A program made the translations under genes and the position numbers. From Arbacia lixula (taxonomy: Eukaryota > Echinodermata > Echinoidea > Arbacioida > Arbaciidae): DNA of 64,000 nucleotides. This document shows, piece after piece, positions 1 through 64,000 of this stretch. The notes below the pieces were generated by a model, which saw nothing but the letters and a program-made list of their open reading frames with translations, searched no databases and had not been told where the DNA came from. Location: assembly GCA_963669155.1 (NCBI GenBank), contig OZ022595.1, positions 20,142,991 through 20,206,990 on the forward strand, in the 5' to 3' direction. Each line of letters begins with the position of its first letter. Positions within the stretch are counted from its first letter, which is position 1.

Positions 1-1000
1 CAGTCTTTTAAGAGAGGGATGTGGGGGGGGGGGGTTGGAGTTGGTTAGGGGGTGGGGGTGGATAGTGATTAAGAGAGGGGTTCCCTTGGGCATAACCTTA
101 TCCCATAAAAGAAGGAATAGGTAGATTTCTCACAAAGTGCTTAGAGGGGAATGGGGTGGGAAGGAGGGAGAAGCCTGATGTGGGGGTGTGTAGATTAAGA
201 GAGGACTGCCCCAGGGCATACCTTTATCCCAGAAAGTGCCCCTGTAGTGTTTTGAACCGGCTCTAAGCCTATGGTGCACCTGTCTGATCGGCATTCTTCT
301 GGCTATCTTGGGAAGATGTGAAGTTCATGCATTCTGTTTCTTGTGTGTGTTTGGGAAGGGGTGGGGCTGGGGGGGGGGGGGGCGGATGTAAAAGTTAGCC
401 CATTCATGACTAGCCATCACTTATTGAGTTAAGGCTTCCATGTATTATGCAAAATATCCACAAATATTTGTGAACATTTTATGAATATATAAAAATATCT
501 TAAAATATTAAAAATGTGAAATATGTATTTAATGATGAACTAAGAGAGCAAATACATACATTTCTGCAAAATCAAGTCATGCATTGATATGCACCTAACA
601 CATTCGTAATGATTTTAGATTCCAAATGCATGTGACATGATCCCCAGAATTGTAACACATTGAACATGTATCACACTTATGGGAGGGGAAAAATAATCAT
701 ACCTGTGTGACATTCTGTGATATCCTTACGTAGCATGACTCACACTTCACTTTTCCTTGGTCGTAAACTATGTGCTTGTTTTCTGTTATTAATGATGATG
801 TCATGAGTTAATAAACTACATTGAAGTAATACATGTATGTAGGTTTATTACAGGACATTTCATCACAGAATATCTAGCCCTCTATTTATATTTCTCCTAC
901 ACATCTAGACCTCTACATCTCTACATATATTGGTATGACAAGAGCACCCCATGTCATCCTTTTTTCCAGATTGCTTTTCCTGTTTTCCCCATTTTTCTGC
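1..1000. other. non-coding, no recognised feature
   Basis: G-rich stretches with runs of 8 to 14 G lie near 27-34 and 371-382. The rest is A+T-rich unique-looking sequence. I see no exon of alpha-catulin or of another gene. Confidence 0.5.
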
Positions 1001-1019
1001 ATTCACTGCTCATCTTCCA

Positions 1020-1640
1020 GACTGGATATTGATGGTCATTGAACCGGCCCTTATTGCGAGTGTTTACACACCATCAGACTCCTTATATGAAACCGTTACT
1101 TCAGCTACTAGTCATTCACATGTTGGTTTGCGTGCATGCTTATTCTCCATCACTGGTCATTGAACCAGCTTTTACTGTGAGTGTTTACACAGACGCCAAT
1201 ACTGATCTATTACTTACTAGTGACTCACATGCTGGTTTACAATGCATTCTCTTTCTCTACCATTGGTTATTAGCCAGGCATTGAACTGCGAGTGTTAACA
1301 CACCATTAGACTCAATACCAAACTCTTCCGCCACCTTATAGTAACTCACATGCTGGTTTACTTGCACATGTACTCTTGACTTCATCGCTGGTCATTGAAC
1401 CAGCTATCAGTGCGAGTGTTAACGCACCATCAAAGTGTTCATACCAAACAGTTACTTCAGCTAAACTGGTCTGCTTTACACTCTACACACCCGCTGCCTC
1501 TATTACAGAGAGAAACGTGGTAATGTAGGGTGGTAACACACCATCAAACTGTTACTTCAGCTGAACTGGTCTGCTTCACGCTCCATACACCCGCTGCCTC
1601 TATTACAGAGAGAAACGTGGTAATGTAGGGTGCGTGTGTA
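1020..1640. repeat. degenerate minisatellite, about 110-130 bp units
   Basis: Diverged units share cattgaaccagc, gcgagtgttaacacacca and agtaactcacatgctgg. Near the end there is a near-exact doublet of an approximately 100-bp segment (copies at about 1467 and 1567) ending in gtggtaatgtagggtg. Confidence 0.75.
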
Positions 1641-1739
1641 ATCATTGTGTGAGTCATTTTGACTGACTCACATCTGACATGGTTTTTGCAGCAAGCAGAT
1701 CCATATCAGGCATACATAGAGCCTTAGAGAGCTATTAGG

Positions 1740-2770
1740 ATCCTTGCCCAGTCATTGAGGTGCACAAACAATTATGCTTGATTCTGATCTTTAAGTGAAA
1801 TGATATTACGGTTATGGGTTTTACTCACTAATAAATGTTCCGGCATACATTGACCCTCAGTGAGATATTACGGTCCTTGCACAGTCATAACGGTGCACAA
1901 ACGATTATGCTTGATTCTGATCTTGAAGTGAAATGATATTATGGATATGGGTTTTCACTAAATTAGATATGTGCCATGATTGTAAAGGCAATGATGAAGC
2001 AAGCTATTGGGTTCTTGGTCAGTCATAGAAGTGCTCAAATGATTACACTAGATTCTGATCTTGAAGTGAAATGATATTATGGATATGGGTTTTCACTAAA
2101 TTAGATATGTGCCGTGATTATAAAGGCAATGATGAAGCAAGCTATTGGGTTCTTGGTCAGTCATCGAGGTGCACAAATGATTACACTAGATTCTGATCTT
2201 GAAGTGAAATGATATTATGGATATGGGTTTTCACTAAATTAGGTTTGTGCCATGATTGTAAAGGCAAAGATGAAGCAAGCTATTGGGTTCTTGGTCAGTC
2301 ATAGCGGTGCACAAACGTTTGTACTAGATTTTGATCATGAAGTGAAATGATATTACGGTTATCGGTTTTACTCAGTGATGAATATTCAGGCAAGAATGGA
2401 GTGATCTATTACGGTTTTTGGTTGGAGGATGAAATCATGTACATGTATGGACAAAAATGATTACAGTAGATTCTGATCTTGGAAGTGAAGTATTATGGTT
2501 ATGGGTTTTAATCAATGATAAATATTCAGGCAAGGATGGAGTGATGTATTTGGGTTCTTGCTCTGAAAGCTATATCATGTACAAGTAGGGGCACAAATAA
2601 CTATGCTAGATTGTGATCTCGAAGTGAAATGATATTAGGTTTATGGGTTTTCACTATTAGGTATTTGAGTCTTAAGTGTCCCGTAGCTATAAGGTTTCTT
2701 GGTCAGAGTGATATGCAGTATAGGTAAACAATCACTTATGCTAGCTTGTGATATTGAAGTGATATCATGC
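1740..2770. repeat. 138-bp minisatellite, about 7 units
   Basis: The motif gattctgatcttgaagtgaa recurs at 1913, 2051, 2189 and, slightly changed, 2327, which is exactly 138 bp apart. Outer units at about 1777, 2468, 2610 and 2750 are more diverged, the usual pattern of a homogenised centre and older edges. Confidence 0.88.
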
Positions 2771-3041
2771 TACTTGTATATTCCATGTACATTTACAAGA
2801 AGGAATCTACATGTAGTTTCCATGTTTGTGTGTTCACAGATGTTATTACATTATTAATGTAGATGCATTAACATTAATACTAGATTACTGGTACCTTATC
2901 ATAATTTTACTAATGCCATCTGTTTGAGTGGGAATATTATGTAACATGTGTGGCACAGTGTGCATTGATGTATATACGTATTATGCATAACATCCACGGC
3001 AACCACCTACTTAGTGTATGGTGCGTTTCGGACCATCTCCC

Positions 3042-3100
3042 AGAGAGAGAGAGAGAGAGAGAGAGAGATACATGTAGAGGCAGAGAGGGGGAGGGAGGGG

Positions 3101-3133
<33 letters not shown>

Positions 3134-3134
3134 G

Positions 3135-3176
<42 letters not shown>

Positions 3177-3276
3177 TACATGTAGAGGCAGAGAGGGGGA
3201 GGGAGGGGGAGAGAGAGAGAGACAGACAGAGAGAGAGAGAGAGGGGGGGGGGGTGGGGGAGGGAGAGAGAGAGAGA
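3042..3276. repeat. (GA)n microsatellite with embedded doublet
   Basis: The tract is almost pure purine. It contains two copies, about 107 bp apart, of a segment beginning tacatgtagaggcagag and followed by G-rich gggagggaggggg. Confidence 0.95.
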
Positions 3277-3623
3277 TGGATATATGATAAATTCACCAGC
3301 AATTATTAGATTACTAATACCGTATCGCAGCTCTACAGCTGTCATCGATGTTATTACATTAGGGATATTCTAGATGACCCTGTATCATATCCATGCAGAT
3401 ATTGGACGTACGATACTAATTCATTACATGTGACCATCGCTTCATTTATTATGCTTAAATCACATGATTGTTAGTCATAGAGTGGTTGAACTGAAATGCT
3501 TATACCAGATTACTGATGATGCTGTGCCATAATTCCACTGATGTCATCTGTATGATTCAATAGGAAATATTGTCGGTGGGCCGATAAAACCCAGCATGTC
3601 AAATGTTGATGAAATTTACTTTT

Positions 3624-4977
3624 TGTCTCGCCCACCGGAGGTGAAGGCGAGACTAAGGGATCCAAATGGCGTCCGTCCGTCGTCCGTCCGTCGTCCGTCG
3701 TCCGTCCGTCGTCCGTCCGTCGTCCGTCGTCCGTCGTCCGTCACAAATGTTAAAGTTTACCTGCAAGACTCTCTTTTGACAAATAACTTCACATAGGTTG
3801 CTTGGATTACAACCTAACTTGGGTCATAGATGCACTGGGGGTACCTTCAAGTTATGGTACCGTTGGAGGTCACAGGATAAGGTCAAAGGTCATTTGAGGT
3901 CATACGTTAAAGTTTACCTGCAAGACTCTCTTTTGACAAATAACTTCACATGGGTTGCTTGGATTACAACCTAACTTGGGTCATAGATGCACTGGGGGTA
4001 CCTTCATGTTATGGTACCGTTGGAGGTCACAGGATAAGGTCAAAGGTCATTTGAGGTCATACGTTAAAGTTTACCTGCAAGACTCTCTTTTGACAAATAA
4101 CTTCACATGGGTTGCTTGGATTACAACCTAACTTGGGTCATAGATGCACTGGGGGTACCTTCATGTTATGGTGCTGTTGGAGGTCACAGGATAAGGTCAA
4201 AGGTCATTGAGGTCATACGTTAAAGTTTACCTGCAAGACTCTCTTTTGACAAATAACTTCACATGGGTTGCTTGGATTACAACCTAACTTGGGTCATAGA
4301 TGCACTGGGGGTACCTTCATGTTATGGTGCCGTTGGAGGTCACAAGATAAGGTCAAAGGTCATTTGAGGTCATACGTTAAAGTTTACCTGCAAGACTCTC
4401 TTTTGACAAATAACTTCACATAGGTTGCTTGGATTACAACCTAACTTGGGTCATAGATGCACTGGGGGTACCTTCATGTTATGGTGCTGTTGGAGGTCAC
4501 AGGATAAGGTCAAAGGTCATTGAGGTCATACGTTAAAGTTTACCTGCAAGACTCTCTTTTGACAAATAACTTCACATAGGTTGCTTGAATTACAACCTAA
4601 CTTGGGTCATAGATGCACTGGGGGTACCTTCATGTTATGGTGCTGTTGGAGGTCACAGGATAAGGTCAAAGGTCATTTGAGGTCATACGTTAAAGTTTAC
4701 TTGCAAGACTCTCTTATCACACATAACTCATCACATGTTGCTACAATGGCAATCAAACTTGGATGATGGATGCACTGGGGGCACCTGCATGTTATTGTGT
4801 TGTAAGAGGTCACATGATAAGGTCAAAGGTCATTTGAGGTCATACATTAAAGTTTACTTGCAAGACTCTTGGTGAAGGCTTCCTAACTTGTGCACAGAAT
4901 TGTGTGAGGGATACAATTCTTTTGCGTAGCAACGGAGATCGCGATATTTCTGGTTATTTTCGCAAGTGGGCGAGACA
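3624..4977. mobile_element. inverted-end element carrying internal 157-bp tandem repeats
   Basis: The ends are tgtctcgcccac (3624) and its exact complement gtgggcgagaca (to 4977). Inside lie a (cgtccgtc)n block at 3669-3741 and then seven to eight 157-bp units that start at 3750, 3907, 4064, 4220, 4377, 4533, 4690 and 4847. No open frame of note is present. It looks like a non-autonomous DNA element with a central variable-number repeat. The same general plan is known in marine invertebrates, but I cannot name the family. Confidence 0.8.
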
Positions 4978-4979
4978 CA

Positions 4980-5725
4980 ATATTGCTAATGCCTTGTTTT
5001 GATAAATGTCACGTTTAAAATGTAATGTGAGATGAGATGTTATGTGATCTTTGTACACAAATCTATGGGTGCTGATCTTAGTTTGTACTGGAGTTTATCA
5101 TACATACATAACATCAAAATCATCACTTCAGAGAGCTCTTGTAGTGTATGCCTTTATGTCTTGAAGTCATTGTTTGATCTGCTCCCTATCTTATAAAGAG
5201 TTACGATTCACCTGAGTCAATTGAAAGTCTAGTCCCCTATCTTTAACGTATAGAGTTAAGATCGATATAAATCACAAGTAAAGTTGAGATAAAAGGCAAA
5301 CCGTTCTAAGATGTGAATCCCTTATATTACAGAGTATATATGTCAGTAATTTAGAGAATAATTAAAGCATGCAGTTAATTGTTCACACTGCTTACATTTC
5401 ACATTGTTGGAGGGGGAGTAAAAAATGATATTTGAAATGATATATCACTTTCAAAGACCTGTGTGTAAGAATATATCCCAGGACTAGATTCCTGGGGCGA
5501 ATGTCATTGTGACACTGTAAAGAGATGCAAGGGGAAATTGCCCAACCAGGCGGCAGGAATGGCGGATAGATTGTTTGCTGCGCCTATGAAATTCAGTTTA
5601 TGTAAATTGAGATGCTTGCCTGAGGCTAACTACTACATTTGCAATCATTAAAAAATGCCTAATCTAATTGTGGCATTTTGAGAAAGAAATTAAGAATCTA
5701 ATTGGGTTACCCGTCTAGCCATCTG
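4980..5725. other. non-coding, nothing recognised
   Basis: A+T-rich sequence without repeats, long frames or splice-compatible homology that I could identify. Confidence 0.45.
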
Positions 5726-5727
5726 GT

Positions 5728-5929
5728 ACGAGAGAGAGAGAGAGAGAGAGAGGGAGAAAGGGAGAAATATATAATGCTAGATAAAAATAGACAGACAGAC
5801 AGATAGGCAGACTGACAAACGGATGGATAGATGTCCATGTATAGGTAGATAGAAAAAGAGAGAGATGGAGATACAGGGATACAACGAGTTACACTTCCTG
5901 TCTCTCCTTGTCTCTGTCTCTTTCTCCCT

Positions 5930-5978
<49 letters not shown>

Positions 5979-6440
5979 TTCTTACTGTCTCTTGCCCTCT
6001 TTCTCTCTTTCTTTCTCTCTCTCTCTCTTTCTCTTTCTCTTTCTCTCTAACTCTCTCCCCCTCCTTTTCTCTCAACTCTTCTCTTTCTTTCTTCCTTTCT
6101 GTCTTTCTCTTCCCTTTCTTTCTCCTTGCTGTCCTCACTCTCCTCATCTTTTAAACTCAAAATACATCTGTCTCTCTTTTACTCTCTCCCTTTCTCTCAC
6201 TCATTCTCACATTCTTTCTCTTTCATTCTCCATGTTTTTTATTTGTCTTTCTCTGTGTTCTTATGTTTCTATCTTTCTCCCCTCACTCTGTTTCTCTTAT
6301 ACTGTATACATATTTCTCATCTTTGTCTTGCTTTCCTTCACCCTCTCTGTCTTTACTTAAGTATCTTTTTCTTTTTTTGTACCTCTCTCTCCCTGTTTCT
6401 TTAATTCTTTCTCTCTTCCATTCTTTTCCCCTCTGTTACT
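5728..6440. repeat. GA tract followed by long pyrimidine-rich microsatellite
   Basis: A short (ga)n run at 5730-5760 is followed by about 550 bp dominated by CT and TTTC. The long Ser/Leu frames in it on + and Arg/Glu frames on - are low-complexity artefacts. Confidence 0.92.
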
Positions 6441-7734
6441 CTTTCATGTATCCAATGAGAGTTGTTGTCATTTGTGGATTTATTTCAATGAATTTGAATA
6501 TAATGGGGAGAAAGAACCTTCTAGAAGATCCATCATGCATCCATAAAGGTGCACCATGCCTAAAAACCTCACAAATCATCCAGGATAACTCGCGAATTCT
6601 GAGATAAAAATCCAGATAACCTTTTCCCTGAGAGATGAACAGAAAATAGCATTCTGTAATACCGCTCTGAAGTAGCTGTTCCAATTTTTCTAGCACATTC
6701 CAGGGACCCTAATTTCGGCATTAAGTGGCCTAATGGAACGGCAAGCTGATTTTCTGCAAAATTGGACTTAGGAATGGCGCGGGAGAGGTGCATATCGACA
6801 TGTTTCTACATTGATGAGTGCTTGTAGAGATTAATATCACACAGATTAGGATGCAGATGCAAGCTGGATCTTAACGAGGAAAATGCTTTGTATTTGCTCA
6901 TTACCTGTTCTCTGTTTGATCTATACAGTACTTTCCATCTTCATTTATTTGGCTTTTCAGATGTTAAGCTCTATATTATCTCCAAGTGTTTTCTGAAAAG
7001 ATTTTTTGTTTTATTTATTCCCCTCTTTCCATTTAGAAGAATGTAGCTGTGGTGTAGATTTTCTAAAACTTGTATTTTGCATATTTGTAAAATGTGAAAT
7101 ACCCAAATGAATTTTCCTTGTTAGCAATAGAGAGGGTTCACCTTATCATTAATTTTATAGTGCTATACATTAGAAGGGGCGGGGGGGGGGGGGGGGGTAC
7201 CAGAGTTAAATCATAGTGGCTTCTTTTTAAACCTGACACCATTCCACACGTACATCAAACTAGCTAGGATTCCAGAGTTTTCACAGGGACTAAAAAATAG
7301 CTATTACAGAGCAATGGATTTGCTTACGAGCATTTAAGATTAGCTCTAGTAGTCATGATTTACAAACATCAATGACTTATTTTATGACATTTCTTCGGGT
7401 TTTTTAACTCCTTATTCAGGGTTTCATAATGATGTAACAGAACTTTAGATGTAGATGTGTTCAAAAGATTGCTTGGTAAAAAGTGAGAGGTATCTCTCAA
7501 TCTCTTTTCCTCAGATGAAAATATTGTTGCATTGCCGTGCTCTGCGGGGACTTGAATAACCGCATATGAACTCTCTGAAAACATAAATAGCTGCCCTGTT
7601 TGCTGCAAAAGGGAAGATTGATTGTTGTGACACATGCATGCAACACAAGAGCCTGACAGATGAAAATCTATTGGGATGGTTGTATAGAAGAAAGCTTATT
7701 GCGTTATTCTATCCAGACGTAAATAGCTTTATGC
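6441..7734. other. non-coding, G-run only
   Basis: No gene was recognised. A G-run of about 22 with one C lies near 7177-7198. Frames of 74 to 88 codons on the minus strand have no recognisable domains. Confidence 0.4.
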
Positions 7735-8329
7735 CAGCACTCCGTGGATATATTCAGCTGAATCAATTCACTGATAACAAGAAAGGTTGATATTTTTGTA
7801 ACTTATTTTGAAGAAATATTGTGATTAGCTTATTCCTATAAAAGAGAGTTTTTTTGTGAAGGAAAAAGCATTGTTATGTTTCATGCAGATATAAATAACT
7901 TCATTTGAGCACTCTGAGAGTATCAGCTAAAGTGGTTTGTTGGCAAAAAAGGATAGTAGATTTGATGACATATTAATCTGAAGAGCCTCAACAACAAGAA
8001 ACTATTTGAGTCAATTTGTGTCTATAAAAGGAAGCATTTTTATATTGCACTACTGTTTATCATGTGGATATAAATCACTTCATCCCAGCTCTCATAGAGT
8101 GTATTCAGCTGATTCAGCTGAACCAATTTCCTTGGAGAGTGGGGTGATTTTGTGTCATCATTCAAAAGCAGCTTGAGAATGAGGAAATATTAACCCTTTG
8201 TGTGCCAGATAAACTCTTGCTCTATGGAAATTATAACTTGTGAAAAAGGCACATGGGGTACTCATGAGCCCCCGTTCATATACTGCTATTATTACCGATG
8301 CACAATGGTAAGCAAGTTTCCAGCGAGCC

Positions 8330-8690
8330 ATATACACCCCAAAAGCCGTAATGTTGCGGTGTTTTGGACAGCTGGACTCTCTCCAAACCAATAGTGACAT
8401 GTTTCGCTCAGCCATACGAGCGGTAGGATTAGCGACCCACATGCCAGAGCGCGATGCAAAAGGCGCAACATTTACGCCTATTTTGTGGACGCAGTTTATA
8501 AGATTCGCTTACCGCAATATTGCGGTATTATTACTAGGTCTTGATCTGCAAAAAAGCCGCAAAATAAGCGCAAAAATGGAGGAAGCAAATACCGCATTAT
8601 TCGAGCGATTCACCTTCATATACGCAGATATCGGTAATGCATCGGCAAAATTGCCGCAAATGTTGCGACTTTTTCGCGGATAGGCAGTGT
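8330..8690. other. GCG-rich island of unknown origin
   Basis: The block is unusually rich in GCG, CGC and CGA compared with neighbouring A+T-rich sequence. It includes the 18-bp perfect palindrome taccgcaatattgcggta near 8510-8528. A 110-codon frame (8351-8683, +) crosses it, without recognisable motifs. It may be an inserted element fragment or a CpG-rich regulatory patch; neither can be shown. Confidence 0.35.
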
Positions 8691-9183
8691 TTATGAACAG
8701 GGTTATAGATTTGATGTGATAGAAGACAGCAATTCTCCTTTGAGATCGTCAATCTCTAGGTAAATAATGTCATATTAACACTCCATCAGTGCACCCAGTG
8801 GAATTGATGTTGCTGCCAAAAAAGGGGTTAAATTTGTGACACACACTAAGAGACTATATTATGCTAACATTGCTCCTATAGAAGAAAGCATCACTGTATT
8901 GTATCATTGACTTTATTGCAGAGTTTTATCAAATGAACGCTCCTTAAATAACCCAGCTGAATTGAGTTTGCTGCCAAAATAGGGTAAATTTTGTGGCATA
9001 TACATTAGAGGACTTAGGATGAAGAACTTCTATGATTACTCTTATCCTAAAAGAGAAAGCATTTTCTACATTGCCTTATTCATTCACAAGGTGTAAAACA
9101 TCATATTTGAAACTATCGTGATAAAAAAAAATCCCAAGAGGAGTTTTTGTTTTGTTGTTCTTTTTACAGTAGGTGTGGACAAT

Positions 9184-9338
9184 AGTGCCATTCTCATTTG
9201 GCTTAAAAAAATCGTTAAGTTAGAAAAATTGCAAAGTTAGGGGACAGGGACAATAGGACCATTCAGTTTTTTGGTATGGTTGCTAGGTAACTTTCACCCT
9301 AACTTCACGATTTTTTTAAGCCGAATGAGAATGGCACT
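9184..9338. mobile_element. foldback MITE, family A copy 1
   Basis: The ends agtgccattctcatttggct and its near complement agccgaatgagaatggcact form terminal inverted repeats. The inner parts (aagttagaaaaattgcaaag and related) are also inverted. It interrupts one unit of the surrounding degenerate repeat. The uninterrupted unit at about 9588 shows the empty site and suggests a 3-bp target duplication (aat). Confidence 0.85.
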
Positions 9339-9739
9339 AATGTCATATGAACACTCCATAAATAAAGCCACCTAAATTGATTTGTTGGTTAAAAGGGGGT
9401 TAGTTTTGTGATACTAATAGCCACACAAGGCTAAGATATGAGAAACTATTAAAACTTGTTCCTATAGAAGAAAGCATTTCTATATTGGTTTATTCATTCT
9501 GTAGGTTAAGAACATCTTATTTGAAACTATTGCTTTGATATTTGTTTCCAGGAAGAGTTTTTGTTGTGTTATTCTCTGTAGGTGTGGAACAATGTGATAT
9601 GAACACCCCATAAATAAATCCACCTGAATTGATTAGGTGGTTAAAAGGGGGTTAATTTTGTGACACGGATAGCCACAGCGGGGTATAAGATGAGCCCCCA
9701 TCATTGATCGCCCCTCATGCTAATTCTCTCTCCCCACAG

Positions 9740-9929
9740 ATCACCACACTCGTCAACCACAAGGAGAAATCAAAGCGCTCGGAGAAGACGTGTCGCGCCA
9801 TCGAGCGCGTGGGTCAAGCCGTGCATCTCGCTGTGGAGAGGTTCGTTGCCGTGGGCGAGACCATCGCCGGGGACAACTATGACATCAGAGACGAGATGGC
9901 TGCGGCGTGTAGGGAGGCCCGTCTGGCAG
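9740..9929 (+). CDS. CTNNAL1: alpha-catulin exon a (first exon in window)
   Basis: The acceptor ccccacag precedes the exon and the donor gtgagc follows it. The exon is 190 nt, enters in phase 0 and leaves one base over. It reads ITTLVNHKEKS, then RVGQAVHLAVERFVAVGE and ends in EARLAG. Human alpha-catulin has ITTLINHKDN and RVGQAVNLAVGRFVKVGEAI in the same order, right after its N-terminal 45 or so residues. This is the start of the vinculin-like helical region. The exon is clearly more G+C- and CpG-rich than its surroundings. Reading past the donor stays open to a stop at 10058-10060. Decayed copies of the exon end and donor follow in the intron. Confidence 0.92.
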
Positions 9930-10283
9930 GTGAGCGAGGGGGGAAATTAAGTCTGTACCAACCAGACAGAACACTACTCCATCTACCATTGGTGTTAACA
10001 TGTGACAATAGAATGGAAGGATTTAATGTGGATGGTAGATTTTGTTTTGTTTGTACTTAATGATGCAAACTATTCAGCTTGCAGGTGAGACTCAGAAAGT
10101 GGGGCAATTAAGTCTTTACGTCCAGACAGACTGCTGCTCTCTGGGACCAGTGTGTGTTACTATTACGAGAGGATGGCAGGGGGACATGAAGAGTTAACAT
10201 AGGAGCTAGGTTTGGTTTGGATGTGAGAGAGGTGAGAGAGTGAGTAGTTGATAATAATAATGATAAAAGTAATAATAAAATTA

Positions 10284-10364
<81 letters not shown>

Positions 10365-13300
10365 GTGTACTATATTTGTGTAGCGCTTAACACTGTGTTT
10401 CTAAGTGCTTAATAGAGAGAAAATAAAAAAATATTGTCTTTTCTTGTTGTGTTTACACTTAATGATATAAAGTATTCAGCTTACAGATGAGAGAGTAGGT
10501 AGTTTAGTTATTACATCCAGATAGAATGCTGCCGTATGGAGCCTGACTGTGGAGTACTGGTGTTAAAATGTGATGATGATGCATAAAGACTTAACCTAGG
10601 AGCTATATTTTGTTTTTTGCATTTTTTTTAAGTATTCATCTTACAGATGAGAGAGAAGGTAGTTAAGGTATTACATCCATATAGAATGATGCTCTATAGA
10701 ATCTGTGTGTTTTACTGTTGTAAGAATGTGATAAGGGGATATAAGTGTTTAAATGGCATGTTATCATTTTGTTTTGTTTGGATTGTATGATGCCAAGGAC
10801 TTGGCTTGCATGTGAGAGAGGGGAAAAATTAACACATTATATGGCAGGCAAGCTGCAGCACTTGAGAATGTGTGTGAGTTATGTGTGTCAAAAGAACATA
10901 GTGACACATTTAGAGCTAACTTGGGAGGTAGGTTTGGGGGTTTCTTTTGCTCTTAATGATGCAAAGGACTCGGCTTGGCTTGTCTATCAAGGTTTCATGA
11001 GTATAGTCCGTGATATTAAAGGGCATACACTGTACTGGGAAGGCAAAAAAGCCTTCAAAATGTAATTATTAGGAATCTTCTTGCCAATGGTGTTAAATTC
11101 ATGTATTGTCCATTTTAGAAGCTTGCTGAAAGTTATTTGCCCTCAAATGATCCACATATGGAGTAATTAATGATTAATGATTAAATCCTCAAAATGTTCG
11201 GGCTGAACACTTTGAGGATTTGTGATTTGATCACTCATTACTCCAAATGTAGATCATTTGAGGGCAAATAACTTTCAGCAAGCTTCTAAAATAGACAATA
11301 AGACCATTGGCAAGAAGTTTGCTAACAATTACATTTTGAAGGTTTTTTTGCCTTCCCAGTACAGTATATGCCCTTTAAGGATAAGTGTGTTACTATGCCA
11401 AACTGTAGCTGTGGTTTGGTTGATACCCTCAGTGCTTATGTGAGTGAGGAGGACTCACTTTGTACAGGTTACTTTGTCCTTACATGTATAAATGTGACAC
11501 TTGCAGTAGAGAGAATAGGAGATAAACAGAAGTTGTTTAATCATTTGTGTTTTATCAAAATCTTTAGTTTCTGTGCCAGATCAAATGCTAGCTTATGTGA
11601 TATTTTGTTTTAATGTAATGGTGGCATTTAAAGGGTTAAGAACCAAGATTGTGTGTTCAGAGAATATCCTCACTCCCTTTTTGTGAGGAGGGGGGGGGGA
11701 TGAGGGAGGGGAGGGAGGGGAGGGAGGGGGAGGGAGGAGGGAGGGGAGGGGAGGGGAGGTCACATATTATGATGAATACAATCAATCAATCTGTAATAGA
11801 TAAGGCTGAAATCCCTTGAGACCCTCTTGGGTGAAGATCTATAGCAACACCCCAGGATTAAGCTCAGGAAAATTGAATGAATGTTTGGAGATGTTCAGTG
11901 GAAAACCTTGAATCTCAACCCGTGATATTGTATCTTATCCTTGTGTACTGCTAGGTTACATGTTTGATTAACCTCTGGTGTACTAGACAATGTAGGGCTC
12001 TATGGGCGAGGATGAGGTATGTGTGTAGTATGTGTGCAAAAACACATCATTTGTGCATTCTGGATTAATGGAGGGACTGTCTATCCCTTCCTGGTGCTTG
12101 AAGCTAGGGTTCAATAGTTAACCTCGTGTTTGGACAGGGGAGGAGAAGGAGGAGGAGGGGCCGCTAACAGGGGGCGGAGAGCTTTACCCCTGTAAGGCCA
12201 CCCTCTCTCTTTACTGCCCTGGATCGATCCCTTGTATCGCTCCAGCGGTTCGCTTCTGGGGGAGAAGTTGTTCGTATTCATGACAACCAACGGGGTTGGA
12301 GCCTGATCCATTGCAACCTTGGTGAACCCATGGTTTATCACAAAATGCCACTCCATCCATTGATTAGGGTTTGGTAGTCACTGCTACTCCTTCCATCTAT
12401 CCCTGAGTGTGCCATGAGTGAATCTTACCCCAAGTGATACACACAACAGCTCTTGTCACAGCTAACTCTCCAAGAGAACACTCTTCTCTTACCCTCTCTA
12501 CTTGATCTGTTTTCTCCCATTCTCTCACTCGCTTTCTGAACAATTCTTTTCATAGCTACACTGAAAGAATAACCTAATAGTCCTTTTAAGGACCATCTCA
12601 TGGTGTATCTTTTCTCACTTGTTCTATGAGCAGCTCTTTTCAGAGTTATACTGAAAGACTAACCCAACAGTGCTTTCAAGGACCATCACTGTCACCGTTC
12701 TCCCTTTTCTCATTCACTCTCTGAGCAGCACTTTTTAAAGTTATGCTGAAATTATAACAATCCAACAGTTCTTTTAAGGACTATCACATAGTGTACTATT
12801 TTTTCTCACTTTCTGAGGAGCTCTTTTCAGAGCTATTCTGAAAGACTAACCCAACAGTGCTTTCAAGGACCATCACTGTCACCGTTCTCCCTTTTCTCAT
12901 TCACTCTCTGAGCAGCACTTTTTAAAGTTATGCTGAAATTATAACAATCCAACAGTTCTTTTAAGGACTATCACATAGTGTACTATTTTTTTCTCACTTT
13001 CTGAGGAGCTCTTTTCAGAGCTATTCTGAAAGACTAACCCAACAGTGCTTTCAAGGACCATCACTGTCTCCGTTCTCCCTTTTCTCACTCACTCTCTGAG
13101 CAACACTTTTGAAAGCTGTGCTGAAAGAATAACCTAACAGTTCTTTTGTGGACTATCGCATGAACTGTGAACTCATTCCATAACTAACAGTCTTTGTACT
13201 GTGAAACTCTTTTTACATCCTAACAGTCCTTTAAAGGACTATTTCATGGTGTACTGTGAAACCCATTGCATAACCTTGCAGTCCTTTTATGGACTATCAC

Positions 13301-16300
13301 ATGTTGTACTGTGAAACTTATTGTATAACCTAACAGTCCTTTTGAGGACCATCACATGGACTGTACAACTCATCCCATAACTAGCAGTCTTTGTACTGTG
13401 AAAATCATTTCATATCCTAACAGTCCTTTTGAGGACTATCACATCTTATACTGTGAAACTCATTTCATAACTTAAGGTCCTTTTGAGGACCATCACTTGG
13501 TGAACTGTGAAACACATTGAAATACACACAGGTCACATAGAGGAGATGCGTGTTAGAACGCACAGGGTGTCAGGCCATTGATGTAGTACAGGATATAGGC
13601 AATACACAATGGGCATGAATATTTTGGGTTCCTTTGGTTTATACACCTCATCTTGACTTGGATTGCTAAATCTTCAAATTGGCAATGCGCTGAAAAGTTT
13701 AAATCCCACTTATACTCTTGATTATTGCTCTAAGTGGAATGCTCTCATTTTACGTTTCGTTATTCATAATGGAATTTACATTCTGTTTTTTAATAAAAAT
13801 GTGATTTTTAAAAGATGTGTTGCCAATTCAAAAGGCAAATAGAGATCACTTTTGCTCTGAAAGGCTTTCAACCCATATGAGTGAAATAGATAGAGGAAGG
13901 AAGGCATGACTAAGATGTAGGCCAACATTAAAGTTGAGCGGTTGTAGAAGGCAGCTGTGCAGGAAAGCTTGATTTTATTATTGATTTACCCCGTGACCTT
14001 TGATGCACACATTTGAGGGAAGATGCATCGGATATACTGAAGACACCAGCCACATTTACGGAGAATGGATCACAGCAAGAAAGACTGGTGTATGTAAGGG
14101 TATACCTTAGTTTAACAGTTTGACCATCTCAGTACCAAGCAGTGAGAGGGGTTAAAAAATTATTTAAAAATGATAATGATAACTTTTTTTTTAAGTCACA
14201 GTAGAGGAAAAGGGGGCTAGGGTATGTACATATAGATGTGCACTGTCTTGTATTTGTTATGATATGAAGTGTACCTTATATTTTATAATATGGTAGATTA
14301 CATGGAACTCCCAGTGTATTTGATTCTCTCACCGTGCTGCAAATTCAAAATCAAAATCTCAGCATATGAAGAGTCAACACAATATTTTCATAAAGGAAAG
14401 CTTGATTTATGAGTTCCGAGCATTTGACTCCATAACCTTTCATTTGGAAGAAAATCCCTTGAAATGTTATTAAACAAGTCATCACAATCACAATGAATGA
14501 TAAGGCAGTTTTAAAAAAATGACAGGTAAATGGTCTCTTTGGAAAAGCTGAACAGTTTAATGCTGTATTTTTTAGACAGTGATTTATGACTGTTTTACCT
14601 AATAACCTTTGAGACACACATTTGAAATACCTTTTATGATACTCTTAAAGGACATCGCAGACAGCACACACCAACCAGGGGGTGTTTCACCAAGCTGTTC
14701 GTAATCTACTTTAAAAACAATTGGTGATCCCATCTTGTGCTAAATGCGATACCACACATTATTCCTATTTTAACATATCGGGAGTTAATTTCCAACATTC
14801 CTAATGAAATTTGACAAATCATAAGCTTTGTTTTCAGACACTTGAGTGACCCAGTTTATTGGATTTGGCAAGAAAATGACAAAATATTTCCAGTTTTATG
14901 CTCTTTTGACTTCAAAATAGTAGTAACACTATGTCATCTGTGATGGGCTTTAAACTAGGAGTCATATATCATGCATGTCACCCATTTCTGTGATCATTTT
15001 ATTTATGTATTTATTTAACGTTTTATCTAACCAGGGTGGTCTTTTCAGTTTCATAGACTGCTCTTCCAAAGAGCTCTGGGATGAAAACAGATCACATGTA
15101 GCCGTGTATAACAAGGTATAACAATGTACAAAATATATACAATGATACACAATGAAAACAACATCAAAGAAACAAATGAGTATAAAAAAAATGCATATTC
15201 TATACTATCATAGCAAAAAGGAAGTCGTCTCTCAGAAAAACACATTAGGCTGTTGCGCATTTCATAGCTGTTGACCCGACATGTCAATTCCTCTAACATG
15301 TATGATATTCTTACCATTCAGTTTCCTTTTTGTTTGCGTTTGTGCATTATGTCATTAAATATTGTTAAATATGGCCCAGCAGTTATGCAATGGGAATGTA
15401 TCCAATCATGTTACCACAACTGTGCACTATCCTTAAATCACAAATAATAGACAAGTTTTGAGCATTCTTTGTGTAGGTCATTGCCCCTGCAAGTTGCACA
15501 TACATGTACTATTCTCTTGTTAAATATCATTGTTAAGATTTTCCCTTTTCTCAAAATAAAATGTAGCCATTGGAGGGAAACATTCAGTCCAGCAGAGTGC
15601 AAAGCTTGAATATTGCCATCGGCTAATCAATTGAGCTGCTAGAGGGAGAGAAGGACGTGTTTTTGATAAGCTGTCTTGATAAAAATTTCATTAAACATGG
15701 AATTTCATGTTGTTGAGAGGAAAGATACAGCATTGTTTGTTGATAGAAGATCATAGAACTTTAGAATCATTATCAGACAAGATTGGCCACAGGGAGCATG
15801 CCCAACTTACTAACTAAAATGAAAGTCTAAGAAAAATAAAATTTCTCCCAAAATGAACAATGAAGCTCAGGAAAATCTTCTTAGTGATCTAAAAATATAC
15901 TTTGGTCATATTTATATCCCTACAGAGCTTTATGCTAGAAACTTGTGAGGATGCTGTGTTTGTGTGTCATGTTTTGGTTTTTTATTAGTTGTTACTTACA
16001 GTACTTTCTCAGTATTCTTCACCCTGTTGCATTGTTAACAATGACCATAGTTTCTGGATATCCAGGGTAGTAGTAAATAAGTTTACGCTTTAACACTAGA
16101 GGTTTGTATGTGGTATGTTAACAGGTTGTTCATTTCTAAATCTCAACACCATCATGATGTATGAGGAAGACATGGCACTGAATCCTACTGTAGGTGGTAG
16201 TAATAATGTGGAGGAGGGTGTACATGTATGCATGTTGCCATAGAGCAGTACATCACCCTTCCCAGACTACATTTGTTCAAATAATTTCCTCATCGGACCA

Positions 16301-19300
16301 CCGCAGGCAGATTCATTAGATGAGCTCAATAATAGTTCTTCCTTGAGGGGAGGCTAAGGGGGTAATGGTTTGCGCCCCTGGAGCATACTCATTAGGAACG
16401 TTCATTATGCCCTGAAATACGAGAATTCAATTGTTTTGGTCCCTCTAGGCTCTGCAATTAAGGACAGGGTAATCTAGAAATACCACGGGTGCCATTTGCG
16501 ATTTAATGAAAGAAAAAACGAAAGCTTAATCGTGAAATATTCCACACCTAGGAGAAGCGTGTAAATATTGGGATGAAATCTGAGGAGAGTTTTAGATATG
16601 AGTTTGTGGGAGTAAATCATCCAACAGCGGGTATACTCCATATAATAAAGACTTTTCCAATATTTTTGGGCAATGTGCAAATGATAAAAATGTTCTTTTT
16701 ACACAATTACAAGATTTACATGTTGTATGTAAGATTTTGCTAACTAGATCTGTAAACATGTTCAGACCCTTACAGAGTGTGTTGTTGTAGTTATTTTGCA
16801 ATTAGATTAAACTTTTCAGTAATATTCAAATAAGCTTTACAAGAAAGGCGTTGTCTTGCATTTTTCATGTCCTAGAATGAAAGCATTCCAACTCTCAGAG
16901 CCTTCCTTCTCACATTCATGCAAGGAAACATACAAAGGTCAAAACAAATTTTTAGCCCAAATGTTGTTTCTGCGATGAGATAAGGATATGATTCCTTTTG
17001 GCGCTACATCAGGACATGAGTCCTTTTGGCGCTACATCAGGACATGAGTCCTTTTGGCGCTACATCAGGACATGAGTGCTTTTGGCGCTACATCAGGACA
17101 TGAGTGCTTTTGGCGCTACATCAGGACATGAGTCCTTTTGGTGCTATATCAGGACATGAGTCCTTTTGGCGCTACATCAGGACATGAGTCCTTTTGGCGC
17201 TACATCAGGACATGAGTCCTTTTGGCGCTACATCAGGACATGAGTCCTTTTGGCGCTACATCAGGACATGAGTCCTTTTGGCGCTACATCAGGACATGAG
17301 TCCTTTTGGCGCTACATCAGGACATGAGTCCTTTTGGCGCTACATCAGGACATGAGTCCTTTTGGCACTACATCAGGACATGAGTCCTTTTGGCGCTACA
17401 TCAGGACATGAGTCCTTTTGGCGCTACATCAGGACATGAGTCCTTTTGGCGCTACATCAGGGCATGATTTATTTTGGCGCTACGTCAGGGCATGAGTCCT
17501 TTTGGCGCTACGTCAGGGCATCCATCCCACCAAGCAACATGATTAGTTCAGCCTAAGATGGCACCGTTCAGGGCTCATCATTACTCCCTCTCACCCTCCA
17601 TCATCAGGAGCTTTCCTCAAAGCCTTGAAGATGGAGACAGATGCTCATTCAGATGAAGCACTCACATTTAACCTTCTCAGTCCCACAGGCACACTTCTGT
17701 GTAACAAGCCAATGGGCTTCTCATAGCGTGGTACTGAGAGGTTTAGATTAGGAATATTAAGTTGAGACAGCAGTTTGGAGATAGTGACGTGTATGTAGTT
17801 GTAATTTCTACATCTTCTGCAGATATTAAAGGGTCTAACAAATCCATTTGACTTTTTGAAAAAAACTATGTATGCTTGAGAAGAGAGGGATCAAGTAGCA
17901 ATCAACTGTTTTGTAGGTTTGTGTTCTCCTTAAAGGGTTACTAAATTAGAAAAATAAGTTCCCTCTAATCTATGTAAAATTATCCACTAAAAACAAATTT
18001 CACATTTGTTTGCCACAATAAAGTCTTATTTTGACGAAAATTTGAAAAAACGCACGCCTCCAGTGACGTATGAGAAGTCAAAATGCCATAAATGCCAACA
18101 GCGTAAATAAAATATTTTATTCACGCCATTCAAAAAATGTGTTACCAATGGGAACCCAAAAGCTTGTCCGAGGTTTGTCTGAGTAGCAACAACTTATAGA
18201 TTCAACGTGCATTCCATCCATTGAATCTGAATAACAAGATACAGGTAAATGCAATAACACGTTACTACGCATTTAGGGGGAAAGTTGTGAATACATTACA
18301 AAAAATGGTCTAATAAATACTATTTAGAAAATAGCAAAACTTTCGGTAACACCATGTGGTTGTATTCTTTCGGATAATTGGCCCACTTATGGGGTGAAGA
18401 AAGGAAAGGAAAGTGAAAAGTGAAAAAAAAAAAAAAAAAAGGAGAGGTGAATTTTTATATTTTATAACACTTACACAAGACTATTTTTAGCTTTAGTTTT
18501 CGGTGTTTTAAACCGAAAATGAATGGGATGGAATGGAGGTAGAAGAAGATGGTGGGTGTTGATGAAAGTTGTGAACTAGTCACAAAGTAGTGATAAAGAG
18601 AAAAGAAAAGAAAAGAAAAGAAAATGAGAAAAGTTATAGTCAGTTTTGCAACTAACTATAGGTTTCTTTCAAAATCTGAAAGAGGGAGTATCAGTCTCGA
18701 CGTTTCGGGCAGTGTGCTCTGTCCGTCATCCGGAGAATAACTCGAAGAAACTAACGAGCGCGCCGGGTATTTATGCGATCCGAAGGGATCCGAAATAACC
18801 CGAGAGTGTCCGAAATCAGCCAATAGGAATAGAGCGTTTCGGCGCGAATGTGCTGTGTGCACTAGAGCGTGAAACAGCTGAATAGGTGCGAAAGTGCTGC
18901 GCGAATGCGCGGTGTGCACTGGAGCGTGAAACGGCGCGAAAGTGCGGCGTATTCAATTCCCCGAGCTTTCGGATAGGTCGTCGTCCCGTGTGCGTTGTGC
19001 GTGGTGGTGCTGCCGGTGTGCGTGGTGAAGAAGTGGCATCCAGATATCGTTGATCACAAGTCCGCTCTCCTGTGGTACCGTGTCATGTTGAAGAATCTCG
19101 ATGGCTTCTCTCACGCGCCGGGTGTGCCAGTGCTTAATGGATGTGATGAGTTCTGCGTTGGACCAGTCGATGCGATGATTCTGTTGCTGAGCGTGTTTGA
19201 CGATAGCTGATTTCTCCCACTCGTTCCGTCTAAAGCTGGTCTGGTGTTCCTTGAGTCTGGTCCTAAGGCTTCTTCCGGTTTCTCCAACGTAGAACTGACC

Positions 19301-22300
19301 GCATTCACACGGTATCTTGTAGACTCCTGGTTGAGTGTCCGGCGGCTTCCTGTCTTTGTGGGTGAAGAGCTTGGAGTGCAGCTTACCTGAAGATCGGTGC
19401 CTGACCTGGATGTTGACGTTCTTGAGAATCCGCTGAATCTTGTGAGAAGCTTGTCCTATGTAAGGGAGAAAAACTGAAGCTAAATGTGGCGGAGCAGGAG
19501 TACGCGGACGAGGAAGAGATGTCTTCACCTTTCGAGGAGGGTATCCGTTGATGCTGGTGAGCGCTGTCTTGATGTGCTGAAGCTCTTGTTGAAGGTGTTC
19601 CTCGTCGCTGATGTCGTGTGCTCGCCGGATGAGAGTACTGGATACTGACTGTAAAACAGAAGGGTGATGAAACGATTTAAAATTGAGGTACCTGTCCGTG
19701 TGCGTCGGTTTCCGGTAGACTTGGTGTGATGTCTTTCCCTCAGCTGTCCTTGTAATGCGTACGTCTAGAAATGGGATGGAAAGATCCTGCTCTATCTCCA
19801 TGGTGAACTTGATGCTTGGGTGCCTGTGATTAAGATGGTAAAGAAATTCCTGGAGATCAGTTCTGCTGTGCTGCCACGCGACGAAAATATCATCAACATA
19901 TCTAACCCATAATTTGGGGCAGAGAGTCGATGCTTGAAGTGCTGCTGTCTCAAATTCCTCCATGTAGATGTTGGCGACGATAGGGGAGAGAGGTGACCCC
20001 ATTGCTGCTCCTTCAACCTGTTTGTAAAAAGAGTTACGCCACTGGAATGAAGTCGAGTTGAGGCATGTGAGAAGTAGATCCTGGATGTGCTCTGGAGACA
20101 TAGCTGTCCGTTCTGGTAGGGCGTCGTCTTCCTCTAGTCTCTGTCGGATGATACTGCAGGCTTCTGAAACAGGAACATTGGTGAAGAGAGATTCAACATC
20201 AAAGCTGACAAGCGTATCTGTAGGACAGATTTGAATTGCGTTGAGTTTCTCAATGAAATGCTTGGAGTTGGCGATGTGATGAGATGAGTTCCCAACAAGT
20301 GGTTGAAGAATCGTAGCAAGATGTCGAGCCGTGTCGTATGTCGGAGATCCCCTTGTTGCGACGATGGGCCTAAGTGGCGTATCTGGCTTGTGTATTTTAG
20401 GTTGTCCAAAGATCACAGGGCAGGTTGATGACGAACATCGAAGCTTGAAGTATAACGGCTTGGGTATGATGTCCTCTCGATGAAGTTTCAGCAATTTCTC
20501 GTTGATTCTCCTTTCTGTAGCAGCCGTTGGATTTCTGGGCAGTTTGGTGTAGGTTGAAGTGTTGAGGAGGCTCTCCATCTTGCTGTCGTATTCGTCCTGT
20601 CGCATGATGACTGTTGCGTTTCCCTTGTCGGCCTTGAGAATGTGGATGGATGGATCCCTACGAAGTCCTTGGATGGCAGCTCGTTCGTCCCTGCTGATGT
20701 TGGCTCTAGGTGGCTTGGCAGCAGAGAGAACCTGTGAAACTTGAAATCTAACGCTGTCAGCTGTTGTCTTGTTCAAAACACGAAGATTAGGCTCAATTTG
20801 CTGAATGACCTCTGCGAAAGGAATTTTCTTAGGTGCCACAGCAAAATTGAGACCAAGTTGTAAAACTTTTTGTTCGTCTTCCGAGAGGCTCCGGTCGCTG
20901 AGGTTGATGACAGTTTTCCTCCTGGCTGGTGCTGACGTATCCGCTGGTTGTTCTCTAGTAGGGTGCAATGTGCTAAATTTCCGGAGCTGCTTGGCCCTAG
21001 ACCTATTAAAGGTCTTCTTGTAGATTTCGTCGTTGAATGCCCCAATCTTCTTGAAGTCTTCTTGGCTCAGCTTTCCTTGTAGGAGAATCTGGAGTGAGTC
21101 GATGTCCTGGGTAACGACGTGTAGCTGCTCTCTGGTGTGGCTGATTATTGAAAAGACTTTCTGGGGTAATTGAAATTTACAAAGAAATTTCAGGCATACA
21201 CCCAGTAGTAAGGATAGCGTGCTCCATCCTGTAAATGAACGAAAAACAAGTCAGACAAAAATCTTGGAACCAGACGGGATTCGAACCTGCAGTCTACTGC
21301 TTACCGGGTAGCGACTTAACCACGCAAGCTATTTCTAGTTCACGGGTCAAGACACGACAACATGGAAACAAATACCCGAAAGAGTCTCATTTCATCTGAC
21401 TCATTAATATTCATGAGTAGTCCGCCGTAGGGACAATTTGGCTAGGTTTTATTGAAAAGACTTTCTGGGGTAATTGAAATTTACAAAGAAATTTCAGGCA
21501 TACACCCAGTAGTAAGGATAGCGTGCTCCATCCTGTAAATGAACGAAAAACAAGTCAGACAAAAATCTTGGAACCAGACGGGATTCGAACCTGCAGTCTA
21601 CTGCTTACCGGGCAGCGACTTAACCACGCAAGCTATTTCTAGTTCACGGGTCAAGACACGACAACATGGAAACAAATACCCGAAAGAGTCTCATTTCATC
21701 TGACTCATTAATATTCATGAGTAGTCCGCCGTAGGGACAATTTGGCTAGGTTTTATTGAAAAGACTTTCTGGGGTAATTGAAATTTACAAAGAAATTTCA
21801 GGCATACACCCAGTAGTAAGGATAGCGTGCTCCATCCTGTAAATGAACGAAAAACAAGTCAGACAAAAATCTTGGAACCAGACGGGATTCGAACCTGCAG
21901 TCTACTGCTTACCGGGCAGCGACTTAACCACGCAAGCTATTTCTAGTTCACGGGTCAAGACACGACAACATGGAAACAAATACCCGAAAGAGTCTCATTT
22001 CATCTGACTCATTAATATTCATGAGTAGTCCGCCGTAGGGACAATTTGGCTAGGTTTTATTGAAAAGACTTTCTGGGGTAATTGAAATTTACAAAGAAAT
22101 TTCAGGCATACACCCAGTAGTAAGGATAGCGTGCTCCATACTGTAAATGAACGAAAAAAAATGGTCTATTGTTGACTTCCATACAATCTATGGAATTTTG
22201 ACTTCTCATACGTCACTGGAGGCGTGCGTTTTTTCAAAAAAAAATTGTCAAAATGAGACTTTATTGCGGCAAACGAATGTGAAATTTGTTTTTAGTGGAT

Positions 22301-25300
22301 AATTTTACATAGATTAGTGGGAACTTATTTTTCTTATTTAGTAACTCTTTAAAGTTGTTATTTTTGAGGAGAGACGGGTGAAAAAGGGACTTGGAAGATG
22401 TCTAAATATCTTTCTGCTTCAGTTCTCCTTCAAGATTCTGTGTTTGAAAAGAGAGGAGAGAAGTAGAGAAGAAGATGTCAAATATTGTTAGGGTTTTGTT
22501 CTCCTTTCAGTGTATGTTTAAGGAGAGAGAGAGAGAGAGGGAAGATGGAACTTGGAAGTTGAAGCATGTGACACGATCAACACAGATCATTGTGCTTTGT
22601 TTCTAAGCTCAGATATGACCGCCTTGGGGGATGTTTTACACAGATCAGGGTCGTTCACTAGCAAAGTTCTTCAGGGGATCTACTCCACATCCCTGGTTAA
22701 TCTAAGCTTGTCTAACTTTGCAAGTTACACCAGGGGCTCTATTCATGAAACTTTAGTATGCCTCCTGTAGTTAGCTGCTAAAGTGAATTCAGCTACATGC
22801 ATTTGTTATTAACTAACTAGGATAGAAAGATTTCATGAATATGGCCCCTGGTGATAAAAGATATATACCATTTACATTAGTAAAATGATTTTGTTGTCAT
22901 CGGGTGCTTAAGGAATAAATTGCAATGTTTCTTGCAAATGCTACATGGTTTAAACAAGTATAAGAGAAGTATAAGAGAAGAAAAACAGTGGCTGATTAGT
23001 TGCTTGTGGTACTAGGTACTAAAAAAAAACACAGTTACACATTTGAAAATAATAACTTTACACATCTCAAAGTATTTCATTTTTTGAGCAGGTCAATCGA
23101 CAAGGCCTGTTCTGTCAGAAGCATGATCAATTATTAATGACACCATGATGGTAGTTTTTAGTGAATTGACATGAGTGAAGCACAATGGAAATAGTTGAGT
23201 TCTGAAAGAATTATCAGATAAACCCACAAAATTGGGTCTTGATTTGTCAAAGAAATAAAATCAAATTAATTTTTCCAAGGATTATGACAAGAATATTGAT
23301 TAAATGAAATGTTGCAAAGAATGTTTCTAAAGAATTTGACATCCTTTTTACTTTTAAATGCTGTTAAAATTTCAGCTTTGATACCAGTTGGAACCAGTTA
23401 TCATTTGCAAGTGTCAAATGTTGTTTTCAGCACCTAGTATTATGAGGTAAATGTGTCTTACTCCTATTATAATTAGGTATTATAATGATAATCCAAACAG
23501 CTGGGATACCAGGTGCTTCTATTGTCTACAGTGGTATTAATAGAGCTTTGATCGGGATTTTTTTGACGTGCTGCTGTTGCTCACAGAGAGTGAACTCATG
23601 AGTGCCATTCTCATTGGGCTTAAGAAATCGCGAAGTTAGAAAAATGGCGAAGTTAGGGTGAAAGTTGCCTAGCAGCGGTACCAAAAGCCGAATGGTCCTT
23701 TTGTCCCGTTTCACTAACTTCGCAATTTCTCTAACTTCGCGATTTTTTGAAGCCCAATGAGAATGACACTATGGTAAGCACATGTTGAAGACAGGTGCTA
23801 TATTGTGTGGCAGTGGCAGCAAAAAGGACAGCTAACTTCCAAATTCAGCCCAGGAGCTAAGATATACAATGTTGATGTCTTGGATTGTCTTGAGAGAAAG
23901 TACAGTCCTAGGAGAGTGAGATGGGTGAAATAATAGAGGTAGTAAAAGGGAGAATGAGACATGGAGAAGGAGGGAGGGAGAGATGAATAAATAGCGGCAG
24001 TGAGGTATGGAGAAAAAGGAAGTGAGAAAGAGAGAGGGGGGGGGGAGAGACAGGGACAAATTAAGAGACATGGAAGAAACAAAGTGTGAGAGATAGAGAT
24101 AAAGAGAGAGAAAGAGAGAGTTAAAAAGAGAGAGTAAGAGGAAAGAGGGAAGAAAGAGGAGAGAGACAGATACAAGAAAAAGAAAGAAAGAGAGAGAAAT
24201 CCAGAGACGTAGAGACAAAATGAGATAGAGAGAGAAGAGAGAGACATAGAGATACAGAAAGGAGTGAGATTATGTCTTGCAGCTGAGAATGACGGAGTGA
24301 CAGGATAAAAAGACAATAACAAAGATACAAGGATGAAGAGAAGTGAAAAAGATAGAGAGAGAGAAAGACGGCGAGAGAGAAAGTAAGAGACATACAAACG
24401 GAGAGATGAAAGAAGGAAAAGAGAAAAGGGAGATAGATAAAATGAAAAGAAAGAAAGAGAGAAACTTACAGAGAGAGAGAAATCCAGAGACGTAAATACA
24501 GAAGGAAATAGAGAGAGGAGCGAGAGAGGGATAGAGAAAAGATAGTCAGAAAGATAGATAGAGAGAGAGAGAGAGATACAAAAAAGAGCAAGATTGTGTC
24601 TCGCAGCTGACAGATAAAAGTTTGATATCCTGAGAACAAGCACAGTACACAAAGGGATGAGTGGTAATGGATGTATAAGATGCGCTGATATCTGTCCATG
24701 ATAACAGGTATTGTGAGTCCAACAAACCAACAGGGATCCTCAGACGATTCAATCTCGGGATTGACTCGAGGCAGATGGCTGAAAGTTTGATGCTGTCTGG
24801 GAAAAGTCTTCTGAGAAAAGTGCAGTCTGACATTCCACCAGAGTTCCTTTCTATGAGTGAATAAAAGGAGGAAGAAACCGTCAACGTGAGAAATTCGCAG
24901 AACATTAAAACGAAATCATACAATTTTGGAAAGAAATTTTAGGCATAGACCCAGTAGTAGAAATGATAGTGTGCTTCATCCTGTGAATGCATGAATACAA
25001 ATCAGACAATAATCTTGGAACCAGAAGGATTTGAACCTGGAATCTACCGCGTACCGGGCAGAGACTCAACCATGCAAGCTTTTTCTAGTTCGCGGATGAA
25101 GACATGGAAACAAATACACTTCTTGTTCATTTTTGTCGGTGAATAAAAGGATAGAAAGATAAAGCAGGAGAAGCCCACATTTTAAAAGAATCCTACAATC
25201 TGAGAAAAGCACAGAAACTTCTGTTGCGTTCATATTTACTGGTAAATAAAAGGGGAAATAAAAAATAGAAAATAAATCAACTATCATAATGTTGTACATG

Positions 25301-28300
25301 TAAAATTATTACACTTTTTTTTAATATGATATTCCTTTTTTAAGGCCAAACGCTATGATAATTGGGACTCGCTTTGCACCAAGTAAGAAAAGAATAATTA
25401 AGAAAAAATTGGAATATGTAATTACTAAAGAGCTAATAAATTTGTATTATGTAACACTTATGGTCAACAGTCAAGAGTGTGACTGAGCAATCTACAAATG
25501 CACTCTGTTTTTGCCTGTCACCGATGATAATTATGATGTACAATAATGATTACATACTTTTAATGATATATCAGGAAATATTTAGAAAATAATCTGCATA
25601 TCTACTCATTCCCCCCCCCCCCCCCCCCTCCATGTCTAAGCACATTTCAAAGTGATGAAGCTGTGAATTGCTCGGAACCATTTCATAAGAATGGTGACTT
25701 GTTTTGAAATGTGCTCTAATTGCAAAAATCAAGCCATCTCCACTCTGAGTGTGCGGTTAATTGCAGATTTCATCTAGAAACTGACTTTTCACATAACCTC
25801 AATCTTCATAGGCCTGTTCACACTGTGCGCTGCCCAATCAGAAATATCCCTCTTATCTTGCCAGAGTGATAATAAAGTTCTTGTGATATCCCAGATGAGA
25901 AATACCTGTGATTTAGTACGTACTTCCTCAAAACTACAGGTTTATATTTTCAAGGTTGTAGGGAAAAGTGTGGCATGAAAGCAAACAGTGAGAACTTCTA
26001 TCCCACCGAAAAATAGAGCTCACAACTACTAGAACTTACACAAAATAATGATTGGGGATTTTCAATGCCTGAATCTGATCTTGTAAACAACAGGTATTTT
26101 CCTAATCAGTGAGGGTGTGAAAGTGCCCCTTCATCTCCCAGGGATTTGTGGTTTGCAGAACCAATCAAAACTCAGGATCAGTACTCACTGTTTGTTTTGT
26201 CATGTGATCACTGCAAACCTTTTCATATTCCCCAACCATATTGTGTGTACTCATTTACAAGAGGAAAGGCACCCTGAGAAATATCACAATGATTAAGTCT
26301 GAAATTCTATCTTGTATCTAGTTTACATGTAGATTAGTTATGAAACCTTGTTTTTGTGGAGGTTTTCAGTTAATATAAAAAAAAACATTGACAGGTTTTC
26401 GTAACCACAGCCACTCTGTGGCTTAGCTGATCAAATTTCCTGTCTTTTTTTTTTTTTTTTTTTTTTGGGGGGGGGGGGGGGGGGAGATCCTCATTCGAGT
26501 GTAAATAATGCTATGGTGGTGGCAAAGTGTGCATGTTTATTGAGGTAGAGATGATTTTCTTGATTGGGTGCGGGTCTTTTTTTTGCGGGAATTCTACTTT
26601 GTTGTCAAGAATAGCGTGGCAAATTGAATTTGATCCTACCTTTCCAACTCTGAATTAACTTATCACCTGTCCTGCTGGAGAGAATTTCAGCTCAATCCCA
26701 TTCCCGTTTAACCTTTCCCATACCAGGTAGGATGACGCTGTTTAACCCAATGATCACAGTTAGATTTTCTGGCTTTGTGAACCCTGGTCCAGTTAGGATA
26801 TGAAAATGTGCCATGGAACTGCAATAACTTACAGTGTGTGGCTTAATTATGCCCAGTAAGGAATTTGAAGTTCATTCAAAGCCTGTTGTCTTATTGTCTG
26901 TCCAGTAGATTATGCAAGAGTTGTGCTGCTCAGTATCCGAGTGGAAAAACGCCAGTCGCAAATACGCGGGCTCATTAAAGTTTTGATTAAGGAGTTCCTG
27001 CTGTCTGCTGCACATTTAATGAAATTTAAAGAAAGGAGAATTGTGCGTGATACTTTAAATTTGGTGGGAGCTTATCTATCAAAGAACAACAGCACTTTTT
27101 ACAACAACAACCCATTCATTACTTTTTAAAATCCTATATTACTATTTTACTAGAAAATATAATCCTCATAGCATAGAGATTTTACAAATCCCTGGTCAGT
27201 GTCAAGATATAATGTAACTTTCTACATTAACCAAGCTAGTTTACATGTACAGTGAAACCTGTAGTGTAAATCTATAGTGGCCACCCAAGGGAAACAAAAA
27301 TTGTGGCCTTTATAGACAGGTGCCTGCTATAGACAGGTTCATTAACACATGATCTCTCTACGGGGGAATTATTTTAGTGGCCACTAAGACAGGTTTGACT
27401 GTATAATGTAACTTTCTACATTAACCAAGCCAAATTAGAACTTGGGTTTGTGGAACATTCTGCGCATGGGCTAGTTTACATGTATATGCAGCTGATTTTT
27501 ATGTGTTTATTTATTCAGTCTTCTTTATACAGGAAATTCCCATCAGTAAGCTTGTACTATTTTCCCTCATGGCCCTGTGTACAAATATTACAATGCATAT
27601 TAACATGAACATATACATGTAGTAAATACAACATAATGCTATTAAAAAAAAGAGGAAAAAGGGCAGCAAATATCGACGGATGAAAAACTTTACATTAAAC
27701 ACAAAGTGTGTAGAGAGGAGATCAATGTCTGGATGAGCTCAGTGCTGATGTGAAACTCCGGCTTCTCTAGGAAGCGTCCTCCATGCTGAACATAGATAAA
27801 TGGTGTGAAGCGGCTGACATTTAATGTGTCTGTTTGATGGAGTGGTCCCATATCTGTTGCTGAAGACTGAGAAACCTGAAGAAGGGTATTGCAACCAGTC
27901 AGACAATCTCCCCTGGGGTGGAGAGCTCATCCTCTAAGCATGACAGATTCACAATGTAGGCAGGTCAATGGCAGAAGACAATTTATCGGGAAGCACTCGT
28001 TATTCCGAAGGTTCGTTATTCCGAACGTTACGCGACAAATGCTTGGATTAGCATCGAGGTATAGGCAATTTAAAGTTTTTGGAATTACGAACCTTCGGAA
28101 TAACGAATCTTTGGAATAAACAAACCTTCGGAATATCGAACTGTAACCAATTTATCAACATGTAAGAACAAATCTGGCTCAATTTGTCATTCTCATCTTC
28201 TCATTTTGAATGGAATTAGTTTTTTTTTCTGAGATGTACATTTCTTGTTTTATTGCCAGAAAATTTTTGCTCGTGTTCTGTTTTTTTTTTATTCCATATT

Positions 28301-31300
28301 CTTGCTCTTCCTTCTTCTTCATCTGCTTTTTCTACCTGTAGCTTGTGCATCTTATTTCAACCCTTTCCTCATCTCTGATCTTGTCAAAACCAGTATTTGT
28401 TCATTCATTTACAGGATGGAGCACATCAAAGTTACCTTCACAGTAACCTACTTTCCCACAAAATAAATGTCCTATATTTTCTAGTATGCTGTAAGATGGA
28501 GAGTTCATACAAGATGTTTCAGAAAATAAGTGTAGTAGAACTGAAGACTCAAGGAAAGGTTCCTTACAGCAACAAAAAACACTAACAGAAAATGTGGAAG
28601 TATACAGGTCATCAAATTCATCTGGAAAGCTGAAAGCCCCACGTATGGTGATATTTTATAGTTATTTGGGATGCTGAGAATACATTGAGTCTGATGATTT
28701 GCACCAGCGCAAATGCAAAGCTGGTGGTCATCAAAACTGTTCTTAGTCATATCACATGGCCCTAATTATAGCCTGGTTTACAGGCTGTTGGACATTTAAA
28801 ATCTAGAACTACCACAAATATATGTTTGGGTCTAGGACTAAGAAGACTAGTTTTCCTGTGCTGCGGTCTGTCAGAGCGAGCAGACAAGAACGAGAGAGGG
28901 ATTAGTCTAGTGCAGCCAGACCCATTTATTGTAGAGTTTGGATTTAAAATGTCTAACACTCTGGAAGAGAGGCTACCCTAATTACAAAACTCCAAGCAGG
29001 TTGTCCCAGTTAAGTTTGGTTGGATGCATGTAAACACCAATGTTCACACATGCAGCAAGACCTACTTCAGCACGATCTGGTCATTCATGTTAAAGTATGG
29101 TGGACTGAAAACAGTGTCAGTGCTAAGTCAACAAAATGAGTGTAATATTTCATTCTTGGAGATACATGTAGCTGAAAAAACATGAATATCAAAGTAATTC
29201 TTTCATAAAGAAACCATTGAATATACACATTGATAGCGCAATATAGCAATCTCTACGGTGTTGGCTAGATACATGTATAGGCTAAAATAATTGACATTCA
29301 GAGGGTTTTTTTCTCCTTACTGGTTAACATACCTCTATGGTGTTGGGCTTGTTGTGGGCTAGGTGTGGACTAGAATTACCGACATTCAGCATGGTCTTAT
29401 CTCCTTACCAAGTAACCTACATGTATGGTGTTGGGCTTGATATGGGCTGGAATCATTGACATACAGCATGGTTTTTCCTCCTTACTAAGAAATAAACCTC
29501 TCTGTTGTTTGGCTAGATGTGGGCTAGAATCATTGACATTCAGCATAATTTAACTCCTTACTGAGTAACCTAACTCTATGGCATTGGGCTAGATGTGGGC
29601 TAGAATCATTGACATTCAGCATGGTTTTACCTCCTTACTGAGAAATAAACATCTATGGTGTTGGGCTAGATGTGGGCTAGAATCATTGACATTTAGCATT
29701 CTTTTTCCTCCGTACTGAGAAAAACATATCTATGGTGTTGGGCTAGATGTGGGCTAGAATCATTGACATTTAGCATTCTTTTTCCTCCTTACTGAGAAAA
29801 AACATATCTATGGTGTTGGGCTAGATGTGGGCTAGAATCATTGACATTTAGCAGTGTTTTTCCTCCTTACTGAGAAACACACCTTTATGGTGTTGGGCTA
29901 GATGTGGGCTAGAATCATCAACATTCAGCATGGTTTTACCTCCTTACTGAGAAATAAACATCTATGGCGTTGGACTACATGTGGGCTAAAATCATTGACA
30001 TATAGCATGCTTTTTTCCTCCTTACTGAGAAACACACATCTATGGTGTTGGGCTAGATGTGGGCAAGAATCATTGACATATAGCATGCTTTTTTCCTCCT
30101 TACTGAGAAACACACATCTATGGTGTTGGGCTAGATGTGGGTTAGTATCATTGACATTCAGTGTGGTGCATGTTTGATTGAATGGCTTCATATCTACCGC
30201 TGATTATGCCCACTCAACCTTGTTAGGGAGGTGTTAGGCAACGGCGGCATGTGTGCTGCTCTGGGGTTAGAAAGGGTGTTTACTGACATCAATGCTCTGA
30301 TAAAGAGTGGCTGGGGGGGGGGGGGGTGGAGGGGAGGGTGGTAGAAGGGGTGAATTGGTAGAGGGGGGTGGTGGGGTGATGTGGAAGGGGGTGGAGAGGA
30401 GGTTATAAATGGTGTTCACTGACATCAATGCTCTGATTAGGAGTTGGGTTGGTAGAAGGGGAGGATTGGTGGAGGGGGGGGGGGGTATGGTAAAGGAGAA
30501 GGGGTGGAGAGGTTAGAAGGGATGAGGACATTACATCAATGCTCTGATTAGGAGTTGGGGTGGTAGAAGGGGAGAAAGTTTGGAGGGGGGTAGGAAACAT
30601 GGTGAAGGGAAAGGGATGGAGAGGAGGTTAAAGTGGCTGGAGTTATTACATCTGTGCTCTGATTAGGAGTGGGTGGACGGGATGGGGGGGGGGGGGGGAG
30701 GGATCTTCCAACTAAGCGAAATAAAGAAAAACCCATGATACTGTCGTTCATGTAACATCCTGTTGTAGTGTAACAGGGTTTAGAGCTATGCAAATCAGTG
30801 ATTTAATAGATCTGTATATTAAACACCTAGTTGAGAGCCATGTGCATGTGTAAATCGTGCTTTTACTCTTAAAATTTGCACAGTTTTTTTGTATGTATGT
30901 TTGGGTGTTATGCCAAATTACAATAGATTGTGTGTTACATTGTATGATAACAACAATAAACAACAAACTGATTTAAAGAACTAGTATTGCCATTTGAAAG
31001 CAAAATAGTGATCAGTTTTGCTCTTAAAAGGCCTTGGTAGTGAATAAATTGAAAAGCGCCCTCGTGTGAGACGCCTTGACGTTGTTGTTGATAGGCAGAC
31101 AATTTGCATTACGGTGACATGCACAGACAGCTGTCATTCCATGCAAAGCATTTTGTTTGGAAAGCTGCTCCATGCAGGATCAGCTTACAACCGTATGGTT
31201 ATTGTAGTCCCACGCAGTCAATATCGTGTGACCCACATCTGACTGGACGCTGTACTTGCTCCCATGTGTGTGGGCTCTACAAACTCAAGTACATGGCAGA

Positions 31301-34300
31301 TGCAGTGACATACTCATGTTTGTGTGTTTTGTAGTGGAGCGTGGCTTATCAATTGAATGTTGAATATGGTGGCATTGAACTGTCTGTACCTTAATAAAAA
31401 AACAAAAGGAATCTAGAAGGGATTCTTGGCTCCCAAAACAGAATAGGTATTTTTCTTATTTCAACATTTTACCAACTGTTGTGTAGTCAGTGTACATGTA
31501 CATGTTCATCATATATGTAGATACATTTGAAGCAGAAGTCTGAGGAGAAAATGTGTTGCTTAATGTTCGATGTTAAAAGGATCTAGATGGCCCTGAAGAT
31601 AAGCTGGATTTTAATAAAGGACACAAACATGAAAGAAACATCTAAGTTAAGGTTTAACGAAAATCCATGAAAGGTTAAGAAAGTTGGGATCTTTTGAAAT
31701 GTTAATTTTGTGACATTATTTGCAAGACACTCTCCCATATGTTTTGATCAATACAAATCCATAAATTGCTCTTTTCCTGTTTTTCACAACAGAATCATTT
31801 TTTTTTCATACATACAGGTATGTGCCTAAAAACGCATTTCTAATGATGTATCAAATGCACAGGTGAAAGGATGCATATCTTTTTGAGAAAATGCACATTT
31901 TCCCAAAAATCTGTACACAGCATATAGGAGAGCTACCTCGCACATGACCTCACAAAATCAAAAATGTTAAAAGGCCATAACTTTCTTACCCTGTGACGGA
32001 TTTTCATCGCACCTTCACGAATATCTTTCTTTCATGTTTCTGCTTTTATTGGAAGCAAGTTATTTTCAGGGTAAACTATCCCTTTAACTCGTTAGGTGTG
32101 ATGTGTGTATTTGTTAGCATTCATGACACAAATCCCATAGACCACCATTTGTGTGGCACAGGAATGGTTAAGCCGTTACTCACAGTTAGCTTTTCAAGCT
32201 TCATTTACCTTTTTCTAGTTAGCATATCAATATTGCCACAAAACTGCCTTAAAGACAGCCCGTCCCTTTTTCAGATCACCACAAAACCATCGAAACATTG
32301 GAAAAACATATAGAGAAGTGTTAGCAAGCTGTATATTCATAATTTGAAACTGATACGTAGCGTAAAATTCAAATAATGCACGTAAACAAATTCTGATTAA
32401 TAGTCTTTACCTCAGGCTCTTAGCAGTTTGTGTTGAAATATCTGTTTTATTGATCAATCTGTGTATTAAATTATAAAACGCATTATGAAAAAAAATTGTT
32501 CCAAAGAAGGAATCATCTCCAAAGTTTGGTAATTACTCATAAAATTAGGATTTCACACATGCATAATAACCACATAGATACTGTAACAAAGACTAATACT
32601 TTTTTCGTAGTATGAAAAAAGTCGGTTTGAAATTTAACGGCTGAAATTTTTTGCATATACAGAAAGCTTCAACATGCTATATTCTTAGAAATGGTCTTGA
32701 ATCACACTTTCTTCAATTTACGATCGTGATAGACAATTTCAAATTTTAAGCTTGCAAAAGGGACGGACAATCTTTAAAGTACTGTAGCTAGTCCCTTTTG
32801 CAGACCTAATTCTGACAGTTCCCTGACTTTGTCATCATTTGGGAGAGAGTGGCTTTAACAGTTTCCTGGAATCGACAAAGCATAATATTCGATTTTTAGA
32901 GAAATAATCTTCGATAATTGATCAAGTTTTCTTTTTTCATACCATGAAAATAGTCAAATCTCAGTGAAAAATAGCTAGATTTTCATTTATTCTACAGGAG
33001 TTATAGTACCTCTGACCTTAAAATTTCACACTTCGTATCCCAAAGATATGTGCTAAATATGTGCAAACTTTCATGAAGTTTGCAGATATTTATAAAAGGG
33101 ACAGGCCATCTTTAACCAAAGGGGTGTGGCTTGCTGCCAGAGCAGTTTATCACATGGTATTGGAGAGTGTTCATACACGTACCATATGAAATCCACACTG
33201 ACTGGAGGCCAGGGGGCATATTCATGTCACATTAGAGACGTTCACACGCAGAGAAAAATCTCACCAGCCAGCAAGAGCTGTGATCTTTATGCCAGCATTG
33301 CGCATGCTGGAAAAATTAATCTGAGCCACAAGATCAGCCTTCACCCAACATACATGGTAGTAGCAGACGGTTGTCACCCTATGCATTATGGGATAGAAAA
33401 CATTGATGTGCAAATCTTGTCTGTTCAAACACACTTAAAATGTAGCCTTATTATAAGCATTATTTGTGTAATCTGTATTCAGGTTATTATGTATTGTTGT
33501 AGTATTTGTACACAGGGCCTCCAGGGAGAACAGTGCAAGATCACTGATGGGGCTATATCCTGTATCAAAAAAGACTAAATGAGTAAAATAAAGGCCTTAA
33601 GAATTGCACCTAATCACCTCAAAAATCGCTTTACTAGTGAAATTTTTACCTCAGTCGAGATCTTGCTGATTAGTTAAATTGTTGTGTTCAATGTTTAAGT
33701 CTCACTGATTTTGTTGTTTATAATGCCCCTTTTACCTAAGTTTAGCAAACTACTTAAGTGCAATCAGCTACATGCATTATTAGCAACAAGCTCGGCCAGA
33801 GAGGTTTCATGAGTATATGGCTGCTGATTGTATAGCTCATCACTATGAAATATGACACTGGTATTCTTATGAAGAGTCTCTGTATGTCAACGTGTAAGAA
33901 AGCTGGGTACAGCATTCCCTAACACCCTAAATGGATTTGCCTGCAACATCGAGACCATTTGCAGCATGGCGTAAATGGATTGTCCCCATTCCAGGTGGGC
34001 GTTGGCATATTTTAGCACATGGACGTCAGAAGTTGAGTGCATTCAAGGAGTTTTCCAAGTCTGGACAAATATTTTTGAGAGGCAAATTTGGTGTGGTCTA
34101 CTTCTGAATGTCACTACCTTTTCCAAGTGGCCTCCCCAACCCTACCCCCCCCCCACCTTAACGCCCTTTATTTCTGATTTGTTAACTGTCCTGAACACAC
34201 ATGCATGACTCATACAAATTTCATTGGCACGATGTTGATTTGCCTTTGTAGGATATTTCTATACCAAATTAATATTTACACATTTCCACATAATAATAAA

Positions 34301-37300
34301 TAATAAATAAATCATTTATAGAGTGCAGAAACTATATTTATATATTCTACTGTGCTGCAATAGCTTTTATATGCACTTCTACTATGTAATGCTATATAAT
34401 TTTAAATCATAATCATAAATAAATTATGCCCAAAATGTTGGTGTTTTGACCTCATGGGATTAACACCGATGATAGCTCTCCATACACCACTGGTGACACT
34501 CCACGGACAAATTTTCTAAGATGATATCAAGCATGAAACAATATAATCACTTCCCCATGTGATGTGAAAATTATAAGCAGTAAAATAAGAGGATACTTTC
34601 ATTGGTAGTTGAGCAGTACAGTGAACATTAAGACTTCTCCAGGGAGACTAGAAATGTCATTTTAGACAGGTGGTCTTTTTCTACTGGTGGTCGCTAAAGC
34701 TAAAGCAGATATTTGTCCTAACAAACAAAGTTTGTCACAAATAGATTTTCTCTATTTGAGATCATTGTTACCATACCTCTTTAGATTTACAGAGACATAC
34801 ACTAGATTGCATTTGAGGAATCTTGAAACTGAGGAAGATGTTTTTGCAAAACATTGTTTTCCTGCGCACCTCCTTACCATTACAACCACACTTTACCTAC
34901 ATGTACCTCTCCCCCCCCCCCCCCCACTTCCCCACACACTCATTCACACAGTGCCATTTTCTAAGTACACATAATTTGTCTGGGATGTGTTGATGCGTGA
35001 GATGATATAACTCATCCTGTCATGGGATTTGAGAGGTGCTGCAGAAATGTTTACGTCTCGGCCGGAACGCTGGCGCAAAATACTGTCAGAAATATGTATC
35101 GCACGTCCAGGTGATTTCATGCAGTGTTTAGGCCAGTATGTTTGTACAGTGTGATGAGACTTGTGCTGTACAGGTGTGTGAGTACAGAAGTGAAAAAGGA
35201 AAGTGTGATTGTAAATATTTATAGAATGTATTTTGAGGTCTGACATGATTGTTTATCAGAGAAGAAAAAAGAAAATCATGGCTGTCGTTAACAGATTACT
35301 TAACAGGTCTTAAGGTGATTTAGCCAAAAGAACCCCCCCCCCCCCCCCAAAAAAAAAAAAAAAAAAAAAAAAAATGATGAAGAAGTCCCTGTAAAAGCAA
35401 AATGTAAAAAAAAAATGTACTCTTTATAGGATATAATGCACAGGCTATTTGATTGATGATATCAGGCTCAAAAAGTAGCGCCAACAAATAATTGTTAAAT
35501 GTTTTTTTCCTGCAAGGCTGTCTGTACACGTTATCTAGAAGGTTGCTTTAATTTTCTGCAGTTAGAGAAGTTAATGTGGTTCGCTCTTGCCATCTGGGCC
35601 CTGTTGCATAAAACTTACCATTGATGGTATCTTTGCTACCATTGGCAACCTTCATGGAAACCTTGAATTTGATTGGCTATAGAGTGGTGTTACCATGGTA
35701 GTTACCATTGATGGCAGAGTTACCATCAATGGTGAGTTTTATGCAATGGACCCAGGTGTTTGTTTTGATGGCTGAAAGGGAAATTAATCGGATAAGAATC
35801 AGGAAATGCTAGCAAGGACTGGTAGGATTCTGGGAAGCATATTAGAGAGGTAATCTGAAACATTGATGTTACAAAGCTTTATATTTCTACCTTGTAAGAG
35901 GCTTACCACCTTGTTGATTATGTTTTCCTGATGCATAAGAGTCAGGAAGTACTAGCAAGGGCTGGTAGGATTCTGGAGAGCATATGAGAGAGATAGTCTA
36001 AATCGTTGAAGTTATCAAGCTTTATATTTCCACCTTGGTGATTCTGTTTTCCTGATGTATAAGGGTCAGTAAGTACTAGCAAGGGCTGGTAGGATTCTGG
36101 AGAGCATATGAGAGAGATAGTCTAAAACATTGAAGTTATGAAGCTTTATATTTCCACCTTTGCTGATTATGTTTGTTTGATGTATACATGTAGTTCCAAT
36201 CCTTTTACCTCCTTCACGGTACCCCATGCATGATGATTGTCACCTCAAGGTTGAGCCAGATTCAATTACACTCATAAAGTTTGAAATACATGAATTTCTT
36301 GTGATGGACCTTGTATGAACTCCTTAGCTTGAAGACTTGTGTCTATCAGATGACATCCGTTTCTATGGTAATGACCATCTCAACTCCTTGAGATGTCCTC
36401 ACCTGCACTCAGAGTCCGTCTTGGAGGAGCATCCCTTCATAAGAGATAAGGGAAATGCGACCTGAATATAAATGTGCTGGAAGGACTCGACTCTAAAAGC
36501 TGTTCGCGGCCAAAAGTTGAATCTTCTTTGATAGGAGTTAGAATGTCTTTGTTCTTAAAAGTGTGGATAGAAATTACATAAATGATAATAAATAAAACAT
36601 TAACCCATTGCGCATGGCTAGATTTTTTGGCCTAAGTGAACCCTGGTTCAGTTCAAATGTTAAAATTTGCCATGAAACTGCAGTAAGCAAATGGCTGTGG
36701 CTTAATTGCAACCTATACAGTATTTGAAGTTCATTCATAGCCTGTCGTCTATGGTCTGTACTTCAGATTACGGGGAAGTCGTGCTGCTTAGTCTCCAAGT
36801 GGAGAAAAACCAGCCCGCATATATGTGTATGCAGGCTCAGTAAAGAAACGGTAAAAATGTGCTTTATGAATGATTCCCTGTAAATATGATATCAGTTCCC
36901 ATCCATTGAAATGTCTTGTTGCTAAATGCATTTTAACATGAGATATAGACCAGTGTCAGTTTGAATGCAATATACCCTTGGACAAGATGCTTGTTTGTTC
37001 CTCTCAATCCAAAGGCGTAGTAAATGGGTACCTGATAAGAGTATTCCTCATCTACATATTAGATCAACTGGCTTCTGGCTCTGACTATAGTTGCTTTGCT
37101 GAAGCCAGTGTATTCATCCAAAAATTTGTATGGTATTTCTACTAAGTACAGTGCCATATAAAAGCAAAGTTTTATTATTATCATACTTATTAATTTCTTG
37201 TTTTATATTCTGGTCCAATCAGGAAGCAACATTGCCAAGCTGACCGATGTGACATACGACGCAGCCGGCCAGATGACCAGCCCAGCGGACAAGAGCAATA

Positions 37301-40300
37301 TGGTGCGAGCGGCTAGAGGTCTGCTGTCAGCCATCACTAGGGTCCTACTCCTAGCTGATAAGATCGTCATCAAACAGATCTCACAGTCCAGGAATAGGGT
37401 GAGTTGGTCTGGCTTCAGGCCTAGGGTTTAGGGTTAGGGTTAGAGTAATATGGTGCGAGCGGCTAGAGGTCTGCTGTCAGCCATTACTAGGGTCCTACTC
37501 CTAGCTGATAAGATCGTCATCAAACAGATCTCACAGTCCAGGAATAGGGTGAGTTGGTCTGACTTCAGGCCTAGGGTTTAGGGTTAGGGTTAGAGCAACA
37601 TGGTGCGAGCGGCTAGAGGTCTGCTGTCAGCCATTACTAGGGTCCTACTCCTAGCTGATAAGATCGTCATCAAACAGATCTCACAGTCCAGGAATAGGGT
37701 GAGTTGGTCTGACTTCAGGGTTAGGGTTTAGGGTTAGGGTTAGAGTAATATGTTGGGAGCGGCTAGAGGTCTACTGTTAGCCATTACTAGGGTCCTACTC
37801 CTAGCTGATAAGATCGTCATCAAACAGATCTCACAGTCCAGGAATAGGGCGAGTTGGTCTGACTTCTAAGCTTATATAAACCTGTTCTTTAATGAGTCCT
37901 CTTATTTGCAGGCTGGCTTTTCTCCTCTTAGATATTGAACAGCGTGACTTTGGCATCAAGGTTTCGTGAATATAGCCTCCAGTGTGTTTTTGTGCAAAAA
38001 TGCATCAACAGAAGATAAAGAGCTTATCACTCTTAAGAACCTCCCTGAATGTATGACAAGTAAATCCATAGCCGTGCTCATATGTTTTCATAGTCAACCA
38101 TAATATTTCTCACATGTGATTATGCATGATTTAATAAATGCCCACACACAGTTCTGCATATGCCTGTAATATGCTTGTAATGAAATCTCGAGGCACTTGG
38201 GTACACAATCAATGGCAAGTTCCTGCATTATATATGTACACTAGTCTCTAAGAATAGCAATACTGCAAACAGAAGTACAATGGAGTCTGAGCTCATGGTT
38301 GATATTGGACTTTGATGTTCTAACTAACTCCCGCAGATAAAAACATATCATTAGGCCCCCGCTCTGAACTTTTAATACCCTTTTGGGAATGTATTCATAT
38401 TAGAGAGGGGTCTCTCTGATATGTCGCGCTACCTTCAAAGCAATCGCTGCTTTTGTCATCGCGGTTCCTTACTACCTAGTCATGTAGTCTCCTTCCCTTG
38501 CTTTAACTCGGGGGGAAAATATTCATTCACAGGGCTTTATTTCAAGCCTGTTGCATAGATATTTTCAATTGTTGTAACTTACCATCAGTGGTGACTACCA
38601 TGGTAGCAGCTAATGGGCTTTCAGCTTTACTGCTGTTGCTATGGCAGTTACCATCAATGGTAAGTTACAATATGCAACCTGGCCCAGATGTGATAGATGA
38701 ATTATGTTTTGCATGCTATCCTATGAGGTGAATAATGTTTTGAGTATTTGTTAATCATAATGTAAAGTTTTCATTAATAACTTCCACTTAGGCTACTTTT
38801 CTTTGGCCAAATTCCCATTTTGTTTGATTATACTTCCTCTCCAAGCATAAGCTGATGTGTTTGGGATAGGAACAGGGTTAAGGGTTGGGAGCTGGATGTA
38901 GAAATGTCTATAGTGTTAAAGACAGCCCGTCCCTTTTTCAGATCACCACAAAACCATCAAAACATTGGCAAAACATATAGAGAAGTGTTAGCAAGCAGTA
39001 TATTCACAATTTGAAACTGATACGTGGTGTAAAATTCAAATAATGCACGTAAACAACGTCTGATTAATAGTCTTTACCTCAGGCTCTTAGGAGTTTGTGT
39101 TGAAATATCTGCTTTATTGATTAATCTGTTTATTAAATTATAAAATGCATTATGAAAAAAAATGTTCTATAGAAGGAATCATTTCCAAAGTTTGGTAATT
39201 ACTCATAAAATTAGGATTTCACACATGCATAATAACCACATAGATACTGTAACAAAGACTAATACTTTTTTCGTAGTACGAAAAAAGTCGTTTTGAAATT
39301 TAACGGTTGAAATTTTTACATACACAGAAAGCTTCAACATGCTATATTCTTAGAAATGGTCTTGAATCACACTTTCTTCAATTTACGACCGTGATAGACA
39401 ATTTCAAATTTTAAGCTTGCAAAAGGGACGGACAATCTTTAACATCCATCTGATTTTCAATGGATTTATTTCTTAAAATTCCCTCTGGCCCTCAACCTCA
39501 CCTGATGATATAATATATGGAATGTCACACAAACTACATTATTTTCTTTAACCCATAACATGAAACTTAATACACACAAAGCCCATAGAGTAGCAGTTTA
39601 TCTGGCGCACAAAGGCTTAAAATCAACCTTCCTGGGCCCCGTTGCATAAAACTTACCATTAATGGTAACTTTGTTATCAATGGTAACTACCATGGTAACA
39701 ACACTCAACTGCCCATCAAATGTAAGGGCTCCATCAAAATTGCCATTGATAGCAAAGTTGTTGTCAATGGTAAGTTTTATGCAACAGGGCCCTGGTGACA
39801 AGAAAACCAAAATTTTTTAATGACACTCTCTATACCTGGAGGAAATAAGGACTGTCAATACTCAGTGGAGATGTACAGTATCGGTAAACACATCTTTTTC
39901 ATTTGAAAAGCTATTAGGTAGATTGGCAGTCCACATACCACACTGTGCACTCATTGTTATCATATATTGGTCTCATTGTCTGTATGCTCAGAACCTGTGT
40001 CAACCTCCAAGTAAATGTGACCTTTGAGTCACATTCATGTTGGAGTCCATGTATCCACTGTTGAATTAGAGCGCTAATATTATCTGTTTCTGTTTGTTTG
40101 CTCTTTTTCATCTTCCCCACTCCCATACACTTACTTTCCCCCCTATCCTTTTTATTCACCCTCTCCATCTTCCTCTTTATCTCCATCTTGCTCTTTATCT
40201 CCATCTTGCTCTTTCTTTTGCTCTCTGTCTACCTCTCCTTCTCCCTCTTCCTTTCCCTCTTTCTTTCCCTCTTCCTCTTTTCATTTGTCTTTCTCTCCCT

Positions 40301-41881
40301 GTTCCTCTTCCTCTTCATCCTTTCTTTCCTCTGTTAATTTTTCCTCTTCCTATCTCTGCTCATCCTCATTTTATTCCTTTTCATCCTTCCCTTTTTGCCT
40401 CATATCTTCCTCTGTTCTTTTCATCACTTTAAATCCTTGCTTCACTGTGTCTTTCTGCTATGATTTTCTCTCCATCATATTCCACCTCCTCCTTCCCTCC
40501 CCTCCTTCCCCTCTCATTCCCTCCCCCTTCCCTCTCTTTCCTTCCCCTTCCCCATTCCTTCCCCCCATCTCCCCCCTCTTCCCCCTTCCTTCCCTCTCCT
40601 TCCCCCCTCTTCCCCCCTCATTCCTGCCTACTTCCCCTCTCCTTATCCCATCTTTCCCCATCTTCCCCCCCTTCCCCCCTTCCCCTCTACCCTCCTCTTC
40701 CCCCCTCATTCCTCCCTGCTTCCCCCTACTTCCCCCTACAGGTGTCCCACAGTCTAGAGCGGATAGAGAGGACACGGAGCTTCACTGAGTTTGTTCAGTG
40801 CTTCAGCCAGTTTGGTCGGGAGATGGTTGAGCTGGCTCACATGACAGGAGACAGACAAATGGTATGTACAACATTTACCCCCTCAGTACCAAGCCAAGAG
40901 AAGCCCATTGACTTAGTACAAACTACATGCACCTATAGTACTGAGAGGATTAACCCTCTTAGTACCAAGTGAAGAGAAGCTCATTGACTTAGTACACACT
41001 ACATGCACCTATAGTACTGAGAGGGTTAACTCTCTTAGTACCAAGCGAAGAGAAGCTCATTGACTTATTACACACTGCATGCACCTATGGTTCTGAGAGG
41101 GTTAACCCTCTTAGTACCAAGCCAGGAGAAGCCCATTGACTTAGTACACACTGCGTGCACCTATAGTACTGAGAGGGTTAACTCTCTTAGTACCAAGCCA
41201 AGAGAAGCCCATTGACTTGGTACACACTGCATGCACCTATTTTACTGATGGGGTTAACGCTCTCATTACCATCCAGGAAAATCCTATAGACTCATTACAC
41301 ATTGCATGTACCTGGATGGTACTGGATGGTTTAAAGGGCAACCAAATACTGACCGGAAGTTGAACTGAATAAAAGCAGAAAATATGACTTGTTACGTGCT
41401 GTAGGAATCCCATGTAACTGCTTCTGAACCATTTGCTAGGAATAAAACCATCTTCATAAGTTTCTGAATACTAGCAACTTTTTTTTATATTTTGTCTGAT
41501 TTTCTTCTCAAACCTTCATCAATCTGCTAGACAAATCAATTTGTTATTAATGTATCAATCCTTTTATGGCAATCCTTGATTTTGCCCAACTGCTCGGAAC
41601 AGAATCTCATGATTGCAAGTGATAATCACCATACCCCAGGCATTAATGACCCGAGCCAGATTGGTTTGACTTGCATTGAAAATAACACATCACTCCTTTC
41701 TCTTTTCACACCTCTCTCCTCTTTTTTTTTTGCTCACTTTTATTTTTCTTTATCTCTCTGTCTGTCTCTGTCTGTCTGTCTGTCTGTCTCTATACCTCCC
41801 CCCTCTCTCTCCCTCTCTTTCTTTCTCTCCCTTCTCCTCCGTCTCCCCCATTTCTTTTTTTTTTTCTCCCCCCTCTCCTAT

Positions 41882-41912
<31 letters not shown>

Positions 41913-42058
41913 CCTCTCTCCCTCTCTATACCTCTCTCCCACTCTCTCCCTCACTCCCTCTCTCCTCTCTCGCTCTCTCCCTTTCTCTCCCATTCTCTCC
42001 CATTCTCTCCCTTTCTCTCCATTTCTCTCCCTCTCTCTCCGTCTCTTTCCCTCTCTCT

Positions 42059-42099
<41 letters not shown>

Positions 42100-42424
42100 T
42101 CTCCCTCACTCTCTCTCCCTCCCCCTCTCTCTCATTCTCTCTCCCTCTTTCCCTCTCTCTCCCTCTCTCCCTCTCTCCCTCTCTCTCTCCCTCTCTCCCT
42201 CTCTCTCTCTCTCTCCCTCTCTCTCTCCCTCTCTCTCTCCCTCTCTCTCCCTCTCTATTCCTCTCTCTCCCTCTCTCTACCTCTCTCCCGCTCTCTCCCT
42301 CACTCCCTCTCTCTCTTCTCTTCCGCTTTCTCCCTATCTCTTCCTTTCTCTCCCTCTCTCTCCCTTTCTCTTTCTCTCCCTTTCTCTTCCTCTCTCTCCC
42401 TCTCTTTCCCTCTCCTTCTCTCTC

Positions 42425-42455
<31 letters not shown>

Positions 42456-45400
42456 CTCCCTCTCTTCCTCCCTCCCTCTCTCTCCCCCTCTCTCTCCCTC
42501 TCTCTCTTTCTCTCTCCCTCTCTCTCTCACTCTCTCCCATTCTCTCCTTCCTTCTTTTCACTCCTCAGGACCTGAAAGATGAGAGAGCGAGAGCCAAGAT
42601 GGCTGCCACAAGAACAACCCTAGAGAAGTCTACCACAATGCTGCTGACATCCTGTAAGGTATGTTGCCTTGACAACACTTACATCTCTACAAAATCTTTA
42701 AATTGGCAACTTCTTAATTAATATATTATCAGTTAAGTTATGGTAACAGGACTTGTTTAAAAACTAATCTGTACTAAATTCTCAAATTGATAACTTCAGA
42801 TGTTTTTAAAGAAACTATAAAAACAATTCAAGATTATGAAATCTCTCTAGACAGCGTCATTTTTCTGAAAAATATTTATTTATAAGCACTTGCTACTATT
42901 TGTTTCAATTTTGACTTGTTTGTTTCAACATTTATCATCATCAGACGTGCCTTAGACATCCCGAATGTGAGCCAGCCAAGAAGGCAAGGGACTCTGTCTT
43001 TTTTAATATGAGGAAAGCTCTGTCCAGCGTCGATGACATCATCTACGACAAGTACGACAACAAGCGTCTCTCTTCACACTCTTCCCCTAACGGCATTACC
43101 TCCTGGCCTAACATGCACAGTATCATGCAAGAACTACATGTAAGTACACAACAAAGGGACCATACACTGGAGTATAAATTATCCCATCAACTCATGCTGT
43201 TTATGCTGTTAGAACAAACGTGAGTTTAACATGTTGTGGTTAGTTGGCCTTGAGTGTTGGTAAATCAATTTATCTATCCCACAGCATACCGTAAAGCAAT
43301 TTCCTTGTATTGTGGTTGTAACAAGTTCATGAAAATACATAGATAAATCATTCATGAAAAGCTCATTACCATGTAAATGTTTGTGTGGATTTGTTTTATT
43401 TACATTTAAGCATGGTTATGGAAACTTGTTTGAGCAATGAAAAATGGTTATCCCTCAAAAGAGAAACTCCAGATTGTACAACTATGTGTGATCAATAAAC
43501 AAAAGTTTATGAATATAACTTTTATATCAGCAATGATACACACATCTTTGTCTACTACAGAAAACCTGTACAGAAAGACCACTCAATAATGACAAGAAAT
43601 GTGGTCTTTATGAGCAGGTGGTCTTTCTGTATAGGTGGTTGATATAGCAGGTTTCACTGTACCACGTAAATGGCTACAATTATCATACAACTCCCACTAT
43701 CATCATCTCTATCACTTCTTCTTTTTACTCCCTTGCTTAGATTCAGGTTAATTTTATTGGTCCATCAAGAAATTAATTTTGTTAGCATTACATGAAGCTC
43801 AACACAAAAAGATAATGCATATTTAGCAAATTCACAATGACACGGTCATATGGAAACATACATGTAGTTTCATATACACATAAACATACATATACATTAT
43901 ATAGAATTATACACACACATATATATCTGATTATATATATGCACACACGTTTGTACACACATATATATATATATATTTATACACACACACACACATACAT
44001 ATCTGATTATATATAGACACACGTTTGTACATATTAACTTGTACACACTCATACACATATAGATATATTGTATATGTTGTATTTGAAATATATGTTGGTA
44101 TCATTGTCTCATGGTGTCATCCCATTGTTATGTAATCCTGCTGTAGGACCTTGTTGAGACAGCTAAGATCACTCTTGCTGACGAGCCAACGAGAACAAAA
44201 ACCCAGCTGGCCATGGATCTGCTGATTGATACGACGCAGGACTTCACCGATTCAGCCTATACATCCCATGAACATAGAGAGAGAATCCTGACACTGTGTG
44301 ACCGAGCTAAGACTAACCTGCTTGCTCTCAATGAACATGGAAGGACTATGGTCAGTTGCAAACTTTCATTTTTTGTATATTTTTTTTTGTTTGAACAATT
44401 TTAATGAAAAAAAAAATTGCTTATAATGATTGTAATGTTATATTTATGATAAGTTTTCAGGTTGCATTTCTGTTTTTACACTTTTTGCATGTTTCATGTT
44501 TGACATTTTTTAGGAAAAAATTATGATATTTGCTCAATGCTTATCATTCCTTAGTGTCATACGTTATTGCCCAATTTTTCAAAATTCCTTCAATCCAAAA
44601 TATCTTGTATATTCATGACACCCCTCATCAAATGAAGATAGTAAATCATCATGTTGTGAAAGTTTCCCCAAGGATTACCCAGCAGAGTTGCAAGTGAAAC
44701 TATCCCTAATATCTATTTAACATCTTCAATCCAGAGGACAAAACAGATATTTAAACATCTTTTGCAAGTCTCCAGAAGGATTACTTCATGAAGTTGCGAG
44801 TGAGATAGCCCCTTGTATCGGTTTAACATCCCTCTAATCTAGGGGGAAAAAACAGGTGTAGATTAACATTCCGTGAAGGATTCCACAGGGAATGGTTTTC
44901 GAACTTTCGAGTGAGATCCTTTTTATTGACTCAATGTCTCCAATCCAGGGCTCAAAAAAAGAGAGTATGTTAAAATTTTGTGAAAGTTTCCATAAGGATT
45001 ACTTGCGAAGTTGCGAGTGAGTTTATCCCAAGTATTGATTAACATCTCCAATCCGGGGTTGAAGAACAGATAGTGAATTAAGATTTTGTGCAAGTTTCGT
45101 CAAGGATTACTTCACAAGATTTGCGACTGAGATTATCCCGATATTGATTTAACATCGTCAATCTGGGGGGCAAAAACCTTGCCCACCTGATCCAGGACTG
45201 AAGCACAATAGCTCCCCCAAATAGAGAGGAAATTCCATTTCACTGACTGTGAGCCGTACTGCAGCTAATTTTCTTGTTGGATGTTTGTTTGCGAGTCCTG
45301 TTTATCTTCCATTTGGAATGAAAATAACCACCCGTCACCTGCCTCATATCCTGTGCCTCAATCCTGAAATTTCCTCTATCCATCGATCCTGTTTTGATCG

Positions 45401-47664
45401 TCTGGAAAGCGAGGCCTGCCATACATTTTTATCTCGCCTCATTTTAAAGGGAGACACTCACAGTATATATCTTGTAATAAATGCCTCATTTTAAAGGGAG
45501 ACACTCACAGTATATATCTTGTAATAAATGCCTCATTTTAAAGGGAGACACTCACAGTTTATATCTTGTAATGAATGCCTCATTTTAAAGGGAGACACTC
45601 ACAGTTTATATCTTGTAATGAATGCCTCATTTTAAAGGGAGACACTCACAGTATGTATCTTGTAATGAATGCCTATTTTAAAGGGAGACACTCACAGTAT
45701 ATATCTTGTAATGAATGCCTCATTTTAAAGGGAGATTGCCTCATTTTAAAGGGAGACACTCACAGTATATATCTTGTAATGAATTTGTGTTCACTTGTAA
45801 TGTTACTTATTTAATTTGATTTGATTTGATTTTTATATTTTCTGCTTGATTTCCTATACATCAGATGAAAAAAAATACATGTGTTAATCAGAACATAGGG
45901 TGGATTTGCTTGAATTAGTATAGAAAATTAATGCATTACACAGAAAGAATGAAATATAGATGATGTCCAAATGTTACTTGCCTTATTGATATATGAATCT
46001 TTTTAATGAGGATAATGATAATGAAAATATTGATATGATGATTGCATATTCGATGAAGCCTGAATTGAACTTCCCATCTAACTGTACTTGACTATAATGT
46101 ATTGTAGTCAATCATGGAACAAACCCACTGTACAAACCCACTAGGGCTGACTGCATTTGGCTGCAAGTGGTTGTCATTTATTGCTGATAATCACTGTAAA
46201 ATGCATAGAGGTGATATTCAACATATTAACATAGTCAAATATTTCTTTATAATATAACAAATATTATCCATCACAGATGACTTAATGTTTTATACCAGAC
46301 AAATTTATCGACTGTTAGCTGTTTTTGGTTATAGATTAGTCATATGTTTGTTTCAACTCCATTATTTATTCATTTGTATTTACTAGTATTATTTACCCAG
46401 GGTAGCCCCTTCAGTGGTTGAACATTGTTCTACCAGGGGGCCCTGCTTTGACACTTAACACATCATGGTTTACATATATACAAACAAATAACATGGATAG
46501 TTCAGTTACAAACAAACATAGATAGCATGGTCACTGTACCTTTAAGGTGCACAAATGGTCAAAATGTTTGGCCCGACCATTTTGAGAATTTAATCATTAA
46601 TCATTAATTACTCCAAATGTGGATCATTTGAGGGCAAATAACTTTCAGCAAGCTACTAAAATGGACAATACATGAATACATGATCCCCTTTTGAAGGCTT
46701 TTTTGCCTTCCCAGTACAGTATATGCCCTTTAAGGTGCACATTCTCTGTCATTGTGAATGAGTGAGACATTATTCTTGTATCATTTCCTGTGTCATCACC
46801 TTGAAATGACCACAGCAGTGTGTGCTATACAGACATGCCAACCAGTATGATTTAGTCGTATTTAGTACGATTTTTAGAACTGAATACGACAGTACGATTT
46901 TCCTTTAAAAAGTACGATTTAAAAAAAAAAAAAAAAAAGATTTTTTTTTTCTTTTTTTAAATCTTATTTTGTGTGTGTGCCATATTCAATGGCGAAATGC
47001 CCATTCTGTTTTGTCAAGTATCCTACCAGCATCTCACATTAGCAATTTAGGGATGTTCATTGGTTCATCGAGCACACCAGTCATGACAAAATCATGCATA
47101 TTCAACTAATGCTCCATTAAAAAATGCCCGATGTAGGAACTGTAAGAGACATTTATCCGGGTTTTTTTTTTAATACATTTTTTGTTGGTAAAATACAACT
47201 TTTTGGATTAAAGAATACAGTTTTTGAACTCCAGAAGTTCGCATGTCTGGTTTAGGTGACTTCGCTGATCTTTATTCTAAGATCCAAATAGATGCTCTCA
47301 TACTATTGTGATAGCATGTGTTGCCACTTATACATTTGCTTTACAGCGAAGATGTCTCCCATTATTGGTAATACTGTAATCGGTATGGGATGAAAAGAGT
47401 GAAGATCAGATGAAAGAGCAAACATTTCACTTTCCCATTGTTACCAGTAAAACATTTTTCTAACATTTTCCTGGCTTGGGGCCAACAGGCCACTGGTCAT
47501 GTTGAGTTTTCGTGAAAATCTGATTTTTCACTCAAAAATATGATTTTTGAGGATATTCCGTCTGATTTTTTGTGTCAAGAGGTTGGCATCTCTGGCTATA
47601 GTAATGATCACCTCTAGGTAGCTTGTCTCTCTGTGTTTGACACTGCTACTCTCTGTCTATATCC

Positions 47665-47719
<55 letters not shown>

Positions 47720-47822
47720 TCCATCTTTCCCTCTCTTGCTCTCTCTTTCTTTCTCCCTCTCTCCCACCTCCCCTCTGTCTCTAATTTCTCCCGTCTCTTT
47801 TTTCCCTTTCAATTCTCTGTCC

Positions 47823-47888
<66 letters not shown>

Positions 47889-48487
47889 TCTCCCTCTCTC
47901 TCTCATTCTCTCACCCTCTCTCTTTCTCTTCCCATTATTTTTTTCCTCTCTTAAATTCTGCATTGTCCATTCTCTCCTTTTATCTCTCCATCTATTTTCA
48001 AACTACATGTTTATTTCTACGTATCTGCTATGTAGTCTAGAATATGTACCTATATAAACTTGCCTATATAATATAAGATATATTGATATCTACTATCTAT
48101 ATACCTATATGTAACTACCTGTATACCTATATAATGTAAGATATGATAATATCTAGTATTTATCTACCTACATGTATATGTACCTATTTACCTACATATC
48201 TATATCTGTCTATATGTCTATCTAATATCTCCCTACCCATTTTCCACCTGCAGGACAAGCACCCATCAGACAGACAGGAGGATGAGTTAGAGGTCTTGGT
48301 GGTCAAGATGGTCAAGTCTATCTCAGACCTCAAGAAGCAGGTATGTCCAGCTCCTCTTTTGGGGTCAGGGTGCAATAAAAAGGAGTCAATACAATTGTTC
48401 AAAAGAAGAGGTTTATTCTTTGGTGCATCCTCATGTCTTAATCTGTCTTTCTCGTTCCCCTCTCTCAGTGCCCCCCCCCCCCCCTTC

Positions 48488-48537
<50 letters not shown>

Positions 48538-48783
48538 ATATCTCATTATCTCTTTTTTTCTCTCTATCAATCTTTTTTATGTTTATTTATTTCCCCTTCT
48601 CTTATCCTCTTTCTCACTCCTTGTTTTTGTCTTTGCTCTCCCTCTCTGATCATATCTCTTTGTCTCTTTCTCTCTCTGGCTCCATGACTCTGTCCATCTT
48701 TCTCTCTCTGTGTCTGTTTTTGTTCCTTTTTTTTGTCTCTTTCTGTCTCTTTCTCTCTTTCTCTCTTCCTCTTTCCCCCTCTT

Positions 48784-48828
<45 letters not shown>

Positions 48829-50330
48829 TCTCTCTCATTGCTCCTATTCTGACTCTTCTCTGACCCCTGCCCATTCTTACCATCCATTTACCCTACCATT
48901 CCATAACCTCTACCTCTTATTGATTGTCTCTATCTCTCCCTTACAGCTGCAGCACACAGCGTTAGACCACGCCTCTGAGATCTTCAAGGTGGGGGAAGAC
49001 CATACCATGCTACATAGGATGAAAGAAGCTGCCTCACTAGGACAGGTGGATGTAGTCCAACAGCTCAGCGTCAGGTTCCATGACTATGCAGACCAGATCA
49101 GAGAGGTGTGTATTATACCATTGGAGGGGTGGGGAAGGGGGAGGGGGGCGGGGAGAAGGGTGGGGAGAAGGGTAGGAGGGAAAGGGTGAACACCATACCA
49201 TTCTACACAGTCATGATAAAGGAAGCTGCTTCACTAGGACAGGTGGATGTAGTACAGCAGCTCAGCGTCAGGTTCAATGACTATGCAGACCAGATCAGAG
49301 AGGTGTGTCTTATACCATTGGAGGGGTTGGGAAGGGGGAGGGGGGCAGGGAGAAGTAGGAGAAGGGTAGGAGGGAAAGGGTGAGGACCATACCAATCTAC
49401 ACAGTCATGATAAAGGAAGCTGCTTCACTAGGACAGGTGGATGTAGTACAGCAGCTTAGTGTGAGGTTCCATGACTATGCAGACCAGATCAGAGAGGTGT
49501 GTCTTATACCAGTGGAGGGGTTGGGAAGGGGGGAGGGGGGCGGGGAGAAGTAGGAGGAGAAGGGTAGGAGGGAAAGGGTGAACACCATACCATTCTACAC
49601 AGTCATGATAAAGGAAGCTGCTTCATTAGGACAGGTGGATGTAGTACAACAGCTTAGCGTCAGGTTCAATGACTATGCAGACCAGATCAGAGAGGTAGGT
49701 ATTATACCATTGGAGGGGTGGGGAAGGGGGGAGGGGGGCGGGGAGAAGTAGGAGGAGAAGGGTAGGAGGGAAAGGGTGAGGACCATACCATTCTGCGCAT
49801 GATAAAGGAAGCTGCTTCACTAGGACAGGTGGATGTAGTACAACAGCTTAGCGTCAGGTTCAATGACTATGCAGACCAGATCAGAGAGGTAGGTATTATA
49901 CCATTGGAGGGGTGGGGAATGGAGAGGGGGGCGGGGAGAAGTAGGAGGAGAAGGGTAGGAGGGAAAGGGTGAGGACCATATCATTCTACACAGTCATGAT
50001 AAAGGAAGCTGCTTCACTAGGACAGGTGGATGTAGTCCAGCAACTTAGTGTGAGGTTCCATGACTATGCAGACCAGATCAGAGAGGTAGGTAGTATACCA
50101 GTGGAGGGGTGGGAAATGGAGAGGTGGAGGGGGAGAAGTAGGAGGAGAAAAAGAGATTGGGGGGAGAGGCCGCTTCACTAATGCAAGTCAGCTCAGCATC
50201 GGGTTCCATGACTATGCAGACCAGATGAGAGAGGTGGGGAAGGGGGGAGGGAGGGGTGCGGGGAGAAGGGAGCAGGGGGTAATGACTCCTCTCTTTGCTG
50301 CCTGTCTCTCTCTGTCTGCTCCATTTTTCT

Positions 50331-50394
<64 letters not shown>

Positions 50395-53300
50395 TCTCTC
50401 TCTCTCTTCCTCTCTCTCTCTCTCTCTCTCTCTCTTCCTCTCTCTCTCTGTCTACTCATACTTCCAGGAATGCCAAACACATCTATTGGTATTAATGAAA
50501 GAGTAAAGTACATGTCGTGTCAATTAAAAACTGTAGTACATTGCTCTCTCTTGTTTTGTTTCCTGTAGGTGTGTCGGTTACTTGGTCATGTGTCCAGCCT
50601 GCCTCCACTGACCATTACGTGTGACCATGCAGAGAGCAGTATTGCCACACTGGACTCTCAGGTAAACCAAGTCACCATCTCTTGTTCTCAGTTTGATGTG
50701 ATGCCTGCTCCAGAGCTGCCAAGTCTCCCTACTTTCACTGGAGACTCCATGAAAATAGACCAATATTACTGCATTCATTTGGATTTCATCTCATCAACCA
50801 ATCTCCCTGATTATTGATAGATTATTGTCATTAGGTTGTATGCATTTGATAGACATCTCCCTGATTTCTGATGGAATTTCCCCAAATCTTCCTGATTGTT
50901 GAGTTTCATTGTTGGTAGCTCTGCTGCTTTTCAACTTGTATTTAAAATTATTCCAAATTTGGTATATTTTTAATGATTTTATCAAACAAGAATGAGTCCA
51001 CTGGCCATGGCTGAGTTGCACTCCATGAATCATGGGTCCTTGCAGTATTTGTTATTACCTGTTACTTTCAACAAAATTGTAACTTCCGTGGAAACACCCA
51101 ATATTTGGATGGAATTGATATCTGTCCTATCTTTAAAAACTTTTTTCCAGTTTTGTAATTGAGTGGTGACTCAAGACTAATTTGATCTGTCTCATGGTTC
51201 AGACTAACACTGAGTGAAATATAGACCAAAAAGGAAGGAGTTGCTTCGCTGCAGTTTTGGTCTCAAACTTTCAGACTCGACAACAACATTGCACTTATGG
51301 CAAGTATTATTCAGTATCGCCTCATCTCTGAGTACTACTGACGCTTCAACTTTTATCTGTCAGACAAATTACTGCCTCGTGTGTGCATTACTAGTGAAAA
51401 AAAACTTACAGATGGGGCTTATAGATTTAAATATATAAATTTGTTCTTCGTTTGCTCATCCCTCTAGATGACCGGTGCAGCCATCACTCTGGCTATGAAC
51501 CACAACAGTAAGATAGCCAGGGAGAACCTCGACGTCTTCAATGATGCCTGGGAGTGCCAGGTCAACGACCTCAGTCTTCTGGTCAAGGAGGTCCACGACT
51601 GCTGCTTCGGCAAGACAAGTAAGGACATTTGGTCTAGTCATCTGCTCTGTACCCAGGGTGTGTTTAGCTGGGATGTAGAAGGGTGGGTAAGAGAGAGATG
51701 TATAATATGAAAGAATGAAGGGGTTGCACGACTGCTGCTTCGGCAAGACAAGTAAGGACATTTGGTCTAGTCATCTGCTCTGTACCCAGGGTGTGTTTAG
51801 CTGGGATGTAGAAGGGTGGGTAAGAGAGAGATGTATAATATGAAAGAATGAAGGGGTTGCACGACTGCTGCTTCGGCAAGACAAGTAAGGACATTTGGTC
51901 TAGTCATCTGCTCTGTACCCAGGGTGTGTTTAGCTGGGATGTAGAAGGGTGGGTAAGAGAGAGATGTATAATATGAAAGAATGAAGGGGTTGCACGACTG
52001 CTGCTTCGGCAAGACAAGTAAGGACATTTGGTCTAGTCATCTGCTCTGTACCCAGGGTGTGTTTAGCTGGGATGTAGAAGGGTGGGTAAGAGAGAGATGT
52101 ATAATATGAAAGAATGAAGGGGTTGCACGACTGCTGCTTCGGCAAGACAAGTAAGGACATTTGGTCTAGTCATCTGCTCTGTACCCAGGGTGTGTTTAGC
52201 TGGGATGTAGAAGGGTGGGTAAGAGAGAGGTGTATAATATGAAAGAATGAAGGGGTTGCACGACTGCTGCTTCGGCAAGACAAGTAAGGACATTTGGTCT
52301 AGTCATCTGCTCTGTACCCAGGGTGTGTTTAGCTGGGATGTAGAAGGGTGGGTAAGAGAGAGATGTAAAATATGAAAGAATGAAGGGGTTGCACGATTGC
52401 TGCTTTGACAAGACAAGTAAGGACATTTCGTCTAGTCATCTGCTCTGTACCCAGGGAGTGTTTAGCTGGGATGTAGAAGGGTGGGTAAGAGAGAGATGTA
52501 AAATATGAAAAAATGAAGGGGTTGCACAACTGCCTATTCGGCAAGACAAGTAAGGGCATTCCTTCTATTCAGCCGCTCTGTACCCAAGGTAGGTTTAGCT
52601 GGGATGTAGAAGGGTGGGTAAGAGAGAGAGATGTAAAATATGAAAGAATGAAGGGGTTGCACGATTGCTGCTTCGGCAAGACAAGTAAGGACATTTCGTC
52701 TATTCATCTGCTCTGTACCCAGGGTGTGTTTAGCTGGGATGTAGAAGGGTGGGTAAGAGAGAGGTGTAAAATATGAAAGAATGAAGGGGTTGCACGATTG
52801 CTGCTTTGGCAAGACAAGTAAGGACATTTCATCTAGTCATCTGCTCTGTACCCAGGGTGTGTTTAGCTGGAATGTGGAAGGGTGGGTAAGAGAGAGGTGT
52901 AAAATATGAAAGAATGAAGGGGTTGCACAATTGCTGCTTTGGCAAAACAAGTAAGGACATTTCGTCTATTCATCTGCTCTGTACCCAGGGTGTGTTTAGC
53001 TGGGATGTAGAAGGGTGGTTAAGAGAGAGATGTAAAATATGAAAGAATGAAGGGGTTGCACGATTGCTGCTTCGGCAAGACAAGTAAGGACATTTGGTCT
53101 ATTCATCTGCTCTGTACCCAGGGTGTGTTTAGCTGGGATGTAGAAGGGTGGGTAAGAGAGAGGTGTAAAATATGAAAGAATGAAGGGGTTGCACGATTGC
53201 TGCTTTGGCAAGACAAGTAAGGACATTTCATCTAGTCATCTGCTCTGTACCCAGGGTGTGTTTAGCTGGAATGTGGAAGGGTGGGTAAGAGAGAGGTGTA

Positions 53301-56300
53301 AAATATGAAAGAATGAAGGGGTTGCACAATTGCTGCTTTGGCAAAACAAGTAAGCGCATTCCCCTCATTCAGCCGCTCTGTACCCAGGGTGGGTTTAGCT
53401 GGGATGTGGAGGGGAGGGTCAGAGAGAGATTTAAAAGACAATATCATAGAATGACCTTACATAATTCTGACAGTGCTGGGTAAATGAAGAAGGTTGCATG
53501 ACTTTGGCAAGACATGTCAGACCATTTCTTCATACATGTTGGTGGTTCTAACATTATTCCAGTATATTATGTTGCATTTTTCTGATTAATTTTTAGCTAT
53601 GCAACTTGCTGAGCAATGTCTGCCCATCCTTGTTTAGTTACTTCCTCTGTTTTTAGTTACTAAGTGGTTTTTTACTTATTTGTGTTTTTCTTCTCGCCAT
53701 TTTCTTTCCAGATAATAAACAAGTGTATCTATCACTTCCAAGACCAGGGGTAAGCGTTTTCTCAAGATGTCATTCTTTCCTTCTCAATCACTTCCCAATC
53801 ATTGTCTTCCCCTTCAGACATTCAATCATTTGAGTTGCGCTTTTGACCGTTTGAAAGCTCTTGACGTCCGATACCCTTTTCTTTCATCTTGAATGCTCAA
53901 CATCCATGCTTGAGAGGTGTGCAAAGTATTGGAGAGGGATTTTCTCCATCATGGTTTTCCAAAATAGATTGAAATGAAGTGGACTCGTCATTTTTGTCTT
54001 CAACTTTTGCAATTTCTCCCAATTGTTTACTTTCTCCCCTTTCTCCTTGTGTGTTTTGTGCCGTGTCCACTCCGGTATTTTTTGTTAAATCCCCAAATTT
54101 ACCATTTCCCAGCATATTTTTCTGATATTGTAGATATCACCCCTTTAGGGATGTTACATGCTTGTAGATATATCTATGATATCTTTAATAATCTATCTTC
54201 CCAAGCCTTTGTTGATGCTTACAGACAAATAGTACTACTTGTGTTATTTGGGTGATTCCACAGGGTTGGGGCAATTTTTATGACATACCACAACTCCAAA
54301 TCCATATATTTTTCAAACCAGCCAAATATAGTCCAATAATGACATGAGCAAACAAATGGCGTCCCATCCAGTATTATTTCTCAAAAACCATGGCATATTG
54401 CAATTTGACTTATGAAAATTTCTTGTCCACGTAAAAACAATATGATGTCCCTGTAATGGTGGTAGGTTTTTGTATGCCTGTTGCTTCAAATCCATAAAAG
54501 ATGTCCATTTTTAACATCTATTACTGAAAAAAGAGATTTCAAAACTTAACTACCTCTGAATTGATCTTCATGGTGAACTGCAAAGGTTGATACCGCCGTT
54601 ACATGGACATTGCATGAAAACTTTGCCCCAACCCAATGGAATGACACGTATACCCAATGCTATAATAGATATACAGATAATGTGTATTTTTAGAGTGATA
54701 ATTTATCCCTTATTCTGTTCTGTTCCCCACTGCAAAATCCTGTCATTCTGTTTTTAGTGTGCTGTACAATTACTGTCATTTTATGTAATCAAATTACTCA
54801 GCAAGATAGTTCCTTCTATAACCTATATATAGATATATTTCCTACAAATTTTATTTATGCAAAGTTAGATATTAAGATTTTCATCAATACTTACAGCTTT
54901 TTCCAACTAATGTCATATGTGCCTAAATCCCCCAAATACCTTTCCCTCCCTCGCTTTATTTTGCGTTGTTTTTAAAGACTTTTAATTATTCTGTTTGGAT
55001 TCAAACTTTCAAAATCAGTTGTATTGCAATCAAACCATTTGCAAGAATGGAAGGAAAGATATTTCCAAACCTTGACATTTAACGCTCTCAGTACCCAACT
55101 ACTAAAATGCCATTTAGTTTCTACAAATTTACGTGCCATAGACAATGAGAGGGTAAATGCCACTTTGATTTATCTTTCTACTGCTATGCTTTATGTTTGT
55201 GTGTGTGTCTTTGAGCAATCTGAAGAAGATTTTCTCCTTATCATTTGAATTTTGTTTGTTTGCACTTTTAGGATGACGTTGTAAGTATTCTTAGGGGCCT
55301 CCTTGCCTGTGCGTTTCATTGCTATGGGTTCATTCTGCATTCTGCCTCATCCTATATTATCTTCATCTTCATTCCTCTCTCACATCCAAACCTCACTGAA
55401 TTAACCGCTAATATATCCTTCCTTTGAAGAATTGGATATATTGGATGCATTGGTTGGACAGGAAAACAATAAAAGCATGAATAATTATGTTTTTGATTGA
55501 TGAAAACTGACATAACTTGCACCAGGTGGGACTACACGAGGGAGAAATTAATAGTTCTTGGGTATAACAGCGTATGTGGTGATTTTGTTATGATGAGTTG
55601 TGTAAAGGGAGTGTATACCTTTTGCAGACGTCACCAAATTCTGTAAAACATTGCATGTACCACAAGAGCCACATCCAGGGCCCTGTTGCATAAAACCATT
55701 AATGGTAACTCTGCCATCAATAGCCACCTTCTAACTCTATTTGATCTTGACTCTAAACTCTCAACATGCCACCTGCAATATTTTTGCACCTCTAATCCAC
55801 AGACATCAATGGAGTTTTCTTTTCTTGGCACAAGAAGTGTTTATACTATCTAGAATGAATGGTCTCTCTTCAAGACTGAATGAAGTGACTAATCATGATT
55901 AATATATACAGGCCACTAATTGATTCATTGATATAACCAATGCATGAGTCCGTGCAAGATGACTAATTGAAATAATTAACAGTGAGGATTTATCAATTTA
56001 CCATTATCAAGATCTAAGCAAACACACCTCAAAGTTAATTTTTAATGGTATTAGTATTGTTCTTAATCTTCATCTGGTTATAAATATTGTTCATATTATC
56101 ATGATTAGTATTATTATTTTTACATTATTATTATTATTATTATCATAATTGTTGATATCATCATGAATGGCAGTATTTCATTGCAACTATACTCCTTCAT
56201 TACATTGCTATGCCATGATGCTATGGTACCATAGTAACATAGTAACATCATTGTAAACACAACATATCGTCTCTAAGCTTTCATTATAACATCCTTACCA

Positions 56301-59300
56301 TGTGATATGTACTGCTTCATTAGAATTTGTATGGAAATGCAAAAGGTTTTCCATCTTTCATAACTATAAAGTGAACTTTCTCACAGGCTAACACTTGTAT
56401 ATGTCAACAGATATTATATATGCATTGGCATATAGAAGATTTAAGTTGACATTCAGTATTAGCGTGTATCACGAGGATGGCATTTAATAGAATATCCCTT
56501 GTCTGTTTACAGAGATGTAAGAGTCTTTCTCAGTCAATATTTATTTATATGTAACCTTGCATCTTTCAGCTTGATGATTGAATTCTATGCGTGCTGCATA
56601 CGTACAGTATGTATTCCCACAAGTTATATATACACATCATATAGGATGTCCTTGAGTTTGGCACGCATAGGATTCAACACTAGCATGCTGACTTGGCTAT
56701 AGATCAGGCACATGTTGGGCTTTGCCAAAAATACAGGATCTGCATAATGTTTACAGTACAATGCATTCATAATCTTCTTTTTACTTTATCCTTTCTGTGC
56801 CAGATTTACTGCTGTTTTATGGGATTTTTGTCTATTTCTTGTAAAAAAAAAAAAGTCACATGTGGCATTCAAAGAGTTGAAGTGTTTTCTTGTTCAGCTG
56901 ATTTATTTTGGGAAGAGACAAAATACAAGATGAATTACTTGTGAAGCTTCTCCACAGCAGAAACTGAATTTGGTGGTATCAAAAACAGGAACAGACATTT
57001 TGTACTAATAAATACTATTTACAAAATAGTACAATTTTTTGTAACTCCATGTGGTTGAGTTCTTTTGGGATATTTGACCCACTTATGGGGTGAGGAAAGG
57101 AAAAGAACGAATGAAAACAGGACAGATTATTTTATTGTGTGTTTGTAACACTTTCTCAAGATTATTTTTAGCTTTTTGGGGGCGTTTTTTAAACCACAAA
57201 TAAATGGGATGGAATGGAGGTAGAAGAAGAGGGTGCTGATGAGAGTTGTGAATTACTCACAAAACAGCTAGACAGACAAAAAGCAGAAAGAAAGGAGAGA
57301 GGCAAAATGTAGAGAAATTGTAAAGAAAGAAAAAATACAACCACATGGTACCACCGAAAACTACTATTTTCTAACCGGTATTTCTTAGTACACTCGCATC
57401 ATGGAAACATTCCAAGAACATTTAAGACATTTTATAGTCGGCTGTATTGCATGAAGTCTCAAGATTCCTCATTGCATCCAAGGTTGACATGACATGGGTC
57501 AAAGGTCAAAGGTGTCTTGCATGATGTAGTCTGGCTTTCAGGCTGTTAGACATTTCTGATCCAAACTGAAAAGTAGAGTCTGGTACTCATAAGACTAGTC
57601 CCTGAAGCATTCTCCTCTAGGGTGAGCCAGAGGAGAAATCAAAACTGATTAGTCTATATCAGCCAGACCCACTTATTATATTCTTTGGTTTAAAAATGTC
57701 AAACAGCATTGAAGCCAGGCTATGCATGATGTTGCACTATCCCATTTGTTGAGTTCAGTATTTATGCTTTGAACATATATTGGTGTTCATGAAAATGTGT
57801 CAGGTACATGTACATCGGTCTCTCCATTCATGTTTATTCTGATTTTTCACTGTATTTTTATTTGTTTATTTTGATCATGTAATATCTCGTAATTGACTTT
57901 CATAATTTTAGCATTTGGAATAACATGTAGTGATGGCAAACCAATATTATAATAATTTGTTGTACTTCAGGGAATTAACCAAATATGGTATAATAATTAT
58001 GTTGGATTATCATTTTTCATTCTGAAAAGTATATCACACATCATCCTTTCATCCACGTGTCACATTTTAAAGAAAACATTAGTCAAATATCCATTACATC
58101 AAACGAATTTCACACAAATGTTGCATTGCCAAGGTTTTCTTGTGTACAAGTTTACCTGGGTTAAGTTAGAATTTGTGTAGAGTCATGCTATGCTCAGGAC
58201 CTGAGACAGAGAAATCAAAGTGTTAGTTCCTGGGATTGAATGACTTCAGTCCTGTATTGTTTTATTGGTACAGTAATTTAATTTACATGTTCTTTGTAGG
58301 TTTATATAATAAGAGGATGTTTGCAAATACATTCATTTTTTTTTTAATTCTATTCAATTCTTCATTCATTTAACAAACAAGAATAAAGAAGTTTCATGAA
58401 CAATGAATATAAGGCATCATTAGAAAGCCGATGGCTTGTGAGGTGTTACATGTAGATGTAGTACTGCCAAAAGTTATCGTATCAATCAATCGTCAATTTT
58501 ATTCATTACTTTGTACTGTAGATCTGCCATCAATGCACACTAATTCACAGTGGATGATCATAACCAATCATTGTTTGATTTCTCTGCACATTAACATAAT
58601 CATGGGATTAATATCAGTCATATTTAAAGGGATAGTCCACCATGAAATTAAGTTGATTTTAAATCAAGCAAAAACATGAAAGAAACATATAAGTGAAGTT
58701 TTGATGAAAATCCGTCGAAGGACAAGAAAGTTACAATTATTTAAAATTATTGAAAAACTGTTGTTGTTTTTTTACTGAAAAGGATATGCATCATTTTCCC
58801 TGTGCATTTGATACATCATTGGAAACCCATATGTACACACATACCTCAATGAAAAAAAGTTTTTATCAAAAACAGAAATAAAGCAATTTATGGAATAATA
58901 CACCACAAAGTGTAAGGGAAAGCACCTCAGGTGAGACAACACAAAATAACTATTTTATTAGATCATAACTTTCTTATCCTTTGACGGATTTTCGTCAAAT
59001 CTTTAACCAATACGTTTTATTCATATTCCTGCTTTTATTGAAATCAAGTTAACTTCAAGGTGGATTTTCCCTTTAACACCCCAGGAAAACATTGTGAGTT
59101 GTATTAGCAGGGGATCCGTTTAAGCCTGATATCATGACACAAATCATCTGAAATATGTTTCTCATAATATGAAGCCACGAGGGAAAACAATGTTTAATTT
59201 GCAGAGGCTCTTTTATTATTTTCTGTTTGATTTGATCACCTTGACCTCCCACTACTAGGTCAGGATCAGGGTACTTTCTAGTGGAAGTTGATTATTGCTA

Positions 59301-62300
59301 CCCTTCTCTGTCTATTATTTGTTTGTCATGTATTGCTGCTAAAACAGAACAAGCATATCCCTTGGTGTGTTGATTCTTAAATGGTAAACTGATCCATCAC
59401 TTTAGCTTGAGTGAAGCAACCATGACAACATCCATATAAATAACTGGCATTATAGCAAGGATCTTTGGCAAACTACAGTACCTCCATAGGAACACACCTT
59501 ACAGCTTCCAGTATGTAATTTTTTATATTATTGCAGTTCCTAATTTGCCTTATTCTTAGCCTTATATATGACATATAGCTTGATGATGTCCTGCTTGTAA
59601 AATCTGTGAGAATTAAAAGAGTCTAAATTTTATATCAGCTTGCATTTTGGTGACGTTAAAGGTCAGAGGTAGAAGACTACAGGACGCATGATCAATTTTC
59701 CTTGTTCTGAGATAAAGCTTGATGATGTCCTGCATGTAAAATCTGTGAGAATTAAAAGAGTCCAAATTCATTTCTCTACATATCAGCTTGCATCTTTGGT
59801 GACTTAAAGGTCAGAGGTAGAAGTGGTGAACACTAAACAACGCATGGTCAATGGAATGCCATTCTGACATGACCATGGATCATATTCTAGTTTGAATTCA
59901 GGAATCATCTCCAAGTGATCAAATTGTTGCAGTAAAACAACATTTGGACAGAGTAGTGATTGCAAAGGAGTTTTATCATGATTACAGTTTTTATTACTAC
60001 TACTTTACATTACCTCTCTATCACATATATATATATATATATATATATACCCTCTGCACATGAATAACACTTTTTCTCATTAATCCATGCACATCTACTG
60101 TATATTGATCTAAATGTCTACATCAAGCTGCCAACCATTCTTATTCCTGAGGAATTATTTCTCTTTTTTTATGGACAAAAAACAATATTTCTGAATATGA
60201 AATTCCCCTTTTATTACAAAATCCAATGTAAAATTATCTAAAATTGCCATCATAAGATGAATGTAAGATTTATATATTTCCCCACAAATATAATTTCAGA
60301 ACTATACAAAATACACCAGTAACTAAGATACTTACAAGCACATAGGATGAATGAGGGCCCTGTTTTATAAAGAATTGCGATTGATCGCAACTTGATTCGT
60401 CATTGATATCAATCTCTTTTCATTATAGATATTGGATTGGATTTCAGATCATTCACAACTATTTATAAGGCATGTACCTGGTCTATTCTAGCAAAATATA
60501 ATTTCAAAGTATACAAAATAAATATGTGACCATCAATCATCAGAACAACATATCAAATATTTTGCCTAGAACTGTTGGCAGCCAAAAACATACATTGGAA
60601 TATAAGAAGAAGAATTGCAAAAATGTTTTTTTCTGAATGTTGTGAAAAATTTGAGAATGATATGAAGCTATGAATCAATAATTCATTATTGTAATATTTA
60701 AGGTTGAGTGGTTGGCAGCCATGTATCTGTATGTATGTATGTTTGTCTCTATATCTGTGTGATCATTAATTTTCCATCACTCACTCCCCCAGAAACACGG
60801 CACCACGGTGAAAGCAGCTAAACCGGTCAAGCTTGATGCTCAGGTATGGGACAGGATGGGGCGGTTCTCTAACTGAGCGCGCTGGGGAACCTTTGATATC
60901 AAAATGGGGATATAACATTTTTAAATATAAGAATTATTTCAGAGAGATACTTATGAAAAGTTATGACTATTCTGAAAATTGTCAAAAATTGAGGGCTTTG
61001 GTAACCCATGATGTTACAAGGGGGGCAAATCAACCTTTTAACTAGAATGTCAGAAATATTTTTATGAAACTTAAAAGATGATATGAAACCTGTGAATCTA
61101 TAAAGTTTGGGAGTTGCCATAGCAACACATGTTTTTATTGGATGCTATGTTTTGAGGTGTATTTTTTTCCATTGTTCATTAATAATTGGTCTTCAAAGCC
61201 CTGATTTGCTTGGTCCAAACATTCAAAACGAATGTTTGGATTTCATTAATTTAGCTTTCCTCCTCTGGACTCGTTATCCTCCGATCAAACATTCCTCCCA
61301 TACAAATATATAATCATAAAATTTCACCTCCCTGATGTTAATCTCAATTTTGTATCCATGTTTGAAAATACCATAGCAATATAGTTTAATAATATTCCAA
61401 CATTATTTCATCCTTATTATACTTATAATATACAGTGAGTTCATTCTTAACTTCTAGTCATATTGATAACCTTTTATTTATTTATGCATACATGTTTAAT
61501 CACCAATTATTTAATGTTAATATAATTAATTCTAATTCAGACATGGTTGAATATCTCCTACATTACTCTCATAATTTTGGTCTGCCTGAATATTAAGTTG
61601 TTACAAACAAGCATGTACCAACAAATCTAGCCATTGATCGTCCGATGTGAACTAAAACAAATCTATTCTCCTTTTATAATTTGTTTGTTAGATGAACAAA
61701 TGTGAACACTCAGTAAAAACTGTGATAATTTTTCCACACCTGAATGTCAGGGACAGCACATCAAACATATATTTAGGGGGGAGATGATGAGTGATACACC
61801 CTCTCAAGTTCTATTTAAACTTTTGGTGCACCCCATGAAGATTAATTTCTGTTGTGCTTGCAGATAAAAATGTTGGTGCACATATTTCAACTACACCTCT
61901 TTTTACTAATGTGTGGATTTTGGTGAATGAAACTTAAAGCACTTTGGCAGGCTTGGGACTCATGTGAATGGTTTGCTGGAATAGCATTGTTTAACCCAAC
62001 AATTTCTGGCACTTGTAATGATTCAAAGCATAATAATCAGTTGCTGTGACAACATGTTATGTAACATCTCACCTCTGAACGTTATCATCATATTGTAAAG
62101 CCAAGAGCGCCCTCTTTCACCCATATACTACATTTGTACGCCATCCCATATAATATCTCTTTTCAGGAGCAAGCCAAGATTGCAAAGGTCGGGCTGGAGG
62201 TCAAGCTGCTGACCTCAGAGGTCGACGCTGAGACGGAGAAGTGGGAGGATCAGACGGACGACATCGTCAAGCGAGCAAAGAACATGTCCAGCATGGCCTA

Positions 62301-63391
62301 CGCTATGTACCTCTTCACCAGGGGTGAGGGGTCACTTAAGACGACGCTAGACCTATTCAAACAAGCTGAGGTAAGGCCAGAAGAAGTCTTCAAGATATAT
62401 TGATGATTACCTCAAAGAAAACTTAAATTATCTAGTTTGTAACTCTTTACATGGGGTAAGGGATCACTCGCAATGACGCTAGGCCTGTTTGAACAAGGAA
62501 CGGTACATGAAAGGCCAGAAAGTCTTCAAGATATATTGATGATTACCTCAAAGAAAACTTAAATTATTTAGTTTGTAACTCTTTGCATGGGGTAAGGGAT
62601 CACTCGCAATGACGGTAGGCCTGTTCAAACAAGGAGAGGTACATTTAAGGCCAGAAAAAGTCTTCAAGATATATTGATGATTACCTCAACGAAAACTTAA
62701 GTTTGTAACTTTTCTTTCTGGGCGAGGGCTCCCTCACTGGACCTGTTCACACCAGATGAGGTCAGAATGATTTATTGACGATTACTCAAAGAAAACTGAA
62801 AAAAAAAGTTAGTTTATACCTCTTGAGTTGGGCGGGGAAAGTGTATGCTCAAGATGACACTCGTTCTATTCAATTCAATTCAATTCTTTATTCATTTAAC
62901 AAACAAGAATGAACAACTTTCATGAACAATGAATATAAGGCATCACCAGAAAGCGATTTTTAGACATTTGTAGACATTTAAATAACAGACTGAGAAACAA
63001 GGCTTTAATAATTGAATCTAAGATGTCTTTAGTTGATTTAATCATTTATTTGTCTCACTTTGTAATGTAGTACTATGCAGAAGAAGGCAACAAGCTCTTC
63101 AGTTCGGTCAGGGAGTTTGTAGACCAGATACCAGCTGAGGATACAAAGTCTTGATGATTGAATCTAAGATGGCTTTAGTTGATTTCATTGTTTATTTATC
63201 TCACTCTGTAGTACTATGCAGAGGAAGGCAACAAGCTCTTCAGATCGGTTAGGGAGTTTGTAGACCAGATCCCGGACTGCCAGCTAAGGAATGAGGTTTT
63301 GAACTACCTAGAGCAGATCCCGTCTCATTGCCAGCAGCTCACGTTTACCACCAAGTCCCCCTCAGCAGGCAAAGCCAGCACCTTCAACAAG
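9740..63391 (+). CDS. CTNNAL1: alpha-catulin (CTNNAL1) orthologue, partial gene, 14 exons plus one candidate microexon
   Basis: This entry spans the gene; the exons are listed separately. Joining the 15 segments gives 1947 nt (649 codons) with every junction in phase. The product aligns along its length with vertebrate alpha-catulin (about 734 residues as I recall), through blocks such as DFTDSAYTSHEHRERIL, SKIARENLDVF, NMSSMAYA and YLFTRGEG. Alpha-catulin is a vinculin/alpha-catenin family helical-bundle scaffold. From the literature it is cytoplasmic or membrane-associated, binds the Rho exchange factor Lbc and, in nematodes, links dystrobrevin to BK channels. The vertebrate N-terminal segment before ITTL and the C-terminal segment after the last exon are missing, so the gene runs off both ends or its first exon is unrecognised. 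Introns range from 286 bp to 27 kb. Several exon edges are tandemly amplified (see separate entries). Orthology is inferred from remembered alignments, not from a search. Confidence 0.93.
9930..11010 (+). repeat. decayed tandem copies of exon a end, donor and flanking intron
   Basis: The junction at 9929 (gcaggtgagcgagggggg, then aattaagtctgtacc and ccagacagaac) recurs in weaker form near 10080, 10480, 10640, 10810 and 10970. Recurrences read like gcttgcaggtgagac, cttacagatgagagag or gcttgcatgtgagagag, followed by aattaagt or ttacatccagatagaatg and preceded by acttaatgatgcaaa. Units are about 155 to 185 bp except where the AAT microsatellite intervenes. Confidence 0.7.
10247..10366. repeat. 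(AAT)n microsatellite
   Basis: About 30 near-perfect taa/ata/aat triplets lie in intron 1, with gataat interruptions at both ends. Confidence 0.95.
11016..11378. mobile_element. TTAA foldback MITE, family B, full copy
   Basis: It starts ttaaagggcatacactgtac and ends gtacagtatatgccctttaa, and the two arms of about 150 bp are inverted copies of each other almost throughout. Examples are gcttgctgaaagttatttgc against gcaaataactttcagcaagc. TTAA at both ends fits a piggyBac-like target duplication. Confidence 0.92.
11379..12555. other. intron, no recognised gene
   Basis: A (gaggg)n G-rich run lies at about 11688-11759. A minus-strand frame at 12111-12356 (81 codons) contains SPRSEPLERYKGSIQGSKE and has a more coding-like composition than its surroundings, but I recognise no family. 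Confidence 0.35.
12560..13520. repeat. compound minisatellite, two related unit types
   Basis: The first part has an approximately 180-bp higher-order unit, nearly identical in two copies (about 12640-12830 and 12830-13020). It contains ctctgagcagcactttttaa and taacagttcttttaaggac. The second part, from about 13130 on, has approximately 60-bp units built on cctaacagtccttttgagga and gtactgtgaaactcat. Confidence 0.82.
13521..16982. other. intron, unique sequence with old retroposon-like fragments
   Basis: No gene was seen. A segment at 14690-14760 (gtgtttcaccaagctgttcg) and one at 15003-15150 (taaccagggtggtcttttca) look like dispersed repeat fragments. A segment near 46385 has the related ttacccagggtagccccttc. 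The 66- to 88-codon minus frames here have no recognisable content. Confidence 0.4.
16983..17525. repeat. 28-bp minisatellite, about 19 copies
   Basis: The unit aggacatgagtccttttggc plus gctacatc repeats without gaps. Substitutions are rare: tgagtgctt in two adjacent units, ggtgctatatc once, and a variant ggcatgatttattt with gctacgtc in the last units. Variants cluster in neighbouring units, as expected from recent local duplication. Confidence 0.97.
17526..17929. other. intron, nothing recognised
   Basis: Unique sequence. A short stretch, cttctcatagcgtggtact, resembles the 76-bp repeat found after exon c. Confidence 0.4.
18309..18655. mobile_element. MITE fragment, family I copy 1
   Basis: It matches 57003-57391 through aataaatactattta, ccatgtggttg, cccacttatggggtga and atgggatggaatggaggtag. 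Its far inverted end is absent here, cut off where the Penelope-like element begins. Confidence 0.75.
18686..18743 (-). ncRNA. hammerhead-ribozyme-like motif of the Penelope-like element
   Basis: On the minus strand, order and pairing follow the hammerhead plan. An outer helix pairs gagt with actc and an inner helix tctc with gaga, together helix I. Then come the core cggatga, helix II (cggacag against ctgcccg, six pairs and one A-C mismatch, loop agcaca), the core gaaac and the cleavage-type triplet gtc. Helix III is minimal, as reported for ribozymes of Penelope-like elements. The core has G where the consensus CUGANGA has U, so activity is doubtful. Coordinates are from hand folding. Confidence 0.5.
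18953..21145 (-). CDS. Penelope-like reverse transcriptase with C-terminal GIY-YIG endonuclease
   Basis: The open frame ends at a TGA at 18953-18955. It stays open upstream past 20968 to the array junction, without a clear initiator ATG. I number residues from 20968 (671 residues onward). The Penelope-type block ILKADKGNATVIM is at 110-122 and FGQPKIHK at about 187-194. The catalytic aspartate of RT motif A is in FDVESLFTNVP at 256-266. GAAMGSPLSPIVANIYMEEF is at 320-339, and the YVDD active site at 357-360. A linker follows, then GIY-YIG with PGVYKIPC at 547-554, FYVGETGRSLRTRLKEH at 559-575 and a downstream WEKSAIVKH. RT copies the element RNA and GIY-YIG nicks the target in this family. 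It has no relation to the host gene, which runs on the opposite strand. No disruption is obvious in the two domains. Confidence 0.92.
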   Translation of the reverse strand: MSHTREQLHVVTQDIDSLQILLQGKLSQEDFKKIGAFNDEIYKKTFNRSRAKQLRKFSTLHPTREQPADTSAPARRKTVINLSDRSLSEDEQKVLQLGLNFAVAPKKIPFAEVIQQIEPNLRVLNKTTADSVRFQVSQVLSAAKPPRANISRDERAAIQGLRRDPSIHILKADKGNATVIMRQDEYDSKMESLLNTSTYTKLPRNPTAATERRINEKLLKLHREDIIPKPLYFKLRCSSSTCPVIFGQPKIHKPDTPLRPIVATRGSPTYDTARHLATILQPLVGNSSHHIANSKHFIEKLNAIQICPTDTLVSFDVESLFTNVPVSEACSIIRQRLEEDDALPERTAMSPEHIQDLLLTCLNSTSFQWRNSFYKQVEGAAMGSPLSPIVANIYMEEFETAALQASTLCPKLWVRYVDDIFVAWQHSRTDLQEFLYHLNHRHPSIKFTMEIEQDLSIPFLDVRITRTAEGKTSHQVYRKPTHTDRYLNFKSFHHPSVLQSVSSTLIRRAHDISDEEHLQQELQHIKTALTSINGYPPRKVKTSLPRPRTPAPPHLASVFLPYIGQASHKIQRILKNVNIQVRHRSSGKLHSKLFTHKDRKPPDTQPGVYKIPCECGQFYVGETGRSLRTRLKEHQTSFRRNEWEKSAIVKHAQQQNHRIDWSNAELITSIKHWHTRRVREAIEILQHDTVPQESGLVINDIWMPLLHHAHRQHHHAQRTRDDDLSESSGN
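21147..22153 (-). repeat. 304-bp tRNA-derived SINE in tandem, three units plus a partial
   Basis: The phrase attgaaaagactttctgggg recurs at 21147, 21451, 21755 and 22059, a period of exactly 304 bp with almost no differences. Each full unit holds a tRNA-like head on the minus strand (first one about 21265-21331) with B box ggttcgaatcc and an A-box-like tggttaagtcgc. A body of about 230 bp follows. The last unit stops after aatgaacgaaaaa. Head-to-tail SINE arrays of such identity suggest rolling or unequal-crossover amplification. Confidence 0.88.
22353..22729. other. intron, nothing recognised
   Basis: Unique sequence with a short (ga)n run at about 22525-22540. Confidence 0.4.
22730..22851. 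mobile_element. small foldback MITE, family C
   Basis: The ends ccaggggctctattcatgaa and ttcatgaatatggcccctgg are near-perfect inverted repeats. A decayed relative lies at about 33713-33825 (tgcccc with tacctaagtttagcaaac and tttcatgagtatatgg). Confidence 0.85.
22852..23600. other. intron, nothing recognised
   Basis: A+T-rich unique sequence. Confidence 0.4.
23601..23770. mobile_element. foldback MITE, family A copy 2
   Basis: The ends agtgccattctcattgggct and agcccaatgagaatgacact are the same family as 9184-9338. Flanking atg on both sides is consistent with a 3-bp target duplication. Confidence 0.88.
23925..24600. repeat. GA-rich polypurine stretch
   Basis: About 670 bp of GAGA/GAAA-type sequence, interrupted twice by similar blocks around gattgtgtctcgcagctga and gattatgtcttgcagctga (24589 and 24267). 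It is therefore partly a higher-order duplicate. Long Ser/Leu frames on the minus strand are composition artefacts. Confidence 0.85.
24925..25125 (-). mobile_element. solitary diverged copy of the tRNA-derived SINE
   Basis: It matches the 304-bp unit from aaagaaattt-aggcata to gacatggaaacaaatac at roughly 85%, including the tRNA-like head at about 25015-25082. It shows that the SINE also exists as dispersed single insertions. Confidence 0.82.
25126..26700. other. intron, homopolymer runs only
   Basis: A C-run lies at 25612-25629 and a T-run followed by a G-run at about 26446-26484. Nothing else was recognised. Confidence 0.4.
26705..26995. repeat. dispersed repeat, copy 1 (pair with 36600-36850)
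   Basis: Shared blocks in order are gtgaaccctggt, tgccatg-aactgca, ggcttaatt, tttgaagttcattca and agcctgt. Then come gtgctgct, ccgagtggaaaaacgccag and a cgggctca-taaa ending. No ends or coding content were identified. Confidence 0.7.
27248..27403. mobile_element. small inverted-repeat element, family G copy 1
   Basis: It begins acagtgaaacctg and ends aggtttgactgta, with internal agtggccac in both orientations and tatagacaggt. Relatives lie at 43556-43661 and as a fragment at about 34660-34690. Confidence 0.75.
27404..27993. other. intron, nothing recognised
   Basis: A+T-rich sequence; short minus-strand frames without recognisable motifs. Confidence 0.4.
27994..28143. mobile_element. small element with iterated cgttattccgaa inverted ends
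   Basis: cgttattccgaaggttcgtt at the left and aacgaaccttcggaataacg-like sequence at the right are inverted copies. The 12-mer cgttattccgaa is iterated at each end. Confidence 0.75.
28144..28768. other. intron, nothing recognised
   Basis: T-rich sequence with cttcttc stretches; no coding signal. Confidence 0.4.
28769..28975. mobile_element. MITE, family H copy 1
   Basis: The ends tagcctggtttacaggctgt and agaggcta are imperfect inverted repeats, together with ggacattt and aaatgtc. A relative at 57536-57723 shares agactagt, gattagtcta and cagccagaccca. Confidence 0.72.
29268..30165. repeat. 78-bp minisatellite, about 11 units
   Basis: The unit is built on tatggtgttgggctagatgt, gggctagaatcattgacat and agcatgtttttcctccttac, then tgagaaa. 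Central units (29640-29890) are spaced 77 to 78 bp apart and nearly identical; the left edge is diverged. Confidence 0.92.
30285..30720. repeat. G-rich degenerate repeat, about 4 units
   Basis: catcaatgctctgattagga followed by gttggggtggtagaagggg and long G runs recurs at about 30285, 30423, 30534 and 30646. The G-rich arms could form quadruplexes. Confidence 0.8.
30721..31572. other. intron, nothing recognised
   Basis: A 76-codon frame (31104-31334, +) in slightly richer sequence has no recognisable domain. Confidence 0.35.
31573..32087. mobile_element. TTAA MITE, family E copy 1
   Basis: TTAA ends flank inverted arms with aacatgaaagaaacat near the left and atctttctttcatgtttctg near the right. 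aagaaagttgggat also mirrors cataactttctta. The interior has cacctcgcacatgacct-like sequence shared with 58624-59076. Confidence 0.85.
32249..32777. mobile_element. TTAA MITE, family F copy 1
   Basis: It starts ttaaagacagcccgtccctt and ends aaaagggacggacaatcttt plus aa. It is 529 bp and about 95% identical to 38916-39442 along its whole length, including interior sequence. Confidence 0.95.
32774..33115. mobile_element. TTAA MITE related to family F, abutting copy 1
   Basis: It shares the TTAA at 32774-32777 with the preceding element. It begins ttaaagtactgtagctagtc and ends ataaaagggacaggccatct plus ttaa, terminal inverted repeats of family F type with a different interior. Confidence 0.78.
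33116..35593. other. intron, degraded element fragments and homopolymers
   Basis: A decayed family C copy lies at about 33713-33825, a family G fragment at about 34600-34690, and C/A homopolymer runs at about 34910-34925 and 35332-35374. The 150-codon frame at 33126-33578 (+) shows no domain. Confidence 0.45.
35594..35755. mobile_element. short foldback MITE, family D copy 1
   Basis: ctgggccctgttgcataaaa at one end and ttttatgcaatggacccag at the other. Internal accattgatggta motifs appear in both orientations. Confidence 0.9.
35765..36175. repeat. about 130-bp repeat, three units
   Basis: Units share agtactagcaagggctggta, ggattctgg, agcatatgagagagatagtc and gctttatatttccacctt. They begin near 35795, 35940 and 36065. 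Confidence 0.87.
36600..36850. repeat. dispersed repeat, copy 2
   Basis: Copy of 26705-26995; see that entry for shared blocks. It starts ttaacccattgcgcatgg, resembling a TTAA-type end. Confidence 0.7.
37223..37398 (+). CDS. CTNNAL1: alpha-catulin exon b
   Basis: The acceptor is ccaatcag and the donor gtgagt. The exon is 176 nt, takes one base from the previous exon and ends in phase 0. It reads GSNIAKLTDVTYDAAGQ, then RAARGLLSAITRVLLLADK and IVIKQISQSRNR. This matches the human segment with LLLADRVVIKQI and SRNK, part of the N-terminal helical bundle. The last 97 nt or so, together with the donor, are repeated three more times downstream at a 150-bp period. Reading through the donor meets a stop at 37429-37431. 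Confidence 0.92.
37399..37865 (+). repeat. 150-bp array duplicating exon b 3' end and donor, with telomere-like linker
   Basis: The genuine junction at 37398 is followed by three more copies, with ggtgcgagc-type landmarks at 37302, 37452, 37602 and 37752, exactly 150 bp apart. Each copy holds about 97 nt of exon, the donor gtgagt (gcgagt in the last) and intron ending cctagggtttagggttaggg. Copies differ by only a few substitutions. The last one shows more (gttgggagc, ctactgttag). Confidence 0.95.
37866..38545. other. intron, nothing recognised
   Basis: Unique sequence; a short fragment of family C type lies near 37955-37985 (aaggtttcgtgaatatagcc). Confidence 0.4.
38546..38687. mobile_element. 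family D MITE copy 2, diverged
   Basis: gcctgttgcat at the left, tatgcaacctggccc at the right, with taacttaccatcagtgg and ccatcaatggtaagtta inverted. Confidence 0.8.
38916..39442. mobile_element. TTAA MITE, family F copy 2
   Basis: Full-length partner of 32249-32777 in the same orientation, 527 bp with TTAA on both sides. The high identity implies recent transposition. Confidence 0.95.
39632..39794. mobile_element. family D MITE copy 3
   Basis: ctgggccccgttgcataaaa at the left and ttttatgcaacagggccctg at the right, with taccattaatggtaac inside. Confidence 0.9.
40094..40740 (+). repeat. about 650-bp polypyrimidine tract ending at the exon c acceptor
   Basis: TTC/CTC-rich with few purines, then CCCCTT-type repeats from 40480 onward, terminating in tccccctacag. 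Long frames on both strands are artefacts of composition. It is far longer than any functional polypyrimidine tract needs to be. Confidence 0.95.
40742..40861 (+). CDS. CTNNAL1: alpha-catulin exon c
   Basis: The exon is 120 nt, exactly 40 codons, phase 0 to 0, with acceptor cctacag and donor gtatgt. It reads VSHSLERIERTRSFTEFVQCF, then SQFGREMVELAHMTGDRQM. Human alpha-catulin has ERLEKVNSFQEFVQIFSQFG and EMVEFAHLSGDRQ here. The acceptor sits at the very end of an approximately 650-bp almost pure pyrimidine tract. A 76-bp tandem repeat starts within 30 nt after the donor. Confidence 0.92.
40875..41335 (+). repeat. 76-bp minisatellite starting just after exon c donor
   Basis: agaagcccattgacttagta recurs at 40899, 40975, 41051, 41127 and 41203 (76 bp apart), with a decayed sixth unit. 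Units include ctcttagtaccaagc and ctatagtactgagagggtta, which are mutually inverted and could form a hairpin. Similar single units occur elsewhere (about 14120, 17680, 55085), so the source is a dispersed repeat rather than the exon. Confidence 0.92.
41336..41690. other. intron, nothing recognised
   Basis: Unique A+T-rich sequence. Confidence 0.4.
41695..42567 (+). repeat. about 870-bp CT microsatellite ending at exon d acceptor
   Basis: Almost uninterrupted (CT)n/(CTCCCT)n with purines nearly absent. It includes partial higher-order duplication, for example around ctctctccctcactccctct at about 41944 and 42292. The 381-codon frame through it is an artefact. Confidence 0.97.
42569..42658 (+). 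CDS. CTNNAL1: alpha-catulin exon d
   Basis: The exon is 90 nt, 30 codons, phase 0 to 0, with acceptor ctcctcag and donor gtatgt. It reads DLKDERARAKMAATRTTLEK, then STTMLLTSCK, matching human NDLKDEKKKAKMAAARAVLE and MMLLTASK. It follows directly on an approximately 870-bp CT-rich tract that supplies the polypyrimidine tract. Long Ser/Leu/Pro reading frames run through that tract into the exon in the same frame, but these are simple-sequence artefacts. Confidence 0.91.
42945..43139 (+). CDS. CTNNAL1: alpha-catulin exon e
   Basis: The exon is 195 nt, 65 codons, phase 0 to 0, with acceptor catcatcag and donor gtaagt. It opens with TCLRHPECEPAKKARDSVF and continues RKALSSVDDIIYDKYDNKR, ending IMQELH. 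Human has TCLRHPNCESAHKNKEGVF. The second half (YDKYDNKR through SWPNMHS) is poorly conserved, as in the human stretch around VTDCKPNGE. It is separated from exon d by only 286 nt, the shortest intron in the window. Confidence 0.9.
43140..44146. other. intron with element G and AC/TA microsatellites
   Basis: Holds the family G element at 43556-43661 and (ca)n/(ta)n-rich sequence at about 43905-44075. The remainder is unique. Confidence 0.6.
43556..43661. mobile_element. small inverted-repeat element, family G copy 2
   Basis: tacagaaaacctgtacagaa at the left and agcaggtttcactgta at the right. Central agaccac and gtggtct motifs are inverted. Confidence 0.75.
44147..44350 (+). CDS. CTNNAL1: alpha-catulin exon f
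   Basis: The exon is 204 nt, 68 codons, phase 0 to 0, with acceptor cctgctgtag and donor gtcagt, a weaker donor than the rest. It contains DFTDSAYTSHEHRERIL, a 17-residue run identical to the human protein as remembered and the strongest single identifier of the gene. It continues LCDRAKTNLLALNEHGRTM, matching the region of human STQARMELQQL. Confidence 0.95.
44640..45190. repeat. degenerate repeat of about 110 bp, five units
   Basis: Blocks resembling gtgaaagtttccccaaggat, ttactt-gaagttgcgagtga, tatcccaatattgatttaac and atctccaatccag recur five times with 75 to 80% similarity. Confidence 0.78.
45437..45785. repeat. 47-bp minisatellite, about 7 units
   Basis: The unit is cctcattttaaagggagaca followed by ctcacagtatatatcttgta and atgaatg. 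A short, partial unit near 45717 breaks the period. Confidence 0.95.
45786..46541. other. intron, nothing recognised
   Basis: A possible retroposon-like fragment near 46370-46500 (acccagggtagccccttc). No coding signal. Confidence 0.4.
46542..46733. mobile_element. TTAA MITE, family B, deleted copy
   Basis: It carries the right arm of family B (atggtcaaaatgtttgg-type centre, gggcaaataactttcagcaa, gccttcccagtacagtatat) with TTAA at both ends. Most of the opposite arm is missing. Confidence 0.85.
46734..47660. other. intron, A/T-runs only
   Basis: Repeated tagtacgattt-type motifs at 46850-46920 and A/T homopolymers; no gene recognised. Confidence 0.4.
47668..47990 (+). repeat. (GT)n then pyrimidine-rich tract upstream of exon g
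   Basis: About 25 GT dinucleotides at 47668-47718 are followed by CT-rich sequence with pure (CT)n at 47838-47884. Further short ctatatacctatat-type repeats at 48020-48230 lead to the exon g acceptor. Confidence 0.95.
48254..48340 (+). CDS. CTNNAL1: alpha-catulin exon g
   Basis: The exon is 87 nt, 29 codons, phase 0 to 0, with acceptor ccacctgcag and donor gtatgt. It reads DKHPSDRQEDELEVLVVKM, then VKSISDLKKQ. This fits the human segment with AEELELSILKISHSLNELKK. It is preceded by GT, CT and TAYC simple repeats. Confidence 0.86.
48470..48945 (+). repeat. CT microsatellite tract leading to exon h acceptor
   Basis: A C-run, two pure (CT)n runs (48493-48534, 48788-48835) and mixed TCTC/TTTC sequence fill most of the 606-bp intron between exons g and h. 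Confidence 0.95.
48947..49105 (+). CDS. CTNNAL1: alpha-catulin exon h
   Basis: The exon is 159 nt, 53 codons, phase 0 to 0, with acceptor cccttacag and donor gtgtgt. It reads LQHTALDHASEIFKVGEDHT, then MLHRMKEAASLGQVDVVQQL and SVRFHDYADQIRE. The human counterpart is the segment with ELHSTATQLAADLL and LEALAEYACKLSEQKEQLVE. The last 110 nt or so plus about 85 nt of G-rich intron are repeated downstream about five and a half times. Reading through the donor ends at a stop at 49187-49189. Confidence 0.9.
49106..50240 (+). repeat. about 195-bp array duplicating exon h 3' part, donor and G-rich intron
   Basis: gataaaggaagctgcttcac landmarks lie at 49214, 49409, 49607, 49801 and 49998, with a decayed unit at about 50165. 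Each unit carries the equivalent of 48995-49105 (exon 3' part), a donor (gtgtgt or gtaggt) and about 85 nt rich in GGGG. Copies begin cattctacacag-tc, an acceptor-like context, but in the wrong phase: tc-atg-ata reads tca-tga from a phase 0 donor. They are therefore not ready alternative exons. Confidence 0.95.
50283..50465 (+). repeat. CT microsatellite upstream of exon i
   Basis: A pure (CT)n run of over 50 nt, then cctctctctctctcttcctc repeats. Confidence 0.95.
50569..50661 (+). CDS. CTNNAL1: alpha-catulin exon i
   Basis: The exon is 93 nt, 31 codons, phase 0 to 0, with acceptor cctgtag and donor gtaaac. It reads VCRLLGHVSSLPPLTITCD, then HAESSIATLDSQ. Human has TCRLLRHISGTEPLEITCIH and AEETFQVTGQQ. 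A long (CT)n tract lies about 110 nt upstream. Confidence 0.92.
50662..51467. other. intron, nothing recognised
   Basis: Unique sequence, though ctccctgatt/tctgatgga-type phrases recur weakly near 50805-50910. Confidence 0.4.
51468..51618 (+). CDS. CTNNAL1: alpha-catulin exon j
   Basis: The exon is 151 nt, enters in phase 0 and leaves one base over. The acceptor is cctctag and the donor gtaagg, after gacaa. It reads MTGAAITLAMNHNSKIAREN, then LDVFNDAWECQVNDLSLLVK and EVHDCCFGKT. Human has SKIAKENLDVFCEAWESQIS and LLREINDVFEG. The last 20 or so nt and the donor are the first unit of a 14-unit, 133-bp tandem array. Use of any later donor, or none, would run into the stop at 51708-51710. Confidence 0.93.
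51597..53460 (+). repeat. 133-bp array duplicating exon j end and donor, 14 units
   Basis: The junction gcaagacaa-gtaagg occurs at 51618 and then thirteen more times, each about 133 bp on, to about 53349. The unit holds about 25 nt of exon end (cacgactgctgcttcggcaa), the donor and intron through agctgggatgtagaagggtg and tgaaagaatgaaggggttg. The first six units are almost identical. Later units share variants (ttcgtctattcatc, gattgctgctttggc) in a block pattern: the series 52686-52951 is repeated at 53084-53349. That indicates duplication of multi-unit blocks. Confidence 0.97.
53461..53711. other. intron, nothing recognised
   Basis: Unique sequence up to the exon k acceptor. Confidence 0.4.
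53712..53749 (+). CDS. CTNNAL1: alpha-catulin exon k (38 nt)
   Basis: This short exon has acceptor tctttccag and donor gtaagc. With the carried base from exon j it reads NNKQVYLSLPRPG, which matches human EKYGYLSLPKP. The phases fit exactly: one base in, ending in phase 0. It is too short to appear as an open reading frame on its own and was found by phase and homology. Confidence 0.88.
54253..54647. mobile_element. inverted-repeat element, family L
   Basis: gtgattccacagggttgggg at the left and ccccaacccaatggaatgac at the right are terminal inverted repeats of about 27 bp. The interior of about 340 bp has no coding potential. Confidence 0.82.
55272..55280 (+). CDS. CTNNAL1: candidate 9-nt alpha-catulin microexon
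   Basis: The sequence gatgacgtt is bounded by an acceptor (gcacttttag) and a strong donor (gtaagt). It would add DDV in phase 0 between exon k (phase 0 end) and exon l (phase 0 start). Human alpha-catulin has a variable charged linker at this point, so an in-frame three-residue insertion is harmless. The gene also reads correctly without it, so this is a candidate only, likely optional if real. Confidence 0.4.
55281..57002. other. intron, one MITE end
   Basis: A family D fragment at 55677-55730 (cagggccctgttgcataaaa and ccattaatggtaactctgcc) lacks its other end. An AT-rich (ttattatta)n stretch lies near 56108-56145. Nothing else was recognised. Confidence 0.5.
57003..57391. mobile_element. 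MITE, family I copy 2 (complete)
   Basis: The left end tactaataaatactattta, with ccatgtggttg, mirrors the right end caaccacatgg with tactattttctaaccggta and tttcttagta. It is uninterrupted, so it gives the ground state of the fragment at 18309-18655. Confidence 0.82.
57536..57723. mobile_element. MITE, family H copy 2
   Basis: tagtctggctttcaggctgt at the left and ggctat at the right. Interior agactagtcc, gattagtctat and cagccagacccac are shared with 28769-28975. Confidence 0.72.
57724..58623. other. intron, dispersed-repeat fragment
   Basis: 58345-58440 (tctattcaattcttcattca and ttcatgaacaatgaatataa) is matched at about 62868-62955, so a dispersed retroposon tail is likely. The rest is unique. 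Confidence 0.5.
58624..59076. mobile_element. TTAA MITE, family E copy 2 (complete)
   Basis: It starts ttaaagggatagtccaccat and ends ggtggattttccctttaa. The inner arms are inverted (aaaatccgtcgaagga-caag against ctttgacggattttcg). 453 bp. Confidence 0.92.
59565..59830. repeat. tandem doublet of about 127 bp
   Basis: gcttgatgatgtcctgc-tgt, aaaatctgtgagaattaaaa and ttaaaggtcagaggtagaag each occur twice in the same order (59579 and 59707 starts). Confidence 0.9.
59831..60792. other. intron, (TA)n only
   Basis: (TA)n at 60027-60049; A+T-rich sequence otherwise, plus a gggccctgttttataaagaa fragment at 60356 of a MITE-like end. Confidence 0.45.
60793..60843 (+). CDS. CTNNAL1: alpha-catulin exon l (51 nt)
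   Basis: The exon has acceptor ctcccccag and donor gtatgg, 51 nt, 17 codons, phase 0 to 0. It reads KHGTTVKAAKPVKLDAQ, a basic linker. Human has the lysine-rich linker NANLKSLKPDKPDSE just before EQAKIAKLGL. The match is by position, composition and phase rather than strict identity. Confidence 0.82.
60844..62166. other. intron, nothing recognised
   Basis: A+T-rich unique sequence with short random frames. Confidence 0.4.
62167..62370 (+). CDS. CTNNAL1: alpha-catulin exon m
   Basis: The exon is 204 nt, 68 codons, phase 0 to 0, with acceptor cttttcag and donor gtaagg. It reads EQAKIAKVGLEVKLLTSEVD, then TEKWEDQTDDIVKRAKNMSS, MAYAMYLFTRGEGSLKTT and LDLFKQAE. It is nearly co-linear with human EQAKIAKLGL, IEKWEDQENEIV, NMSSMAYSLYLFTRGEG and PLKTTQDL. 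This is the most conserved C-terminal block of the family. Degenerate copies of the last 60 nt and the donor follow in the intron. Read-through ends at the stop at 62401-62403. Confidence 0.95.
62371..62860 (+). repeat. about 137-bp array duplicating exon m 3' end and its intron flank
   Basis: caagatatattgatgattac lies at 62391, 62527 and 62665, with a decayed unit near 62770 and a remnant at 62830. Copies include ggggtaagggatcactcgca, atgacgctaggcctgtttga and acaagg, diverged versions of the last 60 nt of exon m. The genuine donor gtaagg corresponds to less donor-like ggtacat in the copies. Confidence 0.88.
63071..63154 (+). pseudogene. partial upstream duplicate of exon n (acceptor and 5' half)
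   Basis: An acceptor-like aatgtag is followed by 63 nt nearly identical to the start of exon n (YYAEEGNKLFSSVREFVDQIP). Then comes unrelated sequence and an in-frame stop at 63152-63154. Flanking intron motifs such as tgaatctaagatg also occur on both sides, so an approximately 140-bp tandem duplication produced it. There is no donor before the true exon. If spliced in, it would truncate the protein. Confidence 0.8.
63212..63391 (+). CDS. CTNNAL1: alpha-catulin exon n (last exon in window)
   Basis: The exon is 180 nt, 60 codons, phase 0 to 0, with acceptor ctctgtag and donor gtatgc. It reads YYAEEGNKLFRSVREFVDQ, then IPDCQLRNEVLNYLEQIPSH and CQQLTFTTKSPSAGKASTF. Human has FAAEGLKLTSSVQAFSKQL and LIPLCHQLQTVTKTSLQNK. 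It ends inside the protein, so at least one more coding exon lies beyond the window. Confidence 0.92.
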
Positions 63392-63470
63392 GTATGCAGA
63401 AGAATCATGCAAATGTCTTAGGGTGCATTTATAAGATTCAATTTCTTGCTAGTAGTTCAGTTCAATTCAA

Positions 63471-63665
63471 TAGACCGTTTTCCTAATGTATTCACAACTT
63501 CCCCCCTAACTGCGTATTAACGCCTTATTGCATTCACCTGTATCTAGTCATTCAGATTCAATGGAGGGAATACACTCTGAATCTATTGTTACTACTCGGA
63601 CAAACCTCTGACAAGCTTTGGGGTTCCCATGAGTAATGTATTGTTTGAATGATGTGAATAAGATT
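63471..63665 (-). mobile_element. element J fragment (inverted relative to 18110-18310)
   Basis: cctaactgcgtattaacgcc, atctagtcattcagattcaa and ggacaaacctctgacaagct match the complement of 18125-18300 at roughly 85%. They link this site to the interior of the composite TTAA element. Confidence 0.78.
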
Positions 63666-64000
63666 TGCATACATCACGAAAATGATATGTTTAATTCTTT
63701 TTATTGGTCCATGATATGTAAAAATACAGAGAAATTAGCTTTCACTGGTTTATAATACATTAATTATGATAACTTACTCACATGAACATGTGAAATAATC
63801 TGACATGTAAAAGAAGAAAATACATAACATAATACATTTTAAAAATCTGAAACTTTAAAAGACAAAAGCCCAACTCCTAGTGTTTGATTTTGTTTCATTT
63901 TTTATGTCCACACTTAAAGTTTAACATTAGCAATATAGCAAATGAATATCAAAACATTCATGACATACATTTAAACAGTACAAGCAAAAAAATACCTACA
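63666..64000. other. intron, nothing recognised
   Basis: A+T-rich sequence to the end of the window. Confidence 0.4.

Follow-up and report, generated by a model that had tools for sequence, protein, structure and literature searches.

Mirage-like tandem arrays at exon edges of a probable alpha-catulin gene, and at sampled myosin and kinesin exons, in the sea urchin Arbacia lixula

Tandem repeats whose unit extends across an exon-intron boundary have been described in lancelets, where they were named mirages (PMC3087553, PMC3902484). Either the 5′ or the 3′ boundary can be affected, and many, but not all, of the copies keep the AG or GT signal. Mirage length varies between haplotypes, regular splicing is apparently undisturbed, and somatic instability is reported for the mirage of Adh3 (PMC3087553, which cites Canestro et al. 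2002 as earlier work on mirages). The second paper deals with a mirage in PGBD5, and with those of TnC and Adh by citation (PMC3902484). A paper on lancelet VCBP also mentions partial exons, splice sites included, that lie inside introns (PMC2632668). Finally, Rogers 1989 and later work proposed that introns can be gained when AG/GT proto-splice sites are duplicated in tandem (cited in PMC3087553). A search of the open-licence part of PMC, judged on titles and on the first part of abstracts, found no report of mirages outside lancelets.

The window analysed here, a stretch of 64,000 nucleotides of Arbacia lixula DNA, contains a gene with several such structures. Fourteen exons, all bordered by AG/GT sites, can be joined within the window into a single frame of 646 residues, which matches the Pfam Vinculin family at 1.8e-83, whereas the Vinculin matches of the unjoined gene pieces fall just under the cut-off. 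A human alpha-catulin probe, whose sequence is approximate, locates 12 of the 14 exons, in order, and is 46% identical to the joined frame over 648 columns. With a piece of 112 residues around exon m, matches were obtained to 11 alpha-catenin sequences of solved structure. Judging from these similarities, which are catulin-like along its whole length, the gene most likely encodes alpha-catulin, a member of the vinculin family. All exons lie on the forward strand, and they occupy 9740..9929 (a, 190 bp), 37223..37398 (b, 176 bp), 40742..40861 (c), 42569..42658 (d), 42945..43139 (e), 44147..44350 (f), 48254..48340 (g), 48947..49105 (h, 159 bp), 50569..50661 (i), 51468..51618 (j, 151 bp), 53712..53749 (k), 60793..60843 (l), 62167..62370 (m, 204 bp) and 63212..63391 (n, 180 bp). 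Exons k and l were missed by the probe, and are assigned from the frame and the splice sites. A search for further catulin exons over 20 kb on each side of the window gave none that was convincing (best E value 0.27), and neither end of the gene was reached. An Rfam scan of the window gave nothing at gathering score. The mitochondrial contig of the same assembly agrees with an echinoderm source and speaks against a lancelet: in its first 3 kb it bears a cluster of tRNA genes and an ND1 that gives GPN only when AAA is read as Asn, as in the echinoderm code, COX1 comes next, and the gene order is of the sea-urchin type.

Tandem arrays were detected by TRF and self-BLAST, and their make-up was read from monomer alignments. 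Four donors carry an array whose unit spans the exon edge, all on the forward strand. At exon b (37292..37866), 107 bp of exon and 43 bp of intron are repeated with a period of 150 bp, in 3.8 (about 4) copies. At exon h (48991..50149), the unit comprises 115 bp of exon and 79 bp of intron, with a period of 194 bp and six copies, followed by a decayed seventh that extends to about 50235. The array of exon j, from 51594 to about 53436-53454, is the one with 13.8 (about 14) copies of a 133 bp unit, made of 25 bp of exon and 108 bp of intron. About three copies, with a period of about 136 bp, are present at exon m (62306..62703). At exon n (62967..63273, forward strand) it is the acceptor side that is duplicated upstream, as two copies of 141-149 bp comprising the 3′ end of the intron, the AG and the 5′ part of the exon. 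The upstream copy (63071-63152) keeps the acceptor and an open frame ending at an in-frame stop (...IPAEDTKS-stop), and may be an alternative last exon. The arrays which the sequence-only reading had pointed out at these five edges are confirmed. It had also described exon a as followed by copies of its own 3′ end. A decayed array of five to six copies, seen by self-BLAST only, does lie there (9930..10890, forward strand, broken by (ATA)n at 10251-10364); its copies have in common the donor CTKGCAG|GTGAG and the proximal intron, and the exon part of the claim holds only weakly, with about 7 exon bases at most.

Other features read from the sequence were borne out, with different bearings on the interpretation. 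No self-BLAST match of at least 60 bp (E<=1e-8) joins one catulin edge array to another, and the units are indeed unrelated. The arrays differ in age: the nearest copies of j and b are 0 to 2.4% diverged from the real copy, against 7-13% for h and 16-17% for m. The splice signal is GT in 14 of the 14 j copies, and GC in one of the 4 b copies. The intact exon does stand at the outer edge of each array, which carries no information, as geometry requires it wherever a unit extends over a single edge. In-frame readthrough past the donor does meet a stop, within 28 to 307 bp; this is uninformative, since it occurs at all 14 catulin exons, with or without arrays.

The frequency of such structures elsewhere in the genome was estimated on 40 of 73 myosin-head matches (L043-L082) and 20 of 126 kinesin matches (L083-L102), the latter taken at 20 places spaced enough to be separate genes. 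A myosin gene on the unplaced scaffold C29 is 92-93% identical to that at G000:C3:16.56-16.60 Mb and, given this identity, C29 is probably a second haplotype of the latter. Its loci L069, L070 and L072 were excluded, leaving 57 exons (37 myosin, 20 kinesin) and 114 edges, a sample of two families in which several myosin exons come from one gene. An edge was scored as arrayed when it lay inside a tandem pair with at least 8 bp on either side, and alignments were inspected edge by edge. Edge positions were set by a script that scored splice sites with approximate weights; no site was found for the acceptors of L045, L050, L066, L068 and L086 nor for the donor of L062, and the end of the match was used instead. 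Duplications were present at 12 of the 114 edges, in 11 of the 57 exons: at both acceptor and donor of L055, at the donors of L058, L073, L074, L084 and L097, and at the acceptors of L061, L064, L075, L089 and L093, that is 6 donors and 6 acceptors. In the alignments the splice site is in register between copies, one copy of L058 having TT at the splice signal. The weakest cases are the L055 donor and the L093 acceptor (72-73% identity). Three candidates were not counted: copies begin past the donor in L043 and 3 bp past it in L081, and the L045 match was seen at E<=1e-2 and lost at 1e-3. With 12 of 114 sampled edges carrying them, exon-edge duplications look widespread in the Arbacia lixula genome, and independent edge arrays with decoy splice sites, as proposed for the catulin gene, do exist and recur in other genes. 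Outside the sample, a kinesin exon at G000:C21:15809812-15810710 gives four matches to one stretch of 22 residues, all within about 640 bp; their coordinates suggest an array on the acceptor side. ABC transporters were considered as a third family and dropped (21 matches, several of them on bacterial-looking contigs); on the small contigs C350, C245 and C443 of G000 their frames are mostly without stops, and these contigs are probably bacterial contamination of the assembly.

A stronger proposal was that a repeated process acts at exon-intron boundaries themselves. In the catulin gene the edge lies inside the unit in 5 of 15 arrays, versus 0.59 expected (P=0.00018, array a omitted). When array a is included and 12 of the 14 exons are considered, 6 of 16 arrays span an edge, versus a mean of 0.79 for random placement of a single unit (P printed as 0.0000) and of 2.39 when whole arrays are placed at random (P=0.023); on the same 12 exons, leaving array a out gives P=0.00095 for single units and 0.059 for whole arrays. 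The excess comes from a window that was chosen for this feature. In the sample, 12 of 34 arrays were at an edge versus 9.06 expected upon random placement outside exon interiors (P=0.13; L080 was left out, as its footprint fits nowhere), with 8 of 16 versus 5.63 for myosin and 4 of 18 versus 3.43 for kinesin. For the 40 myosin exons, haplotigs included, arrays covered 10 of 80 edges (12.5%) versus 122 of 1280 intron control positions (9.5%), and a rotation null gave a mean of 7.2 covered edges (P=0.16).

Array coverage in the sample was 12-16% in the first 100 bp of the intron, 12.1% in the outer 20 bp of the exon, 10.3% at 20-40 bp, 7.8% at 40-60 bp and 3.4% deeper, and it ranged from 5% to 21% farther into the intron (bins of 1,900 bp or more). 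The comparison of edges with exon centres and introns that had been suggested as a check was run here on the sample: edges exceed exon centres, as selection predicts, but do not exceed nearby introns. Targeting of edges by the duplication process is not shown, although the sample is compatible, by our estimate, with up to about a twofold preference. The catulin window is a local hot spot. By TRF, 17.2% of the window is covered versus 3.5% in 16 control loci at arbitrary round coordinates, and by self-BLAST 22.6%, versus 10.8% in the surrounding 40 kb and 7.8% in the controls (128 windows of 1190 bp at the same loci). Arrays were borne by 14 of 20 kinesin loci versus 30 of 80 control windows (Fisher P=0.012), and, with no clear difference, by 14 of 37 myosin loci versus 33 of 128 (P=0.21), so that a mild excess of arrays near exons is possible.

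The decoy copies themselves were then compared with the real ones. By approximate splice-site weights, the scores of decoy donors in h, j, L072, L073 and L097 differ from that of the real donor by no more than about 1.3 bits; splice-site strength does not mark the real donor, since decoys score about equally. Copies farther from the intact exon are more diverged from the real one in each of the 6 arrays for which at least 3 decoys were compared (rho 0.26 to 0.87), whereas the C3 myosin array, with all 7 copies taken, has no distance trend (identity 95, 93, 94, 90, 94 and 95% from the exon outwards). Sites variable among decoys of b, h, j, L073 and L097 number 8, 5 and 20 at codon positions 1, 2 and 3; L072, omitted from this count as second haplotype, gives 1, 0 and 3. 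Differences between decoy and exon at six other edges number 18, 10 and 34, figures that include silent changes of the exon itself. In 6 of 6 arrays, variation among decoys is lower in the exon part (0.031-0.104) than in the first 30 bp of intron (0.044-0.321), a contrast inflated by the last copy, whose intron may fall outside the array, and by array b having been split one base off. On small numbers, the pattern suggests that decoys are either replenished by the coding copy or not entirely free of constraint.

The catulin structures are quite probably mirages, that is, minisatellite-like tandem duplications across boundaries, of a kind apparently frequent in this species, purged inside exons and tolerated at their edges. 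As the sample shows, tandem duplication occurs often in the Arbacia lixula genome, its units measuring roughly 70-300 bp. By chance, a duplication would sometimes start across an exon-intron boundary. Those falling inside an exon would spoil the frame and be lost, as the depletion of exon centres suggests. When a duplication covers one edge, a complete exon would always survive on the outer side of the array, each extra copy having just one of the two splice sites, donor or acceptor. Exon definition would then be expected, from the arrangement of sites, to keep choosing the outer pair, because the outer copy is the only one with both an acceptor and a donor. The arrays would presumably drift from there on as near-neutral intron sequence, new copies seeming to arise mostly beside the intact exon and to decay with distance. 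Some observations go against this explanation: edges are in clear excess in the catulin gene (5 of 15 versus 0.59), with a leaning in that direction in the small sample of 57 exons (12 versus 9.06); the third-position bias, together with the low variation of the exon part, suggests that decoys are not wholly unconstrained; and the full C3 myosin array has no distance trend. An extension that we consider rather doubtful is that roughly one internal exon in five has a mirage, and that the intact exon is a seed, spawning copies that drift with distance and exchange sequence with that exon, whence the third-position variation.

Alternatively, a process such as breakage or re-replication tied to transcription or splicing might seed arrays preferentially at boundaries. 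The catulin excess, the 12 versus 9.06 of the sample and the kinesin loci (14 of 20 versus 30 of 80, P=0.012, the myosin figure being P=0.21) would favour it. Yet coverage has no peak at the edge and is not above that of the nearby intron, the two sample tests give P=0.13 and P=0.16, and the catulin window was selected for the pattern, so that we consider such a process unlikely. That the copies are functional, as alternative or mutually exclusive splice sites regulating catulin or giving protein variants, could account for the strong donors kept in decoys, for variation that is chiefly at third codon positions and less marked in the exon portion of the unit than in its intron portion, and for the upstream copy of exon n, whose acceptor, open frame and stop could make an alternative last exon. 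Donor-side copies nevertheless lack the exon's acceptor, readthrough meets stops, copies range from identical to decayed, arrays are found in unrelated genes, and the lancelet data suggest that regular splicing is unaffected (PMC3087553); we therefore find a functional role very improbable.

Copies made or miscounted by the assembler would be conceivable in a species described as highly heterozygous (PMC11310861), and one of whose unplaced scaffolds resembles a second haplotype. Against this, the copies differ from one another, the catulin arrays are shorter than 2 kb, the published assembly was built from HiFi reads (PMC11310861), and an array is present in both probable haplotypes of a myosin gene, which makes an artefact extremely unlikely. 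Last, units might belong to a dispersed repeat or to an introner-like element inserting at splice sites. The 76-bp array beside exon c has that appearance, as its unit has inverted ends and recurs in related form at another place in the window. Two edge units were searched against the genome, however, and neither proved dispersed: that of h was met in full nowhere else, its 11 other matches being 40-68 bp long and confined to the G-rich part, and that of myosin L073 gave its own two loci and, in another myosin exon, a single stretch of 60 bp. The edge units are mutually unrelated and contain the exon's own coding sequence; we give this possibility practically no credence.

The earlier remark that no named system of this kind was known is not supported, since the lancelet examples already bear a name (PMC3087553, PMC3902484). 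As in lancelets, tandem units lie over an acceptor or a donor edge, AG or GT is kept in many copies, units are independent from gene to gene, and copy number differs between haplotypes, the unit of the myosin donor array having 7 matches on C3 and 6 on C29, a length difference between what are probably two haplotypes. The Arbacia lixula arrays differ by their echinoderm host, by the presence of five edge arrays (six with a) in one gene, and by a frequency estimated on an exon sample. Units are of 10-160 bp in the lancelet papers, and offsets reach 270 bp in the Arbacia lixula sample, with up to 14 copies. Intron gain of the type described by Rogers likewise multiplies splice signals, whereas the copies seen here remain within an existing intron. 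Ordinary intronic minisatellites have equal unit sizes, and edge arrays differ from them by the coding sequence and splice site in the unit. The structure is thus a striking one of a documented kind, apparently unreported for echinoderms, and it suggests that mirages are typical of genomes rich in tandem duplications, and not of lancelets alone. If the frequency found in the sample holds, a large share of the exons of this species have strong decoy sites within a few hundred bases. Such exons would be natural experiments on the choice of the spliceosome among equal donors, and their arrays testable material for the published idea that mirages give rise to new introns. If moreover intact exons do act as seeds, exon edges would permanently hold spare splice sites, and would go on offering a way for exon ends to shift and for introns to be gained.

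In the catulin gene, ten other arrays sit wholly within introns. The 76-bp array (40873-41331) is one of them; it starts about 12 bp after the last base of exon c and does not include the edge. AACCCTC...GAGGGTT form the inverted ends of its unit, to which an inverted copy at 17668-17745 is related. Another repeat, at 16983-17521, is a 28-bp minisatellite with 19 copies at 96%, whose unit holds the palindrome GGACATGAGTCC. The intron between exons a and b also contains, at 18953-21250 (reverse strand) and 21145-22158, a long open frame in which a reverse transcriptase domain is recognised, this being the single Pfam match to pass its cut-off. By eye, one end of the frame looks GIY-YIG-like; the frame probably belongs to a Penelope-like element. 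Its upstream end is overlapped by 3.3 tandem copies, at 99%, of a 304-bp unit.
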